This document shows positions 1 through 64,000 of a stretch of 64,000 bases of DNA, piece by piece; position 1 is the stretch's first letter; each line of letters starts with the position of its first letter. This DNA comes from Erythrobacter cryptus DSM 12079. GTDB lineage: Bacteria > Pseudomonadota > Alphaproteobacteria > Sphingomonadales > Sphingomonadaceae. A program made the position numbers and the translations under genes. The stretch lies in the NCBI RefSeq assembly GCF_000422985.1, contig NZ_AUHC01000013.1:1-64000 (forward strand). Reading direction: 5' to 3'. The notes beneath the pieces are model-generated. The model saw nothing but the letters and a program-made list of their open reading frames with translations, did no database searches and was not told the DNA's origin.

Positions 1-142
1 CAACGGCAATGGAGCGCCGGCTGACCCTGGCAATGGCGGCGGTTCACCCACTGACCCCGGCAACGGGAACCCCGGCAATGGCGGCAGGGACCCGGAGACG
101 GGCTCTGGCAGGCCGGGCAATGGTGGGCGCGGTGGCCGCTGA
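1..142 (+). CDS. C-terminal tail of a Gly/Asn/Pro-rich protein (5' truncated)
   Basis: The reading frame is open from the left edge and ends at TGA 140-142, giving 46 residues. It is low-complexity and built of repeated PGNGG-like units with Asp, Thr and Arg between them, ending in an Arg/Gly tail. No folded domain is visible. In sphingomonads a FecR-domain protein with such a Gly/Asn-rich end often precedes a CHASE2 signalling gene, which is the next gene here, so this may be the end of a FecR-type protein. That is inference from context only, since the N-terminal part lies outside the window. Confidence 0.5.
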   Translation, partial: NGNGAPADPGNGGGSPTDPGNGNPGNGGRDPETGSGRPGNGGRGGR

Positions 143-208
143 TCGCTCACGCCTTGCTCCATGGGCGCTGCGGCCGCGCACCGCGCGGCATGCCGACCAG
201 TCGCGCGC

Positions 209-2584
209 ATGATGGCCCCTCTCGCCACTGTGCCGCGCCTTGCCGGCTTGCGCCTTGGCGATCGCTGGGCCGATAGCTGGCGCGCCGCAGCACTGCTGCT
301 CGCCGTGCTGTTGCTCGCGGTGGTGGCAGCCAGCCTCGCGGGCGTGTGGCGCAGCGCCGAAGCCGCGCTCGAACAGGCAAGCTTTGCCCTGCTCGATCGC
401 CCCGCCAGCGGGCAGGTGCACATTGTCGAGATGGACGCTGCCTCGATCGCCACGATTCAGCGCTGGCCGTGGCCGCGCGATCACTATGCCCGGGTGGTGG
501 CCAAGCTCGATGCCGCCGGGGTGCGTTCGATCGCGTTCGACGTCGATTTTTCCAGCCCCGGCGATCCGGCGGGCGACCGTGCCTTTGCCGCCGCCATTGC
601 CGCCGCGCGCACCCCGGTGGCGCTGGCGACCTTCGCCCAGGCCGCCGGGGCGGGCGACAAGCGCCAGCTCGATGCCCTGCCGATCGCCCCCTTGCGGGAA
701 CATGCCCATCTCGCCTCGGTCTCGGTTGCGCCCGATGGTGATGGCTATGTGCGGCGGATGCTGCTCGGCACCCTCACCGCCGGCACGCCGCGCCCTGCGC
801 TCGCTTCCTTCATCGCCGGGCGCGCGGGCGTGGCGGATGCCGATTTCCCGGTGGACTACGCCATCCGGCCCGAGACCTTTCCGCGCCACAGCTTTGCCGC
901 GATCGAGCGCGGGCGCTTCAACCGCGCGGAGCTTGCCGGCAAGGACGTTATCATCGGCGCCAGCGCCGTGGAACTGGGAGACCGCTATGCCGTGCCGCGG
1001 CACGGGGTGATCCCCGGGGTGGTGATCCAGGCGCTCGCTGCCGAGACCCTTGCGCGCGGGGTGCCGAGCTATGGCTCGTGGCCGCTGCCGCTTGCGGTGG
1101 CGGCGCTCCTTGCGCTCGCGGTGCTCACCGCGCGCCGCCGTCGGGTGGTGCTGCTGCGTGGCGGCGCGATCCTGCTGGCGCTGCTCCTTGGCTGGATGGC
1201 GGCGCGCAGCTTGGCGGGGCTGTGGTTCGAGATCGTCCCGGCGCTGGTGCTCGCTGCCGGGGCGACGGCGCTGCGCTATGTTGTGCTGGTGCAGCGGCTG
1301 GCGCTGCTGCGGCGCCGGATCGATCAGGCGAGCCAGCTGCCCAACCGGCTCGGCCTTGCTGCCCGCCCAGCCCGGCCCCAGGACCGCTTCCTCATCGCCG
1401 CCCAGATCGACGATTTCGATGCGCTCCAGCTTGCCGTCGATGGCGCGGGCCTTGGCCTGCTCTTGCGCCGCATTGCCGAGCGCCTTGCGGTCGCGGCCGC
1501 GGCGGATCAGGTCTATCGCACCGAGGAGCGAACGCTCGCCTGGGTCTCGCCCCTGCCGATCGACGAGCTCGAGGCGCAGCTTGCCGGCCTCAGGGCGCTG
1601 ATGCGCAGCCCCTTCGAGATCGCCGGGCGCCGCCTCGGGGTCGGCCTCAGCTTTGGCGTTGCTGCCTGCAACACGCCCGATCCCGCCGCCCGGGCGACCC
1701 ATGCCGCGAGCCTCGCGCGGCGCGCAGGCAAGCATTGGCGGCTTGATGACGAGGCCGCCGGAACCGCGGCCTCCGAGCAGTTCTCGCTGCTCGGCGAGCT
1801 TGAGGGCGCGCTCGCAAGCGGCCAGATCGTCGCCTTCTACCAGCCCAAGCGCAACCTTGCGAGCGGCGTGATCGATTCGGCCGAGGCGCTGGTGCGCTGG
1901 CAGCACCCCGAGCGCGGCCTGCTGCCGCCCGATTGTTTCGTCCCGCTGTTCGAGGAGGCAGGGCGGATCGACGAGCTGACGCTGGCGGTGCTGCGGCGCA
2001 CGCTGATCGACATGCGCGGCTGGCTGGCGCAGTCGCTGGCGATTGGCGTTGCGGTCAATGTCTCGGCCGCGGTACTTGGCTCGCGCGGCTTTGCCGAGCG
2101 CGCGCTGGCGCTGGTCGATGCGAGCGGGGTGCCCACGGGGCTGCTCACCTTCGAGGTCACCGAAAGCGCCGAATTTGCCGATGCCGAGGCCGCGACCGCC
2201 ACGCTCGAGCGCTTCCGCGCCCGCGGCATCCGCATCGCCATGGACGATTACGGCACCGGGCAATCCACGCTCAACTATTTGAAGACGCTGCCCCTGTCGG
2301 AACTCAAGATCGACCGCATGTTCGTGGCGAGCGCCCATCTTGATCGCGGCGATGGACTGCTGGTGCGATCCACGGTTGATCTGGCGCACGAGCTCGGCCT
2401 CAAGGTGGTGGCCGAGGGGGTGGAGGATGCCGCCTGCCTTGCCTTTCTCGAGGAGATCGGCTGCGATCATGCCCAGGGCTACTTCATCGGTCGGCCCCTG
2501 CCGCCTGCCGAACTGGTGGCGCTGGTGACAGCGCCCGACGCTGCCGCAGAGCGCGCCGGCCTTCCCATCGCCGCTGCCGCCTGA
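209..2584 (+). CDS. CHASE2 sensor protein with degenerate GGDEF and EAL phosphodiesterase domain
   Basis: This membrane signalling protein probably hydrolyses cyclic di-GMP in response to an extracytoplasmic cue. With the ATG at 209 it has 791 residues: a first membrane helix near 26-46, a periplasmic CHASE2 domain to about 290, three membrane helices to about 385, a GGDEF-like region, and an EAL domain from about 525. The GGDEF position reads RTEER, so cyclase activity is unlikely. The EAL domain keeps EALVRW (Glu near 559), NVSA, EVTES, DDYGTG, LKIDR, EGVED and QGY, so it should be catalytic. An upstream in-frame ATG at 161 would add 16 residues of unlikely composition; the double ATG at 209/212 fits better. 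Confidence 0.88.
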   Translation: MMAPLATVPRLAGLRLGDRWADSWRAAALLLAVLLLAVVAASLAGVWRSAEAALEQASFALLDRPASGQVHIVEMDAASIATIQRWPWPRDHYARVVAKLDAAGVRSIAFDVDFSSPGDPAGDRAFAAAIAAARTPVALATFAQAAGAGDKRQLDALPIAPLREHAHLASVSVAPDGDGYVRRMLLGTLTAGTPRPALASFIAGRAGVADADFPVDYAIRPETFPRHSFAAIERGRFNRAELAGKDVIIGASAVELGDRYAVPRHGVIPGVVIQALAAETLARGVPSYGSWPLPLAVAALLALAVLTARRRRVVLLRGGAILLALLLGWMAARSLAGLWFEIVPALVLAAGATALRYVVLVQRLALLRRRIDQASQLPNRLGLAARPARPQDRFLIAAQIDDFDALQLAVDGAGLGLLLRRIAERLAVAAAADQVYRTEERTLAWVSPLPIDELEAQLAGLRALMRSPFEIAGRRLGVGLSFGVAACNTPDPAARATHAASLARRAGKHWRLDDEAAGTAASEQFSLLGELEGALASGQIVAFYQPKRNLASGVIDSAEALVRWQHPERGLLPPDCFVPLFEEAGRIDELTLAVLRRTLIDMRGWLAQSLAIGVAVNVSAAVLGSRGFAERALALVDASGVPTGLLTFEVTESAEFADAEAATATLERFRARGIRIAMDDYGTGQSTLNYLKTLPLSELKIDRMFVASAHLDRGDGLLVRSTVDLAHELGLKVVAEGVEDAACLAFLEEIGCDHAQGYFIGRPLPPAELVALVTAPDAAAERAGLPIAAAA

Positions 2585-2613
2585 TAGCCTCGCCGCTCGG
2601 CAGGGAGGAGCGC

Positions 2614-2907
2614 ATGATGCGAGGCTTGATGATCTTGGCCGCGGCGGGCCTTGTGGCGGGCTGCGCCACCACCGATGCAGCGGACGACGCGGCGCCGGCG
2701 CCGATGGCCTGCAATGCCGAGGCGGCGCAGGCCCATGTCGGCAAGACCGCTTCGCCAGAGGTGGGCGCGGCGATCCTCAAGGACAGCGGCGCGCGCATGC
2801 TGCGCTGGGGCCCACCGCGCGGGGCCTGGACGATGGATTATCGCCAGGACCGGGTGAACGTGCGCTATGACGAGGGTATGGTGATCACCGGGATCACCTG
2901 CGGATGA
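2614..2907 (+). CDS. I78-family peptidase inhibitor-like lipoprotein
   Basis: This is a 97-residue secreted protein. The N-terminus is a lipoprotein signal with lipobox LVAGC, so it should be anchored in the outer or inner membrane. The mature part begins with a conserved Cys-Asn-Ala segment and contains VGK and a C-terminal ITCG end, the layout of the Inhibitor_I78 family of small serine peptidase inhibitors common in sphingomonads. Two cysteines in the mature part could form the family's disulfide. A GGGAGG-like ribosome site precedes the ATG, and its stop overlaps the next start by four bases. The target protease is unknown. Confidence 0.8.
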   Translation: MMRGLMILAAAGLVAGCATTDAADDAAPAPMACNAEAAQAHVGKTASPEVGAAILKDSGARMLRWGPPRGAWTMDYRQDRVNVRYDEGMVITGITCG

Positions 2908-3293
2908 GCGGGCGGGCGCGGGCGAGCTCGGGCTCGCCCTATGAAGCGGCCTTCGGCTTTGCCCGCGCGGTGCGGGTGGGCCAGCGCATCATCGTGGCCG
3001 GCACTGGCCCGGTCGCGCCCGATGGGTCGACCACCCCGGGCGGCGTTGCCGCGCAGGCCGAGCGCTGCTGCGCGATCATCCTTGCTGCGATCGAGGAGCT
3101 AGGCGGCAGCGCCGCTGATGTGGTGCGCACCCGGATGCTGCTCACCCACCCGGAGGATCAGGACGCGGTGGGCGCGGTGCATGCGCGCTTCTTCGGTGCG
3201 GCAAGGCCGGCGGCGACCATGGCCGGCGTGGCATGGCTATGCCGCCCGGAATGGCGGGTCGAGATCGAGGCGGAAGCGGTGATCGCCGACTGA
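2904..3293 (+). CDS. RidA/YjgF/Rid family enamine-imine deaminase
   Basis: This 129-residue protein matches the Rid family, whose best-known members hydrolyse reactive enamine/imine intermediates produced by PLP enzymes such as threonine dehydratase. The typical family pattern is seen: a GTGPVAPDG segment, AQAERC with a helix, then VVRTRMLLTHPEDQDAVGAVHARFF and a C-terminal EIEAEAV strand. The conserved Arg of the active site lies in VVRTRM. It is shorter than a secreted form and has no signal peptide, so it is cytosolic. It overlaps its neighbours by 4 and 1 bases and is probably translated as part of this operon. Confidence 0.85.
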   Translation: MSGRARASSGSPYEAAFGFARAVRVGQRIIVAGTGPVAPDGSTTPGGVAAQAERCCAIILAAIEELGGSAADVVRTRMLLTHPEDQDAVGAVHARFFGAARPAATMAGVAWLCRPEWRVEIEAEAVIAD

Positions 3294-3892
3294 TGCAGCG
3301 GGTTCTGGCCTATCTCGCCGCCATTGTTACGGGGGCTGCTATCGGGCTAGGCAGCGCCTTGTGGCTGGCGGGTCTGCTGCCCGGCACCAACAACGTGGCC
3401 TTCGGCAATGTCGATGTGGACGGCTGGCGCAGCGACTTTGCGATCGGTTCGGAGGCCGCCGATCCCTATACCCGCGCCCGGGTCGCTCATCACGGATTGC
3501 TGGCGCTCGCCAAGAGCGAGGCAGTCTATTTCACCCGCAACACCGACGATGACGGCCGGTCCCTGAGCTCGGCCTGCACCTATCGCCTGTCGGGTGGGGC
3601 GATGCCGGCGGGCTGGTGGTCGGTGACGCTGTACGATCAGGCGAGCATGCTGCCTGCCAACACCGATAACGCGCTGAGCATCGATGCCGGACGGGCGGGA
3701 AGCGGCGCGTGGGAGGCGATCATCGCCGCCGCCGCGCCCGCGGATACAAAGCACTGGATTTCCAGCCGCAATGCCGGGGCCTTCGACCTCACCTTGCGCC
3801 TCTACATGCCCGATCCGGCCCTGCTGTCCGAGCCGGAGGCAGCGCTGGTGCCCCCGCGCATCGAACGGCTTTCTTGCGGAGAGCATGGATGA
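3293..3892 (+). CDS. DUF1214 domain-containing membrane-anchored protein
   Basis: This 199-residue protein begins with one membrane helix (about residues 5-27) followed by an extracytoplasmic domain. The segment AVYFTRNTDDDGRSL followed by a WWSVTLYD motif is characteristic of DUF1214. The start ATG at 3293 shares one base with the upstream stop (TGATG), and the end overlaps the DUF1254 gene by ATGA. DUF1214 and DUF1254 usually occur together, either fused or as adjacent genes, and their biochemical role is not established. I see no catalytic signature. Confidence 0.8.
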   Translation: MQRVLAYLAAIVTGAAIGLGSALWLAGLLPGTNNVAFGNVDVDGWRSDFAIGSEAADPYTRARVAHHGLLALAKSEAVYFTRNTDDDGRSLSSACTYRLSGGAMPAGWWSVTLYDQASMLPANTDNALSIDAGRAGSGAWEAIIAAAAPADTKHWISSRNAGAFDLTLRLYMPDPALLSEPEAALVPPRIERLSCGEHG

Positions 3893-4434
3893 AGCGCTGG
3901 CTCGGCCCGCTTGGTGTGCTGATCTTCGTCGCGGCGGCAGCCCATGTCGCCGCGCTGCATCTCGCACCCGGCGTGATCATAGCGCGGGCGTTGGATATGC
4001 TGGCGGCGCGAGGCGTTGCGCTCCACCGCTTCACCACTCCCGAGCGCGTGACACCGCAGACCCAGAGTGTCGTGCGGTCTTCGCCCGATCTCTACTACGC
4101 ATTGTGCCGCTATGATCTGAGCAATCCGGGGACGCAGGTGAGCGTGCGGATGGGCAGCTGGCCGGACTACCAGTCGCTGTCGTTCTTCGACGCCCGGACC
4201 GACAATTTCGCAACCATCCGCGGCAGCGGGCGCGCGGTTGCGGTGCGGCTGCTTCCCCCCGGAAGCGCGGCGGAAGAGGGGGCAATCGTGAGCCCCACCG
4301 CCAAGGGCGTGATCCTGATCCGCCGCCTTGCGCCCGATGCGGAACGCTTCGCCGCCGCAACCACTGCGGGCAAGGTGGATCGCTGCCGGCTCGAATGGCG
4401 TGACCGGATCGCCGCCCCAGCAGGCGCGGCCTAG
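3889..4434 (+). CDS. DUF1254 domain-containing protein
   Basis: This 181-residue protein has an N-terminal membrane helix (about residues 5-27) and a short extracytoplasmic DUF1254-type domain. Visible family hallmarks are SSPDLYYALCRYDLS and YQSLSFFDARTDNFATI, which correspond to the aromatic strands of DUF1254. It is much shorter than full-length DUF1254/DUF1214 fusions, because the DUF1214 half is the preceding gene. Translation is coupled through the ATGA overlap. The function is unknown; the pair probably forms one envelope-located complex. Confidence 0.78.
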   Translation: MKRWLGPLGVLIFVAAAAHVAALHLAPGVIIARALDMLAARGVALHRFTTPERVTPQTQSVVRSSPDLYYALCRYDLSNPGTQVSVRMGSWPDYQSLSFFDARTDNFATIRGSGRAVAVRLLPPGSAAEEGAIVSPTAKGVILIRRLAPDAERFAAATTAGKVDRCRLEWRDRIAAPAGAA

Positions 4435-4503
4435 CAAATTTCGGCAAGGCCGCGGCGCGCGCCAGCCTTTTCCAACCCGGCAAACCCCGTTAGAGCCCCT
4501 GCC

Positions 4504-5652
4504 ATGCACGGACAGTTCCAGCTCACCGAAGATCAGCTTGCGATCCGCGAGGTTGCCCAGCGCTTCACCGCCGATCGCATCACCCCCCATGCCGCCGAAT
4601 GGGATGCCAAGCACATCTTTCCGCGCGAGATCATCAAGGAAAGCGCCGAGCTTGGCTTTGGCGCGATCTATGTCTCGGAAGAATCGGGCGGCATCGGCCT
4701 CGGGCGGCTCGAGGCGGCGCTGATCATGGAGGCCATGGCCTATGGCTGCCCCTCCACATCCGCCTTCATCTCGATCCACAACATGGCCGCGTGGATGATC
4801 GATCGCTTCGGCAGCGCCGCGCTCAAGGCGAAGTATCTGCCCGATCTCGTCACCATGGAGAAGATGGCGAGCTATTGCCTGACCGAGCCGTCGAGCGGCT
4901 CGGACGCCGCCGCGCTCAAGACCACTGCGCGCCGCGATGGGGATTGCTTCATCGTCACTGGCACCAAGCAGTTCATCTCGGGCGCGGGGGCGAATGATGT
5001 CTATGTCACCATGGTGCGCACCGGTGGCGAGGGGGCGAAGGGCATCTCCTGCCTGGTGATCGAAAAGGACATGCCGGGCGTGAGCTTCGGCGCGCAGGAA
5101 AAGAAGCTCGGCTGGCATTCGCAGCCGACCGCGCAGCTCATCCTCGAGGAGGTGCGGGTGCCGGTCGAAAACCTCGTCGGCGCGGAGGGCGAGGGCTTTC
5201 GCATCGCGATGATGGGGCTGGATGGCGGGCGGCTCAATATCGGTGCCTGTTCGCTCGGCGGGGCGCAGCGCTGCCTTGACGAGGCGATCCGCTACACCCG
5301 CGAGCGCAGCCAGTTCGGCCAGGCGATCGCCGAGTTCCAGAACACCCAGTTCATGCTCGCCGACATGGCGACCGATCTCGAGGCCGCGCGCGCGCTGCTG
5401 TATCTTGCAGCGGCCAAGGTGACCGACAACGCGCCGGACAAGACCCGCTTTTCCGCCATGGCCAAGCGCCTTGCCACCGACAATGGCAGCGCGGTGGTGG
5501 ACCGGGCGCTGCAATTGTTCGGCGGCTACGGCTATTTGCAGGACTATCCCATCGAACGCTTCTGGCGCGATCTCAGGGTGCACTCGATCCTCGAAGGCAC
5601 CAACCAGATCATGCGCATGGTCGTGGCCCGCGATCTGCTGCGGCAAGGATGA
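4504..5652 (+). CDS. Isobutyryl-CoA dehydrogenase-like acyl-CoA dehydrogenase
   Basis: This 382-residue flavoenzyme has the three acyl-CoA dehydrogenase domains. The signatures CLTEPSSGSDAAA (FAD/substrate binding) and QLFGGYGYLQDYPIERFWRDLRV are present, and the catalytic base is predicted to be Glu364 in ILEGTNQI. It should oxidise isobutyryl-CoA to methacrylyl-CoA with electrons going to ETF. Substrate choice is inferred from the neighbours: hydroxyisobutyryl-CoA hydrolase, enoyl-CoA hydratase and hydroxyisobutyrate dehydrogenase follow on the same strand, which together make most of the valine pathway. A short/branched-chain acyl-CoA dehydrogenase is the alternative. Confidence 0.88.
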   Translation: MHGQFQLTEDQLAIREVAQRFTADRITPHAAEWDAKHIFPREIIKESAELGFGAIYVSEESGGIGLGRLEAALIMEAMAYGCPSTSAFISIHNMAAWMIDRFGSAALKAKYLPDLVTMEKMASYCLTEPSSGSDAAALKTTARRDGDCFIVTGTKQFISGAGANDVYVTMVRTGGEGAKGISCLVIEKDMPGVSFGAQEKKLGWHSQPTAQLILEEVRVPVENLVGAEGEGFRIAMMGLDGGRLNIGACSLGGAQRCLDEAIRYTRERSQFGQAIAEFQNTQFMLADMATDLEAARALLYLAAAKVTDNAPDKTRFSAMAKRLATDNGSAVVDRALQLFGGYGYLQDYPIERFWRDLRVHSILEGTNQIMRMVVARDLLRQG

Positions 5653-5670
5653 CGGGACGGGGAAACTGAG

Positions 5671-6726
5671 ATGAGCGATGATGTCCTGATCCGCAACGAC
5701 GAAAAGGTTGGCCATATCAGCCTCAACCGCCCCAAGGCGATCCATGCGCTCAACCTGGAGATGTGCCACGCGATGAGCGCGGCGCTTGCCGCTTGGGCTC
5801 AAGACGAGGGCATCAAGGCGGTGCTCCTCGACCATGCCGAGGGCCGCGGCTTTTGTGCCGGGGGCGATATCGCCATGCTGCGCGCCTCGGCACTGAACGA
5901 TGGGGGGGAGAGCGGGCGGCGGTTCTTCCACGACGAATATCAATTGAACCACCAGATGTTCACCTATGGAAAGCCGATCGTCGCCTTCATGGACGGCATC
6001 ACCATGGGTGGAGGCGTGGGCATCTCGCAGCCCGCCAAGTATCGCGTCGCCACCGAGAACACCCGCTTTGCCATGCCCGAGACGGGCATCGGCCTGTTCC
6101 CCGATGTCGGTGGGGGCTGGTATCTTTCGCGCCTTGGCGGCCGGATCGGCCAGTTCCTTGCGCTCACCGGCGCGCGGCTCGATGGCGCGGAATGCCTGTG
6201 GGTGGGGCTCGCCACGCATTATCTGCCGCATGACAAGCTCGCCGAGGCCAAGGCGCGCATCGCCGAACATCCCGATCGCATCGCCGGGATCCTCGCCGAA
6301 CTCTCGGTCACGCCGCCCAAGCCGCGGATCGAGGCCAATGCCGACAGGATCGCGCGGCACTTTGCCTCTGACACCTATGAGGAGATCCTCGCCAGCCTCG
6401 AGGCCGCGGCAAGCGCGGGCGATGAGTGGGCCGCAAAGGAGCGCGACACGCTCGGCACCAAGAGCCCGCAGACCTGCAAGGTCGCCTTGCGGCAGCTCGC
6501 GGAAAGCGCGAAACTGAGTGACTTTGCCGAGAACATGCGGATGGAATATCGCATCGCCTCGCGCGTGCTCACCCGCCCGGACTTTGCCGAAGGCGTGCGC
6601 GCGGTGATCATCGACAAGACCAATGATCCCAAATGGAACCCGGCCACCCCCGAGGAGGTGAGCGAGGCCTTGCTCGACAGCATCTTTGCTCCGCTCCCCC
6701 CCGATCAGGAATGGAAGCCCCTATGA
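5671..6726 (+). CDS. 3-hydroxyisobutyryl-CoA hydrolase (HIBCH type)
   Basis: This 351-residue crotonase-fold enzyme should release 3-hydroxyisobutyrate and CoA in valine breakdown. It is longer than a normal enoyl-CoA hydratase and has the HIBCH hallmarks: [10 protein letters not shown], the [14 protein letters not shown] segment with Glu137, and a C-terminal [16 protein letters not shown] block. It starts 18 bases after the acyl-CoA dehydrogenase and overlaps the next ATG by four bases, so it is within the valine operon. The hydrolase removes toxic methacrylyl-CoA-derived intermediates. Confidence 0.9.
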
Positions 6727-7517
6727 CCTACGAGACCATCACCGTTGAAACCGATGCGCGGGCCACCCCAGGCGTCACGCTCATCACCCTCAACCGCCCG
6801 CAGGCCTTGAACGCGCTCAATTCGCAGGTGCTGGATGAGCTGATCGCCGCCTTTGCCGCCTATCAGGCCGATGGCTCGCAGCGCTGCGCGGTGCTCACCG
6901 GCAGCGGCGACAAGGCCTTTGCCGCAGGCGCGGACATCAAGGAAATGGCCGACAAGCCCGCGGCCGATTTTTACCTCGATGATTTCTTCGCCCCCTGGAC
7001 GAGCGAGATCGTGCGCAAGACGCGCAAGCCCTGGATCGCCGCGGTCAACGGCTTTGCCCTGGGCGGAGGGTGCGAGCTGGCGATGATGGCCGATTTCATC
7101 ATCGCCTCTGACCGGGCCAAGTTCGGCCAGCCCGAGATCAAGCTCGGGGTTGCGCCCGGCATGGGCGGCAGCCAGCGGCTGACCCGCGCGATCGGCAAGT
7201 CCAAGGCGATGGAAATGTGCCTAACGGGGCGGATGATGGACGCCGCCGAGGCTGAGCGCAGCAACCTCGTTGCCCGGGTGGTGCCGCATGAGGAACTGAT
7301 TGCCGAGGCGCTCAAGACCGCGGCCACCATCGCGGCCATGCCGCCGATGGCGGTGATCGCCAACAAGGAGATGGTCAACGCCGCCTTCGAGACCACGCTC
7401 GATCAGGGGCTGATCGTCGAGCGGCGGATCTTCCAGATCCTGGCCGCAAGCGAGGACAAGGCCGAAGGCATGGCCGCCTTCATCGAAAAGCGCGAAGGGC
7501 AGTGGAAGGGGCGGTAA
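6723..7517 (+). CDS. Enoyl-CoA hydratase
   Basis: This is a standard-length 264-residue crotonase. Both catalytic glutamates are visible, in [12 protein letters not shown] and in [15 protein letters not shown], and the oxyanion-hole segments KAFAAGADI and GFALGGG are intact. In this operon it most likely hydrates methacrylyl-CoA to 3-hydroxyisobutyryl-CoA, between the dehydrogenase and the hydrolase, though it may also act in general beta-oxidation. The ATG at 6723 overlaps the upstream stop (ATGA), which fixes the start. Confidence 0.9.
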
Positions 7518-7545
7518 GCCTGACGCCAGCGCAAGGGAGAGAGCC

Positions 7546-8412
7546 ATGAAGATCGCCTTTATCGGGCTTGGCAACATGGGCGGCGGGATGGCCGCGAACC
7601 TGGTGAAGGCGGGCCACGAGGTGCGCGCCTTCGATCTTGCCGAAGCCGCGCTTGCCGCGGCGCGGGCGGCGGGCTGCACCACCTTTGCCAGCGCGCGCGA
7701 AGCCTGCGCCGAGGCCGAAGCGGTCGTCTCGATGCTGCCCAACGGCGCGATCGTCAAACAGGTCTATTGGGATGCGGTGATCGGCCATGCGCCTGAAGGT
7801 GCGATCCTGATGGATTGTTCGACCATCGATGTCGCCACTGCGCGCGAAGTGATCGAAGTGAGCGAGGCACATGGCTACCAGATGGTCGATGCCCCGGTCT
7901 CGGGTGGGATCGCGGCGGCGGCGGCGGGCACGCTCACCTTCATGGTCGGCGGGAGCGCCGAGGCCTTCGCCCGTGCTGAGCCGATCCTTGCTGCCATGGG
8001 CAAGGCGGTGATCCACGCCGGCGGCCCCGGGACGGGCCAGGCCGCCAAGATCTGCAACAACATGCTGCTGGCGATCCACATGATCGGCACCTGCGAAGCC
8101 TTTGCCATGGCCGAGAAGCTCGGACTCGATCCCCAGACCTTCTACGATATTGCCAGCGTGTCCTCGGGCCAGTGCTGGTCGATGACCTCCTATTGCCCAG
8201 TCCCCGGGGTTGGGCCCAAGTCTCCGGCCGACAATGGCTATCAGGGCGGCTTTGCCGCGGGGCTGATGCTCAAGGACCTGAAGCTGGCGATGGAGGCCGC
8301 CGCGGCAGTGGGCGCGAGGGTGCCGCTCGGCGAGCACGCCCGGGCGATCTACGAGGACTTCGCCCGCGAGAATGCCGCGGTCGATTTCTCCGGCATCATC
8401 CGCGCGCTCTAG
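7546..8412 (+). CDS. mmsB: 3-hydroxyisobutyrate dehydrogenase
   Basis: This 288-residue NAD-dependent enzyme oxidises 3-hydroxyisobutyrate to methylmalonate semialdehyde. It has the Rossmann motif GLGNMGGGMAANL, the substrate segment DAPVSGGIAAAAAGTLTFMVGG, and the catalytic Lys in GQAAKICNN. It lies 28 bases behind the enoyl-CoA hydratase, preceded by a GGGAGAGAG ribosome site. It is the last gene of the valine operon here; the methylmalonate semialdehyde dehydrogenase needed to finish the pathway is not in this window. Confidence 0.93.
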   Translation: MKIAFIGLGNMGGGMAANLVKAGHEVRAFDLAEAALAAARAAGCTTFASAREACAEAEAVVSMLPNGAIVKQVYWDAVIGHAPEGAILMDCSTIDVATAREVIEVSEAHGYQMVDAPVSGGIAAAAAGTLTFMVGGSAEAFARAEPILAAMGKAVIHAGGPGTGQAAKICNNMLLAIHMIGTCEAFAMAEKLGLDPQTFYDIASVSSGQCWSMTSYCPVPGVGPKSPADNGYQGGFAAGLMLKDLKLAMEAAAAVGARVPLGEHARAIYEDFARENAAVDFSGIIRAL

Positions 8413-8511
8413 CGGCACAGGCGCTGCGACATTGGCGCGGCCGGTGCGGGCAGCTGCCGTGTTTGCCGTGCCTCGGGGCGCCGCGGGCTTCCCCGCCCTT
8501 GCAGGAGGGCG

Positions 8512-9234
8512 CTAGGGGCAGGCCTTCGCCACCGCCTGTGCCAGTGCGGCGGCCTCGCCATCATCCTTCTGGCGCAGCCCCTTGATCGCCTGCGCCAGAA
8601 GCGCGCAATCAAAGGTGGTGCCGCGCGCGAGGCTGGCGATCACGATCTCGCGGAAGGCATCGGGCGGCATCACCATCCGCCCGCGCCGCAGCACCAGGGC
8701 ATGCCACCGTTCGGTGCCGGAGATGAGATCGATCATCGTTCTGCGACCTGGCCCGCCCGGCTCGCCAAGCACCTCGGGGGCGAGTTCGGCGAGCAGGCGG
8801 TTGGGCGTCTTGTCGCGCAGGAACAGCGCGGCATAGCGGCGCGCCGCTTCGGCCTTGTCGCCATTGGCAAGCGCGAGGCGCAGCACGGCTTCCTGCGCCA
8901 GCGGCTCGCGCCAGCCGCGTTTTGCGGCCATCTGGATGGTCATGAGCGCTTGCTGCTGCTGTCCGGCCTTGGCCTCGGCCAGCGCGAGCAGGCTGAGGTG
9001 TTCCGCCGGCACCGGACGCCGCTCCACCAGGCGCTTGGCCTCGGCGAGGGCCTCGTCGCTCCCGCCTGTCTCGATCGCACGCAGCGCCAGCTGCTTCTGG
9101 GCATGGTTGCGCAAGGGGACGGGCACCTTGTCGGCGAGCGCCGGGGTCGTTTCGGACTGGCGGTCGAGTTGCAGGCCGACCGTCACCACCGCAATCGCGC
9201 CGAGCACCGCATACCAGATCGCCCGCCCGATCAT
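8512..9234 (-). CDS. Single-pass membrane protein with helical repeat region, polysaccharide locus
   Basis: This 240-residue protein has one N-terminal membrane helix (about residues 5-24) and an Ala/Leu/Arg-rich helical body that looks like degenerate tetratricopeptide repeats (for example LLALAEAKAGQQQQALMTI and LALANGDKAEAARRYAALF). I do not recognise a named family. It is the last gene of the minus-strand polysaccharide block, and its ATG overlaps the stop of the O-antigen ligase remnant upstream by four bases. That coupling suggests it once worked with the ligase, perhaps as a scaffold in chain assembly. Confidence 0.65.
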   Translation of the reverse strand: MIGRAIWYAVLGAIAVVTVGLQLDRQSETTPALADKVPVPLRNHAQKQLALRAIETGGSDEALAEAKRLVERRPVPAEHLSLLALAEAKAGQQQQALMTIQMAAKRGWREPLAQEAVLRLALANGDKAEAARRYAALFLRDKTPNRLLAELAPEVLGEPGGPGRRTMIDLISGTERWHALVLRRGRMVMPPDAFREIVIASLARGTTFDCALLAQAIKGLRQKDDGEAAALAQAVAKACP

Positions 9235-9407
9235 CGCGCGTCACCCTCGCTCACGGAGGCGCGCGCCAGCAGCAGCAGGGCAAGGCCGGCAAAGGCCAGC
9301 ATCGTCTGGTTGCGCAATGGGTAATCGGTGATTGACTGCGGGCCGCTCAAGCTCAACTGGATTGCCGATATCGGGCTGAGCGCAACTGTCCTCGTCGCGG
9401 CGGCGCT
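9231..9407 (-). pseudogene. C-terminal remnant of an O-antigen ligase/Wzy-like polymerase
   Basis: Between wecB and the repeat protein, an open frame of 58 codons runs from just after an in-frame stop (9408-9410) to a TGA that overlaps the next ATG. It has no plausible start of its own. It contains SITDYPLRNQTM followed by one hydrophobic helix (LAFAGLALLLLA). The D-Y-P-L-R segment before a last membrane helix is the usual ending of O-antigen ligase/Wzy family proteins, which are normally over 400 residues. I infer that the gene body was deleted and only the tail remains. Confidence 0.6.
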
Positions 9408-9445
9408 TCATGTGCGGCTTGGCCGCAGGGAGCCAAGGTCGAGGT

Positions 9446-10582
9446 CTAGATCATCGCGCCGATGATCTCGGCGATGCGGCCGGCGGCCTTGCCGTCGCCA
9501 TAGGGATTGTGCGCCTGCGCCATCCGCGCATAGGCCGCGTGATTATCGAGCAGGCGGTTGGTTTCCGCGAGGATCCGCGCGCAATCCGCGCCAACCAGGC
9601 GCGCCGTTCCTGCAGCAACCCCTTCCGGGCGTTCGGTCGTCTCGCGCATCACCAGCACCGGCTTGCCGAGCGCCGGGGCTTCCTCCTGAATCCCGCCGGA
9701 ATCGGTCAGCACAAGGTCGCTGGCTTCCATCATCGCGACAAAGTCGCAGTAGTCGAGCGGGTCGATCAGGGCGACATTGGCAAGGCCCGCGAGCGCGGGG
9801 CGCATCACCCCTGACACATTGGGGTTGGGGTGGAGCGGATAGATGATCGCAACGTCATCGCGCGCGGCAAGCTGTTGCAGCGCTGCGGCGATCTCAGCCA
9901 TGCCGGGGCCAAAATTCTCGCGCCGGTGCGCGGTGACGGCGATGATCCGCCGCCCGGCAAAGCGCTGCTTGAGCGGCGCGATCGTGGGTGCCAGCGAGGG
10001 ATCGGCGGCAACCCGCGCCCGGGCGTAAAGCAGGGCGTCGATCACCGTGTTGCCGGTGACGTGGATGGCATCCGCGCGCACACTCTCGGCGCGCAAGGCC
10101 GCTGCTGCCGTCTCGGTCGGGGCGAAATGCAGGTCCGCAATCACCCCCGTGACCTTGCGGTTCACCTCCTCGGGCCAGGGCGCATAGATATCGCCGCTCC
10201 TCAGCCCCGCCTCGACATGGCCCACCGGAATGCGCCGGAAATAGCAGGCGAGGCTCGCCATCATCGTCGTCAGCGTATCTCCGTGCACCAGCACCCGATC
10301 GGGCTTGAGCTGATCGAGCGCCGTGCCGAAGGCGGTGATGAGCCGTGCGCTGAGGCTATCGAGCGACTGGTCGGGCTGCATCAGGTCAAGATCGATATCG
10401 GGCAAGAGGCCCGACAGTTGAAGCACCGAATCGAGCAGTTCGCGGTGCTGGGCGGTGACCACAACCTTGACGTCGAACCGCCCGGTCTCGCGCAGCGCAA
10501 AGACCACCGGGAACATCTTGATCGCTTCGGGCCGGGTGCCGAAGGTCACCACGATCCGCGGCCTGCCCCCGGCCGCGCTCAT
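9446..10582 (-). CDS. wecB: UDP-N-acetylglucosamine 2-epimerase (non-hydrolysing)
   Basis: This 378-residue cytosolic enzyme interconverts UDP-GlcNAc and UDP-ManNAc. Visible hallmarks are the N-terminal GTRPEAIKMFPV, VVTAQHRELLD, VHGDTLTTM, HVEAGLRSGD, VTAHRRENFG and the LTDSGGIQEEAPALGKPVLVMR region that binds the nucleotide. Its start overlaps the wecC stop by ATGA, so the two are co-translated and supply UDP-ManNAcA for a surface polysaccharide. Length is normal and all motifs are intact, although the downstream polymerase gene is decayed. Confidence 0.95.
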   Translation of the reverse strand: MSAAGGRPRIVVTFGTRPEAIKMFPVVFALRETGRFDVKVVVTAQHRELLDSVLQLSGLLPDIDLDLMQPDQSLDSLSARLITAFGTALDQLKPDRVLVHGDTLTTMMASLACYFRRIPVGHVEAGLRSGDIYAPWPEEVNRKVTGVIADLHFAPTETAAAALRAESVRADAIHVTGNTVIDALLYARARVAADPSLAPTIAPLKQRFAGRRIIAVTAHRRENFGPGMAEIAAALQQLAARDDVAIIYPLHPNPNVSGVMRPALAGLANVALIDPLDYCDFVAMMEASDLVLTDSGGIQEEAPALGKPVLVMRETTERPEGVAAGTARLVGADCARILAETNRLLDNHAAYARMAQAHNPYGDGKAAGRIAEIIGAMI

Positions 10583-11883
10583 CGCTTGAGCATGCCTCTC
10601 GTGTCGAACACCAGCTTGCCCGCAAGGTCGGCGGGCGCAAGGTGCCTGAAGGCGGTGTGATCGACCAGCACCACCACAACCTCGGCGGCATCGAGTGCGG
10701 CGTCAAGCACCATCAGCTGCGCGCCAGTGCCATCGAAGGCCGCCGGCAAGGTCTCGGCAAAGGGCTCGACCACCAGGATCTTCTCGCCATGGGTGCGGGC
10801 AAGGCTCGCCGCGATGGCGAGCGCGGGGCTTTCACGGAAATCGTCGATATCGGGCTTGAAGGCGAGGCCCAGCAGCGCGACCTTGCTGCCCGGCGCGGCC
10901 TCGATCAGCGCCCGGATCTTGGCTTCGGTGTGCAGCGCCTTGTGGTCATTCACCTCGCGCGCGGTGCGCACCAGCCGGGCGGCCTCCGGCGCGCCGGCGA
11001 CCAGGAACCAGGGATCGACGGCGATGCAATGCCCGCCCACCCCGGGGCCGGGCTGGAGAATGCTGACCCGCGGGTGACGGTTGGCAAGGCGGATCACCTC
11101 CCACACATCCACCCCGATCACATCGGCAATCATCGAAAGCTCATTGGCAAAGGCGATGTTGACATCGCGAAAGGCGTTTTCGACCAGCTTGACCGTCTCG
11201 GCCACCCGGGCGGTGGTGGTCAGGCAATCGCCCTTGACAAAGCTGGTGTAGAGCACCGCGGCGCGCGCCGCGCAGGCCGGGGTGACGCCGCCGATCACCC
11301 GATCATTGTGCACCAGTTCGGTGACGATCCGGCCCGGGAGCACGCGCTCCGGGCAATAGGCGAGCGCAATGTCCGCATCTTCCTCGCTGCCCTCGCGCGG
11401 GACCACCAGATCGGGCCGCGCCTCGGCGATGATCGCGCCCACCCGCTCGGTCGTGCCGACGGGCGAGGTGCTCTCGACGATCACGCAGGCCCCGGGCCCG
11501 ATCTTGGGGGCGATCGCGCGCGCCGCGGCCTCGACATAGGAGATGTCGGGCGACTTGCCCGGCCCCAGCGGTGTGGGCACGGCAATCATGTAGAAGCTCG
11601 CCGTCGGCACCTCGCACGCTGCCACCAGCGTGCGCGCGGCAATCGCCTCATGCACCAGCCGGTCAAGGTCGCGCTCCTCTATATGCACCCGCCCGGCATT
11701 CACCGTCTCGACCACCTTGGGCGAGACATCGACGCCGCACACGCTCCAGCCGTAGGAGGCAAGCAGGGCCGCGGTCGGCAGCCCGATATAGCCCAGCCCG
11801 ATCACCGCGACCTGGTGGTCGGGCGCGGGGTGGGCGAGCGCCTTGCGCCCGAGCGCGGCGGTGGCATCGAAAGGAGCGTTCAT
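10579..11883 (-). CDS. wecC: UDP-N-acetyl-D-mannosamine dehydrogenase
   Basis: This 434-residue enzyme performs the NAD-dependent double oxidation of UDP-ManNAc to UDP-ManNAcA. It has the Rossmann motif GLGYIGLPTA, the ESTSPVGTT segment, the central KLVENAFRDVNIAFANEL helix and the catalytic Cys in GPGVGGHCIAVDPWF. It is the first gene of the wecC-wecB transcription unit, with about 95 bases of non-coding sequence upstream. A related UDP-glucose/GDP-mannose family dehydrogenase with another sugar substrate is possible, but the adjacent wecB supports ManNAc. Confidence 0.93.
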   Translation of the reverse strand: MNAPFDATAALGRKALAHPAPDHQVAVIGLGYIGLPTAALLASYGWSVCGVDVSPKVVETVNAGRVHIEERDLDRLVHEAIAARTLVAACEVPTASFYMIAVPTPLGPGKSPDISYVEAAARAIAPKIGPGACVIVESTSPVGTTERVGAIIAEARPDLVVPREGSEEDADIALAYCPERVLPGRIVTELVHNDRVIGGVTPACAARAAVLYTSFVKGDCLTTTARVAETVKLVENAFRDVNIAFANELSMIADVIGVDVWEVIRLANRHPRVSILQPGPGVGGHCIAVDPWFLVAGAPEAARLVRTAREVNDHKALHTEAKIRALIEAAPGSKVALLGLAFKPDIDDFRESPALAIAASLARTHGEKILVVEPFAETLPAAFDGTGAQLMVLDAALDAAEVVVVLVDHTAFRHLAPADLAGKLVFDTRGMLKR

Positions 11884-11979
11884 GCGGTCAAAGTCCCGGT
11901 GTCCGGGGTGGTGATGGCCGCAAAGCCCTTAAAATCGCGTTAGGCTTGCTGTGACTTTACCACACTTGCCGAGGCACGA

Positions 11980-12462
11980 TCAGGGCTGGCGGTTCTCGAT
12001 GAAGGCGGCAAGCGCCGCATGGAGCTGCACCGCTGTGGGTGATGCCAGGCGCGAGCAGTCGTGCCCCGTCAGGCCCTCGGCAATTCTCGCGCGCAGTTCG
12101 CTTTCGTCCTTGGCGACAAGAATGCCCGGGCGTCCTGCAAGCTTGCGCACCGTGGCGAGCTGGTGATCGTTGCGATGCTCGCCAAGGCTGGCGCGGCGCG
12201 GCATCAGCACGATCGGCTTGGCATGGCGCGCGGCTGTTACCACGGTGCCGATGCCGGCGTGGGCCACGATCAGGCTGGCGCGTTCCACCAGCGTTTCGAA
12301 CTCGGCCGGCGCCAGCTTCTCGCGCGCCTCCATGTGCCGGGGGCGATAGGTGCCCTTGCCGGTTTGCGCGATCACCGGGCCTTCAAGTTCCGGCGCGAGT
12401 GCATCCATGGCAGCGATCAGCCGGTCAAAGCCGAGTTGCATGCCCACGGTCACAAGGATCAC
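11980..12462 (-). CDS. PssE/Alg13-like glycosyltransferase catalytic half
   Basis: This 160-residue protein is the GT28 C-terminal half of a split glycosyltransferase. It starts at a GTG that overlaps the PssD-like stop (GTGA) and opens with the ILVTVGMQLGFDRL strand-loop typical of Alg13/PssE. The nucleotide-sugar site is seen in IVAHAGIGTVVTA and PIVLMPRRASLGEHRNDHQ. It pairs with the membrane-recruiting half encoded just upstream, and the complex should add a sugar, often glucuronate, to a lipid-linked oligosaccharide. Annotating it as a long 320-residue protein would be wrong because the extra N-terminus is the neighbour's frame. Confidence 0.85.
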   Translation of the reverse strand: MILVTVGMQLGFDRLIAAMDALAPELEGPVIAQTGKGTYRPRHMEAREKLAPAEFETLVERASLIVAHAGIGTVVTAARHAKPIVLMPRRASLGEHRNDHQLATVRKLAGRPGILVAKDESELRARIAEGLTGHDCSRLASPTAVQLHAALAAFIENRQP

Positions 12463-12917
12463 AACACCGCTCCGTGGTAGTGCGGGCCATTGCTTGCGGC
12501 GAGGTGCTCCCATTGAGTCCAGCACTGATGGGCAAGGCGCCGGGACAGCCGTCCGCACATCGACAGCTCCTCGCCATTGGCAACCGAATCGATCCACAAG
12601 GTGCGCGCGCCGATCAGCCGGCCGGCAAGGATGCAGAAGAAGCCAGGGGCCGCTCCGGTCGAGATCACCACCCGCGGGCGAAGCCGCAGCACGATCCCCA
12701 TGGCGACGAGCGCGCACAGCGCAGAGCGCAGCGGCTGGTTCTGGTTGCAATCGGGCAGGGGCGCGACCGCGGCAATGCCATGCTGCTCGGCGACGCCCGG
12801 CTCGGTCGTTGCGTAGAAGGTCTCGTAGTTCGCCAGGGTGGGCCGCAGCAGCATCAGTTGCTCCCAATGCCCGCCGCCCGAGGCAGCCGCGAGAACCCTG
12901 ATGGCCTTTTTGCCCAT
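12459..12917 (-). CDS. PssD/Alg14-like glycosyltransferase subunit
   Basis: This 152-residue protein is the Alg14-like partner of the split glycosyltransferase. It carries the GGGHWEQL nucleotide-sugar loop near the N-terminus, a YATTEPG strand, and STGAAPGFFCILAGRLIGARTLWIDS, the membrane-associating Alg14 pattern. The ATG at 12917 is preceded by GGGAG at a good distance. An exact TTGTGCAGTGCA site lies 20 bases upstream of the start, which suggests control by the same regulator as the phasin and cysD genes. Confidence 0.87.
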   Translation of the reverse strand: MGKKAIRVLAAASGGGHWEQLMLLRPTLANYETFYATTEPGVAEQHGIAAVAPLPDCNQNQPLRSALCALVAMGIVLRLRPRVVISTGAAPGFFCILAGRLIGARTLWIDSVANGEELSMCGRLSRRLAHQCWTQWEHLAASNGPHYHGAVL

Positions 12918-12937
12918 GCGCGAAAGGCTCCCGGTGG

Positions 12938-12949
12938 TGCACTGCACAA
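12938..12949 (-). promoter_or_regulatory. Putative PhaR-type operator upstream of the PssD-like gene
   Basis: On the minus strand this reads TTGTGCAGTGCA and ends 20 bases before the ATG of the PssD-like gene. A TATTGT overlapping its 5' side could be a -10 element. The same 12-mer in the same orientation lies before cysD and the phasin gene, and its TGC-N3-GCA core resembles operators described for PhaR. Binding is not shown. Confidence 0.55.
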
Positions 12950-13002
12950 TAGCGACCGGCGCGGGTTTGGTGGATCGCGGCCAGCCTGTCAACGCCGCAG
13001 GC

Positions 13003-13743
13003 TCACCCGGCGAGGCGGGCGATCTCGGCCAGCACACTTGCGGCCCATTCGCGCCTGCAGATGAGCAGATCGGGGATATAGGTATCGGCCTGGTTGTAGC
13101 GGAGCGGGCTGCCGTCGAGGCGCGAGCAGTGCAGGCCGTGCGCCGCGGCGACGGCGACGGGGGCGCAGCTGTCCCACTCATACTGGCCGCCCGAGTGGAG
13201 ATAGACCTCGGCTTCGCCGCGCACCACCGCCATCGCCTTGGCCCCGGCGCTGCCCATCGGCACCAGCGTGCCCCCGAGCGCCGCGGCGACCGCCTCGGCC
13301 TGGGCGGCCGGGCGCGTGCGGCTGACCACGAAGCGTGGGCACGCCGCCATGAGGGGGAGAGGGGCCGGCGCATCCGAGCGCAGCACCACGCCAGCGCCCA
13401 ATCCCGGCAGCGCCACCGCCCCGACCGCGGCGGCCCCATCAATGGCGAGCGCGACGTGGACGGCCCAATCTTCCCGATCTTCGCCAAATTCGCGCGTGCC
13501 ATCGAGGGGATCGACAATCCACACGCGGTTCTTGCCGAGGCGCGCGGGGCTGTCCTTCTCCTCCTCGGAGAGCAGGGCGTCCTCGGGCCTCATGTGCCGC
13601 AGGGCATGGCACAGGAACTGGTTGGCGGTGGCATCCCCGGCCTTTCCCAGCGCCTTGCCCGAAAAGACCCCGCTCGCGCGCACGCCCCGCAGCAGCTCTC
13701 CCGCCGCGGCGGCGAGGCGCGCGGCCAGCTCGGCATCGGTCAT
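13003..13743 (-). CDS. cysQ: 3'(2'),5'-bisphosphate nucleotidase, CysQ type
   Basis: This 246-residue enzyme belongs to the lithium-sensitive inositol monophosphatase superfamily and should dephosphorylate PAP or PAPS. The metal-binding sites are visible: LSEEEKD, WIVDPLDGTREF and the C-terminal EWDSCAPVAVAAAHG. The ATG at 13743 overlaps the upstream DUF2061 stop (ATGA), which favours it over an ATG 25 codons earlier. Its place behind cysD-cysNC supports a role in clearing the PAP left after sulfotransfer or PAPS reduction. Confidence 0.88.
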   Translation of the reverse strand: MTDAELAARLAAAAGELLRGVRASGVFSGKALGKAGDATANQFLCHALRHMRPEDALLSEEEKDSPARLGKNRVWIVDPLDGTREFGEDREDWAVHVALAIDGAAAVGAVALPGLGAGVVLRSDAPAPLPLMAACPRFVVSRTRPAAQAEAVAAALGGTLVPMGSAGAKAMAVVRGEAEVYLHSGGQYEWDSCAPVAVAAAHGLHCSRLDGSPLRYNQADTYIPDLLICRREWAASVLAEIARLAG

Positions 13744-14006
13744 TGTGCCGGTTCCTGTGATGCCACCGGGGTGGGCTGCGGATGGCCTGCCCTTATGCCC
13801 CAGCGGATCGAACTCCATGCACGCTCGTGCAAATAATAGAGCACCATCTTGGTCAGCACCTCGGTAAGCGCGATCGCGCCGGCCGCCTTGGCTGAGCGGG
13901 TGAACAGCCAGCTGAGCAGGAAGGTGTCGATGCTGCCCAGGATGCGCCAGCTGATCGCCTTGGCAAGCGAGCGGCTATGAGCCTCCTGACCATCAAACAG
14001 GAACAT
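13740..14006 (-). CDS. DUF2061 small membrane protein
   Basis: This 88-residue protein carries the DUF2061 pattern: RSLAKAISWRILGSIDTFLLSWLF, then a second helix and a KMVLYYLHERAWSSIRWG end. Two membrane helices are expected. DUF2061 proteins often sit with or fused to sulfate-activation genes, as here between cysNC and cysQ, but their job is unknown. A link to PAPS use or sulfate supply is inference from location. It lies 20 bases after cysNC and overlaps cysQ. Confidence 0.85.
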   Translation of the reverse strand: MFLFDGQEAHSRSLAKAISWRILGSIDTFLLSWLFTRSAKAAGAIALTEVLTKMVLYYLHERAWSSIRWGIRAGHPQPTPVASQEPAQ

Positions 14007-14026
14007 CGCGCAAGGCCCCCCCTCGG

Positions 14027-15937
14027 CTATTTGAGCGGCAGGATCCGCTCGATGATGTAGCGCGCCGCCTCTTCCGGGCTCATCTCGAGGGTGTTGACCC
14101 GGATTTCCGGGTTCTCGGGCGGCTCGTAGGGGCTGTCGATCCCGGTGAAGTTCTTGAGCTTGCCCTCGCGCGCCTTCTTGTAGAGGCCCTTGACATCGCG
14201 CGCCTCGGCCACGGCGAGCGGGGTGTCGATGAAGATCTCGATGAACTCGCCCGGGGGCAGCATCTCGCGCACCATCTGCCGCTCGGCCCGGAAGGGCGAG
14301 ATGAAGGCGGTGAGCACGATGAGGCCGGCATCGGCCATCAGCTTGGCCACTTCGCCCACCCGGCGGATGTTCTCGATCCGGTCGGCCTCGGTAAAGCCGA
14401 GGTCGCGGTTGAGGCCGTGGCGGACATTGTCGCCATCGAGCAGGAAGGTGTGGCGGTTCATCAGGAACAGCTGCTTTTCCACCTCGTTGGCGATGGTCGA
14501 TTTGCCGCTGCCCGAAAGGCCGGTGAACCACAGCACCCGCGGGGTCTGGTTCTTCATCCGCGCGTGATCCTCGCGGGTGATGCTGACCGGCTGCCAATGG
14601 ATGTTTTCGGCCCGCCTGAGGCTGAATGCGATCATCCCCGCGGCGACGGTGGCATTGGTGAACTTGTCGATGAGGATGAAGCCGCCCAGCTCGCGCGCGG
14701 TGGCATAGGGTTCGAACACGATCGGCCGGTCGGTGGCGAATTCGACCACGCCGATCGCGTTGAGGCCCAGCGTCTTGGCCGCAAGATGCTCGAGCGTGTT
14801 GACATCGATCTCGTATTCGGGCGGCTGGATGGTGGCGGTGACCATTTGCGTGCCCAGCTTGAGCCAATAGCCGCGCCCGGGCTTGAGGGCCTCCTCATCC
14901 ATCCACACCAGCGTGGCGCGGAACTGGTCGGAGGCCTGGGGCGGATCGTCGGCTGCCGCGATCATGTCGCCGCGGCTGCAATCGACCTCGTCGGCAAGCG
15001 TCAGCGTCACCGACTGGCCGGCCACGGCCTCATCAAGGTCGCCATCGAAGGTGACGATGCGCGCAATCGTGCTGGTCTTGCCCGAGGGCACGATACGCAC
15101 CTTGTCGCCGGGGCGGATGGTGCCGCTGGCGATCTGCCCGGCAAAGCCGCGGAAATCGAGATTGGGCCGGTTTACCCATTGCACCGGCATCCGGAAGGGG
15201 CGCGCCTGCGCGGCGGTGGCATCAAGCTCGACGGTCTCGAGATGGTCGATCAGGCTCGGGCCCGCATACCACGGCGTGTTGGGCGAGGGCGTGGTGATGT
15301 TGTCGCCGAGGAAGCCCGAAATCGGGATGGCGGTGAAGGCGCCGATCCCAATGCTTTCGGCAAAGGCGCGATAATCGGCGAGGATCGCGGCAAAGGTGGC
15401 CTCGTCATAGTCCACCAGATCCATCTTGTTCACCGCCAGCACCACGTGGCGGATGCCGAGCAGGTGGACGAGATAGGAATGGCGACGGGTCTGGCGCAGC
15501 ACGCCCTTCCTCGCATCGACGAGGATCACCGCCAGATCGGCGGTCGAGGCCCCGGTCACCATGTTGCGCGTGTATTGTTCGTGCCCCGGCGTATCGGCGA
15601 CGATGAACTTGCGCTTGGCGGTGGTGAAGAAGCGGTAGGCGACATCGATGGTGATGCCCTGCTCGCGCTCGGCGGCAAGCCCATCGACGAGTAGGGCAAA
15701 GTCGATCGCCTCGCCCTGGGTGCCGTGGCGCTTGCTGTCGGCCTCGAGCGCGGCGAGCTGATCTTCAAAGATCATCTTCGAATCATAGAGCAGGCGCCCG
15801 ATCAGCGTGGACTTGCCATCATCCACGCTGCCGCAGGTGATGAAGCGCAGCAGGCTCTTGTGCTGATGCGCCTCGAGATAGGCCTCGATATCCTCGGCCA
15901 CCAGCGCATCGACCTCAAATGAGGAGGGCGTGTGCAT
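14027..15937 (-). CDS. cysNC: Bifunctional sulfate adenylyltransferase subunit 1/adenylylsulfate kinase
   Basis: This 636-residue fusion forms PAPS from sulfate together with CysD. The N-terminal GTPase (CysN) has [28 protein letters not shown] and NKMDLVDY, followed by EF-Tu-like beta domains. From about residue 465 the APS kinase (CysC) has [18 protein letters not shown] and [16 protein letters not shown]. The ATG shares one base with the cysD stop (TGATG). Besides cysteine synthesis, the fused form with cysQ and polysaccharide genes nearby would suit production of PAPS for sulfated polysaccharide. Confidence 0.96.
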
Positions 15938-16839
15938 CAGAAATAGCCTTCCTGCTTCTTGTCTTCCATGCTGGCCGACTGGCCCTTGTCGATCGCCCGG
16001 CCCTGGCGTTCGGAACTGGTGGCAAGCAGCATTTCCTGGATGATCGCATTCATCTCCCGCGCCTCGCTTGGGGTTGCGCCGGTCAGCGGATAGCAGCCGA
16101 GCGTGCGGAAGCGCACCGAGCGCATCACCGGTTCTTCGCCCGGCGCGAGCCGGAAGCGCTCATCATCCACCACGATAATCAGCCCGTCGCGCTCCACCGT
16201 GGGGCGCGGCTTGGCAAAGTAGAGCGGGACGATGTCGATCTTCTCGAGCGCGATATATTGCCAGATATCAAGCTCGGTCCAGTTGGAGAGCGGGAAGACG
16301 CGGATGCTTTCGCCCTTGTTTTTCTTGGCGTTGTAGAGGTTCCACAGCTCGGGCCGTTGGTTCTTGGGATCCCAGCGATGCGCGGCGTTGCGGAAGGAGA
16401 AGATGCGCTCCTTGGCCCGCGCCTTCTCCTCGTCGCGCCGCCCGCCGCCGAAGGCCGCATCAAAGCCATGCTGGGTGAGCGCGCGCTTGAGCGGATCGGT
16501 GAGCTGCGCCTGGCTGTAGAGCGCGCTGCCGGTGTCGAAGGGATTGATGCCCTGGGCCTCCGCCTCCTCGTTCTGCGCCACGATCAGCTTGAGACCATAT
16601 TCGCGCACGGTGCGATCGCGGTGGGCGATGAGATCGCGGAAATCCCAGCCGCTTGCCACGTGCAGCATCGGAAAGGGCACCGGCGCCGGGTGGAAGGCCT
16701 TGCGCGCAAGGTGCAGCATTACCGAGCTGTCCTTGCCGACCGAATAGAGCATCACCGGATTTTCGGCCTCGGCCACCACTTCGCGGAAGATGTGGATGCT
16801 TTCGGCTTCGAGCCGTTCAAGGTGGGTCAGCACACGCAT
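15937..16839 (-). CDS. cysD: Sulfate adenylyltransferase subunit 2
   Basis: This 300-residue ATP-PPi synthetase-type subunit makes APS from ATP and sulfate, driven by CysN GTP hydrolysis. The PP-loop [17 protein letters not shown] and conserved segments [20 protein letters not shown] and [10 protein letters not shown] are present. I chose the ATG at 16839 ([17 protein letters not shown]) over one 12 codons upstream, because the longer frame would run through the TTGTGCAGTGCA site and the extra residues look non-coding. No clear ribosome site precedes the chosen start, which is odd. It heads a four-gene unit with cysNC, DUF2061 and cysQ. Confidence 0.95.
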
Positions 16840-16858
16840 GGGCGGGGGTGCTACACGC

Positions 16859-16870
16859 TGCACTGCACAA
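16859..16870 (-). promoter_or_regulatory. Putative PhaR-type operator upstream of cysD
   Basis: On the minus strand this reads TTGTGCAGTGCA and ends 19 bases before the cysD ATG. It is identical in sequence, orientation and spacing class to the sites before the PssD-like and phasin genes. It could also affect the divergent CoA transferase, whose ATG is about 140 bases away on the other side. Confidence 0.55.
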
Positions 16871-17011
16871 GACAAGCAAATTTGCCTTTGCCCGCCCCAT
16901 AGGCAGCCTTGTGCAGGCAGGGCGTGCGCGGGCTGTGCCGGGCCGCTCAGCGGGCTTGCTCTTGGCGCCCTTCAGCGCCACAGACACGCCCAGCACAGGA
17001 GAGAGCAAACA

Positions 17012-18097
17012 ATGACCCAAGCAAAAGGCCCGCTCGCCGGGCTCAAGGTGCTCGAATTTGCCGGGATCGGGCCGGGCCCGCACGTGGCGATGCTGCTGGC
17101 TGATCTTGGCGCCGAGGTGGTGCGGATCGACCGGCCGGGGGCAGGGGTGAGCAACCCGGTGGTCGAGCGCGCGCGCCACCGCCTCGCGCTCGATCTGAAA
17201 AGCGACGAGGGCAAGGCCGCGGTGCGCGCGGCCGCCCGCCATGCCGACGTGCTGATCGAGGGCTTCCGCCCCGGGGTGATGGAGCGGCTGGGGCTGGGGC
17301 CAGAGGTGCTGCTCGCCGACAATCCCCGGCTCGTCTATGCCCGCATGACCGGCTGGGGGCAGGATGGCCCGCTGGCTCAGGCGGCCGGGCACGATATCAA
17401 TTACATCGCCATCACCGGCGCGCTTGCCGCGATCGGCAGGGCGGGCGAGTTGCCCATCCCGCCGCAGAACCTGGTCGGCGATTTTGGCGGCGGATCGATG
17501 TATTGCGCCTTCGGGATCATGGCGGCGCTCTATGAGCGCGAACGCTCGGGCCGCGGGCAGGTGGTTGATGCCGCGATCGTCGATGGGGCCACCAGCCTGA
17601 TGAGCTTCTTCTTCGGGGTGCGCCAGGTGCCGCACCTCACCACCGCGCGGGGCAAGGGAATGCTCGGCGGGGCGGCGCATTTCTACCGCTGCTTTGTCTG
17701 CGCCGATGGCAAGGAGATCGCGCTCGGCGCGATCGAGCCGCAGTTCTATGCCGAGCTGCTGCGCCGCAGCGGCGCGCCCGAGGAGCTGGCCGAAGGGCAG
17801 ATGAACCCGGCCAATTGGGACGCCTATGCCGAGCGGCTCGCCGCCCTGTTCAAGACCAGGACGCGCGATGAATGGTGCGCGCTGCTCGAGGGCACGGATG
17901 CCTGCTTTGCCCCGGTGCTCGAGCTCGAGGAAGCGCGCGAACACCCCCACATGAAGGCGCGCGGCACCTATGTCGAGCACGAGGGGCTGTGGCACACCGC
18001 CCCCGCGCCGCGCTTCAGCCGCACCCCCGGCGCGGTGCGTGGCAGCGCTGACGATGGAGCCGAAGTGGTGGCGCGCTGGGCAAGCGAGGCTGGCTGA
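17012..18097 (+). CDS. CoA transferase family III, alpha-methylacyl-CoA racemase-like
   Basis: This 361-residue enzyme has the interlocked-ring CoA-transferase family III fold. The N-terminal [27 protein letters not shown], the [11 protein letters not shown]-like segment ([14 protein letters not shown]) and [14 protein letters not shown], which carries the catalytic Asp of alpha-methylacyl-CoA racemase, are visible. It should epimerise 2-methyl-branched acyl-CoA or move CoA between acids. An AGGAGAG ribosome site lies 8-10 bases before the ATG. It shares one base with the MaoC gene, so both probably act on the same branched or dicarboxylic acyl-CoA. Confidence 0.85.
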
Positions 18098-18546
18098 TGG
18101 CCGGGCGCTTCTTCGAGGAATGGCAGGTGGGCGAGCGGCTCGAGCACCCGATCCGCCGCACCGTGACCGAGACCGACAACCTGCTGTTCTCGACGATGAC
18201 CCACAATCCCCAGCCGCTTCACCTCGATGTCGAGGCAGCAAAGGCGAGCGGGTTCGGGCAGATCCTCGTCAATTCCACCTTCACCTTCAGCTTGCTCGTC
18301 GGCCTGTCGGTGGGGGAGACGACGCTGGGCACGCTGGTCGCCAATCTCGGCTTCGACAAGGTGGTGACCCCGAAGCCGGTGTTCATCGGCGATACGCTCC
18401 ACGCGGTGAGCGAGGTCAAGGAATTGCGCGAGAGCCGTTCGCGCCCCGATGCCGGGATCGTCACCTGGGTGCACGAGATGTGGAACCAGCGCGGCGAGAT
18501 GGTGTGCCGCTGCGAAAGATCGGCGCTGATCAAGCGCAGGGGGTGA
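18097..18546 (+). CDS. MaoC family (hot-dog) acyl-CoA hydratase
   Basis: This 149-residue hot-dog protein is a MaoC-type hydratase. The active-site loop reads [11 protein letters not shown], in which Asn replaces the usual Asp of R-specific hydratases; this NPQPLHLD form is typical of a MaoC branch related to mesaconyl-CoA hydratase. The length and the following [19 protein letters not shown] helix fit the family. The start is coupled to the CoA transferase stop. Its substrate is not certain; a branched or methyl-substituted enoyl-CoA is most likely. Confidence 0.82.
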
Positions 18547-18581
18547 GCATGAGGGGCGGCCAAGCGGGGAGGGCGGGCGCG

Positions 18582-19265
18582 ATGCGTTACGGGTTCCTGG
18601 TGGCCGGCCTGCTGCTCGCCGCCGCGCTCGGGGCAAGGGCGCAAACGCCCGAGGCGGGGCCGGCTCCGGCTCCGATCGATCTCGCCCGGGCGATGAGCGG
18701 ACAGTTTGCCACGCTTGCCGATGACAGCGCCAACAACTTTGCCGAAACGCGGCTGGTGTTTGACAACCCCGCGCTGCTCGCCACGCTGGCGCCGGGTGAG
18801 GTGGATGGCGCGCTTGTCTATTCCTCGCTCCTCACCGGGCCGGAGCGCCGCCCCTATCGCCGCCGGGTGAGCGTGATCACGCGCGACGGCGCGGGTTTGC
18901 GCAGCGAGGCCTATGCCTTTGCCGATCCCGCGCGTTTTGCCGCGGGGCTGCCCTCGATGGCCGAGCTTGCCGGGCTGGTGCCGGCCGATCTGGTGCGCGG
19001 CATTGCCGCAGCGCCGGGGGCGGACTGCGCGATGCGCTGGCGCGCGCTCGCCGCGCCGGGCCATTGGCGGGGCATGATCGATCGCGCGGACTGCCGCTTG
19101 TGGTCGGAGCGGCGCGGCGCTTTCATCGCGCTCGAGGCCGAAACGCGGATCGAACCAGGCCGGATCGCCCAGACCGAGCGCGGGTATGATGCCGATGGCC
19201 ACCAGCTGTTCGGCACCGCGCCGGGCGAATTCATCGTGCAGGTGGCCGTTCAGCCCCAACCCTGA
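18582..19265 (+). CDS. Secreted CpcT/CpeT-fold protein
   Basis: This 227-residue protein has a signal peptide (MRYGFLVAGLLLAAALGARA) and a CpcT/CpeT-like domain with the pattern ADCAMRWRALAAPGHWRGMI, then CRLWS and FIALEAETRI, ending in GYDADGHQLFG. In cyanobacteria this fold attaches bilins to phycobiliproteins, but here no phycobilisome gene exists, so the name should not be taken as function. It probably binds a hydrophobic ligand in the periplasm. I chose the ATG at 18582 because it starts the signal peptide and has GGGAGG upstream; an ATG at 18549 adds 11 residues. Confidence 0.75.
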   Translation: MRYGFLVAGLLLAAALGARAQTPEAGPAPAPIDLARAMSGQFATLADDSANNFAETRLVFDNPALLATLAPGEVDGALVYSSLLTGPERRPYRRRVSVITRDGAGLRSEAYAFADPARFAAGLPSMAELAGLVPADLVRGIAAAPGADCAMRWRALAAPGHWRGMIDRADCRLWSERRGAFIALEAETRIEPGRIAQTERGYDADGHQLFGTAPGEFIVQVAVQPQP

Positions 19266-19274
19266 GAACGAGGC

Positions 19275-20729
19275 TCACGCCCCGGGCACTGCCGGCGTGC
19301 CGCCCAGCGCCTGCCACAGCACGATCCGCGCCCGGGCAGCGCGCCCCAGCGCCGCGGCGGCGCGCTCGCCGCTGGCATCGGCCGCGCGGCGCGCCTCGAG
19401 CACTTCGAGGAAGCTCGCAAGGCCAGCGCGGTAGCGCGTTTCGGCCAGCGCGGCGGCACGTTCAAGCTGGTCGCGCTCGGCAAGGGCCGTGCGCGCCTCG
19501 GCATCGGCGGCGCTGACCACGCCATAGCCCGCCTCGGCATCGCCGAGCGCCCGGAATACCGCGGCGCGATAGGCGGCAAAGGCAGCCCGCTTGTCCGCCG
19601 CGGCTGCATCGATCCCGGCGCCCACCCGCCCGAAATCGAGCAGCGGCCCGGCAATTGCGCCCGTGAGCGTGCCGATGATCGAATCGCTGTCGAAAAAGTC
19701 TTCCGGATCGAAGGCGAGCAGCCCGATCACCGCCGAGAGGGTAATGCGCGGGAAGCGTGCCCGCGCGGCGGCGGCAAGATCGGCATCGCGCGCGGCAAGA
19801 TTGGCAGCGGCCGCGGCGACATCGGGGCGGTTGGCGAGGAGATCGGAGGGCAGCGCCGCAGGCGGGAGGGCAGGCGCTGCGAGCGGGGCCGGATTGGCGA
19901 GCGCGGCGCGCACCGTGGCCGCGTCCTTGCCGGTCAGCGTCACCAGCCGCCCGATCAGCCGTGCGCGCTCGCTTTCGAGCGCGGCGAGGCGGGTGGCCGA
20001 GGCGCTGGCATTGGCCTCGGCGCGCACCCGGTCAAACCCCGGGGCGATCCCCGCCTGCTCGCGCACCAGGGCGAGCCGGGCGAGGCCCTGCGCCGCCTCG
20101 GCATCGGCGCTGATGGCAGCAGCGCGCGCCTCGATCACCCGCCAGTCGGTGACGCTCGCGGCGATCTCGGCCAGCAGCGCCAGGCGCACGCCCTGCGCCT
20201 CGGCGCTGGCGGCATCGATGCGGGCGATGGCCGCCCGTTCGCGCGCCTTGAGCTGGCCGAAGATGTCCGGATCCCAGCTGGCGGTGATGTTGGCGCCGTA
20301 GAAGGTCTGCTCTGCGGGGATGAAGCCCTGCTGTCCCGCCGGGCCGAACTGGGCGGGATTGATGCGGTTTTGCCGGATGCTGGCATCGGCGCTGATATTG
20401 GGCAGGCGCTCGGCCCCGGCGCGGCGGGCGCCCGCGCGGGCGGCCTCGATCCGGGCGGCGGCCTCGGCAAGGCTCGGCGCCTCGGCCAGCGCGGCGGCGC
20501 TGAGCGCGCGATAGGCCGGATCGCCCTCGGGCATGAGCGCGGCAAGGCTGGCCGCGGTCTCGCCCGCCGGCGCGTGGAAGAAGGCCGCCGGCAGTTCGGG
20601 CGTGGGCGTGGCGATCTCGGGCTTGGGGTTCGCCATGCAGCCCGCCAGTGCCAGCGCCACTGGCAGCAAGGCGAGCCGCAGGGCGCGGCGGCGAGCGGGG
20701 GCGCTGGTGCCGGCAGGCATCGCCGTCAC
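19275..20729 (-). CDS. NodT-family outer-membrane efflux lipoprotein
   Basis: This 484-residue protein is a TolC/OprM-like outer-membrane channel. The N-terminus is a lipoprotein signal with LALAGC, followed by two repeated outer-membrane efflux domains rich in Ala/Glu/Arg helices, with NPAPL, NRPDVAAAAANLAARDADLAAA and FDFGRVGAGIDAA-like segments (LLDFGRVGAGIDAA). Its start overlaps the HlyD-family stop by ATGA, so it is the last gene of the four-gene exporter operon. An ABC-type rather than RND partner is indicated by the neighbours. Confidence 0.9.
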   Translation of the reverse strand: MTAMPAGTSAPARRRALRLALLPVALALAGCMANPKPEIATPTPELPAAFFHAPAGETAASLAALMPEGDPAYRALSAAALAEAPSLAEAAARIEAARAGARRAGAERLPNISADASIRQNRINPAQFGPAGQQGFIPAEQTFYGANITASWDPDIFGQLKARERAAIARIDAASAEAQGVRLALLAEIAASVTDWRVIEARAAAISADAEAAQGLARLALVREQAGIAPGFDRVRAEANASASATRLAALESERARLIGRLVTLTGKDAATVRAALANPAPLAAPALPPAALPSDLLANRPDVAAAAANLAARDADLAAAARARFPRITLSAVIGLLAFDPEDFFDSDSIIGTLTGAIAGPLLDFGRVGAGIDAAAADKRAAFAAYRAAVFRALGDAEAGYGVVSAADAEARTALAERDQLERAAALAETRYRAGLASFLEVLEARRAADASGERAAAALGRAARARIVLWQALGGTPAVPGA

Positions 20730-21724
20730 GCCCCCTGCTGCGCGCGGGGGGCATCCTTGGGCTTGCCCCGCGCCGGAATGAAGGCATCGATCTGCTGGCC
20801 GACCCGGAAGGCATCGGAGGGCGGCAGTTCATAGATCAGCTGGAGCACCCGCACATCGACCCTTTCGGCCGCGCTGTTCGTGAGCGAGCGCTTGGGCACC
20901 ACCTGTGGCTCGGCCCGCACGAAGCGCGCGCTGACATGAAGTTCGGCCGCCCCGCGCGGCGAGACCACCGCCGGCTGGCCCAGCGCCACCCGGGCGATCT
21001 CGTTCTCGTCGATATCGACGCGCACATGCAGCGGCGTGGTCTGGCCCATCTGGATGAACGGCTGGCTGTTCCCCCCACCCTGCGTGGCGACGAATTCGCC
21101 CGGGCGGATGTTGACCGCGAGGATCTCGCCGGCGATCGGTGCGCGCACGGTGAGCCGTTCGATCTCGGTGCGCGCCGCGGCGGCGGCAGCCTCGGCGGCA
21201 GCGAGCCGGGCGCGGGCAAGGCCGAGCCGGCTGGTCGCGGCGGCTTCCTCGCCCTCGGCGCGGATCACCTCGGCGCGGCTCACCGCGGCCGGATCGGCAA
21301 GGCTGCGGTAGAGCGCAAGCTGCTGGCGCGCGGTGGCCTGAGCGGCGCTGGCCTCGGCGATCGCGGCGCGGGCCTCTCCGATCGCGGCCTCGGCCTGCCT
21401 CAGGCTGGCGCGCGCGGCGCGGGCATCGACGGTGAACAGCACCTCGCCCGCAGCCACCTTGTCACCCGGGCGCACCCTGACTTCGGTGACAAGGCCCGAA
21501 AGCGCCGAGCCGATATCGATCACCTCGCTTGCCGGTTCGACTACCCCGGCCCCGGCAACCCGCGGGGCATTGGCGAGCGCCCCCACCGCCTTGGGCGGCT
21601 GTTCGGCCGGCTCGGCGAGCGAGCGATCGGGTAGGCCGATCGCGATCATGTAGACGGCAAAGAGGAGGCCGATCACCGCGGCGACCGGCAGGATCTGGCG
21701 GCTGAAGCTCAGGTTGCGCAGCAT
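20726..21724 (-). CDS. HlyD-family membrane fusion protein (DevB-like)
   Basis: This 332-residue periplasmic adaptor has an N-terminal membrane anchor (about residues 11-29), a lipoyl/barrel-sandwich half near [17 protein letters not shown], a long Ala-rich coiled coil (about 110-195), and a second half with [20 protein letters not shown]. This is the DevB form of HlyD proteins that work with DevC/DevA ABC transporters. The gene lies 33 bases after the ATPase gene and is coupled to the channel gene, so it links the inner-membrane pump to the channel. Confidence 0.92.
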
Positions 21725-21757
21725 GGAGTCCTCGGCACGTTCACGGGGGAGAGGGGA

Positions 21758-22510
21758 TCAGTGGTCATCGGGCATGGCCGTGCCATCGTGGGTGATGCGC
21801 CCGTCCTCGAGCGCGATGATGCGATCGGCCAGATCGAAGATGCGGTTGTCGTGGGTGACGATGATGCACGCCCGATCGGGCGCGATCGCCACCTCGCGCA
21901 AGAGGTCCATCACCCGCCGGCCCGAGGAGGCATCGAGCGCCGCGGTCGGCTCGTCGCACACCACCAGGCGCGGGGCATGGACGAGCGCGCGGGCGATTGC
22001 GACGCGCTGCTGCTGCCCGCCGGAAAGCTGGCGCGGCAGCTTGTCGGCCTGATCGCCGATGTTGAGCCGCTCGAGCAGCACCTTGGCGCGTTCGCGCGCT
22101 TCCTCGCGCGGCACGCCCTGGGCGATCAGCGGCACCGCGGCATTGGCGGCCGCATCGATCGAGGGGATGAGGTTGTATTGCTGGAAGATGAAGCCGATGT
22201 TGTGGAGGCGGAAGCGCACCAGATCGCTGTCGGAGAGCTTGTAGATATCCGTGCCGAACACCCGCACCTCGCCCGCGGTGGGATAGAGGATGCCGCACAT
22301 GATCGAGATCAGCGTGGTCTTGCCCGAGCCGCTCTCGCCGACGATGTAGGTCATCTCGCCCGGGCGGATGTCGCAATCGATGCCGTGGAGCACGCGGATG
22401 GTGCTCTGCCCCGCCTCGAAATCGCGCACGATCCCGCGCGCGCAGATCGCCGCCTCGGGGTCGCAGCCGCCGATCGCCCGGGTGCCGACGATGCTGCCCG
22501 CCGCGTTCAC
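21758..22510 (-). CDS. ABC transporter ATP-binding protein (DevA/LolD-like)
   Basis: This 250-residue ATPase has Walker [11 protein letters not shown], the Q-loop [10 protein letters not shown], signature [15 protein letters not shown], Walker [13 protein letters not shown] and H-loop IIVTHD. I take the start as GTG 22510, which overlaps the permease stop (GTGA) and gives a normal length; a longer frame would enter the permease. It belongs to the MacB/LolD/DevA group that powers periplasmic transport rather than import. Confidence 0.93.
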
Positions 22511-23643
22511 CGGAACACCGCCGCCGGTTCGGTCTTGAGCACGCTGCGGATGGCGATGAAGCCGGTGATCGCCAGGATCACCACCACCGCGGCGAGGCTG
22601 ATCAGCGGGATTTGCCACGGGATGTAGAAGCCCTTGAAGAAGGGATTGCCGCCAAAGGCCTTGAGAAACAGCACCGTGCCGACCACGCCAAGGGCATAGC
22701 CGATGAGCCCGACCAGCCCCGCCTGCACCGCCACCATTTGCACGATCTTGCCGTTGGTGACCCCGATCGCCTTCAAGGCGCCGAACTGCTTGATGTTGTC
22801 GCGCAGGAACAGGCTGAAGGTGAGGCCCACGATCGCCACCCCGACGACGAAGCCCAGAAACACGGTGATGCCGAAATTGGTAGGGATGCCGGTGTTCTCG
22901 ATGATGAAGTTGATGCCCGCCCGGGCAAATTCGTCGTGGGTTTGGGCCTTGAGACCGGTCTCCTTCTCGATCCGCGCAGCCACTGCTTGCGGGCTTTCGC
23001 CCTCGCGCACTCCGGCCAGCACGAAGGTCATCCGGTTGCGGGTGCCGGGCACGTAATTGAGCGCATTGGAATAGCGGGTGTAGAGCACGACCTGGCTGGT
23101 GAAGGAGGGGATGGCATCGGCAATGCCGCGGATCACCGCGCGCTGATCATTGAGTTCGAGCCGCTCGCCCAGCGCCTGGCCACCATCGGAAAACAGGCGG
23201 GTGGTGCCCACATCGTCGATCACCACGCTGTCGGGCGCGAACAGCACGGTCTTGTCGCCCGCGACCATCCGCTTGGGCAGGCCGATCAGCGTGGCATCAT
23301 CGACCCCGATCACCGCCACGCCTTCAAGGTCACCCTCCTTGGTGCGGACATTGGCAGCCGCGCGCAGATGCGGCACCGCCCATTCCACCCCTTCGACCGA
23401 GCGCACCTTGTCAAGCGCGGTGGCTGGCATGGGGAAGCTGACATCGGTGGTGCGGCTGACTGGGTCCATCACCCACACCTGCGCCTCGGGAGCGTTGAAC
23501 ACCCCGCTCGCCCCGCGCTCGATCAGGTTGATGAAGATCGTCATCTGCTGGGTGATGAGCAGCGTGGAAAAGCCGATGCCAAAGAGCAGCCCATAGAACT
23601 TCTGGGCATCCCCGGTCAGCATCCTGATGGCGATCCAAAGCAC
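22507..23643 (-). CDS. ABC transporter permease, FtsX/DevC type
   Basis: This 378-residue permease has one N-terminal membrane helix, a large periplasmic MacB-like domain (about residues 45-250), and three C-terminal helices forming the FtsX domain, with FGALKAIGVTNGKIVQMV in the coupling region. It is the first gene of the four-gene export operon (permease, ATPase, adaptor, channel) and is divergent from the TetR gene. The exported substrate is unknown; DevBCA relatives export glycolipids. Confidence 0.92.
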   Translation of the reverse strand: MLWIAIRMLTGDAQKFYGLLFGIGFSTLLITQQMTIFINLIERGASGVFNAPEAQVWVMDPVSRTTDVSFPMPATALDKVRSVEGVEWAVPHLRAAANVRTKEGDLEGVAVIGVDDATLIGLPKRMVAGDKTVLFAPDSVVIDDVGTTRLFSDGGQALGERLELNDQRAVIRGIADAIPSFTSQVVLYTRYSNALNYVPGTRNRMTFVLAGVREGESPQAVAARIEKETGLKAQTHDEFARAGINFIIENTGIPTNFGITVFLGFVVGVAIVGLTFSLFLRDNIKQFGALKAIGVTNGKIVQMVAVQAGLVGLIGYALGVVGTVLFLKAFGGNPFFKGFYIPWQIPLISLAAVVVILAITGFIAIRSVLKTEPAAVFR

Positions 23644-23701
23644 GGGGAGGGAACCTCTGCGCTGGCGATGGGTTGCAATCTTGGGCTATCCGGCCCATTA
23701 T

Positions 23702-23735
23702 TGAACGGTGTCGTTTAAATGAACGGGGTCGTTCA
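23702..23735. promoter_or_regulatory. Tandem TetR operators between exporter operon and tetR
   Basis: Two near-identical palindromic units lie head to tail with an 18-base period: TGAACGGTGTCGTTTA (23702) and TGAACGGGGTCGTTCA (23720). The second has perfect six-base arms TGAACG/CGTTCA; the first has one arm mismatch. They sit in the 94-base gap between the divergent exporter permease and the TetR gene, two bases before the TetR start, where a repressor would control both directions. Confidence 0.75.
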
Positions 23736-23737
23736 CT

Positions 23738-24412
23738 TTGTCAATCGCCGAAACATCGGTTGCAGAAAAAAATGCAAATCCGCGACGCGGCGGACGGCCC
23801 CTCGATGCGGCCAAGCGGCGCGCGATCATCGAGAAGGCAGCCCACCACTTCTTCCACCACGGCTTTGCCGCGACCGCGATCGAGCAGGTGGCGGCCGATG
23901 CCGGGGTTTCCAAGGTCACGATCTACAACCAGTTTGGCGACAAGCGGGCGCTGTTTGCCGCGGCGGTGGAATGCGAATGCGAAAAGATACGCGGGCATTT
24001 CTCGCTCGATCCGGCGCGGCAGGGGAGCATCGCCGAACGTCTGACAGCGATTGGCGCGGCGATCGTTGCGTTCCTCTCGCGCCCCGAGATGGTGCAGTTC
24101 GAGCGCCGCATCGCCGCCGAGACCGAGGCCGAGCCGGGGCTTGGTGCGGCCTTTCTCGAGGCCGGGCCGTGGCGGATGAAACGTGCCTTTGCCGCCTATC
24201 TCAGCCATGCCGAGGCGGCGGGGGAACTGCGGGTCGCCGATCCGCTGCTCGCTGCCGAGCAATTCGTTTCGCTGTGCAAGGGCATGGGCGATCTCGAGCG
24301 CCGCTTCGGCTGCCATGATGACGATGAGACCAACCGGCGGCGCATTGCCGGGGCGGTCGAGGTGTTCCTTGCCGCCTATGGCGCTGCCCCGGGCGCGGCG
24401 CGTGATCGATAA
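23738..24412 (+). CDS. TetR/AcrR family transcriptional regulator
   Basis: This 224-residue regulator has the TetR N-terminal helix-turn-helix: AIIEKAAHHFFHHGFAATAIEQVAADAGVSKVTIYNQFGDKRALF (quoted in two parts elsewhere as a single domain, residues about 29-75). The C-terminal ligand domain contains an FVSLCKGMGDLERRFG helix. The first in-frame start is TTG 23738; the ATG at 23719 is in another frame. It should repress the divergent DevBCA-type exporter and itself through the tandem operators just upstream. The inducer is unknown. Confidence 0.88.
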   Translation: MSIAETSVAEKNANPRRGGRPLDAAKRRAIIEKAAHHFFHHGFAATAIEQVAADAGVSKVTIYNQFGDKRALFAAAVECECEKIRGHFSLDPARQGSIAERLTAIGAAIVAFLSRPEMVQFERRIAAETEAEPGLGAAFLEAGPWRMKRAFAAYLSHAEAAGELRVADPLLAAEQFVSLCKGMGDLERRFGCHDDDETNRRRIAGAVEVFLAAYGAAPGAARDR

Positions 24413-24463
24413 TTCGCATCTGCCTGTTCGAAATTTGGCACCGTCCCTTGGGGGGGCTTTGTC

Positions 24464-24491
24464 TTGCCATTCACCCCGTGCGTCCTACATT
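24464..24491 (+). promoter_or_regulatory. Likely vegetative promoter of ftsH
   Basis: TTGCCA at 24464-24469 and TACATT at 24486-24491 are separated by 16 bases, a reasonable sigma-70-type promoter. The -10 element ends 29 bases before the ftsH ATG, and an AAAAAGGA ribosome site lies between. Confidence 0.5.
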
Positions 24492-24520
24492 GCCGGGGCG
24501 AGAAAAAGGAATCCGGTGCG

Positions 24521-26482
<1,962 letters not shown>

Positions 26483-26540
26483 TCCCGCGCTTCAGCCCGG
26501 GTTAAGCCCGCCCCCGGCAGCCGATGCGCCGGCGGTGACG

Positions 26541-26948
26541 ATGATGTTTGGCGCAGGTCTTGCCCCGGCCGCGTTGGCGTCGCTTGCCGTGCCTGCGCTC
26601 GCCGAGGTTGCCGCGCCGGCGCCCGAACCGACGCTGGGCGGATGGATCGCACGTGACCGCGAGCTTGCCCAGCGCGGGGTGGCGAGCGTCGACCATCCCG
26701 AGATGCAGCAGCTTTATGGCGATGTGGTGGCCGCGCTCGGCAAGGCGCGCGCCGCGATCGCAGCGCAGCGCGCCGCCGGAGCGCCGCCCGCCGCCTGCCT
26801 GCCGCCGCCGGGTGCGGTCCAGCTCACCTCGCGCAAGATCGGCACCTGGCTCAGCGCCCGCCCCGCCGCCGAGCAGGGCGAGGCCCTCTCGGCCGTGATG
26901 GCGCGCTTCCTTGCGGCCCGCTTCCCCTGCCCTGCGCCTTCTCAATAG
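26541..26948 (+). CDS. Rap1a/Tai-like small secreted protein
   Basis: This protein of about 135 residues has a signal peptide-like N-terminus (about residues 1-22, ending ALA) and a mature helical part. The C-terminal pattern ACLPPPGAVQLTSRKIGTWL followed by a helix and FPCP resembles the Rap1a/Tai domain, including its two cysteines. That domain was named from immunity proteins of type VI effectors, but stand-alone homologues of unknown role are widespread. ATG 26541 or 26544 or an upstream GTG could be the start. Its end overlaps the convergent DUF3667 gene by seven bases. Confidence 0.6.
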   Translation: MMFGAGLAPAALASLAVPALAEVAAPAPEPTLGGWIARDRELAQRGVASVDHPEMQQLYGDVVAALGKARAAIAAQRAAGAPPAACLPPPGAVQLTSRKIGTWLSARPAAEQGEALSAVMARFLAARFPCPAPSQ

Positions 26949-28015
26949 GCGCCGAGCAGGCCGATAATTACGAGAAACAGCACAAGCACAATTTGGGTGC
27001 AGATGAGGAGCACCACGAAGCGCCACAGCGCCGAGGTGCGGCTCAGCCCATAGGCATGGCGCAGCTGCTTGTAGAGGTGCAGCGGCACGGCGATGAGAAA
27101 GATCAGCACCGCCCAGTCGCCGCCGCCCGGAATGAGGCTGAGCAGCGAAAGCGCGATGAACAGCAGGGACATGAAGGCCAGCGAATAGGTAACGAAGACC
27201 GCATGGTCATAGGCCTTGAACTCTCGCCGCCAGGCGAACATCAGCCACAGGAAGGGGATCGAGAGCGGGATCAGCAGCCAGCTGAACTTGTAGCTGTTGG
27301 CCTGCAGCTTGTAGAGCATCAGGCCGGGGTTCCTGTTCCATTTCTTGATCAGCCCCTCGTCGAGAAAGCGAATCCCGGTGGGAGCATTGTCGGGATTGCC
27401 AAGATCGATCTCGATCGGCGCGTTGCCGGCCGCCTTGAGGACGTTGGTGAGCCCGGTAATCTCGTTGTCGATCTCGGCGCGCCGGGGGCTGGCATTGGGC
27501 AGGGCGGCGCGTTCCTGCTCGAGCGCGGTGATCTGTTGCTGGATATTCGTCCGGAACGCAGAATTCGTGGCTTGATCGCCATAATTGCTCCAGCCCTCCA
27601 GAAAATCGTCCGAGACCGAAACCCCCACCATCTGGAACACCGCGAACATCGCAAAGACGCTGAACAGGAACAGCGCCATCGGGCTGACGAACTTGGCCCG
27701 CTCGCCCGCGATGAAGCGGCGGGTGAGCTCGCCGGGGCGCAGGGTGAGCAGCGGCAGGGTGTTCCACAGCTTGCCATCGAGATGCAGCACGCCGTGCACG
27801 AGATCATGGCCGATCGCGGCAAGGCTGCGGTGGATATCGGCTTTCTGCCCGCATTCAGGGCAGAAATGGCCGACAAAGCGGGTCTGGCAATTGGGGCAGG
27901 TGGTGGGCGCGCCGTCCCGGGCAGGCGCGGCCCCGGCCTCGCCCTCGCCTTCCACCGCGTGGGAGAGCAGGCCGCCCTCGATCACCGTGCCGATGCCCTC
28001 GCTCACGCCGCTCAT
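26942..28015 (-). CDS. DUF3667 membrane protein with N-terminal zinc ribbon
   Basis: This 357-residue protein has a zinc-ribbon near residues 38-60 (CPNCQTRFVGHFCPECGQ) followed by the DUF3667 pattern HDLVHGVLHLDGKLWNTLPLLTLRPG and GERAKFVSPMALFLF. At least four or five membrane helices follow, with a helical soluble insertion of about 100 residues. Function is unknown. I start it at ATG 28015; longer frames upstream have non-protein composition. The downstream end overlaps the Rap1a-like gene tail to tail. Confidence 0.8.
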   Translation of the reverse strand: MSGVSEGIGTVIEGGLLSHAVEGEGEAGAAPARDGAPTTCPNCQTRFVGHFCPECGQKADIHRSLAAIGHDLVHGVLHLDGKLWNTLPLLTLRPGELTRRFIAGERAKFVSPMALFLFSVFAMFAVFQMVGVSVSDDFLEGWSNYGDQATNSAFRTNIQQQITALEQERAALPNASPRRAEIDNEITGLTNVLKAAGNAPIEIDLGNPDNAPTGIRFLDEGLIKKWNRNPGLMLYKLQANSYKFSWLLIPLSIPFLWLMFAWRREFKAYDHAVFVTYSLAFMSLLFIALSLLSLIPGGGDWAVLIFLIAVPLHLYKQLRHAYGLSRTSALWRFVVLLICTQIVLVLFLVIIGLLGAY

Positions 28016-28107
28016 TGATTGCGCCCCAGATTGTGCCGCAGCACTATAGGGGCGAATTTCGCAGCTGCAAAATCCGCCTAGTGGCGCGCGCGCGTTGGAG
28101 GCAGCGG

Positions 28108-28839
28108 CTAGCGGCTTGCCAGCTTGCGCTCGATCGCGGTCCACAGCTGCGCGATCGCGCGCGCGGCAGGCGAACGCGGGGCAAAGGCGCCCACCGGCTG
28201 GCGCAGGCTGGCGCATTGCTCGACCGCACTGGCGAGCGGGATCGCGGGCCAGGTGGGATTTGCCGCGCGCGCCTCGCGGTGGAGGCTGCGGCGCAGATCG
28301 ATCATCGAGAGCACCGGCAGGATCGGCGGATGGCTCTTGCCGCTGGCGCGCACTTCCTCGACCACCACCTCGAAAGCGCGGGCCGACAGCGGCGAGGGCG
28401 GCAGCGGCACGATCACCAGATCGGCCGCGCGCATCACCTGCGCGCTCACCTCATTGAGCACCGGGGCGCAATCGAGCAGCACCCGGTCATAATCCTTGTG
28501 CAGCGCCTCGACCAGCCGGGCGAGGCGCTTCTTCTTGCCCAGCCGGTCAAGCTGGCGATCGAGCGTGCGGATGCTCTCATCGGCGGGCAGAAGATCAAGA
28601 TTGGCATGGCCGGTCGGCTGGATCAGCCGCGCCGGATTGCTGTCCTCGGCAAAGACGCTGTCGGCGCTGCGCTTCTTCTTCGGATCGACCCCGAGGAGAA
28701 AGCCCGAGCCATTGGCCGCATCGAGATCCCACAGCAGCGTGCGGCGCCGCGAAATGGTGGCCGCGCACCAGGCAAGGTTAACCGCCAGCGTGGTTTTGCC
28801 CACCCCGCCCTTGACGCTGTAGATCGCGATCGCTGCCAT
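28108..28839 (-). CDS. ParA/MinD-like ATPase
   Basis: This 243-residue protein has the deviant Walker A KGGVGKTTLAVNLA near the N-terminus and the Walker B-like DYDRVLLDCAP. The middle has LLPADESIRTLDRQLD. There is no ParB gene or parS-like array next to it, so it is an orphan ParA-type ATPase rather than the chromosome partition gene. Such orphans position polysaccharide machinery, chemoreceptors or PHA granules; which one applies here cannot be read from the sequence. A possible Pho box lies about 18 bases upstream. Confidence 0.85.
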   Translation of the reverse strand: MAAIAIYSVKGGVGKTTLAVNLAWCAATISRRRTLLWDLDAANGSGFLLGVDPKKKRSADSVFAEDSNPARLIQPTGHANLDLLPADESIRTLDRQLDRLGKKKRLARLVEALHKDYDRVLLDCAPVLNEVSAQVMRAADLVIVPLPPSPLSARAFEVVVEEVRASGKSHPPILPVLSMIDLRRSLHREARAANPTWPAIPLASAVEQCASLRQPVGAFAPRSPAARAIAQLWTAIERKLASR

Positions 28840-28856
28840 GTCCGGCCCGCCCTGGC

Positions 28857-28874
28857 GTTACAATTTGATGACAA
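28857..28874 (-). promoter_or_regulatory. Possible Pho box/inverted repeat upstream of the ParA-like gene
   Basis: On the minus strand this reads TTGTCAT-CAAA-TTGTAAC, two seven-base direct repeats with a four-base spacer, as in Pho boxes (CTGTCAT consensus). It lies inside a TGGCGTT/AACGCCA inverted repeat (28853-28879), so a dyad operator is the alternative reading. Confidence 0.35.
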
Positions 28875-28988
28875 CGCCAAGGAATAGCGCGCAACGCCCG
28901 CCTGGCAAGCGCAAGCGCCGCAGCGTCACGAGGCGGTCAAGCAGGGAGGAGGGTATGGGGCGCGCCGGCGTGGCGACGCTCCAACCGG

Positions 28989-29333
28989 TCAGCCGTCGTA
29001 ATCGCCGCCGAGCGAGGCGGTGCGCGCCGGCGCCGAGGCGGTGATGCGCAGCGCTTCGGCCGACTGGCTGAGCGAGCCGATCTCATCGGCCTCGTCCTCG
29101 TCATCGGGGAGGATCTTCTGGAGGCTGGTGATCAGCGCCTCGCGCAGCGAATCGGGGCTGATCGTCTGCTCGGCGATCTCGCGCAGCGCCACCACCGGGT
29201 TCTTGTCCCGATCGCGATCGATCGTCAGCTCGGCGCCGCCCGAGATCTCGCGCGCACGCTGCGCGGCGAGCAGCACGAGATCGAAACGGTTGGGAACCTT
29301 GTCAACGCAATCTTCAACCGTGACGCGGGCCAT
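28989..29333 (-). CDS. rpoZ: RNA polymerase omega subunit
   Basis: This 114-residue protein opens with [30 protein letters not shown], the conserved omega N-terminus (quoted length is the motif region at residues 1-30), and has the [10 protein letters not shown] segment. It stabilises beta-prime and assembles into RNA polymerase; in proteobacteria it also forms part of the ppGpp site. The Met at 29333 is the family start; 20 extra upstream residues are unlikely. The C-terminal acidic extension is typical of sphingomonads. Confidence 0.95.
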
Positions 29334-29423
29334 GGGGAGCCTTCTTCCAAATAAGCTGGGAAAGGGGAAGCGCGCAGCTAGGCATCGCGCCACGCAAAGT
29401 CAAGCGTGGCGCCGCAGCCTGGC

Positions 29424-30128
29424 TCAGACGCTCACCCCGAACAGCCGCCCGACCAGCGCAGTCGCAGCCATGGCGAACAGGCCCCAGCCCACCACCCGCA
29501 AGGTTGCCGGCAAAAGCGGGGCCGCCCCGGCCCACGCGCCCAGCGCCCCGAGCAGGGCAAGGGCCAGCACCGTCACTCCGGCCACCACCACGCCGATTGC
29601 CTGCGCCGGGGCGAGCCAGGCCGCCAGGAGCGGCACCGCCGCGGCGCTGCTGAAGGTCACGCCCGAGGCTAGCGCTGCCTGCAGCGGGCGGGCGGCAAGA
29701 TGCTCGGCAAGGCCCAGTTCGTCGCGCACATGCGCGGCCAGCGCATCGCGTGCGCTGAGTTCGCGCGCCACGAGCGCCGCGGTTGCCTCGCTCAGCCCGC
29801 GGCTGCGATAGATCGCCGCAAGCTCGGCCTCCTCGGCCTCGGGCGATTGCGCCAGCGCCGCGCGCTCGCGGTGGATATCGGCGCTTTCGGTATCGGCCTG
29901 GCTCGAGACCGAGATATATTCCCCCGCGGCCATCGACATCGCCCCGGCGATCAGCGCCGCCACCCCAGCCACCAGCACGGCGCCCTTGTCAGGGGTTGCC
30001 GCCGCCACCCCGGTGATGAGCGAGCCGACCGAGATGATCCCGTCATTGGCGCCCAGCACTGCGGCGCGCAGCCAGCCGGTGCGGTGGACATAGTGGGGAT
30101 CGTCCGGGTGTGCGCTTGCCTGAGTCAT
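29424..30128 (-). CDS. VIT1/CCC1 family metal transporter
   Basis: This 234-residue protein has the VIT family layout: ANDGIISVGSLITGV in helix 1, AGAMSMAAGEYISVSSQAD between helices 2 and 3, an acidic cytosolic segment with ERAALAQSPEAEEAELA, and two or three C-terminal helices. It probably exports or stores iron or manganese. The neighbour upstream is the phospholipase D family gene on the opposite strand; no operon partner is seen. Confidence 0.88.
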   Translation of the reverse strand: MTQASAHPDDPHYVHRTGWLRAAVLGANDGIISVGSLITGVAAATPDKGAVLVAGVAALIAGAMSMAAGEYISVSSQADTESADIHRERAALAQSPEAEEAELAAIYRSRGLSEATAALVARELSARDALAAHVRDELGLAEHLAARPLQAALASGVTFSSAAAVPLLAAWLAPAQAIGVVVAGVTVLALALLGALGAWAGAAPLLPATLRVVGWGLFAMAATALVGRLFGVSV

Positions 30129-30254
30129 TCCTGTTCTGCTCCTTGCGGCGCGGTGCTGGCGGGCAGTCTCGGGGCGGCGGCGCGCTTTGGCAAGGCCGTC
30201 TGCGGATGGGCGGGTGATTTCGCCGCCGGGAAAAAGGTTCTAGATCCCTTGGCC

Positions 30255-31427
30255 ATGGATGATGCCGCCGCCACGCCCTATTGCGATCTGCCGCCCTTCC
30301 GGATCGCGGCGCAGGATCACAGCTTCACCTTTTATCCCGGCGGGGCTGACCGGCTGGCGGCGCTGATCGACCTCATCGCCAGCGCGCGCGAGCGGCTCGA
30401 GGTGTTCTACTATCTGTTCGACGATGACGAATCCGGCACCCGGGTTCGCGATGCGCTGGTGGCCGCAGCCCGGCGCGGCGTGGCGGTGCACCTCATCGTC
30501 GATGCCTTCGGCAATGATGCAGGAGCGGGCTTCTTTGCCCCCTTGCGTGCGGCCGGCGGGCGCTTTGCCGAGTTCTCGCCCAAGTGGGGCACGCGCTACC
30601 TCGTGCGCAACCACCAGAAGTTCGCCATTGCCGATGGCGCGCGGGTGATGACCGGGGGCGCCAATGTCTCCGATCACTATTTCGCGCCGCCAGAGGCGAA
30701 TGGCTGGTGCGATCTTTCCGTGCTGGTCGAAGGGCCCGTGGCAGCCCAGTTCGTTCGCTGGTTCGCGCTGCTGGCCGAGTGGACCGAGAACGAGGCGCGG
30801 GGCCGCGTGGCGCAGCTCAGAAGGTTGCGCGACATCGTCAAGGACTGGGACGGGGGCAGCGGCCCGGTGCGCCTGCTGGTGGGCGGGCCGCTGGTGCGGC
30901 GCGGGCATTGGGCCTGGGCCTTGCGGCAGGATCTCGCACGAGCGCGGCGGCTCGATACCGTTACCGCCTATTTCTCCCCGCCGCGCAGCTTCCGCCGCCA
31001 GATCGCCCGGGTTGCCCGGCGTGGGGCGGTGCGGATGGTGATGGCCGGCAAGTCCGACATCGCCGCGGCGATCGACATGGCGCGGCTGCAATATGGCCAG
31101 CTCTTGCGGGCAGGGGTGCGCCTGTTCGAATTCCAGCCGTGCAAGCTGCACATGAAGCTGCTGGTGGTGGACGGGGCGAGCTATGTCGGCAGCGCCAATC
31201 TCGACAAGCGGAGCCTGCGCATCAATGTCGAGCTGATGCTGCGGATCGAGGATGAAGCGCTCGCGGCGCGCCTTCGCGCCCTGATCGACCATCTCGAAGC
31301 GGCGAGCGAGCCGGTGACGCTCAAGTGGTATGCCGAGCACGCCACCCTGCTAGCCCGGCTGCGTTGGGGCATCGCCTATTGGCTCAATCTGGCCGACTAT
31401 CGGGTCAGCCGCCTCGCCAGCGGCTAG
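30255..31427 (+). CDS. Phospholipase D family protein, cardiolipin synthase-like
   Basis: This 390-residue protein has two HKD motifs: HQKFAIADG in the first half and HMKLLVVDGASYVGSANLD in the second, which together form one PLD active site. The EVFYYLFDDDESG segment before the first motif is typical of cardiolipin synthase ClsA/ClsB types. It lacks the two N-terminal membrane helices of ClsA, so it is closer to the ClsB/ClsC or YmdC group. It should use phosphatidylglycerol or another phospholipid. ATG 30255 is the first start with normal composition. Confidence 0.87.
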   Translation: MDDAAATPYCDLPPFRIAAQDHSFTFYPGGADRLAALIDLIASARERLEVFYYLFDDDESGTRVRDALVAAARRGVAVHLIVDAFGNDAGAGFFAPLRAAGGRFAEFSPKWGTRYLVRNHQKFAIADGARVMTGGANVSDHYFAPPEANGWCDLSVLVEGPVAAQFVRWFALLAEWTENEARGRVAQLRRLRDIVKDWDGGSGPVRLLVGGPLVRRGHWAWALRQDLARARRLDTVTAYFSPPRSFRRQIARVARRGAVRMVMAGKSDIAAAIDMARLQYGQLLRAGVRLFEFQPCKLHMKLLVVDGASYVGSANLDKRSLRINVELMLRIEDEALAARLRALIDHLEAASEPVTLKWYAEHATLLARLRWGIAYWLNLADYRVSRLASG

Positions 31428-31440
31428 GCCACCGCGCGCC

Positions 31441-32274
31441 TCACACGTCCTCGAAGCGGGGCTTGCGGCGCTCCATCTCGGCCATCACCGCTTCCACCTG
31501 GTTGCGGCTGCGCATCAGTGCGTGCTGCTCGAGGCTTTCCTCCATCAGGATCGCATCGGTCTCGCGCTCCCACATGGCCGCCTGCAGCCGCTTGGCGGCG
31601 CGGATCGCGTGGGGGTTCTTGTTGGCAATCTGGCGGGCGATGGCGAGCGCGCGTTCGTGCGGGTTGTCATCGACATGAGTGGCAAGGCCAAGCGCCTGGG
31701 CTTCGGCACCGGAAAATTCGCGATTGGTGTAGATCAGCTCGCGCAGCACATCATCGCGCACCAGCCCGCGCCACAGCGCATAGCCGCCCATGTCGGGCAC
31801 GAGGCCCCACTTCATCTCCATGATCGCCATGCGGGTCTGGGGATGAACGATGCGGATGTCGGCACCGCTGGCGATCTGGAGGCCCCCGCCGAAGCACACC
31901 CCGTGCACCGCGGCGATCACGGGGACGGGCAGCTTGCGCCATTGCATGGCCACCTGCTGGGCGCGGTTGGCATTGCCATGGGTGCGCTCGGTCAGCGCTG
32001 GCTCGTCCGGGGCGGGCTGGCGCGAGAAATTGGACAGGTCGAGCCCGGCGCAGAAGGCCCGGCCCTCGCCCGAGAGCACCACGACGCGCAGCCCCTTCAT
32101 GCGTTGCAGTGTGCTGCCCGCCTCGATGATGCGCGCGAACATCTCCGGATCGAGCGCATTGAGCTTGTCGGCGCGGGTGAGACGCACCTCGGCCACGCCT
32201 TCGGCATCGAGGGTGATGGCGACACGGTCATTGCTGGTGTGGGAAATGGTGGCAGACACGGGATCGGCGGACAT
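31441..32274 (-). CDS. Crotonase/enoyl-CoA hydratase family protein
   Basis: This protein of about 277 residues has the crotonase fold: LSGEGRAFCAGLDLSNF and the HGVCFGGGLQIASGADI loop. The first catalytic Glu position is Gln (GGGLQIA) while an acidic side chain occurs at MEMKWGLVPDMGG, so it may be an isomerase or dienoyl-CoA type rather than a hydratase. ATG 32274 has GAGGA at a workable distance; an ATG at 32286 adds four residues. It is separate from the five-gene operon by 80 bases. Confidence 0.83.
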   Translation of the reverse strand: MSADPVSATISHTSNDRVAITLDAEGVAEVRLTRADKLNALDPEMFARIIEAGSTLQRMKGLRVVVLSGEGRAFCAGLDLSNFSRQPAPDEPALTERTHGNANRAQQVAMQWRKLPVPVIAAVHGVCFGGGLQIASGADIRIVHPQTRMAIMEMKWGLVPDMGGYALWRGLVRDDVLRELIYTNREFSGAEAQALGLATHVDDNPHERALAIARQIANKNPHAIRAAKRLQAAMWERETDAILMEESLEQHALMRSRNQVEAVMAEMERRKPRFEDV

Positions 32275-32356
32275 GGCGACAGGCATTCCTCGTCAAGGGC
32301 TGTTGGCGCCGCCAAGACTGGCCGATCCCTCGCCCCAAGTCCAGCGCCGCGCGCGC

Positions 32357-32743
32357 TCAGCAGGCGGGGGCGGCGTGCCCAGAGGCAGGATCGAGGAAAT
32401 AGCCGCCCGCCGGGTGGGTGGCGATCAACCGGGCGAGGCCGAAGGGTTCGAGCTTGGCGCGCACCCGCGCGACATGCACCGCGAGGCTGTTGGTCTGCGG
32501 CTCGTAGCGGATGCGCCACACATCGGCGAGCAGCTGCTTGCGGCTCACGCACACGCCCGGCTGCTCGGCAAGGCGCCAGAGCAGGGCAAATTCGCGCGGG
32601 TGCAGCCCGAGCCAGCTGTCCACCACCCGCCCGTCACGGTGGAGCAGGTCGAGCGTGACATCCCCGGCCTCGCGAAAGCGCGGCATCATCAGCGCCGTTT
32701 CGGGTGCCCCTGGGAGGGGTTGGGACGGAGTCACCGCGTTCAC
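32357..32743 (-). CDS. Stand-alone OmpR-type winged-helix protein
   Basis: This 128-residue protein contains an OmpR/PhoB winged-helix domain (LHPREFALLWRLAEQPG, SRKQLLADVWRIRYEPQTNSL, VHVARVRAKLE, and an IATHPAGGYFL wing) but no receiver domain. It starts at GTG 32743, which overlaps the RadC-like stop (GTGA), so translation is coupled. Without a receiver, activity must depend on another partner, possibly the other proteins of this operon. It is the last gene of the five-gene unit. Confidence 0.8.
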   Translation of the reverse strand: MNAVTPSQPLPGAPETALMMPRFREAGDVTLDLLHRDGRVVDSWLGLHPREFALLWRLAEQPGVCVSRKQLLADVWRIRYEPQTNSLAVHVARVRAKLEPFGLARLIATHPAGGYFLDPASGHAAPAC

Positions 32744-33162
32744 AGCAGCCCCCCGGCGCGCATCGAATAGACCGCATCGCGGGTGAAGATGAGGTGATCG
32801 ACCAGCGTGATGTCGAGCGCCCGGGCGATTTCGGCCAGGCGGCGCGTGGCGGTGATGTCGCGCCCGCTCGGGCGGCACTGGCCCGAAGGGTGACTGTGGG
32901 CAAGGATGAGGCCGGCGGCATCGCGCCGCAGCGCCTCGCCGAGCAGCGAGCGCATCCGCAAGGTGAGCGTCGCCTCGCCGCCCATGCCGAAAGGGGCATC
33001 GCCTGCCCAGCCCTGCGCGGCATCGAGGAAGACCGCATGGCCGCGCTCATGGGTCACTGGCGGCGCCAGCAGCACGCTGCGCAAATAGGCGATCAGCCCG
33101 GCGGCGCAGCGCTCGGCGGCTTGGCGCTGGGCCTTGTCTGATTGAGGGGCGAGGGTCAGCAT
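32740..33162 (-). CDS. RadC-like JAB/JAMM domain protein
   Basis: This 140-residue protein is the JAMM metalloprotease-fold half of RadC without the N-terminal helix-hairpin-helix part. The metal site HSHPSG-N5-D is intact (AHSHPSGQCRPSGRDI), with a Glu upstream in GEAL. JAMM proteins cleave isopeptide or cysteine-linked conjugates, or have lost catalysis; RadC proteins have no agreed function and occur often in mobile islands. Here it sits between a membrane protein and a winged-helix protein. Confidence 0.85.
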   Translation of the reverse strand: MLTLAPQSDKAQRQAAERCAAGLIAYLRSVLLAPPVTHERGHAVFLDAAQGWAGDAPFGMGGEATLTLRMRSLLGEALRRDAAGLILAHSHPSGQCRPSGRDITATRRLAEIARALDITLVDHLIFTRDAVYSMRAGGLL

Positions 33163-33195
33163 CGCGGTGGTTCTCCGCAGCAGGGGGCAGGCCTG

Positions 33196-33723
33196 TCAGC
33201 CATGCGGCCCGGCGCTGTTGCCCGCGCTCCAGATGCGCCCCGTCGCTGGGGTGCGCGGGCGCCAGTCGCGGTAAGGGCCGTAGCGTCGCAGGCGCAGGCA
33301 GTGGAACAGCAGCCCGCCGGCGAGCACCAGCAGCTGGCCATAGGACGGGCCGATGGCAAGGATGGCATAGGCGAGCGGCGAGACCGCATCGACCAGCCCG
33401 CGCACCACATGGGCGCTGAGTGCCACCAGCTGGAACCCGGCGAGCCACAGCGTGTAGCTGCGGTTGGCCTTGAGCGCGATGGCAATGAAGGCCGCCGCGG
33501 CGACGATGTCAAACAGGGTGTAGAGCCAGGCCAGATTGCCGAACAGCAAGGCGATGTCCTGCCCGGTCAGCCGGGTGAGCATCGCGGGCACGATCAGCAG
33601 GCCGACGAACACGAGGCCCGCCGCCCGCTCCGGCCCTGCGCCGAAGCGCAGCACCGCCAGCCCCAGGGCGAAGCTGGCGATGTATTGCGCATCGGCGCGA
33701 TAGAGGCTCAGCCATTCGAGCAT
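33196..33723 (-). CDS. Polytopic membrane protein of unknown function
   Basis: This 175-residue protein has about five hydrophobic helices (near 13-30, 37-55, 62-82, 90-110 and 125-145) and a short basic C-terminus. I do not recognise a family. It starts 13 bases after the upstream helical protein and ends 33 bases before the RadC-like gene, so it belongs to the same minus-strand operon. It could be a sensor or a membrane anchor for the regulators encoded with it. Confidence 0.7.
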   Translation of the reverse strand: MLEWLSLYRADAQYIASFALGLAVLRFGAGPERAAGLVFVGLLIVPAMLTRLTGQDIALLFGNLAWLYTLFDIVAAAAFIAIALKANRSYTLWLAGFQLVALSAHVVRGLVDAVSPLAYAILAIGPSYGQLLVLAGGLLFHCLRLRRYGPYRDWRPRTPATGRIWSAGNSAGPHG

Positions 33724-33736
33724 GGTGCTGCGCCGG

Positions 33737-34081
33737 TCAGATGGCGGTCTCCGCAACCGGGGCGGGCGCATCGGCGAAGGCGGTCTTGGGAAATTCGGTG
33801 GGAATGCCCGGATCGCCCCCGGCATAGACCTCGGCCACCTTGCTGAGCTCGGCATGGACCCTCAGCAGCGCGGTGGACATGGCGAGCGCCTGGCTTTCGG
33901 CCTCGGTCAGGCGCATCAGCGCGCGCTGTCCGGTGTGCACCTCGACTTCGGGGTTCTGGCGCGCGCTCAGCATCGCCTGTTTGAGCCGGGCCATGGCGAT
34001 GATCGATTCGTCGGCAAGCGCCTCGGCCTCGCGGATGAGCTTCTTGAGATTGTGCGCGTCACAGATAATGCGGTCGTTCAT
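33737..34081 (-). CDS. Small helical protein of unknown function
   Basis: This 114-residue protein is almost wholly alpha-helical with heptad-like Leu/Ala spacing (IREAEALADESIIAMARL, TALLRVHAELSKVAEVYA) and a Pro-rich tail, suggesting a coiled coil or four-helix bundle. No family is recognised. I prefer the ATG at 34081, which follows GGGGGGAAG, over a GTG at 34111 that overlaps the previous stop. It lies in the RadC/HTH operon between two membrane proteins. Confidence 0.65.
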   Translation of the reverse strand: MNDRIICDAHNLKKLIREAEALADESIIAMARLKQAMLSARQNPEVEVHTGQRALMRLTEAESQALAMSTALLRVHAELSKVAEVYAGGDPGIPTEFPKTAFADAPAPVAETAI

Positions 34082-34107
34082 CGTTTTCTTCCCCCCGATC
34101 CCGGCGC

Positions 34108-34713
34108 TCACCCGGGACGGATCGATTGGCCCAGGGGGATGGCAGCCTTGCCGTCCATCGCCTCGCTCAGCGCCACCGCCGCGGTGACCGTGAGCACCAC
34201 CGCGGCGAGGATGCCGCCGGCGATCCCGACGATCGCGGCAAGGCGCAGCAGGACGGCGTTTTCACCATCGAGCGCCCCCGGGACCACCCGAGGCTCGCCG
34301 GGCCTGAGCCAGGGTGCCTGTTCAATCAGCGGCACCGCATCGCCAAGCACGAGTTGCCCCGGGTCGTCCTGCCCCAAGCCATCGGCAGGATCGACGGCGG
34401 GCTGAAGCTGCGTTTTTGTATATGCAGCTTCGCTCAAGGGGGGCTCAGCGATCGCGGAGACCGGCTGTGCCGGCGCAGAGGGGCGGTGCGTCGGGGGATC
34501 ATCCGCAACTGCCAGCGTCGCGCGGTAGTTTTCGACGAGTTCGCCGAGGCTCGCCGCGCAATAGGCGTCCTTGAGCGCGCGGATGTGCTGGTTGATTCGG
34601 GTTTCGGATACGCCGAGTTCCTGCGCGATCACCTTGATCGGCACCCGGCGGTCGATGCGCTCCATCACGGCGCGCTGTCTGTCGGTCAGTCGCCGTGCGG
34701 CTCGGCCCCGCAT
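34108..34713 (-). CDS. LuxR/GerE-type HTH protein with C-terminal membrane helix
   Basis: This 201-residue protein has an N-terminal GerE-like helix-turn-helix (LTDRQRAVMERIDRRVPIKV and IAQELGVSETRINQHIRALK, about residues 9-47), a long Pro/Ala-rich linker, and one C-terminal membrane helix (about 158-182). The architecture is that of a membrane-tethered regulator, possibly released or repositioned on a signal. GGGGAGGA precedes the ATG at good spacing. It is the first gene of the five-gene operon; several palindromes lie in its upstream region. Confidence 0.8.
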   Translation of the reverse strand: MRGRAARRLTDRQRAVMERIDRRVPIKVIAQELGVSETRINQHIRALKDAYCAASLGELVENYRATLAVADDPPTHRPSAPAQPVSAIAEPPLSEAAYTKTQLQPAVDPADGLGQDDPGQLVLGDAVPLIEQAPWLRPGEPRVVPGALDGENAVLLRLAAIVGIAGGILAAVVLTVTAAVALSEAMDGKAAIPLGQSIRPG

Positions 34714-34750
34714 CCGGTTCCTCCCCTGTCAGTCAGCCTTTGGTATCCGT

Positions 34751-34819
34751 CCAGCGCTGGCATCAGTCCAGCTTGGCTTACACACAAGCTAACGCATTTT
34801 GGACAGGAATTCTCCTGTC
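34751..34819. promoter_or_regulatory. Palindrome cluster upstream of the membrane-tethered HTH gene
   Basis: The 140-base gap before the HTH gene holds three dyads: CCAGCGCTGG (34751-34760), an AGCTTG/CAAGCT repeat around 34770-34790, and GACAGGAATTCTCCTGTC (34802-34819), which has perfect seven-base arms. GTCCAGC also occurs twice with a 17-base period. These are likely operators for this operon, perhaps bound by one of its own HTH proteins. Confidence 0.5.
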
Positions 34820-34853
34820 GTCTGCGCTGCGCCTTGATGTTGGAGTAGTCGGA

Positions 34854-36053
34854 TCAGGCGGCCGAGGAATTGACTCCGAGCGACTGGAGATAGCGGCGGA
34901 TGTTGCGCGCCGCCTGGCGCAGGCGCTGCTCGTTCTCGACCATGGCGATGCGCACATAGCCCTCGCCATTCTCGCCATAGCCCACGCCCGGGGCCACCGC
35001 GACCTGAGCATGCGTGAGAAGCTGCTTGGAAAATTCGAGGCTGCCCATCGCCTTGAGCGCCGGGGGCAGGGGCGCCCAGGCGAACATTGAGGCGGGCGGC
35101 GGCGGGATTTCCCACCCGGCGCGGCCGAAGGCCTCGACCATCACGTCGCGGCGGCGGCGATAGAGTTCGCGGTTGGCCTCGACGATGTCCTGCGGCCCGT
35201 TCAAGGCGGCGCAGGCCGCCGCCTGGATCGGGGTGAAGGCGCCGTAATCGAGATAGGACTTGACCCGGGTGAGCGCGGCAATGAGCTGGCGGTTGCCCAC
35301 CGCAAAGCCCATCCGCCAACCGGCCATAGAATAGGTCTTGGACATGCTGGTGAACTCGATCGCCACGTCCTTGGCGCCCGGCACCTGCATGATCGAAGGG
35401 GTGGGCTTGCCGTCGAAATAGAGCTCGGAATAGGCAAGGTCGCTCACCACCCAGACGTGGTTTTCCTTCGCCCAGGCCACCAGCCTTTCATAAAAGGGCA
35501 GATCGACCACCTCGGCGGTGGGGTTGGAAGGATAGCTCACCACCAGCACCGAGGGGCGCGGCACGGTGAAGTTCATCGCCCGCTCGAGCGATTCCCAATA
35601 GTGGTCATCGGGGGTGGTCGGCACCGAGCGGATCGTGGCGCCGGCGATGATGAAGCCGAAGGTGTGGATCGGATAGCTGGGATTGGGCGCCAGCACCACA
35701 TCGCCCGGGGCGATGATCGCGGTGGCAAGGCTCGAGAGGCCCTCCTTGGAGCCCATCGTCACCACCACCTCGGTTTCCGGATCGAGTTCGACCCCGAACC
35801 GGCGCGCGTAATAGCCCGCCTGCGCGCGGCGCAGCCCCGGAATGCCCTTCGACTGCGAATAGCCATGGGCATCGGGCTTGGCGGCGACTTCGCACAGCTT
35901 GTCGATCACGTGCTGCGGCGGGGGCTGATCGGGATTGCCCATGCCCAGATCGATGATGTCCTGCCCGGCAAGCCTTGCGGCATGGCGCATGGCGTTGACC
36001 TCCGCGATCACATACGGGGGCATCCGCTTCATGCGATAGAACTGGTCATTCAT
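34854..36053 (-). CDS. PLP-dependent class I/II aminotransferase (alanine/LL-DAP aminotransferase-like)
   Basis: This 399-residue enzyme has the aminotransferase fold I core. PLP is bound at Lys in TSMSKTYSMAGWRMGF; NPSYP, SYPSNPTAEV and DLAYSELYF form the cofactor and substrate pocket. The N-terminal start MNDQFYRMKRMPPYVIAEV is typical of the AlaC/YfdZ and LL-diaminopimelate aminotransferase-like branch. It most likely makes alanine from pyruvate with glutamate, though a role with aspartate or methionine cannot be excluded. It reads away from phaC, with a shared gap of 162 bases. Confidence 0.85.
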   Translation of the reverse strand: MNDQFYRMKRMPPYVIAEVNAMRHAARLAGQDIIDLGMGNPDQPPPQHVIDKLCEVAAKPDAHGYSQSKGIPGLRRAQAGYYARRFGVELDPETEVVVTMGSKEGLSSLATAIIAPGDVVLAPNPSYPIHTFGFIIAGATIRSVPTTPDDHYWESLERAMNFTVPRPSVLVVSYPSNPTAEVVDLPFYERLVAWAKENHVWVVSDLAYSELYFDGKPTPSIMQVPGAKDVAIEFTSMSKTYSMAGWRMGFAVGNRQLIAALTRVKSYLDYGAFTPIQAAACAALNGPQDIVEANRELYRRRRDVMVEAFGRAGWEIPPPPASMFAWAPLPPALKAMGSLEFSKQLLTHAQVAVAPGVGYGENGEGYVRIAMVENEQRLRQAARNIRRYLQSLGVNSSAA

Positions 36054-36215
36054 CGATTGTCATCACCTTGTCTTGCGCTCGCCCGATGAGGCCGTCGCCG
36101 CCTTTCTCCCTAAGCCAAGACCGCCGCGCGAGGAAAGGCGTTTTCGGCAGTTGAAGCGGCTGGAAATTCGCGGCACTGCTTATGCCGCATACGCTATGCA
36201 GGGATCCCAACGGCG

Positions 36216-38111
36216 ATGGCATATGAGAGCGACCCGATGGCCACCACCCGTGAGAACCTCGCCGCCTTCGTGGCGATGCAGGGCGAGGCGGTGCGCGCGA
36301 TGATGGGCGGTGCGCCCGCAGAGGCGCTGCTGGAGCAGGGGCTGGAGAGCAGCGAAATGGCCGAATGGGCCGCCACCGGCGCGCAGCTCCAGCAGCTCTG
36401 GCTCGAATTTGCCGCGCACCAGGCCGAGGCCGCCAGCGCCAAGGTGGCAAAGGGCGCCAATCCGCTCGATCCGGCACAGTGGCTGGTGATCGCCCAGGCG
36501 ATGCTGGGGCACAGCCCCAAGGGGCTGATCGAGGCGCAGGCGCGCCTGGCGCAGGAACAGCTGCAATTGTGGTCGGGGCTGGTGGAGCGCTTCGCCAAGG
36601 GGGGCGCCCTGACCGAGGCGCCCGATCCGGCCACGCTCCCCCGGCAGGACCGCCGCTTTGCCGATCCGGCCTGGCGCGCGCACCCGGCCTTCCTGCTCCT
36701 CCACCAGACCTATCTGATGCTTGCCGACTATTTCCGCTCGGCCGTCAGGAATATCGAGGGCCTCGATCCGCAAAAGCGCCAGCAGCTCGAATTTGCCGTG
36801 GGCGCGCTTGCCGAGGCGATGAGCCCGGACAATTTCCTCGCGCTCAATCCGGTGGTGATGAAGCGCACGATCGAGACTCGCGGGGCCAACCTGGTGCGCG
36901 GGATGCGCCACCTCATCAATGATCTGAAGCGCGGCCAGCTCACCCACACCGATCCTCACGCCTTCCGCCTCGGCGAGAACCTTGCCGCAACCCCGGGCAA
37001 GGTGGTGCACGAGACCCGGCTCTACCAGGTGATCCAGTACACCCCCACCACCGAGGAGGTGCTTGAGGTGCCGCTGGTGATCTTCCCGCCGTGGATCAAC
37101 CGCTTCTACATCCTCGATCTCACGCCGAAGAAGAGCTTCATAAAGTGGGCGGTGGATCAGGGGATCAGCGTGTTCGTGGTCAGCTGGCGCTCGGCCGATG
37201 CGAGCCTGGCTGATGTGGTGTGGGACGATTACATCCGCGCCCAGATCGACACGATCGATTTCGTCCGCGCCCGGCTCGGGGTGGAGCAGGTGCACACCAT
37301 CGGCTACTGCGTCGCCGGCACCACGCTGGCGGCAACGCTTGCGGTGCTCGCGCGCCGGGGCGAGGCCGACAAGGTTCGGAGCGCGACCTTCTTCACCGCG
37401 CAGGTCGATTTCGAGAAGAGCGGGGACCTCAAGAATTTCATCGATGATGCCCAGCTCGAACTGATCGGCCAGCTCAGCCCCGATGGCTATCTCGATGGGC
37501 GCTATCTTGCTGCCACCTTCAACGCCCTGCGCAGCCGCGACCTCATCTGGAACTACGTCGTCAACAATTATCTCTTGGGCGAGGACTATCCGGCCTTCGA
37601 CCTGCTGCACTGGAACGGCGATGTCACCAACCTGCCGGCCAAGTGGCACAATGCCTATCTGCGCGACCTTTATCGCGACAACAAGCTGGTGGTGCCGGAC
37701 GCGCTTGAAGCCGATGGCACGCCCATCGATCTCACCCGGGTGACCACGCCTGCCTATGTCCAGGCCGGGCGTGAGGATCACATCGCCCCGGCTGAGAGCG
37801 TGTGGCGCATCACCCGCCACTTCAAGGGCCCGATCGAGTTCCTGCTGGCGGGTTCCGGGCACATTGCCGGGGTGGTTAACCCTCCGGCGGCGGGCAAGTA
37901 TCAGTACTGGACCGGCGACAGCAGCGCGCCCTCGCTCAAGGCCTTCGTGGAAGGGGCCAGTGAACACCCGGGCAGCTGGTGGCCGCACTGGCTGGCCTGG
38001 CTCGAGCGTCAGGGCGAGGCGCGCGTGCCCGCGACCGGAAAGCGCGTGCCGGGCGGCAAGGGCGACCAGGTGATCGAGGATGCCCCGGGGCGCTATGTCA
38101 AGACCCGCTAG
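36216..38111 (+). CDS. phaC: Class I poly(3-hydroxyalkanoate) synthase
   Basis: This 631-residue enzyme polymerises 3-hydroxyacyl-CoA into PHA on granule surfaces. The lipase-like box is GYCVAG with catalytic Cys365; Asp521 (REDHIAP) and His549 (GSGHIAG) complete the triad, and the Asp-His spacing of 28 matches known class I enzymes. The PhaC N-terminal region and FPPWINRFYILDL are present. ATG 36216 or 36237 may be the start. The phasin gene follows after 139 bases with its own operators and promoter. Confidence 0.96.
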   Translation: MAYESDPMATTRENLAAFVAMQGEAVRAMMGGAPAEALLEQGLESSEMAEWAATGAQLQQLWLEFAAHQAEAASAKVAKGANPLDPAQWLVIAQAMLGHSPKGLIEAQARLAQEQLQLWSGLVERFAKGGALTEAPDPATLPRQDRRFADPAWRAHPAFLLLHQTYLMLADYFRSAVRNIEGLDPQKRQQLEFAVGALAEAMSPDNFLALNPVVMKRTIETRGANLVRGMRHLINDLKRGQLTHTDPHAFRLGENLAATPGKVVHETRLYQVIQYTPTTEEVLEVPLVIFPPWINRFYILDLTPKKSFIKWAVDQGISVFVVSWRSADASLADVVWDDYIRAQIDTIDFVRARLGVEQVHTIGYCVAGTTLAATLAVLARRGEADKVRSATFFTAQVDFEKSGDLKNFIDDAQLELIGQLSPDGYLDGRYLAATFNALRSRDLIWNYVVNNYLLGEDYPAFDLLHWNGDVTNLPAKWHNAYLRDLYRDNKLVVPDALEADGTPIDLTRVTTPAYVQAGREDHIAPAESVWRITRHFKGPIEFLLAGSGHIAGVVNPPAAGKYQYWTGDSSAPSLKAFVEGASEHPGSWWPHWLAWLERQGEARVPATGKRVPGGKGDQVIEDAPGRYVKTR

Positions 38112-38167
38112 CGCCTCTGCGGCCTGCCGTGCTGCAATCAAGGCGTTGAAGTAAAGGCAGATTACAG

Positions 38168-38194
38168 GCATTTTTGTGCACTGCACAAAAATGC
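38168..38194. promoter_or_regulatory. 27-bp perfect palindrome, probable PhaR operator
   Basis: Two 13-base arms (GCATTTTTGTGCA and its exact complement) flank a single C. The centre reads TTGTGCACTGCACAA, with the TGC-N3-GCA core. It abuts the -35 element of the phasin promoter. The same 12-mer TTGTGCAGTGCA found at the other three sites is read from its minus strand. Confidence 0.75.
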
Positions 38195-38232
38195 TTGACT
38201 TCGCAGGCGCACTGACTATTTTGTGCAGTGCA
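38195..38232 (+). promoter_or_regulatory. Phasin promoter with overlapping second operator
   Basis: TTGACT at 38195-38200 and TATTTT at 38217-38222 are spaced by 16 bases. The second operator TTGTGCAGTGCA (38221-38232) starts within the -10 element and covers the expected transcription start, ending 18 bases before the phasin ATG. With the palindrome on the other side, the promoter is bracketed by two sites, as expected for repression released when PHA accumulates. Confidence 0.7.
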
Positions 38233-38250
38233 ACATGAAGCGAGGTCGCC

Positions 38251-39069
38251 ATGTCCGAAGTTGAGAACAAGCCTACCGAAGCCGCAGCGCCACTCGCCAA
38301 GATCGATGCCGCTGCCGAAAAGGCCTATGCCGAGGCTGCGGCCAAGGTTGCCGCTGCCCCCAAGGCCAAGGACGAAGTCGTGCCGGCCGCGTCCGCGCCT
38401 ACCCCCGCCGCGCCGGCAGCGCCGGTCAAGAAGGCCGCCCCGTTGAAGAAGGCTGCCGCGAGCAGGAAGGCGCCGAAGAAGGCTGTGGCCCGCAAGCCCG
38501 TGGCCAAGAAGTCTGCCGCCAGCAAGGCGCCGGCCAAGGCGCCGGTGCTGGCCAAGAAGGCCGCGGCCAAGCCTGCCGCGCCCGCCACCACCACCGCCAA
38601 CCCCGTTGCCAAGCTCAAGGACACCATCATGACCACCGCCAAGAAGATCGACATCGCCGCCAGCGCCAAGGAAATGCTGGCCGACGTGCAGGCCCGTGCC
38701 AAGACCGCCTTCGCCAAGACCGGCGAACTCGCCGCCGAAGCCACCGAATTCACCAAGGCCAATGTCGAAGCCGTGGTGGAAAGCGGCAAGATCTTCGTCA
38801 CCGGCGCGCAGGAACTGCTCAAGGACAATATCGAGACCGGCAAGACCGTGATCGAGACCGTCACCGAAGACGCCAAGAAGGTCGCCGCGGTCAAGTCGCC
38901 GACCGAGCTGTTCCAGCTCCAGGGTGAACTTGCGCGCCGCAATTTCGATGCGCTGGTTGCCTACGGCTCGAAGCGCACCGAAGCCTGGCTGAAGCTCTAC
39001 AACGACGCTTTCGCCCCGATTTCGAACCGCGTCAGCGTCGCCACCGAGAAGTTCACCAAGGCGGCCTGA
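38251..39069 (+). CDS. Phasin with Lys/Ala-rich histone-like N-terminal region
   Basis: This 272-residue granule-associated protein has two parts. Residues about 25-125 are rich in Lys, Ala and Pro with KKAAP-like repeats, resembling histone H1-like tails. Residues about 130-270 form the phasin helical domain (SAKEMLADVQARAKTAFAKT, GAQELLKDNIETGKTVIETV, PTELFQLQGELARRNFDALV). It should coat PHA granules and may tether them to DNA. ATG 38251 follows GCGAGG. A strong terminator is found downstream, so it is monocistronic. Confidence 0.93.
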   Translation: MSEVENKPTEAAAPLAKIDAAAEKAYAEAAAKVAAAPKAKDEVVPAASAPTPAAPAAPVKKAAPLKKAAASRKAPKKAVARKPVAKKSAASKAPAKAPVLAKKAAAKPAAPATTTANPVAKLKDTIMTTAKKIDIAASAKEMLADVQARAKTAFAKTGELAAEATEFTKANVEAVVESGKIFVTGAQELLKDNIETGKTVIETVTEDAKKVAAVKSPTELFQLQGELARRNFDALVAYGSKRTEAWLKLYNDAFAPISNRVSVATEKFTKAA

Positions 39070-39142
39070 GCCATCCGTTTCTGAACCGGGCCTCTCTCCT
39101 CTCTCTCCCAACCCGGTTCACGAAAGCGCGCCGCAAGGCGCC

Positions 39143-39175
39143 GGGCCGAGCAAGCAGCGCTTGCTCGGCCCTTTT
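39143..39175 (+). terminator. Rho-independent terminator of the phasin gene
   Basis: A perfect 13-base stem (GGGCCGAGCAAGC paired with 39159-39171), a three-base loop and TTTT at 39172-39175 lie about 75 bases after the phasin stop. Confidence 0.85.
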
Positions 39176-39250
39176 GCTGCGCGCCCTTTTGCCGCGCCAT
39201 ACCTGCCGGGGGCGGTGCGGAACTGCCGCGCTGGCCGTGCGTATCACGGC

Positions 39251-39278
39251 TTGAACAGCGCCGAGCAAATCCCATAAT
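39251..39278 (+). promoter_or_regulatory. Possible promoter immediately before clpS
   Basis: TTGAAC at 39251 and CATAAT at 39273-39278 are 16 bases apart. The -10 ends eight bases before the clpS ATG, so a transcript from it would be nearly leaderless. There is no ribosome site before the ATG, which agrees with this. Confidence 0.4.
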
Positions 39279-39286
39279 GTAGGCCC

Positions 39287-39691
39287 ATGCCCCAGCCTCC
39301 GGTTCACGCCCTTGCCGCCCATGCCGCGCCGCGCCGGTCGCTGGCGCTTGGCGTGCGCGCCAGCGAGGAGGATGAAGGCAAGGACGGCGGCGGCGGCACC
39401 CAGGTCGGCATCGCCACCAAGACCCGCACCAAGCCCAAGAAGCCGAGCCAGTACAAGGTGCTGATGCTCAACGATGATTACACCCCGATGGAATTCGTGG
39501 TGATGGTCCTGAAGCGCTTCTTCGGCATGGATCTCGAACAGGCGACGCGGGTGATGCTCCATGTTCATCAGCGCGGGGTCGGGGTCTGCGGGATCTACAC
39601 CTACGAAGTGGCCGAAACCAAGGTGAACCAGGTGATGGACTTCGCCCGGGCCAACCAGCACCCGCTGCAATGCACGCTCGAGAAGGCCTGA
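39287..39691 (+). CDS. clpS: ATP-dependent Clp protease adaptor ClpS
   Basis: This 134-residue adaptor brings N-end-rule substrates to ClpAP. The folded part from about residue 53 has [20 protein letters not shown], and the N-degron pocket residues are in [10 protein letters not shown] and [24 protein letters not shown]. The first 50 residues are Lys/Gly/Pro-rich and flexible, as is usual for alphaproteobacterial ClpS. An alternative start within this tail cannot be excluded. No clpA is adjacent. Confidence 0.94.
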
Positions 39692-39704
39692 GGCGCGCCG
39701 CCAG

Positions 39705-40211
39705 GTGAGGCCGGCGCATCACCCCGTGCCCGATCCGCCCGGGCCCGGGCAGGAAAGCGTGTGGGACTATCCTCGCCCGCCGATCGTCGAACCGACCCCA
39801 CGGCACATCCGCATCGTCCACAAGGGCGTGGTGCTGGCCGATAGCCGCAAGGCCTGGCGGACGCTCGAGACCAGCCATCCACCCACCTACTACATCCCGC
39901 CCGCGGACATCGCGATGGCATGGCTTTTCCCCAACCCGGCGCGCTCGCTGTGCGAATGGAAGGGGCAGGCCCATTATTGGGACGTGGTGATCGGCAAGGA
40001 GCGGATCGCGCGCGCCGGATGGAGCTATCCTGCCCCCACCCCCGCCTTCGCCGCGATCGCCGGCTTCATCGCCTTCTATGCAGCGCCATGTGATGAGGTG
40101 CGCGTCGATGGCGAGAAGGTCATTCCCCAGCCCGGCGGCTTCTATGGCGGCTGGATCACCTCGCGCGAGGCCGGGCCGTTCAAGGGCATCCCCGGCAGCC
40201 AGTTCTGGTGA
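39705..40211 (+). CDS. DUF427 domain-containing protein
   Basis: This protein of up to 168 residues has the DUF427 pattern: VLADSRKAWRTLETSHPPTYYIP, FPNPARSLCEWKGQAHYW, a YPAPTPAF turn and FYGGWIT near the end. DUF427 is a small beta-rich family of unknown function found in many bacteria. GTG 39705 or GTG 39726 may be the start. It begins 13 bases after clpS and may be co-transcribed with it. Confidence 0.8.
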   Translation: MRPAHHPVPDPPGPGQESVWDYPRPPIVEPTPRHIRIVHKGVVLADSRKAWRTLETSHPPTYYIPPADIAMAWLFPNPARSLCEWKGQAHYWDVVIGKERIARAGWSYPAPTPAFAAIAGFIAFYAAPCDEVRVDGEKVIPQPGGFYGGWITSREAGPFKGIPGSQFW

Positions 40212-40304
40212 GGGCCCGCCCGGGCGGACCGGACATATGCAATTGGGGGCATGACGCGCGCGCGCGAAGCGGCTAGGGCACCAAGGCCGCAGCGCAACCG
40301 ACGG

Positions 40305-41570
40305 ATGGCCTTCGTGTTCAACTTCCTGCCCAGCATCGACCGCTATATCCTGCGGCTGGTGATCGTGCCGATGCTCGGCGTGTTCGCGCTCGCCGCCAGC
40401 CTTTTGATGCTCGACAAGATGCTGCGCCTGTTCGATTTCGTCGCGGTCGAAGGCGGGCCGGTGGCAGTTGTGTTCAAGATGCTGGGTGCCTTGATCCCCG
40501 AATATGCCAGCCTTGCCATCCCGCTGGGCCTGCTTCTGGGGGTGCTGCTCGCCTTCCGCCGGCTTGCCACCACCAGCGAGCTTGACGTGATGCGCGCGGT
40601 CGGCCTGTCCTACAACCGCCTGCTCAAGGTGCCCTATGCCATCGCGCTGGTGCTGGTGGCGGTCAATGCGGCGCTGGTTTTCTACGTCCAGCCTTTGAGC
40701 CGCTATTATTACGAGCAGCTCGAATACGAGCTGCGCTCGGGTGCCCTTGGCGCCTCGATCAAGGTGGGTGAGTTCAACACCCTGGCTGATCGCATGGCCC
40801 TGAGGATCGAGGCGAGCGAGGACGATGGGCGCCGTCTCATCGGCATCTTTGCCCGGGTGGCCGACAAGCGCGGACAGGTGCTCTCGATCAGCGCGCGCGA
40901 AGGCGCCTTCCTCGCCACCCGCGACGATCCCGACACGATCATCCTGCGCCTTACCGAAGGCACCATCATCCAGGACACCAGCGGGCGCCCGGGAGGCGGG
41001 ACAACGCCGCGCGTGCTGAGTTTCAGCCGCCACGATCTGCCGATCGATTTGCCCGCGATCGAGAAGTTCCGCGCCCGCGGCGATGAAACCCGCGAATATA
41101 TCCTGCCCGAACTGCTTCGGATCGGCTGGAGCAACGCCAGCGCGCCCGATGCGCGCGATGCGAGCCTCGCAAGCTTCCACTTCCGCCTGGTCGAGATCGT
41201 GATGATGCTGCTGATGCCGCTCCTCGCGGTGGCGCTGGCGATCCCGCCCAAGCGTTCGACCAGCGCGCTCGGCGTGTTCGTCTCGATCGTGATGGTGGTG
41301 GCCTATCACAAGGTCAACCAATATGCCGAGGACGTAGCGGCGCTGGGCCGGGTCGATCCGGTGCTGGCGCTGTGGCTGCCCTTCGCGGTCTTCGCGGCAC
41401 TGATCGTGTGGATGTATTACCGCGTCGCCTTTGTCCCCGGGGGGCAGGCGATCGGCGCGCTCGAGACCGCCTTCGACAAGCTCGCCAAGCGCCTTGCCAA
41501 GCTGTTCGCGCGGCGCCCGCAGCGGGCCTATCGCCCGCCCGCCGCCGCCGAGGCCGCGGCTGCGGAGTAG
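40305..41570 (+). CDS. lptF: LPS export ABC transporter permease LptF
   Basis: This 421-residue protein is a YjgP/YjgQ permease that extracts LPS from the inner membrane with LptB2 and LptG. Three N-terminal helices, a beta-jellyroll periplasmic domain (about residues 135-265) and three C-terminal helices are visible. The motif ATTSELDVMRAVGLSYNRLL is the coupling helix region. I chose ATG 40305 (MAFVFNFLPSIDRYILR); the upstream 18 residues of a longer frame are basic and unlike the family. It is followed after seven bases by lptG. Confidence 0.93.
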   Translation: MAFVFNFLPSIDRYILRLVIVPMLGVFALAASLLMLDKMLRLFDFVAVEGGPVAVVFKMLGALIPEYASLAIPLGLLLGVLLAFRRLATTSELDVMRAVGLSYNRLLKVPYAIALVLVAVNAALVFYVQPLSRYYYEQLEYELRSGALGASIKVGEFNTLADRMALRIEASEDDGRRLIGIFARVADKRGQVLSISAREGAFLATRDDPDTIILRLTEGTIIQDTSGRPGGGTTPRVLSFSRHDLPIDLPAIEKFRARGDETREYILPELLRIGWSNASAPDARDASLASFHFRLVEIVMMLLMPLLAVALAIPPKRSTSALGVFVSIVMVVAYHKVNQYAEDVAALGRVDPVLALWLPFAVFAALIVWMYYRVAFVPGGQAIGALETAFDKLAKRLAKLFARRPQRAYRPPAAAEAAAAE

Positions 41571-41577
41571 GCTGGCA

Positions 41578-42684
41578 ATGCAGCTCGATTTCTTCCCCTC
41601 GCGCACGCTCACGCTCTATCTTGCCCGGCTGTTCGTGGTGCGCATCCTTGCGGTGCTGGTGATGCTGGTGCTGGTGCTGCTGGCGCTCGATCTGCTTTCG
41701 GCGACCGGCGAGATCCTCGCTGTCCCCGGCAATGGCGAGGCCGAGATCCTGCGCTATGCCAGCCTGCGCCTGCCGCAGCTCGTCAGCCGCTTCCTGCCCT
41801 ATTCGGTGCTGCTCGCCACGCTGATTACCCTCGTCGGGCTCAACCAGAACTCCGAAGTGGTGGCGATGAAGGCGGCGGGGCTCTCAGCGCACCAGGTGCT
41901 CGCTCCGCTGCTGCTCACCGCCGGGCTGGTGGCCGTTGTCAGCTTTGCCTTCAACGAGCGCATCACCACCCGCGCCAATGCCGCGCTGAAGGCGTGGGAG
42001 GCGGTGGAATATGGCGCCATTCCGCCCGAGGCCGGCAGCGGCAAGGTGCGCACCGGGGTCTATCTCGTCGACGGGGCCAATGTGCTTGCCGCCAATACGC
42101 TCAGCGGATCTGGGCGCGACATCGTGCTTTCCGGGGTCACCTGGTACGAGCGCGGCCCGGGCGGGATCATCCGCGCCCAGTGGCGCAGCGCGCGGGCGAC
42201 CTTTGCCAATCCCGGCTGGCGGCTCGAACGCCCGGTGCGCTTCGATGTCGCCAGCGCGATCACCGAAAGGAGGCCCGATACCGTGGTGGCGGAGGCGCTG
42301 ACCCCCGAGCGGATCATGCTGCAATCGGTCGATGCCGATGCGCTCAGCTTTTGGGAACTGGCCGGGCGGATCGAGGCCTTCGCCGCGGCCGGACGCAACA
42401 CTGACGAACTCAGGGCCAAGTGGTGGCACCGCCTTTCAGGGCCGCTCTCGGCCTTGCTGATGCCGCTCCTGGGCTCGATCGCGGCCTTTGGCCTCGCGCG
42501 CTCGGGCCAGTTGTTCGTGCGCGCGGTGATCGGGATGGCGCTCGGCTTTGCCTATTTCGTGGTCGATAATGCCGCGCTCGCCATGGGCAGCTTTGGCGGC
42601 TATCCGCCGCTGCTTGCGGCCTGGGCGCCCTTCGTGCTGTTCCTGCTGGTGGGCGAGACGGTGCTGATCCGCACCGAGGAATAG
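41578..42684 (+). CDS. lptG: LPS export ABC transporter permease LptG
   Basis: This 368-residue protein is the partner of LptF. It has NQNSEVVAMKAAGLSAHQVL in the coupling segment, ERITTRANAALKAWEAVEYG, a periplasmic jellyroll domain, and the C-terminal helices with FFVDNAALAMGSFGG-like sequence. The two genes form a coupled pair and complete the inner-membrane core of the Lpt machine; lptB and lptC are elsewhere. It is convergent with the desaturase gene, 18 bases apart. Confidence 0.93.
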   Translation: MQLDFFPSRTLTLYLARLFVVRILAVLVMLVLVLLALDLLSATGEILAVPGNGEAEILRYASLRLPQLVSRFLPYSVLLATLITLVGLNQNSEVVAMKAAGLSAHQVLAPLLLTAGLVAVVSFAFNERITTRANAALKAWEAVEYGAIPPEAGSGKVRTGVYLVDGANVLAANTLSGSGRDIVLSGVTWYERGPGGIIRAQWRSARATFANPGWRLERPVRFDVASAITERRPDTVVAEALTPERIMLQSVDADALSFWELAGRIEAFAAAGRNTDELRAKWWHRLSGPLSALLMPLLGSIAAFGLARSGQLFVRAVIGMALGFAYFVVDNAALAMGSFGGYPPLLAAWAPFVLFLLVGETVLIRTEE

Positions 42685-42702
42685 CAGCGTCGCCCTTGCG
42701 GC

Positions 42703-43794
42703 TCAGCCGCGCCGGCCCATCGTGCTTCTTGCGATCCGCGCAATCAATGCCAGCATCCCCGGATGGTTGGCGCCCTCATAGGTCGAGCCCGGCCCCAGCG
42801 CGCGCGTGAGGCGGCGGTGCGCCTCGGGCAGATCGTGATAGGGCATCGAGGGCATGAGGTGATGGAGCGCGTGGTAGCGCAGCCCCACCGGCGCCCAGAT
42901 TTCCGCCGCGATCCCCGGCGGCGGAACGTTGACCGAATCGAGGAACTGTGCGGTCACCGTCATCGCCTCGCCCTCGTTCTCCCACAGATGCGCAACCAGG
43001 GTGCGCAGTTGGTTGAGGAGGGCACTGAGCGAGAGGATCACCAGTGCGATCGCAAGCGGCTGCCAGCCGAGCGCAAAGATGCTGGCGATCAGCGCCCAGG
43101 CCCACAGGCTCGCCCCGGCTTCCTGCCAGCGCACCCGCGCGGCCAGCTCGCCCTCGGGCGCCCGGCGCCGGAAGGCCGGATTGATCGCCAGCGCCGAAAA
43201 GCGCTCCCAGGTCAGCCGCCGCAGCGGCGGGATGAGCGCCCCCAGCGGCACCAGCACGGCAAAGCGCACCAGCAGCGCCAACGGGGCAAGCAGCGCCACG
43301 ATCACGAACAGCGGCAGGCTCCAGGGCTTCATCAGCGCCAGCGGCAGATATTCGGGGTCCTCCACCGTGCCATATTGGGTGCGCTTGTGATGGATCACGT
43401 GCACCCCTTCATACATGAAGCTGGGGGTGAGCAGCGGGATGCCGACGATGAGGTTCCAGGCGGTGCGAAAGCCCGGCAGGGCATCGCGGTGGATATGGGT
43501 GAGCTCGTGGATGAACATCAGCGCCCGGTAAAGCGCCAGCGCCGCGACCAACCCGGCTGCGAGGCGCAAGGGCAGGCCTTCGGCAAGGATCGCGGTGGCA
43601 ATCCCGGCATAGCCCAGCCCGGCCGAGAGCAGCATGTCGCTCCAGTAGATCGCCGGGCGCGCTTCGCCCAGCCCCCGCGTCAGCTCGCGCGCGGCGCGCA
43701 GCATCGCCTTGTCGTCCTCGGCCATGAACTGCGCGCGCGTCGCCCGCGCCAGCGCGGGGGCGGCAGCGGCGGGGATGGTCTGATGCATGGTCAT
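42703..43794 (-). CDS. Membrane fatty acid desaturase family protein
   Basis: This 363-residue protein has the three His boxes of the membrane desaturase superfamily: HELTHIH near residue 98, HVIHHK near 138, and HALHHLMPSMPYH near 315. Four membrane helices are expected. It could introduce double bonds into acyl chains or hydroxylate a lipid or carotenoid. No redox partner is adjacent. ATG 43794 (MTMHQ) is preferred; the frame is open further upstream but has no normal composition. Confidence 0.85.
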   Translation of the reverse strand: MTMHQTIPAAAAPALARATRAQFMAEDDKAMLRAARELTRGLGEARPAIYWSDMLLSAGLGYAGIATAILAEGLPLRLAAGLVAALALYRALMFIHELTHIHRDALPGFRTAWNLIVGIPLLTPSFMYEGVHVIHHKRTQYGTVEDPEYLPLALMKPWSLPLFVIVALLAPLALLVRFAVLVPLGALIPPLRRLTWERFSALAINPAFRRRAPEGELAARVRWQEAGASLWAWALIASIFALGWQPLAIALVILSLSALLNQLRTLVAHLWENEGEAMTVTAQFLDSVNVPPPGIAAEIWAPVGLRYHALHHLMPSMPYHDLPEAHRRLTRALGPGSTYEGANHPGMLALIARIARSTMGRRG

Positions 43795-43940
43795 CTTCGG
43801 CAGGCCCTTGCGCGTTGCCCTAGCCCAATTGTCTGGCCAAGCCAAACGCGTCTTGTTGGTGAGTGTGATCGATGGCCTTGCGCCAATCGCCGCGGCGCGA
43901 CACAGACACCTTGATCTGGAGCAATTACGGAACATTCCTC

Positions 43941-45104
43941 GTGGCGGACGCAGCACAGTTGAGCATCGAGCCGGTCACCGACAAGCGCGGGCGTGCTGCC
44001 TTTGTCGATTGCGGGCGCGCCTTTTCCGACCGCCTGCCCCATTTCGTGCCCCAGCTGCGCTCCGAACAGCTCGAACTGGTCGATCCGGAGAAGAACCCCT
44101 TTTTCGGCCATGCCCGGGTGCAATTGTTCCTCGCCCGGCAGAACGGGCGCGCAGTGGGGCGCATCTCGGCCCATATCGACGAGCTGGCGCTCGCCATGCC
44201 GCCTGAGCAGGGCTTTGGCCCGGGCACGGGGTTCTTCGGCTATTTCGATGCCGAGAACGAGGACATCGCCCGGGCGCTGCTGACCAGCGCCGAAGCCTGG
44301 CTGGTGGGGCAGGGGATGCGCCGGGTGCTGGGGCCGATCTCGCTGTCGATCTGGGAGGAGCCAGGCCTGTTGGTGCGCGGGGCCGATCATTCCCCGATGC
44401 TGATGATGGGCCACCACCCGCCGCATTATGCGGGCTGGATCGAGGGGGCAGGCTATGCCCGGGCCAAGACGCTCTACACCTACGAGCTCGATATCAGCCA
44501 CGATTTTCCCCCGCTGGTGCAGCGCATCGTGCAATCGGGCCACCGCAATGCGCGCATCAATGTGCGCCGCGTCAACAAGCAGCGCTGGGACGAGGAGGTG
44601 GCAACCGTGCTCACCATCCTCAACGACGCCTGGTCGGACAATTGGGGCTTTGTCCCCTTCACGCCCGAGGAAGTGGCCTATGCCGGCAAGAAGCTGCGCC
44701 CGATCATCTTTGAAGAGCTCAACATGATCGCCGAGCTTGACGGACGCCCGGTCGCCTTCATGCTCACCTTTCCCGATCTGAACGCCGTGCTGGCGCGGAT
44801 CAGGGGCAGGCTGTTCCCGCTGGGCTGGCTGCACCTCTTGCGCTGGCTGCGCCGCCCCCGGGATGCAGGGATGCGGGTGCCGCTGATGGGGGTGCTCAAG
44901 GAACTGCACAATTCGCGTCTCGCCAGCCAGCTTGCCTTCATGATGATCAGCGCGATCCGCAAGGAGGCGCACGAGACCTTCGGTTCGGTGCGCGGCGAGA
45001 TCGGCTGGATCCTCGAGGACAATCAGGGGATGGTGGCGATCGCCGATGCCATCGAGAGCAGGATCAACCGCGAATACGCGATCTACGCCAAGGCGCTGGG
45101 CTGA
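43941..45104 (+). CDS. GNAT-like N-acetyltransferase family protein
   Basis: This protein of about 387 residues resembles a conserved family often named dATP pyrophosphohydrolase or hypothetical, but its fold pattern is GNAT-like: ARQNGRAVGRISAHIDE in the N-terminal half and IAELDGRPVAFMLTFPDLN in the second, with an LGPISLSIWEEPGLLV block. The pyrophosphohydrolase name has no support in visible motifs. The start is uncertain: GTG 43941 gives VADAAQLSIEPVTD, and ATG 43872 would add 23 residues of unlikely sequence. It probably acetylates or N-acylates an amine. Confidence 0.7.
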   Translation: MADAAQLSIEPVTDKRGRAAFVDCGRAFSDRLPHFVPQLRSEQLELVDPEKNPFFGHARVQLFLARQNGRAVGRISAHIDELALAMPPEQGFGPGTGFFGYFDAENEDIARALLTSAEAWLVGQGMRRVLGPISLSIWEEPGLLVRGADHSPMLMMGHHPPHYAGWIEGAGYARAKTLYTYELDISHDFPPLVQRIVQSGHRNARINVRRVNKQRWDEEVATVLTILNDAWSDNWGFVPFTPEEVAYAGKKLRPIIFEELNMIAELDGRPVAFMLTFPDLNAVLARIRGRLFPLGWLHLLRWLRRPRDAGMRVPLMGVLKELHNSRLASQLAFMMISAIRKEAHETFGSVRGEIGWILEDNQGMVAIADAIESRINREYAIYAKALG

Positions 45105-45165
45105 TCCGGCAAGGCCTGTTGCAGCAATGTGAGCCACGGGCCACGCGTTATGCGGGCCAGACAAA

Positions 45166-45199
45166 AAAGGCCCCCGTTGCTTGCGCAACGAGGGCCTTT
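45166..45199. terminator. Bidirectional Rho-independent terminator
   Basis: AAAGGCCC-C-CGTTGC, a TTGC loop and GCAACG-A-GGGCCTTT form a long stem with one mismatch. T-runs follow on both strands (six on the minus strand), so it can end the GNAT-like gene and block readthrough in the other direction. Confidence 0.85.
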
Positions 45200-45373
45200 C
45201 GGGATCGTATCACCAGCCGCTTGGACGGGAGGGGGGTCTCGGCGGTGACATGCCGATAATGCCGCAAAGCCCTTGCGGTTCCCGCGCGGCGAAAAAAATG
45301 TCGCTATCCCGGGGTCGGCGCGAAATCATCATGCCGATCAGTGCTTTGCCTGGGGGCGCCCGCAGGTGACGGC

Positions 45374-45399
45374 GGAACCGCTATGGCGTGCTTGCGGTT
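45374..45399 (+). promoter_or_regulatory. Candidate EcfG promoter of phyR
   Basis: GGAAC at 45374-45378 is followed after 16 bases by CGGTT, one base off the CGTT -10 of the EcfG consensus (GGAAC-N16/17-CGTT). It ends 46 bases before the phyR ATG, which would give autoregulation of the stress response. Confidence 0.55.
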
Positions 45400-45445
45400 G
45401 TTGCTATGGCCTTGGCCAAGGCCCTTCACCGAAGCGGAGTATGCC

Positions 45446-46237
45446 ATGTCGCTCGCAGCCCAGATCGCCGCCAACCTGCCTTACCTGCGCCGCTATGCCC
45501 GCGCGCTGGCCGGCTCGCAGGCCGATGGCGATGCCTTCGTGCGCGCGCTGCTCGAGGTGGCGCTCGCTGACGAGACGCTCAAGGCCAGCCTTGCCGGCGG
45601 GCGAATGCCGCTTTACCGCGCCTTCAGCAAACTGTGGGCGAGCGCCACCGGCCCGATCGTCGGCGGCGCGCCCTCGAGCGAGCACGAGGCCGGGGCCCAG
45701 GCCCGGCTCGGCACCATCACGCCCCCGGCGCGCCAGGCGCTGCTGCTGACCACGCTCGAGGACTTCTCCCACGCCGAGGCTGCGGCGATCCTCGATCGCA
45801 CCCCCGATGACATCGCGGCGATGGTGGCCGAGGCGATCGCCGAGATCGAACGCGAGGCGGCGACCAGCGTGCTCATCATCGAGGATGAGCCGCTGATCGC
45901 GATGCAGCTTGAGGAGCTCGTCACCAGCCTCGGCCACTCCGTCAGCGGCACCGCCGCCACCCGCAGCCAGGCGCGCGCCGCGGTGGCCGAGGCCACCCCG
46001 GGCCTGGTGCTCGCCGATATCCAGCTTGCCGATGGTTCCTCCGGCCTCGATGCGGTGGACGATATCCTCGCGATCGCGACCATGCCGGTGATCTTCATCA
46101 CCGCTTTCCCCGAGCGCCTGCTGACCGGCGACCGGCCCGAGCCGACCTATCTTGTCACCAAGCCTTTCCAGGAAGCGACGGTGCGCGCGGCGATCAGCCA
46201 GGCGCTGTTCTTCGGTTCGACCCGCCCGCTCGGCTAG
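45446..46237 (+). CDS. phyR: General stress response regulator PhyR
   Basis: This 263-residue protein has an N-terminal sigma-like domain (about residues 1-130, with LPYLRRYARALAGSQADGDAFV and a FSHAEAAAILDRTPDDIA region) and a C-terminal receiver domain with phosphoacceptor Asp191 in LVLADIQLADG, acidic pair EDE and Lys in VTKPF. When phosphorylated the sigma-like part binds NepR and releases EcfG. ATG 45446 is the family start. Its stop shares CTAG with the convergent kinase gene. Confidence 0.96.
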   Translation: MSLAAQIAANLPYLRRYARALAGSQADGDAFVRALLEVALADETLKASLAGGRMPLYRAFSKLWASATGPIVGGAPSSEHEAGAQARLGTITPPARQALLLTTLEDFSHAEAAAILDRTPDDIAAMVAEAIAEIEREAATSVLIIEDEPLIAMQLEELVTSLGHSVSGTAATRSQARAAVAEATPGLVLADIQLADGSSGLDAVDDILAIATMPVIFITAFPERLLTGDRPEPTYLVTKPFQEATVRAAISQALFFGSTRPLG

Positions 46238-47973
46238 GGCTTCCTCACCCGCCGGTCGGCGGGCCGCTCACGGATGTGGAAATCCGCCGGGCGCCTCACC
46301 GGCACGGTGAGCACGCAGCGCACGCCTTCGGGGGCGAAATCGAGCACCACCGGCTGGCGCAGCTCGTGGGCGACGACCTTCTCGATCAGCTCGGTGCCAA
46401 AACCGCGGCGGCGCTCGGCGGCGACCGGCGGGCCGCCGCGCTCCTGCCACTCGACCTCGGCAAAGTGCTCGCCTGCCTTGCGCCAGCGGATCGTCACCTG
46501 CCCGCCGGTCACGCTGAGCGCGCCATACTTGGCGGCATTGGTGGCCAGTTCGTGGATCGCAAGGCCGAAGGACAGCGCGTCATTGGGCGCCAGTTCCAGC
46601 TCCGGCCCCTCGAGCAGGATGGCATCGCCCAGCGCGATGCGGAAGTGCTGGAGTTCCGCCTCGATCACCGCGCGGATCGGGGTGGTGCCCCAATCGGTGA
46701 CGGTGAGCAGATCGTGGGTGGCCGAAAGCGCGCGGATGCGCCCTTCGAGACTGTCAGCAAAATCGGCCAGCCCGCTGGCGCGGCGGCGGGTGAGCGCGAT
46801 GATCGAAAGCACGTTGGCGAGCGTGTTCTTGACCCGGTGGTTGAGCTCGCGCACCAGCGAATTGCGGATCGAATGCTGCTCCTCGAAGAAGGCGAGCCGG
46901 GCCTGATCCTCGAAGGCCTGCTGCGTCAGCAGTCGCGCCAGCAGCATCAGCAGGCTGGCAAGCGCCAGGCCGAACATCAGCGTCACCATCGACAGCGGCG
47001 AGAGCACCGCCGGATCGGCGTTCTCGACCACCAGCAGGAGCTTGCGATCGGCGATGGTGACTTCCTGCTCCACCCGCGCGCTGGTATCGGCGCCGCTGGC
47101 CCGTGCCACCAGCAGGTGCCCGGTGCTCGCCTCGCCGTCATAGAGCCGCACGCCGAAGCGCGCAGGGCCTTCGCGCGCCAACGCCGCGTCAAGGAAGGTG
47201 CGCGCACGAAACGGGGTATAGACAAAGCCGATCAATCGCCGCTCGCCCCCGGGGGCGATGCGGAAGGCGGGCATGTAGATCGCGAAGGTCGGCACCCCGC
47301 CAGGCGTTTCCTGCTCGAGCATGATCCGCCCCGAGGCAGCCGGGCGCAGCGTCAGCTCGGCCTCGGCCATGGCCGCGGCGCGGGCCGGATCGGAATACAT
47401 GTCATAGCCGAGCGCGCGGCGGCTGATTGCGGTGGCCGGCGCGAACATCGCCACCGGCGCCACCCGCGCGCTCTGGCTGGCAGGGGCGGGGTGAATGTCG
47501 GGATAATCGGGTTGGCGCTGGCGGATGCGCGCAAGAAAGGCGGGCAGTTCGCGCGGCTCGAGCACCGGCAGCCAGCCGATTCCTTCCGCACCGGAAATCT
47601 CCGGGTCAAGCTTGAGCGCGCGCACGAAGTTCTCAAAGGTGGCCGGATCGACATCCTCGAGGCTCGAGAACAACGCCGCTCCGGCCCGCAGGTATGAGGC
47701 AAAGCCGCTCCCGCTGCGGTCGAGCGCGGCGGCCACGCTCTGAGCATATTCGCGCATCTGCGCCCGCTCGCTCGCCCGGGCGTTGCTCTCGATGGCAAAG
47801 ACGCTAAGGCCGGTGATCGCCGCAAGCGCAAGGAAGATCGTCAGCGGAATGGCGCGCGGATAGAGCACCAGCCAGCGCCGCGCGCGGCCCGAAGGCGGCG
47901 GCGGGGGGGCGGCTGGCTCGCTTGCCGGGCTGAGGCTGCGCGTTGCGATGGTGCCTGATCCTGCCTGTGCCAT
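46234..47973 (-). CDS. CHASE-domain HWE-type sensor histidine kinase (PhyK-like)
   Basis: This protein of about 579 residues should phosphorylate PhyR in response to an external signal. A first membrane helix near residues 43-62 is followed by a periplasmic CHASE domain (GWLPVLEPRELPAFLARIR, FAIYMPAFR), a second helix near 330-350, and a HisKA_2/HWE kinase domain. The phospho-His box is ELNHRVKNTLANVLSIIALT and the ATP-site N-box is HELATNAAKYGALS. ATG 47973 is chosen because sequence before it looks non-coding. Its location between phyR and nepR-ecfG is typical. Confidence 0.9.
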   Translation of the reverse strand: MAQAGSGTIATRSLSPASEPAAPPPPPSGRARRWLVLYPRAIPLTIFLALAAITGLSVFAIESNARASERAQMREYAQSVAAALDRSGSGFASYLRAGAALFSSLEDVDPATFENFVRALKLDPEISGAEGIGWLPVLEPRELPAFLARIRQRQPDYPDIHPAPASQSARVAPVAMFAPATAISRRALGYDMYSDPARAAAMAEAELTLRPAASGRIMLEQETPGGVPTFAIYMPAFRIAPGGERRLIGFVYTPFRARTFLDAALAREGPARFGVRLYDGEASTGHLLVARASGADTSARVEQEVTIADRKLLLVVENADPAVLSPLSMVTLMFGLALASLLMLLARLLTQQAFEDQARLAFFEEQHSIRNSLVRELNHRVKNTLANVLSIIALTRRRASGLADFADSLEGRIRALSATHDLLTVTDWGTTPIRAVIEAELQHFRIALGDAILLEGPELELAPNDALSFGLAIHELATNAAKYGALSVTGGQVTIRWRKAGEHFAEVEWQERGGPPVAAERRRGFGTELIEKVVAHELRQPVVLDFAPEGVRCVLTVPVRRPADFHIRERPADRRVRKP

Positions 47974-48026
47974 GCCCGCCTGCGCCGCGCCCGACCGTTT
48001 GTCTTGGCCGTGCCCGCGCTGCAAGC

Positions 48027-48051
48027 GGAACCAAACAGGTAGCGCATCGTT
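48027..48051 (+). promoter_or_regulatory. EcfG-dependent promoter of nepR-ecfG
   Basis: GGAAC (48027-48031), exactly 16 bases, then CGTT (48048-48051): a full match to the EcfG/sigma-EcfG consensus. It lies in the 207-base gap between the divergent kinase and nepR genes and points toward nepR-ecfG, giving positive feedback. Confidence 0.8.
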
Positions 48052-48180
48052 GCCGAATCGTCCAAACACCATGGGCAATGCGGTTCGATCGGGACGGGAA
48101 CCGCGCCCGGCGCAAGCATGCCGGGGGCCGGACTCGCAGGGAGCCCGGAGGAACGGGATCAGGGGCAGGCTCAGGGCAGG

Positions 48181-48426
48181 ATGGCCACAGATCAGGATCA
48201 TGAGGGGGCAAGGGGGCGCGGCGGCAGCGCCGACCGGACGCCGCGCCGCGCGCCCGATTGGGCCGATGGGCTCAAGCAGCTTTACGATTCGGTGGTCGAG
48301 GAAGACCTGCCCGACAGTTTCAAGGCCCTGCTCGACCGGCTGGACGAACTCGGCCAGGGGGCAGCGCCCGGCGGCAGCGCCGCCAAGGCCGCGCGTCCCG
48401 CCACCAGGCCGGATGACCAGCGGTGA
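48181..48426 (+). CDS. nepR: Anti-sigma factor NepR
   Basis: This 81-residue protein keeps EcfG inactive until phosphorylated PhyR binds it. The core has the NepR pattern WADGLKQLYDSVVEEDLPDSF followed by LLDRLDEL; the N- and C-terminal parts are disordered and charged. ATG 48181 follows AGGGCAGG. An ATG at 48118 would add 21 residues without a ribosome site. It overlaps the ecfG GTG (GTGA), so the antisigma and sigma factors are made in fixed proportion. Confidence 0.92.
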   Translation: MATDQDHEGARGRGGSADRTPRRAPDWADGLKQLYDSVVEEDLPDSFKALLDRLDELGQGAAPGGSAAKAARPATRPDDQR

Positions 48427-49064
48427 GCGCGGATCACGCCCCCAAGGACGGCCCCGCCCCGGGCGACCGCCTCTCGGCGCTCGACAAGGCGAGCTTCAAG
48501 CGCGAGCTGACCGAAGTTGTGCCGCACCTGCGCGCCTTTGCCCGCGGGCTGTGCGGAAGGCCCGATCTTGCCGACGATCTGGTGCAGGAAACCCTGCTCA
48601 AGGCCTGGGCGGCGCAGGACCGCTTCGAACCCGGCACCTCGATGCGCGCCTGGACCTTCGTGATCCTCAGGAACGCTTACCTAACCGACATGCGCCGCAA
48701 CCGCTTTCGCGGCGAATATGATGAGGGCGTGGCCGAACGTATCCTCACTGCGCCCGCCGGGCAGGAGGAACCGATCCACCTTTCCGATCTGCACCGCGCG
48801 CTTCTGACCTTGCCGCCCGAGCGGCGCGAGGCGCTGCTGCTGGTGGGGGCGGGAGGCTTTTCCTACGAGGAAGCTGCGGAGATCTGCGGCTGCGCCGTCG
48901 GCACCATCAAGAGCCGGGTCGGCCGCGCCCGCGCGGCGCTGACCGAAATGCTGGCGAGCGGCAACATCCCGCGCCGCTCGGCGAGCGACGAGGCCGCCCA
49001 CCGGGCGATCCTCGACGAACTCGAGGAAGTCGCCGCAGGCAACCTTGCCAGCACGCGGGGGTGA
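48423..49064 (+). CDS. ecfG: General stress sigma factor EcfG
   Basis: This 213-residue ECF sigma factor has region 2 (VPHLRAFARGLCGRPDLADDLVQET, residues about 36-60, and AWTFVILRNAYLTDMRRNRF) and region 4 (LPPERREALLLVGAGGFSYEEAAEI and GTIKSRVGRARAAL). It should direct transcription from GGAAC-N16-CGTT promoters. The start is GTG 48423, coupled to nepR. The SKSRVGRAR-type region 4 helix (TIKSRVGRARA) is typical of the EcfG group. Confidence 0.95.
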   Translation: MSADHAPKDGPAPGDRLSALDKASFKRELTEVVPHLRAFARGLCGRPDLADDLVQETLLKAWAAQDRFEPGTSMRAWTFVILRNAYLTDMRRNRFRGEYDEGVAERILTAPAGQEEPIHLSDLHRALLTLPPERREALLLVGAGGFSYEEAAEICGCAVGTIKSRVGRARAALTEMLASGNIPRRSASDEAAHRAILDELEEVAAGNLASTRG

Positions 49065-49168
49065 CCTGCCGCCCGCCTGCTCGGGCAGGGGCGGGGGCAG
49101 CGCGATCATCCACGATCCTTGCCCATGGTGAGGGAGCCGCCAGCGCCAAAGCGATGATGTGCGCAAGC

Positions 49169-49200
49169 AAAAAGGCCCGAGGCAGCGCTGCCCCGGGCCT
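49169..49200 (-). terminator. Rho-independent terminator of sodB
   Basis: AGGCCCG-A-GGCAGC pairs with GCTGCC-C-CGGGCCT (14-base arms, one mismatch). On the minus strand TTTTT follows directly. It lies 26 bases past the sodB stop. Confidence 0.85.
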
Positions 49201-49226
49201 CCCGTTCCTTCAATGCCGACGTAAGC

Positions 49227-49835
49227 TCAGGCGTAGGTCCACACCGTCCCGCGCGCCAGGTTCTCGCTGGCAAAAGCCCAGTTGAGCTTTCCTTCGACCA
49301 CCGCATCGAGATAAGCCGGGCGCTTGTTCTGGCGATCGAGATAATAGGCGTGCTCCCACACGTCGAGCACGAGCAGCGGGTTCATGCTGCTGTCGGCGAG
49401 GGTGTCGGCATCGTGGGTTTCCTCGATGGAAAGCTTGCCGTCCTTTTCGGCCAGCCACACCCAGCCGCTGGCGAAATGGCCGGCGCCGCGGTCCTTCAAT
49501 TGCTGCTTGAGCGCATCGAGCGAACCGAAGGCCTCATCGATCTTGGCGGCAAGCTCAGCCGAGGGCGCGGTGCTCTCGGGCGCCAGCGAGTGCCAGTAAA
49601 AGGCGTGGTTCCAGGTCTGCGCGGCATTGTTGAACAGGCCCTGGTTGGTGCCGCGCGCGGCAGCGATGATCGCCTCGAGCGGCTTGCTTTCATGCTCGGT
49701 CCCCGCGATCGCCGCGTTCATCTTGTCGACATAGGTCTGGTGGTGCTTGCCATGGTGGAACGAGAGCGTCTCGGCCGAGATCGCCGGGGCAAGCGCGTCA
49801 GCGGCATAGGGTAGGGGGGCAAGTGCGAAAGCCAT
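49227..49835 (-). CDS. sodB: Superoxide dismutase [Fe]
   Basis: This 202-residue cytosolic enzyme dismutates superoxide. Metal ligands are in FHHGKHHQTYVDK, AQTWNHAFYWHSL and LDVWEHAYYLDRQNKR. The Ala-Gln before TWNHAFYW is the iron-type signature, placing the second-shell Gln as in FeSOD. A GGAGGATGAC ribosome site lies before ATG 49835. Its place beside ecfG fits stress defence, but I see no GGAAC/CGTT promoter before it. Confidence 0.96.
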   Translation of the reverse strand: MAFALAPLPYAADALAPAISAETLSFHHGKHHQTYVDKMNAAIAGTEHESKPLEAIIAAARGTNQGLFNNAAQTWNHAFYWHSLAPESTAPSAELAAKIDEAFGSLDALKQQLKDRGAGHFASGWVWLAEKDGKLSIEETHDADTLADSSMNPLLVLDVWEHAYYLDRQNKRPAYLDAVVEGKLNWAFASENLARGTVWTYA

Positions 49836-49905
49836 GTCATCCTCCGGAAGGCTAGTGTGTGAAGCTTGATAGCGACAACGCAGATGCGCGTTAAGGGTTG
49901 CAGCT

Positions 49906-51165
49906 TCAAGTCCGCGCGGTGCGATCGACCGCGCTGGCCACGGCCACATTCATGGTGACATTGCCGAGCGTGCGCATCAGATCGGGCAGCATCTCCACCG
50001 CCACCAGCAGCGCCAGCGGCTCCACCGGCACGCCCATGGCATGGGCGATCGGCCCGATCGAGACGACAAAGCTGATCGATCCGGGAAGGCTCACCGCCGA
50101 CAGGCTGATGAGGCTGGCGACAAGGATGCCGGCAAGGCCGATCGCCAGCGGCACCTCGATCCCGGCCAGCGCGGCGATGTAATAGACCACCGCGAGGTTC
50201 ATCGCCGCGCTGGTGGCGCGGAACACCACCACCTCGAGCGGCAGGACGAATTCGGCGGTGGCCGGGCTGAGGCCGAGCCGCGCGGCCGAGGCGAGCATCG
50301 CCGGAAGGCTCGCCAGCGAGGACTGCGTGGACAGCGCCACCGCCTGGGCGGGCAGCATAGCCCGGGCAAAGCGCGCGAGCGGCACGCGCCCGCCGAGCGC
50401 TGCGATGGCATAGGCAAGGACCAGCACGAAGCTGCCCATCAGGCTGACGGTGATGACATAGTGCCCGAGCGCGGCAAAGGCGCCGCCGCCGCTTTCCACC
50501 CCCACCCCATAGGCCAGCGCGAAGACTCCCACCGGGGCGGCGGCGAGCACCCAGCCGATGATCAGCAGCATGGCATTGCCGAGCGCGTGGAACAGGCCGA
50601 TGAGGCGCTCCCCTTGCTCGCTCGGCAGGCGAGTGAGCGCCACCGCCAGCATCACGAAGAACAGGGTGAGCGGCAGCATCGCGGTTTCGGCCGCGGCAGC
50701 GATGATGTTGGAGGAGACCAGCGAGGCGAGGAAGTCGAGCACCTCGGGCACGGTGCCCACCTCGGCGCGCCCCTGTGCAAGGAAGGACTCGGCCCCGGCG
50801 GGCACCGGCCAGGCGCGCAGCAGCATGGGCATGACCAGCGTGGTAAAGGCCCCGCCGGCAAGCTGCGCGGCGATGAGGATGGTGATCAGCCGGCGCGCCA
50901 CCTGCCCCACCCGGGCGGCGCGGATCATCTGCACGAGGCCCAGCACCAACAGCGCGGCGACCAGCGGAATGATCGTCATTTGCAGGGCGCGCAGCCACAG
51001 CCCGCCCACCAGTGCGGCAAGCTCGCCCGCAAGGCTCGGCGCGCCGAGCCTGCCCGCGGCGATTCCTGCCACCAGCCCGCCCACCAGCGCAGCAAAGGTC
51101 AGCGCCACCGGCAGGCGGATCTCGACCAGCGTGAAGGGGGCGCTCGCCTGTGTGCTCTCGTGCAA
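49906..51165 (-). CDS. Dicarboxylate/amino acid:cation symporter (DAACS family)
   Basis: This protein of about 419 residues has the DctA/GltP family layout: about eight membrane helices, [21 protein letters not shown], the serine-rich reentrant segment [15 protein letters not shown], and the C-terminal [13 protein letters not shown] and [17 protein letters not shown] regions. It takes up C4-dicarboxylates or glutamate with H+ or Na+. The likely start is TTG 51165, preceded by GGAACGGA; longer frames run into the divergent glmM gene. The substrate is not certain. Confidence 0.88.
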
Positions 51166-51262
51166 TTTCCGTTCCTTGTGCGGGCGCGGGCCCTTTCCTT
51201 TGCGCGATAACCGCGCCACAAGCGCAAGACAATCGCCGCCATCGGGCGCAAGGACGGGGGAC

Positions 51263-52600
51263 ATGAGCCGCAAGCTGTTCGGAACCGACGGGATCAGGGG
51301 GCGCACCAATGCCGGCGTGATGACCGCGACGACCGCGATGAAGGTCGGGCAGGCCGCCGGGCGCCATTTCCTGCGCGGCGGCCACCGCCACCGGGTGGTG
51401 ATCGGCAAGGACACGCGCCTATCGGGCTACATGATGGAAAGCGCGCTGGTGGCGGGCTTCACCAGCGTGGGCATCGACGTGATCATGACCGGGCCGCTGC
51501 CCACCCCCGCGATTGCCCTGCTCACCCGTGAGATGCGCGCTGACCTTGGCGTGATGATCTCGGCCAGCCACAACCTCTTTGCCGACAATGGCATCAAGCT
51601 TTTCGGCCCGGATGGCTTCAAGCTTTCCGACGAGGCTGAGGCCGAGATCGAGCGGCTGATGGAAACCGAAATCCCGCTCGCCCCGGCCGAATCGATCGGG
51701 CGCGCGCGCCGGATCGAGGATGCCCGCGGGCGCTATATCCATAGCGTCAAACAGTCGGTCGCCGCGGAAATCCGCTTCGATGGCCTCAAGGTGGTGGTCG
51801 ATTGCGCCCACGGGGCGGCGTATCAGGTCGCCCCTTCGGCGATCTGGGAGCTGGGGGCCGAGGTGGTGGCGCTCGGCGTCAGCCCCAATGGCACCAACAT
51901 CAACGACGGGGTCGGTTCGACCGCGATCGCCGCGCTCCAGGCCAAGGTGGTGGAGGAGGGCGCCGATATCGGCATTGCCCTTGATGGCGATGCCGACCGT
52001 CTGATCGTGGTCGATGAGAAGGGCCGCGCGGTTGATGGCGACCAGATCATGGCGCTGATAGCCACCCGGATGCAGGACAAGGGGGCGCTCAGGGGCGGCG
52101 GCGTGGTGGCCACGGTGATGAGCAATCTCGGGCTCGAGCGCTATCTGGCCGGGCGCGGGCTCGATCTGGTGCGCACCAAGGTGGGCGATCGCTATGTGCT
52201 CGAGGCGATGCGCGCAGGCGGATACAATGTCGGGGGCGAGCAATCGGGGCACATGATCCTGCTCGACCATGCCACCACCGGCGATGGCACGCTGGCGGCG
52301 CTGCGGGTGCTCGCCAGTCTGGTGCGCGCCGGCCGCCCGGCGAGCGAGGTGCTCCACGTCTTCGATCCTGTGCCGCAGCTGCTCAAGAACGTGCGCTACG
52401 AAGGCGGAAGGCCGCTCGAGCACCCGCAGGTGGTCGCCGCGATTGCCGAGGCCGAGGCTGCCCTTGCCGGGCGCGGGCGCCTCGTCATCCGTCCCTCGGG
52501 CACCGAGCCGGTGATCCGGGTGATGGCCGAGGGCGACGATCCGACGCAGGTGGAAGGCGTGGTGGACAGCATCTGCGCCGCGGTGAGGGCCGCGGCCTAG
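51263..52600 (+). CDS. glmM: Phosphoglucosamine mutase
   Basis: This 445-residue enzyme converts glucosamine-6-P to glucosamine-1-P for UDP-GlcNAc, which feeds peptidoglycan, LPS and the wecB/wecC sugars. The N-terminal [10 protein letters not shown], the active-site MISASHN with phosphoserine Ser102, the metal site DGDADR and the sugar-binding GGEQSGH are intact. [15 protein letters not shown] closes the protein. It is divergent from the symporter and is followed after nine bases by a DUF1272 gene. Confidence 0.97.
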
Positions 52601-52609
52601 GCGCGCGCG

Positions 52610-52834
52610 ATGCTGGAGATGCGCCCCGATTGCGAGCGCTGCGGCGCCGATCTGCCCGCCGAGGCGCCGGGCGCCTTCATCTGCTCGTTCGAATGCACCT
52701 TCTGCGCGCCCTGTGCCGAGGCGCTCGATGATCGCTGCCCCAATTGCGGCGGCGAGCTGATGGACCGGCCGACGCGCGCGCGATCGCTGCACGCTCGCTT
52801 CCCGCCGGGCACCGAGCGCCGCTTCAAGGGGTAA
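52610..52834 (+). CDS. DUF1272 zinc-ribbon protein
   Basis: This 74-residue protein has four Cys pairs: CERCG, CSFECTFCAPC and CPNCGG, the DUF1272 pattern MLEMRPDCERCGADLP with a C-terminal TRARSLHARF. It probably binds two zinc ions. It is very close behind glmM and may be co-transcribed. Function unknown. Confidence 0.88.
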   Translation: MLEMRPDCERCGADLPAEAPGAFICSFECTFCAPCAEALDDRCPNCGGELMDRPTRARSLHARFPPGTERRFKG

Positions 52835-52852
52835 GCCGCGCGCGGTCCCGAC

Positions 52853-54373
52853 TCAATCATAGCCGTAGTCGGAATAGTCCTTGAAATTGGGCGAGGTGAA
52901 CTTGGTGATCTCGCTCTGGAAGTGCAGCGGCACATTGCCGGTCGAACCGTGGCGCTGCTTGGCCACGATCAGCGTGGCGCGGCCGACGAGCTGTTCGAAC
53001 TTCTCCTCCCAGGCCCGGTATTTCTCCTGAACATCGGGCGGGCTGCTGGCATCGGGCGTGTCGGGCTTGACGAGCTGGTGGTAATAATCGGCGCGGAAGA
53101 TGAACCACACCATGTCCGCGTCCTGCTCGATCGAGCCCGATTCGCGCAGGTCCGAAAGCTGCGGGCGCTTGTCCTCGCGCTGCTCCACCGCGCGCGAAAG
53201 CTGCGAGAGCGCGATCACCGGCACCTGCAATTCCTTGGCCAGCGTCTTGAGCCCGCGGCTGATCTCGGAGATCTCGGTGACGCGGTTGTCATTGCCCCGT
53301 GCGGTGCCCTGCAGCAGCTGGAGATAGTCAACGATGATGAGCCCGATGTCGTGCCGCCGCTTGAGCCGCCGCGCCCGGGCGCGCAGGGCGGCGATGGTCA
53401 GCGCCGGGGTGTCGTCGATGTAGAGCGGCAGCTCGGCAAGGCGCTGGCTGGCATAGGACAGCTTCTGGAAATCCTCGCGCGACAGCTTGCCGCTGCGCAG
53501 CGATTCGGACGGGATCTCGGCCTGTTCGGCAAGGATGCGGGTGGCCAGCTGATCGGCGCTCATCTCGAGGCTGAAGAAGGCCACCGGCGCGCCATAGTTG
53601 AACTCGCCGCCATGGCGCTGCCATTCGAGATGGGCCTCGGCGCAGTTGAAGGCGATATTGGTGGCCAGCGAGGTCTTGCCCATCCCCGGCCGCCCGGCAA
53701 GGATGATGAGGTCGGAAGGGTGCAGGCCCGCGGTCTTGCGGTCGATGCTGGCAAGCCCGGTGGTCTTGCCCGAAAGCCCGCCGCCCGATTTCATCGCCGC
53801 CTCGGCCATGCGGATCGCCTGGAGCGCGGCATCGCGGAAGGTGACTTCCTGCCGCCCCGTTGCGGCCCCTTCTGCGACCTTGAACAGCGCCGCCTCGGCC
53901 TGTTCGACCCGCTCTTTGGGGGAAGTGTCGCTCGAGGTGTCGAGCGCGCCTTCGATGAGCTGCCGCCCGACGCTCACCAGCTCGCGCAGAAGCGCAAGAT
54001 CGTAGATCTGTTCGGCAAGGTCACGCGGTGCGAGCAGCCCGGCCCCGTTGGCGGTGAGCTGGGCCAGATAGCTGGTGCCGCCCAGTTCCTTGAGCGCCTC
54101 GTCGGCCTCGAAATAGGGGCGCAGCGTCACCGGTGAGGCGGTGGTGTTGCGCTCCACCAGCGCCTTGATCCGCGCGAAGATGCGGCTGTGCAGCGGCTCG
54201 AAGAAATGCTCGGGCGCGATCGGCACCTGCAGTTCCTCGAGCACCCGGTTGTCGATCAGCACCGCCCCCAGAAGGGCCGCCTCGGCCTCGAGGTTGAAGG
54301 GCAGCCTCGGCTCGGCAGGATTGCCTGCCTCCTCGCCGGGGGTGATTCTGGAAAGCTTGGCCGGTTCGCTCAT
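52853..54373 (-). CDS. dnaB: Replicative DNA helicase DnaB
   Basis: This 506-residue hexameric helicase opens the replication fork. The N-terminal domain starts LPFNLEAEAALLGAVLIDNR, and the RecA-like domain has Walker A AGRPGMGKTSLA, Walker B-type GLIIVDYLQLL and the DNA-binding loop. I begin at ATG 54373 (MSEPAKLSR); sequence upstream is the gap shared with UPF0262. A DnaA-box-like site lies about 70 bases upstream. The end DYGYD is close to the DUF1272 gene, convergent. Confidence 0.97.
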   Translation of the reverse strand: MSEPAKLSRITPGEEAGNPAEPRLPFNLEAEAALLGAVLIDNRVLEELQVPIAPEHFFEPLHSRIFARIKALVERNTTASPVTLRPYFEADEALKELGGTSYLAQLTANGAGLLAPRDLAEQIYDLALLRELVSVGRQLIEGALDTSSDTSPKERVEQAEAALFKVAEGAATGRQEVTFRDAALQAIRMAEAAMKSGGGLSGKTTGLASIDRKTAGLHPSDLIILAGRPGMGKTSLATNIAFNCAEAHLEWQRHGGEFNYGAPVAFFSLEMSADQLATRILAEQAEIPSESLRSGKLSREDFQKLSYASQRLAELPLYIDDTPALTIAALRARARRLKRRHDIGLIIVDYLQLLQGTARGNDNRVTEISEISRGLKTLAKELQVPVIALSQLSRAVEQREDKRPQLSDLRESGSIEQDADMVWFIFRADYYHQLVKPDTPDASSPPDVQEKYRAWEEKFEQLVGRATLIVAKQRHGSTGNVPLHFQSEITKFTSPNFKDYSDYGYD

Positions 54374-54442
54374 GGCCGCAGGTGATGCGCGCGCCGGCGC
54401 GCCGCGGCAAGGCCGGTCGTGCGGGATATTTGCGCGCGCGCT

Positions 54443-54451
54443 TGTGGATAG
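54443..54451 (+). promoter_or_regulatory. DnaA-box-like site upstream of dnaB
   Basis: TGTGGATAG matches the DnaA box (TGTGGATAA) in eight of nine bases, and lies in the 137-base gap between dnaB and the UPF0262 gene. A single nine-base match can occur by chance. Confidence 0.3.
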
Positions 54452-54510
54452 TGGGGAGAGCCCATCGAAGTGCTTGAAGTGCGCACCCTGCATCTGCGAA
54501 GGCAGGGGGC

Positions 54511-55044
54511 ATGGCCGATCCGCCGCCCGATTCCCTGCCGATCTCCTCTGCCCCCGGGGCTGCGGGCACGCAGCGCATCGCGCAGGTGACGCTCGATGAG
54601 GCAACGATCCTGTGGCGCAACGCCGATGTCGAGCAGGAGCGGCGGGTGGCGATCTATGATCTCATCGAGGAGAACACCTTCAAGCCACTGCGCAGCGCCG
54701 AGCGCGGGGCGAGCGGGCCCTATCACCTGCACCTGTCTGTCAATGACGGGCGTCTGGCGATGGACATCAAGGACACGCAGGAGGTGCTGCTCGAGACCCT
54801 GCTGATCGGCATGGCCCGCTTCCGCCGCCCGATCCGTGAATATTTCGCCATCTGCGACAGCTATTACCAGGCGATCCGCAAGGCCACCCCGGCCGAGATC
54901 GAAACGATCGACATGGCCCGGCGCGGCATCCACAACAATGCCGCCGAACTGCTGCTCGAACGGCTCGAGGGCAAGGTCGAGACCGATTTTGCCACCGCGC
55001 GCCGGCTCTTCACGCTCATCTGCGTGCTGCACATCAAGGGTTGA
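54511..55044 (+). CDS. UPF0262 family protein
   Basis: This 177-residue cytosolic protein has the UPF0262 pattern, with RVAIYDLIEENTFKP, YHLHLSVNDGRLAMDI and IREYFAICDSYYQAIR, then GIHNNAAELLLERL near the end. The family is confined mostly to alphaproteobacteria and has no known function. It is followed by the GH25-like gene and cdd, all closely spaced. Confidence 0.93.
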   Translation: MADPPPDSLPISSAPGAAGTQRIAQVTLDEATILWRNADVEQERRVAIYDLIEENTFKPLRSAERGASGPYHLHLSVNDGRLAMDIKDTQEVLLETLLIGMARFRRPIREYFAICDSYYQAIRKATPAEIETIDMARRGIHNNAAELLLERLEGKVETDFATARRLFTLICVLHIKG

Positions 55045-55049
55045 GCGGC

Positions 55050-55772
55050 ATGGCACGGCGGCGCCGATCGCAGGGGCGCAAGGCCCCCCGCCGCTGGCTG
55101 GTGCGGCTTATCGCGCTGATCGTGTTGGTGGGAATCGCCTTTGTCGCCTGGCTGTGGTGGGACATGCGCAGCTGGCGACCGGACGAGGCGCGCTATCCCG
55201 AACAGGGGGCGCTGATCGCAGCGGCAAGCGGGCCGGTGCGCTTCGAGACCCTGAAGGCGATCGGCGCGCGCTTTGTCTATCTGCCGGTGGCGCAGGCGGG
55301 CGGCGGCCCCGCTGCGCAAAGCTTTGCCCGGCGCGCCGCCGCGGCGCGGGCGGCAGGGCTCAAGGTCGGGGCGCTCATCGATTTTGATCCCTGCCTTGGC
55401 GCCGATGTGCAGAGCGCCGCCTTTGCCCGGATGGTGCCGCGCGATCCCGAATTGCTGCCCCCCGCGCTTGGCCTGGTGCGGCTGGCCGATGCCTGCGCCC
55501 CCAAGGTGAGCGATGCCGCGGTCGAGAGCGAAGTGATCACGCTCATCAACCAGATCGAGACCCATGCCGGAAAGCCGGTGATCCTCAGGCTCTCGCGCGG
55601 CTTTGCCGAGCGCCATGGCACCGCTGCGAGCGTGGCGCGCGATCTGTGGCTGATGCGCGATCGGGTGCGGCCCGATTACGCCGGGCGCCCGTGGCTGCTA
55701 TGGAGCGCCAACAGCGCGCTGGTGAGCGAGGCGAGCGAGGAGCCGGTCGAATGGGTGGTGGTGCAGCAATGA
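55050..55772 (+). CDS. GH25 (lysozyme)-like membrane-anchored protein, catalytic residues missing
   Basis: This 240-residue protein has one N-terminal membrane helix (about residues 16-37) followed by a domain with the spacing of GH25: TLKAIGARFVYL, AAARAAGLKVGALIDFDPC, and LPPALGLVRLADAC, where GH25 enzymes have a DLE-type catalytic site. The early DVS aspartate is also absent. It is therefore probably a non-catalytic relative that binds peptidoglycan. ATG 55050 or TTG 55041 is the start. It overlaps cdd by four bases. Confidence 0.7.
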   Translation: MARRRRSQGRKAPRRWLVRLIALIVLVGIAFVAWLWWDMRSWRPDEARYPEQGALIAAASGPVRFETLKAIGARFVYLPVAQAGGGPAAQSFARRAAAARAAGLKVGALIDFDPCLGADVQSAAFARMVPRDPELLPPALGLVRLADACAPKVSDAAVESEVITLINQIETHAGKPVILRLSRGFAERHGTAASVARDLWLMRDRVRPDYAGRPWLLWSANSALVSEASEEPVEWVVVQQ

Positions 55773-56209
55773 GCCTGGCGCCGGCGCAGGAAGCCGATCT
55801 GCTGGCGGCGGCCGAGGCGGCGGCGCGGCGCGCCTATGCGCCCTATTCGGATTATCCGGTCGGCGCAGCCCTGCTGTTCGATGACGGCGCTGTGGTGACC
55901 GGCTGCAATGTCGAGAACGCCAGCTATGGCCTCGCGCTCTGCGCCGAGACCGTCGCCATCGCCAAGGCCTTCGAGGCCGGGCGGCGCGGCGGCCTTGTGG
56001 CGGTTGCGGTGGTGGGCCTCAAGGCCGACCGGGAACCGATCACCCCGTGCGGGCGCTGCCGCCAGGTGCTGAACGAGATCGCCGCGCTCGGATCAACCGA
56101 TCCGCTGGTGCTGTGCGCGGGGAGCGAGGGGGTGCGGCGCGTGGCGCTCTCGGCCCTGCTCCCCCACGCCTTTGGCCCGGCGCATCTTGATAGGGCGTCC
56201 GAGCCCTAG
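55769..56209 (+). CDS. cdd: Cytidine deaminase
   Basis: This 146-residue enzyme deaminates cytidine and deoxycytidine. The zinc site is CAETVAI (with the catalytic Glu) and PCGRCRQVL, and NVENASYG contacts the ribose. Length matches the small homotetrameric form. ATG 55769 overlaps the GH25-like stop. Its TAG stop is the first part of a CTAG that borders the IS1380-family insertion. Confidence 0.95.
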   Translation: MSLAPAQEADLLAAAEAAARRAYAPYSDYPVGAALLFDDGAVVTGCNVENASYGLALCAETVAIAKAFEAGRRGGLVAVAVVGLKADREPITPCGRCRQVLNEIAALGSTDPLVLCAGSEGVRRVALSALLPHAFGPAHLDRASEP

Positions 56210-57857
56210 CCTCTCTTATTCATGACGGCTTGGTTCTGGGGCGTTCGTCGTCCGTGGTGAGGCGGGCGGCTTGGCGCGGGCGCGCGGCATTGCTGGCGTC
56301 TGTTTCACCGCGACGGGATCGATAGGCTTTTCGGGTTGAAGGACTGGGCTCGGGGTTTCAGCGGCACTGCCGCGCTCGCTACGTCGGCGCAGGCTTGAGC
56401 GTTCGAACGATGGCGCGCAGCAGATCGGCGTCCGGGCAGGCCGAAGCGAAGGCGACGCGGATGCGGGTGGCGCTTTCCATGACGCGGGCTGCAACCTTGA
56501 GCAGCCGCAGACGCAGAGTGGTAAACTCAGCTTTTGCCAGAGCGGCGGTCCGGGGCATCGCCTGCTGGACGCGCCAGAGCAGCCAGTAGGCAGCCGTGTG
56601 GAGGATCAGGCGCATCTGATTGGCATTGGCCGAGCGGCACGAGGTGCGATCGCTGGCCAGCTGGGTCTTGTGCAGCTTGATCAGGTTCTCGGCCTGCCCG
56701 CGCGCGCCCTAGAGCGTGTCGTAGATGTGCTCGGCCGAGCCCTCGCTCAGCGAAGTGACGACATAGCGGATATTCATGCCCAGCGTGCTGGCCTCGATCC
56801 GCGCTGCGACACGGCGCTGGCAGTTCCAGCTTTTGGCGCCGTAGCGGGTCTCGGCATAGCTGCGCAGCACCGGGTGCTGGCCCTCTGCGCGGCGGACCGC
56901 ACAGGCATCGGCGGCAGTGACGATGACAGGATCGGCGCGCAGCGCGGCATTGGTCGGCAGACCAAACACATAATCGATGCCGTGCGCCTCGCAGAACACC
57001 ATGACCTCAGCCCGCCCATAATGCCCGTCGCCGCGGATCGTGATGTGGGTATCGGGCCAGTGGCGGCGAAGATGGCGCACCAGACGCCGGATGTGCCCTG
57101 CCGCCTCCTTGCCCGAAGGCGTCTTGCCCGTGCGCAGCAGCATCGCCACCGGACGGCCGGTCGCGGTGTCATAGACATGGATCGGCAGGAAGCAGCGCTC
57201 CCCGTGATGTCCGTTCCAGAACGAGAATTGCTGATAGCCGTGCACCACGTCGCAGGTATCGTCGATATCCCGCGTCACTGCCGCCGGCGGCGCGGGATAG
57301 CTCGCACAGTACATATCGATCATGGCCGCCAGCATCTTCGCCAGCTCGCGCGTGGTCGGCGCATTCTCCCAGCGGCTCATGGTCGGTTGGCTGGCAAGTC
57401 CCGCGCCCGCGCCTGGCAGCTTGCCCAGCGCCAGACGGAACCCCGGATCATCGCGCAAGCCATCGAGAACATCGGCATCCTCATGGCCGCACGCGATCGC
57501 CAGCACCCGGGCAAGGAAGATATCCTCAAGGCGGTGAACCACCCGCGAGGGATAGCGCGGATCGGCAATGCACTCCGCAAGACGCCGACAAATCCCCATT
57601 GTGCGCTCGGCCTGCGCCAACACCAGCACCCCGCCATCCGAGGTCAGGCGGCCACCATCAAACGCAGCTGTGACCTTCTTGCCGCCAAACGCTGCAAACG
57701 AAAATGCAGCCGCGCTACCACAGCGTCCGGCGGATGTGGTCTGTGGCATTTTTTGCCCCGTTGCAGGTCTGGCTCGAACAACCACATTCCTGCAACGATG
57801 CAAATGCTTACACCACTCCCGCCAACCCTTCAGGCCACCACCGGTGAATAAGACGGG
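56210..57857. mobile_element. IS1380-family insertion sequence, 1648 bp, decayed
   Basis: The ends are CCTCTCTTATTCA (left) and, read inward, CCCGTCTTATTCA (right): 13-base inverted repeats with 11 matches. The flanks CTAG (56206-56209) and TTAG (57858-57861) look like a four-base target duplication with one change. One minus-strand transposase fills it. It sits exactly between the stop codons of cdd and the M14 gene. The size fits the family. Confidence 0.8.
56379..57749 (-). pseudogene. IS1380-family transposase, broken by an in-frame stop
   Basis: The frame begins VTAAFDGGRLTSDGGVLVLA after a short N-terminus and contains the RNase H-like acidic residues (for example HITIRGDGHYGRAEVM). 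After IYDTL a TAG (56709-56711) interrupts it, and the frame then continues GARGQAENLIKLHKTQLA to a stop at 56379. The interrupted position is the Tyr of the Y-(2)-R-(3)-E-(6)-K signature. The catalytic Glu therefore lies beyond the stop, and the product from the first part would be inactive. No frame shift is needed. Confidence 0.88.
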
Positions 57858-58997
57858 TTAGGCGTCCCCGCCGTCCAGCCATTCGAGCAGGGCGGCAAGG
57901 CAATCGCGCGCGAGGAGCTTGCAGCGCTCGGGGCTCCAGCCCTGCACCGGCTCGGGCGCATCGGCGAGATCCTTGTAGGGCATCTCCAGCGTCATCGCCA
58001 CGGCGCCAAAGCGCTCGGCGAGCTGGTTGGTGCTCATCGCCAGGTTGGCCTGGCCCGGCGCGGCCTTGGGATAGCCAAGCTTGGTCTGGAAATCGGGGGT
58101 GCGCCGCGCGAGAATGCGCTGATAGCGGTAGAAGTCCTCACCCTGCGCCTCGCGCCAGGAAGGGATGCCCTCGAACCCGGCGAGGAACACCGCCGGGATC
58201 GCCTCGTCGGCATGGACATCCATGGCAAAATCGACCCCGGTTTGATCCATGCGGCTGCGGATTGCCAGCACCTCGGGCGCGCGTTCGGGGGTGGGGTCGG
58301 CCCATTCGCGGTTGAGATTGGCGCCAACCGCATTGGTTCTCAAATGCCCACGGCGCGAACCATCGGGGTTGCAATTGGGCGCGATATGGAAGCGGCAGCG
58401 CGCGCGCAGCGCCCGCGCCACCGGATCGGCCGGATCGGTCAGGCAGGAAAGCGCGCCTTCCATCCACCATTCCGCCTGGGTCTCGCCGGGGTGCTGGCGG
58501 GCATAGAGCCATACCTGCACGCTCCCCTCGCCCATTTCGAGGCAATCGATCGGCTGGCCATCAAGGCTGGTGCCGAGTTTCAGATAATCCACCCCCTCGC
58601 TCGCCGCTGCGGCCGCGACGAGATCATGGTGGCGCTCCATCGAATAGGGGGCGAAATAGGCAACCCAGAACAGATCCGAGGTCGGGCGATAGCGGATCGT
58701 CAGCGTGCCGCCCTCTGCGTCCTTGTCGAAGCTGGTGGCCGCGCGCAGCCAATATTCGCGGTCTTCCGAAACACAGGCGCTGTAACCCGGCCAGCCGCCC
58801 GGATAGGCGCTGGCGTTAAGCCCGGTGAGCTTGAGTTCGACCTCCTCGCCCGAGCGCGCAGCGACGCGGAAATGGAACCACTGGAAGAACTCAGACATGT
58901 GGTCGCGGCGGATGGCAAGGCGCGCGCTGCGCCCTTCGATGCCGAGCACTTCGATATTGCCGCTGTCGAAGCCGGCATCGATGAAAAGTGAGGTCAT
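57858..58997 (-). CDS. M14 family carboxypeptidase (cytosolic CCP-like)
   Basis: This 379-residue protein has an N-terminal beta domain (about 1-120) and a zinc carboxypeptidase domain. Metal ligands are in [11 protein letters not shown] and [25 protein letters not shown] is the Asn-Arg substrate region, and the catalytic Glu is in LEMPYKD. It lacks a signal peptide, like AGBL/CCP-type bacterial relatives. The ATG at 58997 overlaps the DUF4136 stop. Its TAA stop sits at the right border of the IS element. Confidence 0.85.
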
Positions 58998-59629
58998 TGG
59001 CGTCCTTGCAGCTTTTTCGGATCGATCGAAACGGTCTCGCCATTGCCACCGGGAAAATCGCGGAACAAGGCCGCTGCAAGTGTGCGGGCGCTCGCCTCGG
59101 GTGCGGAATAGGGGGATTTCACCCCGGTTGCCATCTGCGCCCGGCCCTCCCACAGGCTCTTGCCATCGGGGCGGTTGATGCGCACCGAAAGCTCGGTGAT
59201 CACCGAGGGGCCCTCGCTGCCCCCGCCCAGGTCGATACCGACGCCAAGCCCAAGCCCGCTGCCATAGCTGCCGACATTTCCGCCCACGCCGACGCTCACC
59301 GGCCCGCGCCGCTCCTCGAGCGTGGCGGCAATCGGATTGCGGCTGGTGCGGATCACCGCGATCTGGGTGTCGGGGCCGGGAGCGGCGGCGATGGTATAGC
59401 CGAGCCGCGCCAGCTCGGCGCTGACGCTCGCAGCAAAGGCGCGCTCGGCAGCCTCGTTGCGCAGATCCTCGGGAAAGCTGATCGCGATGAGGCCGCGCCC
59501 CAGCCCGGCGCGCTCGGGCGCGGGCGCGACAAAGCGGGTCACTTCGACCGGGCCGACGTAGGGGGTGGTGGCGCAGGCCGAAAGCGCCAGTGCAGCGGCA
59601 AGCGGTGGCAGGAAGCGGAGCGGGGCCAT
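58994..59629 (-). CDS. DUF4136 lipoprotein
   Basis: This 211-residue protein has a lipobox LSAC after a hydrophobic N-terminus and a DUF4136-like body: [40 protein letters not shown], a Gly-rich stretch near 118-137 and [19 protein letters not shown]. It is probably an outer-membrane lipoprotein of unknown role. Coupled to the M14 gene by ATGA, it may be envelope maintenance related. Confidence 0.8.
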
Positions 59630-59749
59630 GGCGGGTTCCTTTCTTGGGCAGGGGTCTTATAGGGGCACGGGGCTGCGGTGCACAGGCCTGCCGCAAGGGC
59701 ATGGGCCGGTTGACGAATTCGCAGCGGGTTAAAGACGAGGGGCACCGGC

Positions 59750-60781
59750 ATGACAAAGCACACCAAACCTTGCGTGCTGGTGACTGGCGGGGCGGGCTAT
59801 ATCGGCAGCCACGCGGTGCTGGCCCTGCGCGATGCGGGCTGGCCGGTGGCGGTGATTGACGATCTTTCCACCGGCTTTCGCTTTGCCGTGCCCGAAGGCG
59901 TGCCGCTCTATGAAGGCGACATCGCCGATGAGGCGCTGCTGGCGCGCATCTTTGCCGATGAGCGCCCGGCGGCAATCATGCATTTTGCCGGATCGGTGGT
60001 GGTGCCCGAAAGCGTTGCCGACCCGCTCAAATATTACCACAACAACACCGCCAAGAGCCGCACCCTGCTGGCCGCGGCGGTGCGCGCGGGCGTGCCCCAT
60101 TTCCTCTTTTCCTCGACCGCGGCGACCTATGGCATTCCTGCGCTTGCGCCCGGTTCGCCGGGCGTGAGCGAGGATACGCCGCAGCGCCCGATCAACCCCT
60201 ATGGCTGGTCGAAGCTGATGACCGAGCAGATGCTCGCCGATGTCGCTGCGGCCCACCCGCTCAATTACGGTGTGCTGCGCTATTTCAACGTGGCCGGGGC
60301 CGATCCCGAGGCGCGCAGCGGACAATCGACCGCAGGGGCGACGCATCTCATCAAGGTGGCGATCGAGGCGGCGCTGGGCCTGCGCGAAGCGGTGAGCGTG
60401 TTCGGCACAGATTATGCCACGCCCGACGGCACCGGGGTGCGCGACTACATCCATGTCAGCGATCTGGCCGATGCCCATGTGCTTGCACTCGAGGCGCTGA
60501 TCGCCGCGCCCCGGCGCTCCTTCACGCTCAATTGCGGCTATGGGCGGGGCTTTTCGGTGAACGAGGTGCTCGATGCGGTCGATCGGGTGGCGAAGGTCAA
60601 GCTGGTGCGCCGGATCGAGGGACGCCGGGTGGGCGATCCCGATTCGCTAATCGCCGATTCCACCCGGCTGCGGCAGCAGCTGGGCTGGCAGCCGCGCCAT
60701 GCCGATCTCGACACCATCATCGCCCATGCGCTCGCCTGGGAGCGCAAGCTTGCCGGGTTGCGGGCCAGCGGTTCGGCCTGA
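59750..60781 (+). CDS. galE: UDP-glucose 4-epimerase
   Basis: This 343-residue enzyme interconverts UDP-glucose and UDP-galactose. The NAD motif [15 protein letters not shown], the active Ser/Tyr-Lys site ([21 protein letters not shown]), [10 protein letters not shown] and [12 protein letters not shown] are intact. It supplies galactose units for LPS or exopolysaccharide. It has no close partner in this window; GAGGGGC precedes the ATG. Confidence 0.96.
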
Positions 60782-60886
60782 GCATTGACGCGCGAGCCGC
60801 TTGCCGCTATCGGCGCGGCCAAGATGAGGCGCGTCGGCCCGGCCCGGCGCGCTTGTCGTTTGGATTGCCGCTTTCAGGAACCCGCC

Positions 60887-61012
60887 ATGAAGATCGTCAA
60901 CAGCCTCAAGTCGCTGAAGGGCCGTCACCGCGACAACCGCGTGATCCGTCGGCGCGGGCGCACCTATGTGATCAACAAGACCGAGCGCCGCTTCAAGGCC
61001 CGCCAGGGCTGA
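60887..61012 (+). CDS. rpmJ: 50S ribosomal protein L36 (Cys-free form)
   Basis: This 41-residue ribosomal protein reads [20 protein letters not shown] and continues [21 protein letters not shown]. No cysteine is present, so it is the zinc-independent form, which is normal in alphaproteobacteria. CAGGAA precedes the ATG. It is monocistronic between galE and a HAD gene. Confidence 0.97.
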
Positions 61013-61100
61013 AGCGTGCAGCTGCCCGCCATGGGCAGCATGATGAATCGTGCGGCCCGCCTCCTTGCCCGAGCGCGGGCCGCTGGCGTTTGAGGGCAGG

Positions 61101-61718
61101 ATGAGCGTTCGGGCAGCCGGGCCGGCGGTGGTCTTCGATGTCGGGCGGGTGCTGTTCCAGTGGCAGCTGCGCGCGCTGTTCGAAAAGCTGATCGATGATC
61201 GCGCCGAGCTTGACTGGTTCCTTGCCCATGTCGTGACCGAGGAATGGCATTTCCAGCATGATCGTGGTCGCCCGCTGGCCGAAATGGTGCCCGAGCGGAT
61301 CGCGCAGTTCCCCGAATATGCGCGCCACATCCATGCCTATGCCACGCGCTTCAACGAGACCGTGCCGGGGCCGGTTGCCGGCACCCACGCGCTGGTCGAG
61401 CGCCTCGCCGGGCGCGGCGTGCCGCTCTATTGCCTGACCAATTTCGGCGCCGAGCTGTGGCAGGCCTTCCGTCCGACCCAGCCGATCTTCGACCTGTTTG
61501 CGGATATCATCGTCTCGGGCGTCGAGAAGGTCGCCAAGCCTGATCCACAGATCTACGCGATCACCGAGGCGCGCAGCGGGCGCAAGGGGGCCGCGCTGTT
61601 CTTCACCGATGACAACCCGGCCAACATCGCCGCGGCCCGTGCGCGCGGTTGGCAGGCGCATCTGTTCACCGATGCGACCGGTCTCGAGGCGGCGCTCTGC
61701 GCGGCGGGGTTGCTCTGA
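61101..61718 (+). CDS. HAD-family hydrolase, subfamily IA
   Basis: This 205-residue phosphatase-like enzyme has the HAD motifs: nucleophile Asp in VVFDVGRVLFQW, Thr/Ser-type motif II in YCLTNFGAE, Lys in KVAKPDPQIY and the acidic motif IV FFTDDNPANIAAARARGW. It is a phosphoglycolate phosphatase or haloacid dehalogenase-like member; the substrate is not evident. ATG 61101 follows GGGCAGG; an upstream ATG at 61050 is less likely. Confidence 0.88.
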   Translation: MSVRAAGPAVVFDVGRVLFQWQLRALFEKLIDDRAELDWFLAHVVTEEWHFQHDRGRPLAEMVPERIAQFPEYARHIHAYATRFNETVPGPVAGTHALVERLAGRGVPLYCLTNFGAELWQAFRPTQPIFDLFADIIVSGVEKVAKPDPQIYAITEARSGRKGAALFFTDDNPANIAAARARGWQAHLFTDATGLEAALCAAGLL

Positions 61719-61846
61719 CCGCGCTGGGCCTTCGCCAAGCCAAACCCCCGGTCGCGCCCTGGGGGAGACGCGCCGGGGGCCGGGACATCCGCGCCGGCCG
61801 GAGAGGGGGCAGGGCGCGGGGGAGGGACCTCATGTCGCCTGAGCAA

Positions 61847-62191
61847 TCAGGCGTTGCACTTGGCCAGTTCTTCGGCGGTCAGATCTTCGCCGTTGACCTT
61901 GAAGGCGGCGACCTGGCCGAACTTGCGGTTGAGACCACGACACACCCGCAGCGGACGGGCGCTGGTCTTGGCGGCGACGCAGGTGGCATCCTTGCAGGCC
62001 CAGGCAACCCCGTCGCTCACTGCGCGGCTGTCGTTCGCCGGAGCGGCGAGCGTGGCGGTGTAATAGGCCGGGGCGGCGGCGCTGAGGGGCGCGGCATCGG
62101 TGGCAACGGCAAAGGTCACGCTGGTGTAGAGCAGCGCGCTGGCGAGCACGGCCAGCTTGCCGGTGGTGGGGAGAGAGGGGGTCGAGATCAT
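61847..62191 (-). CDS. CC_3452 family secreted protein
   Basis: This 114-residue protein has a signal-like N-terminus and the CC_3452 pattern: YYTATLAAPA, GVAWACKDATCVAAKTSARP, VCRGLNRKFGQVAAFKVNGE and a final LAKCNA. Four cysteines would form two disulfides in the periplasm. The family is confined to sphingomonads and caulobacters, has no known role, and is normally next to an HxlR-type regulator, as here. Confidence 0.87.
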   Translation of the reverse strand: MISTPSLPTTGKLAVLASALLYTSVTFAVATDAAPLSAAAPAYYTATLAAPANDSRAVSDGVAWACKDATCVAAKTSARPLRVCRGLNRKFGQVAAFKVNGEDLTAEELAKCNA

Positions 62192-62266
62192 CGCACTTTC
62201 CTTTTTCTTGTCGGCCCTTGGGCCGATGTTCCTGTGGCCTCGTCCGGGTCGGTTTGCAACGCAGCA

Positions 62267-62325
62267 TTTCGATTCGAAACCAGTTGCTATTCGCTACCTA
62301 TACGATTAGGTTGCGAGTTGCAACT
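62267..62325. promoter_or_regulatory. Palindromes between CC_3452 gene and hxlR-type regulator
   Basis: The divergent gap of 208 bases has TTTCGATTCGAAA (62267-62279, perfect 13-base dyad) and AGTTGCAACT (62316-62325, perfect 10-base dyad), with further TTGC half-sites at 62253, 62284 and 62311. These are probably operators for the HxlR protein. Confidence 0.5.
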
Positions 62326-62399
62326 GAAAACGGAAAATTTTTGTGAGCCGCGCAAAATCGGCTAAACATGCACCCCAGTAGGGGAAGGGAAAAGGCGTT

Positions 62400-62954
62400 A
62401 TGGGTGATCTGAGAGAACCGCTGCGCGAGTTGATCGAATGCGGCCTGCCGCAGGCGCTCGAGGTGATGGGCGAGCGCTGGTCCTTCATGATCCTGCGCGC
62501 GAGCTTCAACGGGCTCAAGCACTTCGAGGAATTCCTCTCCGAACTCGGCATCGCCCGCAACATCCTGTCCAACCGCCTCGCCAAGCTGGTCGAGCACGGC
62601 ATTCTCAAGCGCGAGCCCTGCGCCGATGACCGTCGCAAGATCGAATATCGCCTCACCCCCAAGGGGCTTGATCTGCTCCCGGCGATGCTGGCGCTGCGCC
62701 AATGGGGCCAGAAGTACGGCAGCGAAACCGTGGTCGAGGATCCGGTGCTGGTCGATGAGCGCGACCGGCTGCCGATCGGGCCGGTCTCGATCCTCGCGCA
62801 TGACGGGCGCATCCTTGGCCCGCAGGACCTGTGGCTGACGCGGCCCGAGAACCTCGGTCGCAGGGCCGATGGCAGCATCGCCCAGCCGGCACCCCCGCTC
62901 GGCCGCGGCGACGTGGTTGATATCGCCGCGGCCAAGGCTGCCGCAGCGCGCTGA
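62400..62954 (+). CDS. HxlR-family winged-helix regulator
   Basis: This 184-residue protein has the HxlR winged helix: CGLPQALEVMGERWSFMILR, FEEFLSELGIARNILSNRLA, LVEHGILKREPCADDRRKIEY and LTPKGLDLL. About 60 extra C-terminal residues of unknown function follow. A GGAAGGGAAAAGG ribosome site lies upstream. It is divergent from the CC_3452 gene and likely controls it through the dyads in the gap. The signal is unknown. Confidence 0.9.
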   Translation: MGDLREPLRELIECGLPQALEVMGERWSFMILRASFNGLKHFEEFLSELGIARNILSNRLAKLVEHGILKREPCADDRRKIEYRLTPKGLDLLPAMLALRQWGQKYGSETVVEDPVLVDERDRLPIGPVSILAHDGRILGPQDLWLTRPENLGRRADGSIAQPAPPLGRGDVVDIAAAKAAAAR

Positions 62955-63003
62955 ACCGTCGATAGCCGCCCTGCGCGCGCTGGCGCCGCGCGCCCGAGCG
63001 GCT

Positions 63004-64000
63004 ATGGCAGCCGGCGTGAACGCGCCGCCCGCCCCCGATCTTCTCGCGATCCTGCGCCGCACCTTTGGCCATCCCGGCTTTCGCGGGCAGCAGCAGGCGG
63101 TGATCGAAAGGGTCATGGCCGGCCTCCACACCCTGGCGCTGATGCCGACGGGGGCGGGCAAGAGCCTGTGTTACCAGCTTCCCGCGCTCGCCCGGCCCGG
63201 CACCGCCATCATCATCTCGCCGCTCATCGCCCTGATGCATGACCAGGTCCGCGCTGCCGAGGCGGTGGGGATCCGCGCTGCCTCGATGACCTCGGCCGAT
63301 GCCGACAATGCCGCCACCGCAAGGGCGCTGCGTGCGGGCGCGCTCGATTGTGTCTATGTCGCGCCGGAACGCGCGGCGCACCCGGCCTTCCTGCGCCTGC
63401 TCGAAAGCGTAAGGATCGCGCTGTTTGCCATCGACGAGGCGCATTGTGTCTCCGAATGGGGGCACGATTTCCGCCCCGAATACCGGATGCTGCGCGCGCT
63501 CCTCGATCGCTTCCCTTCAGCGCCCCGCCTCGCGCTCACCGCAACCGCCGATCCCGCCACCCGTGCTGACATTCTCGCCCAGCTCGGCATTCCGGCAGAG
63601 GGGATGATCATTGCCGGCTTCGACCGGCCCAATATCCGCTATGCCATCACCCCGCGCGAGGCGGGTGGGCGCCAGCTTGCGGGCCTGCTCGACCGCCTGC
63701 CCGGGGCCGGGATCGTCTATGCCCCGAGCCGCCGCGCCGCCGAGGAGCTTGCGGCGCGCATCGCCAGCGCAGGCAGGCCTTCGGGCTTCTACCATGCCGG
63801 GATGGAGCCTGACGCCCGCGCCCATGCGCAGGCGCAGTTCGTCGCCTCGGAAAACATGGTGATCGCCGCCACCATTGCCTTCGGCATGGGGATCGACAAG
63901 CCCGACGTGCGCTTTGTCATCCATGCCGGCCTGCCCCGCTCGATCGAGGCCTATTACCAGGAAACCGGGCGCGCGGGGCGCGATGGCGATCCGGCCGAAG
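63004..64000 (+). CDS. recQ: RecQ-type ATP-dependent DNA helicase (3' truncated)
   Basis: The frame runs from ATG 63004 to the right edge (332 codons). It has GFRGQQQAVIERVM, Walker A MPTGAGKSLCYQLPAL, DEAH motif II in FAIDEAHCVSEWGHDFRPEY, LTATAD (motif III), and the second RecA domain with YAPSRR, FYHAGM, IAATIAFGMGIDKPDVRFVIH and the start of QETGRAGRDG. It unwinds DNA 3' to 5' in recombination repair. The Zn-binding and HRDC regions are outside the window. Confidence 0.95.
   Translation, partial: MAAGVNAPPAPDLLAILRRTFGHPGFRGQQQAVIERVMAGLHTLALMPTGAGKSLCYQLPALARPGTAIIISPLIALMHDQVRAAEAVGIRAASMTSADADNAATARALRAGALDCVYVAPERAAHPAFLRLLESVRIALFAIDEAHCVSEWGHDFRPEYRMLRALLDRFPSAPRLALTATADPATRADILAQLGIPAEGMIIAGFDRPNIRYAITPREAGGRQLAGLLDRLPGAGIVYAPSRRAAEELAARIASAGRPSGFYHAGMEPDARAHAQAQFVASENMVIAATIAFGMGIDKPDVRFVIHAGLPRSIEAYYQETGRAGRDGDPAE

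What the first reader, a model, noticed from the sequence alone, without database searches (positions are those of the whole stretch)
12938..38232. One 12-mer operator shared by phasin, PssD-like and cysD genes: a putative PHA-exopolysaccharide-PAPS regulon
TTGTGCAGTGCA occurs at 12938-12949 (minus), 16859-16870 (minus), 38221-38232 (plus), and again in the 27-base palindrome at 38168-38194. In three cases it lies in the same orientation 18, 19 and 20 bases before a start codon: phasin, cysD, PssD-like. The expected count for a given 12-mer on both strands of 64 kb is about 0.008. The TGC-N3-GCA core agrees with operators reported for PhaR. I infer that one PhaR-like repressor ties PHA granule coating to polysaccharide glycosyltransfer and to sulfate activation. 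Roles of PhaR-like proteins in exopolysaccharide control are known in rhizobia (AniA), but I do not know of a link to cysD.
Basis: partly seen in the sequence, partly recalled or inferred. Interest (0 to 1): 0.78.

Follow-up and report, generated by a model that had tools for sequence, protein, structure and literature searches.

The report
PhaR switch at sulfate-polysaccharide operon
In this Erythrobacter/Porphyrobacter-like bacterium, the DNA switch that controls the storage-plastic genes also appears to sit in front of sulfate-activation and polysaccharide genes, and some related genomes keep such switches there too, which hints that one sensor of stored carbon may also steer sulfur and polysaccharide chemistry.

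Summary
The 12-mer is real, correctly placed and rare: four copies in the 2.95 Mb genome, all in this window. It is part of a 15-bp operator, TTGTGCAnTGCACAA, that equals a PhaR (AniA)-bound site published for Sinorhizobium meliloti. The genome has one PhaR. The operator precedes phaP (two sites, 30 of 30 same-genus loci) and phaZ (30 of 30), so PhaR identity is well supported, although binding was not tested. The pssD site recurs at about the same promoter place in part of the genus, with the base changes PhaR tolerates (YGCRNYGCR in 13 of 41 deduplicated loci; 2 to 3 expected). The cysD site is patchier: exact in 4 of 37 cysD promoters, in the -35/-10 spacer, in more than one branch. In one relative a different polysaccharide gene fills pssD's place and carries its own site. 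A SulP permease, not found in this genome, has a site in 13 of 18 same-genus loci. PhaR control of exopolysaccharide is published, and NodP, a CysD homologue, rises in an S. meliloti phaR mutant; predicted direct operators on sulfate activation appear new. The closeness of phaP to cysD here is not kept in three relatives.

The parts
38168..38194 (.). distal phaP operator: 27-bp palindrome GCATTTTTGTGCACTGCACAAAAATGC, core 38174-38188
   Evidence: core equals the S. meliloti phaP1 site; distal site found upstream of phaP in 30 of 30 same-genus loci
38221..38235 (+). proximal phaP operator TTGTGCAGTGCAACA, overlapping the predicted -10
   Evidence: second site in 30 of 30 loci
38195..38222 (+). 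predicted phaP promoter TTGACT-16-TATTTT
   Evidence: consensus scan; 1 found, shuffles mean 0.1
38251..39069 (+). phaP, phasin
   Evidence: Pfam Phasin_2, E 8.3e-24
36216..38111 (+). phaC, PHA synthase
   Evidence: Pfam PhaC_N, E 1.4e-63
16856..16870 (-). cysD operator TTGTGCAGTGCAGCG, inside the spacer between proposed -35 (TTGCTT, 16874-16879) and -10 (TGTAGC, 16850-16855)
   Evidence: same aligned place in G028, G019 and G004; promoter elements assigned by eye from the alignment; the consensus scan found no promoter here
15937..16839 (-). cysD, sulfate adenylyltransferase small subunit
   Evidence: TIGR02039 over cut-off
14027..15937 (-). cysNC, sulfate adenylyltransferase large subunit fused to APS kinase
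   Evidence: NF004035 over cut-off, Pfam APS_kinase
13740..14006 (-). DUF2061 membrane protein
   Evidence: PF09834, E 2e-23
13003..13743 (-). cysQ-like 3'(2'),5'-bisphosphate nucleotidase
   Evidence: Pfam Inositol_P; TIGR01331 at 102 bits, below its cut-off of 228.8
12935..12949 (-). pssD operator TTGTGCAGTGCACCA, downstream of a conserved TTGACA (12987-12992, minus strand)
   Evidence: aligned relatives
12459..12917 (-). pssD-like glycosyltransferase subunit
   Evidence: NF041549 PssD at 67 bits, below its cut-off of 110; Alg14-like, just below its cut-off
11980..12462 (-). pssE-like glycosyltransferase subunit
   Evidence: NF041548 PssE at 84 bits, below its cut-off of 120; Glyco_tran_28_C
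10579..11883 (-). UDP-N-acetyl-D-mannosamine dehydrogenase (WecC-like), downstream
   Evidence: NF008286 over cut-off
9446..10582 (-). UDP-N-acetylglucosamine 2-epimerase (WecB-like), downstream
   Evidence: PF02350, E 1.4e-117
17012..18097 (+). CaiB/BaiF-type CoA transferase, divergent from cysD (a rival target of the 16856-16870 site)
   Evidence: PF02515

Best explanation
TTGTGCAnTGCACAA is the operator of the genome's PhaR. PhaR binds two such sites at phaP and one at phaZ and represses them; when PHA granules form, they take up PhaR and the genes are freed. In this strain the same repressor also has a site in the cysD promoter spacer (cysD-cysNC-DUF2061-cysQ) and one just downstream of the pssD promoter (pssDE), so PHA accumulation would also free sulfate activation (PAPS supply) and one glycosyltransfer step of a polysaccharide. 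Shown here: the sites, their rarity, their conservation pattern, the single PhaR. Taken from the S. meliloti paper: titration of PhaR by PHB and repression of phasin and depolymerase genes. Inferred: binding in this organism, repression at cysD and pssD, and the physiological sense.
For: One PhaR, over the TIGR01848 cut-off. phaP double site in 30 of 30 and phaZ site in 30 of 30 same-genus loci (one phaZ locus, L187, had been read at the wrong place and carries the site when anchored correctly). The core equals S. meliloti phaP1; the SMa1961 site ATATTGTGCAGTGCAGCAACA, scored 'Efficient' for binding, shares 14 bases (TTGTGCAGTGCAGC) with the cysD site. Among all 21-mers of the 64 kb window, a PWM trained only on phaP/phaZ sites ranks phaP distal, phaP proximal and pssD 1st to 3rd and cysD 5th. 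pssD upstream hits at p<0.01 in 6 of 18 same-genus loci (null of 3722 random segments); YGCRNYGCR at -60..-10 in 13 of 41 deduplicated pssD loci against 2.6 (Markov) or 4.5% per 50-nt segment. cysD site at the same aligned place in G000, G028, G019 and G004, although cysD of G019 and G004 has no CaiB neighbour. In G028 the gene after cysQ is an unrelated nucleotide-sugar dehydrogenase and has its own TTGTGCATTGCAACA; 5 of 9 orthologues of that gene have a strong site.
Against: No binding or expression data from this organism. The exact cysD site is missing from 33 of 37 cysD promoters, and the loose pattern is not enriched there (4 of 27 against 1.7). 28 of 41 pssD loci lack the loose pattern, and none of the 46 more distant pssD loci, L137-L182, mostly Rhizobium, has a site with 3 or fewer mismatches within 400 bases. 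PWM p for the window's cysD site is only 0.0064. Across other families of the order, motif counts do not cleanly follow presence of PhaR. At the phaR promoter itself only a weak match was found.
Confidence: 0.7

Rival explanations
1. PhaR controls phaP, phaZ and the pssDE promoter, but the cysD copy is a chance or fading site without effect.
For: Exact site in 4 of 37 cysD promoters; no enrichment of the loose pattern; asymmetric right arm, PWM p 0.0064.
Against: The same aligned place, exactly in the -35/-10 spacer, in four genomes; G004 lies outside the well-supported group that holds G000 and G028 (G019 was not on that tree). The asymmetric form TTGTGCAGTGCAGC is bound by S. meliloti PhaR at SMa1961.
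Confidence: 0.2
2. The site between cysD and the divergent CoA transferase (17012-18097) serves the CoA transferase, not cysD.
For: In G011 and G031 a site lies between this CoA transferase and a nucleotide-sugar dehydrogenase.
Against: In G019 and G004 the cysD site is present, at the same distance from cysD, and no CoA transferase was found in the fetched stretch. In G025, G014, G016 and others the CoA transferase is divergent from cysD without a site.
Confidence: 0.07
3. Another transcription factor, not PhaR, reads the motif.
For: Identity rests on comparison; binding was not tested here. Motif counts outside the genus do not follow PhaR cleanly.
Against: Sites at phaP and phaZ in 30 of 30 loci each and identity with a PhaR-bound S. 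meliloti site; PhaR found in 36 of 37 same-genus genomes.
Confidence: 0.04
4. The repeated 12-mer is a chance coincidence or a mobile repeat.
For: Loose matches (up to 2 mismatches) are only mildly in excess in the window.
Against: 211 against 6 strand-hits in 37 genomes; recurrence in front of orthologous genes.
Confidence: 0.02

Closest known systems
PhaR/AniA regulon of Sinorhizobium meliloti (PMC12542648; seen: search listing, find passages, section 18 part 1)
   Same: Palindromic YGCRNYGCR operator with AT-rich arms; two sites at phasin genes; depolymerase and exopolysaccharide genes as targets; ppdK as a target (a site lies 64 bases before a ppdK-like frame in G033); NodP raised without PhaR.
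   Different: There the sulfate gene is nodP on pSymA, with no site listed for it in the part of Table 3 that I read; here a predicted operator sits directly in the promoter of the housekeeping-type cysDNC-cysQ operon, and the polysaccharide genes are pssDE or a nucleotide-sugar dehydrogenase.
PhaR of Bradyrhizobium diazoefficiens (PMC10888616; seen: search listing and find passages)
   Same: Pleiotropic PhaR; consensus NGCN3GC[GA]N3.
   Different: The passages seen name no sulfate-assimilation target.
Rhizobium leguminosarum pssD/pssE glycosyltransferase pair
   Same: Two-subunit architecture and gene order; PssD and PssE are among the best NCBIfam matches.
   Different: Scores fall below the NCBIfam cut-offs; Rhizobium pssD loci show no such site.

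Membership tests
PhaR-type operator | YGCRNYGCR palindromic core with AT-rich arms (S. meliloti consensus) | tested here: met
   Window sites TGCACTGCA and TGCAGTGCA. The AT-rich arms are full at the phaP distal site and partial at pssD and cysD.
PhaR-type operator | conserved in front of phasin and depolymerase genes | tested here: met
   30 of 30 phaP and 30 of 30 phaZ same-genus loci
PhaR-type operator | bound by PhaR and released by PHA | not testable with these tools
   needs EMSA/ChIP and PHA titration
PhaR protein | PHB_acc_N plus PHB_acc domains, TIGR01848 over cut-off | tested here: met
   L020 1453-2019: PF07879 and PF05233 over cut-off, TIGR01848 153 against 109.45 bits
PhaR regulon member: pssDE | operator conserved in relatives at the same promoter place | tested here: met
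   13 of 41 deduplicated loci with the loose core; in the hand-chosen alignment of 13 sequences 12 keep it, L107 does not. Met for part of the genus only.
PhaR regulon member: cysD operon | operator conserved in relatives at the same promoter place | tested here: inconclusive
   4 of 37 cysD promoters
PssD family (NF041549) | score over curated cut-off | tested here: not met
   67.1 against 110 bits; PssD-like only
CysQ (TIGR01331) | score over curated cut-off | tested here: not met
   102.2 against 228.8 bits; CysQ-like only

The most novel reading that the evidence does not exclude
In Erythrobacteraceae PhaR is a carbon-overflow switch for sulfur as well: stored PHA frees sulfate uptake (SulP), sulfate activation (cysDNC-cysQ) and polysaccharide building together, so that excess carbon is routed into sulfated products (glycans or other PAPS-dependent sulfation), with each lineage plugging a different polysaccharide module into the same PhaR-controlled slot after cysQ.
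Probability: 0.3. Interest if true: 0.72.

Novelty: new variant of a known kind. Interest (0 to 1): 0.55.

Why it matters
PhaR is known as the PHA-granule sensor and, in rhizobia, as a regulator of exopolysaccharide and central carbon genes. A direct operator on the PAPS-making operon would tie the cell's carbon store to sulfate activation, give the NodP rise in S. meliloti a likely meaning, and make the purpose of PhaR beyond granules testable in easily grown marine and freshwater bacteria. The pattern of one operator kept while the polysaccharide gene behind it changes is a clear case for studying how regulons pick up new members.

Tried and rejected
Rejected: chance (211 against 6). Rejected: meaning in the clustering within the window (phaP and cysD lie 0.37 to 0.94 Mb apart in G019, G004 and G003). 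Rejected: extension to rhizobial pssD (46 loci L137-L182, none with 3 or fewer mismatches within 400 bases upstream). Did not discriminate: PhaR presence against motif count outside the genus. A three-mismatch match near a sulfotransferase gene on contig C6 does not fit YGCRNYGCR and was left. The sulfotransferase search covered one Pfam family only (PF13469, one match in the genome), so a need for PAPS in sulfation is possible but not shown. Tree: 28 rows of PhaZ; G005, G006, G009, G018, G019 and G030 fell out because my marker motif was not found, and G007, G012 and G034 were not given; the bootstrap had not settled and 13 of 25 inner branches were open. The promoter scan found no consensus promoter at cysD or pssD; the -35/-10 there are read by eye from alignments. 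Two phaZ loci (L184, L187) were anchored at the wrong base; re-read L187 and found the site, so the count is 30 of 30 instead of the 29 of 30 in my note. Literature: searches; none of their listings showed a paper on a PhaR site at cysD or SulP, in an open-licence library only.
Full report
Observation. TTGTGCAGTGCA occurs exactly at the four stated places. The whole genome (2,954,426 bases, 34 contigs) has only these four, where about 0.21 are expected. Two belong to one phaP promoter. The 15-bp palindrome TTGTGCANTGCACAA has two perfect places in the genome, in front of phaP and in front of a gene at C10:83328 that reads as an intracellular PHA depolymerase, phaZ (the name phaZ is read from the sequence, no family search was run on it). 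Next come pssD (1 mismatch) and, at 2 mismatches, the proximal phaP site and one place inside a coding stretch (C3:249029); cysD has 3, together with other places that look random.

What it is. The genome has one PhaR (C1:177881), with both PhaR domains and over the TIGR01848 cut-off. In S. meliloti, PhaR/AniA sites follow WNWD2NYGCRNYGCRNH2WNW; the phaP1 site holds TTGTGCACTGCACAA and the bound SMa1961 site holds TTGTGCAGTGCAGC, the cysD form (PMC12542648, section 18 part 1). In the same-genus set the double site stands in front of phaP in 30 of 30 loci and the single site in front of phaZ in 30 of 30 (L187 corrected). At phaP the distal palindrome abuts a predicted -35 and the proximal site overlaps the -10, a layout that fits repression.

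pssD. The gene pair pssDE (12459-12917, 11980-12462) follows cysQ after an 85-base gap that holds a TTGACA and the site. In 18 same-genus genomes with pssD (of 37, own included), TTGTGCANTGCA is exact upstream in G000, G025, G003 and G014, and six pass p<0.01 with a matrix trained on phaP/phaZ only. With named relatives added and duplicates dropped (11 of 52), 13 of 41 have YGCRNYGCR between -60 and -10, where 2.6 are expected from Markov shuffles. In an alignment of 13 sequences that I chose for likeness, TTGACA is invariant and 12 keep the core while changing A to G or T to C inside it; L107 (E. dokdonensis) does not. Relatedness among sequences is not corrected for. pssD of G022 and G036, unlinked to cysD, also carries a PhaR-like core.

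cysD. The site lies in an 18-base spacer between TTGCTT and TGTAGC, read by eye from the alignment. It is exact in G000, G028, G019 and G004, of 27 deduplicated promoters, and in none of ten more divergent cysD promoters: 4 of 37. The other promoters keep the -35/-10 places but not the operator. On the PhaZ tree G000 and G028 fall in a supported group that excludes G004, so the site was either gained more than once or lost often. CaiB is divergent from cysD in G000 and G028 but was not found beside cysD in G004 and G019, so the site follows cysD.

A replicate. In G028 the slot after cysQ is filled by a nucleotide-sugar dehydrogenase (TIGR03026 for its G031 orthologue) instead of pssD, and its promoter has TTGTGCATTGCAACA. 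Of nine orthologues of this gene in the 61 genomes, five (G031, G011, G028, G026, G020) have a strong site. So front sites occur on two unrelated polysaccharide modules.

Wider set. I read 34 chosen regions round other exact hits in 13 genomes (the hit list was cut and I did not take all of it). Sixteen fall in front of genes that recur: a SulP-type permease (5; Pfam Sulfate_transp in two tested), the guaA/UrcA gap (5), the nucleotide-sugar dehydrogenase (2), a ParA-like ATPase (2), a metallophosphatase (2). At least four lie inside long frames and look random (L265, L267, L272, L287). SulP, searched by protein, has a site in 13 of 18 same-genus loci; none was found in G000 at that cut-off. 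In G018 and G019 it lies beside a Cys/Met PLP enzyme. What the permease carries is not known; NCBIfam matches to sulfate, C4-dicarboxylate and bicarbonate carriers are all below cut-off (on a 408-residue part).

How it probably works. PhaR represses; PHA granules bind PhaR and free the genes (shown in S. meliloti for phasin and depolymerase genes, abstract passage). Applied here, PHA build-up would free PAPS synthesis and a polysaccharide step. Repression at cysD and pssD is inferred from the site positions.

Against. No binding data; patchy cysD; no rhizobial pssD site; motif counts outside the genus do not track PhaR.

Novelty. PhaR control of exopolysaccharide is published (PMC12542648), and NodP is raised (log2 4.34) in phbC phaR against phbC under low phosphate. 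Predicted direct operators on cysDNC-cysQ and SulP were not seen in the listings.

Noticed in passing
window 62249-62269 and 62338-62358: Two further PWM matches (6.3 and 15.6) in the gap between a CC_3452-family gene (61847-62191, -) and a gene with weak similarity to RrpB-type MarR factors (62400-62954, +).
   Followed up: partly
L296-L313 (SulP loci of relatives): PhaR-type site about 85-125 bases before a SulP-type permease in 13 of 18 same-genus loci; also matches in G058 and G053 of another family.
   Followed up: partly
L257, L269, L273, L275, L282: Site TTGTGCA(C/T)TGCACCAGAGTT repeated in the gap between guaA and an UrcA-family or other small gene in five genomes (families tested on L273 only).
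   Followed up: partly
L261 and L283: Site at or just before a ParA-like partition ATPase in G019 and G012; might concern granule segregation.
   Followed up: no
L329 (G028): The nucleotide-sugar dehydrogenase behind cysQ is reported with one internal TGA, so it may be broken in that genome.
   Followed up: no
L020 1380-1400: Weak YGCRNYGCR-containing match (TGCGCTGCA, PWM 0.9) about 70 bases before phaR; possible weak self-regulation.
   Followed up: no
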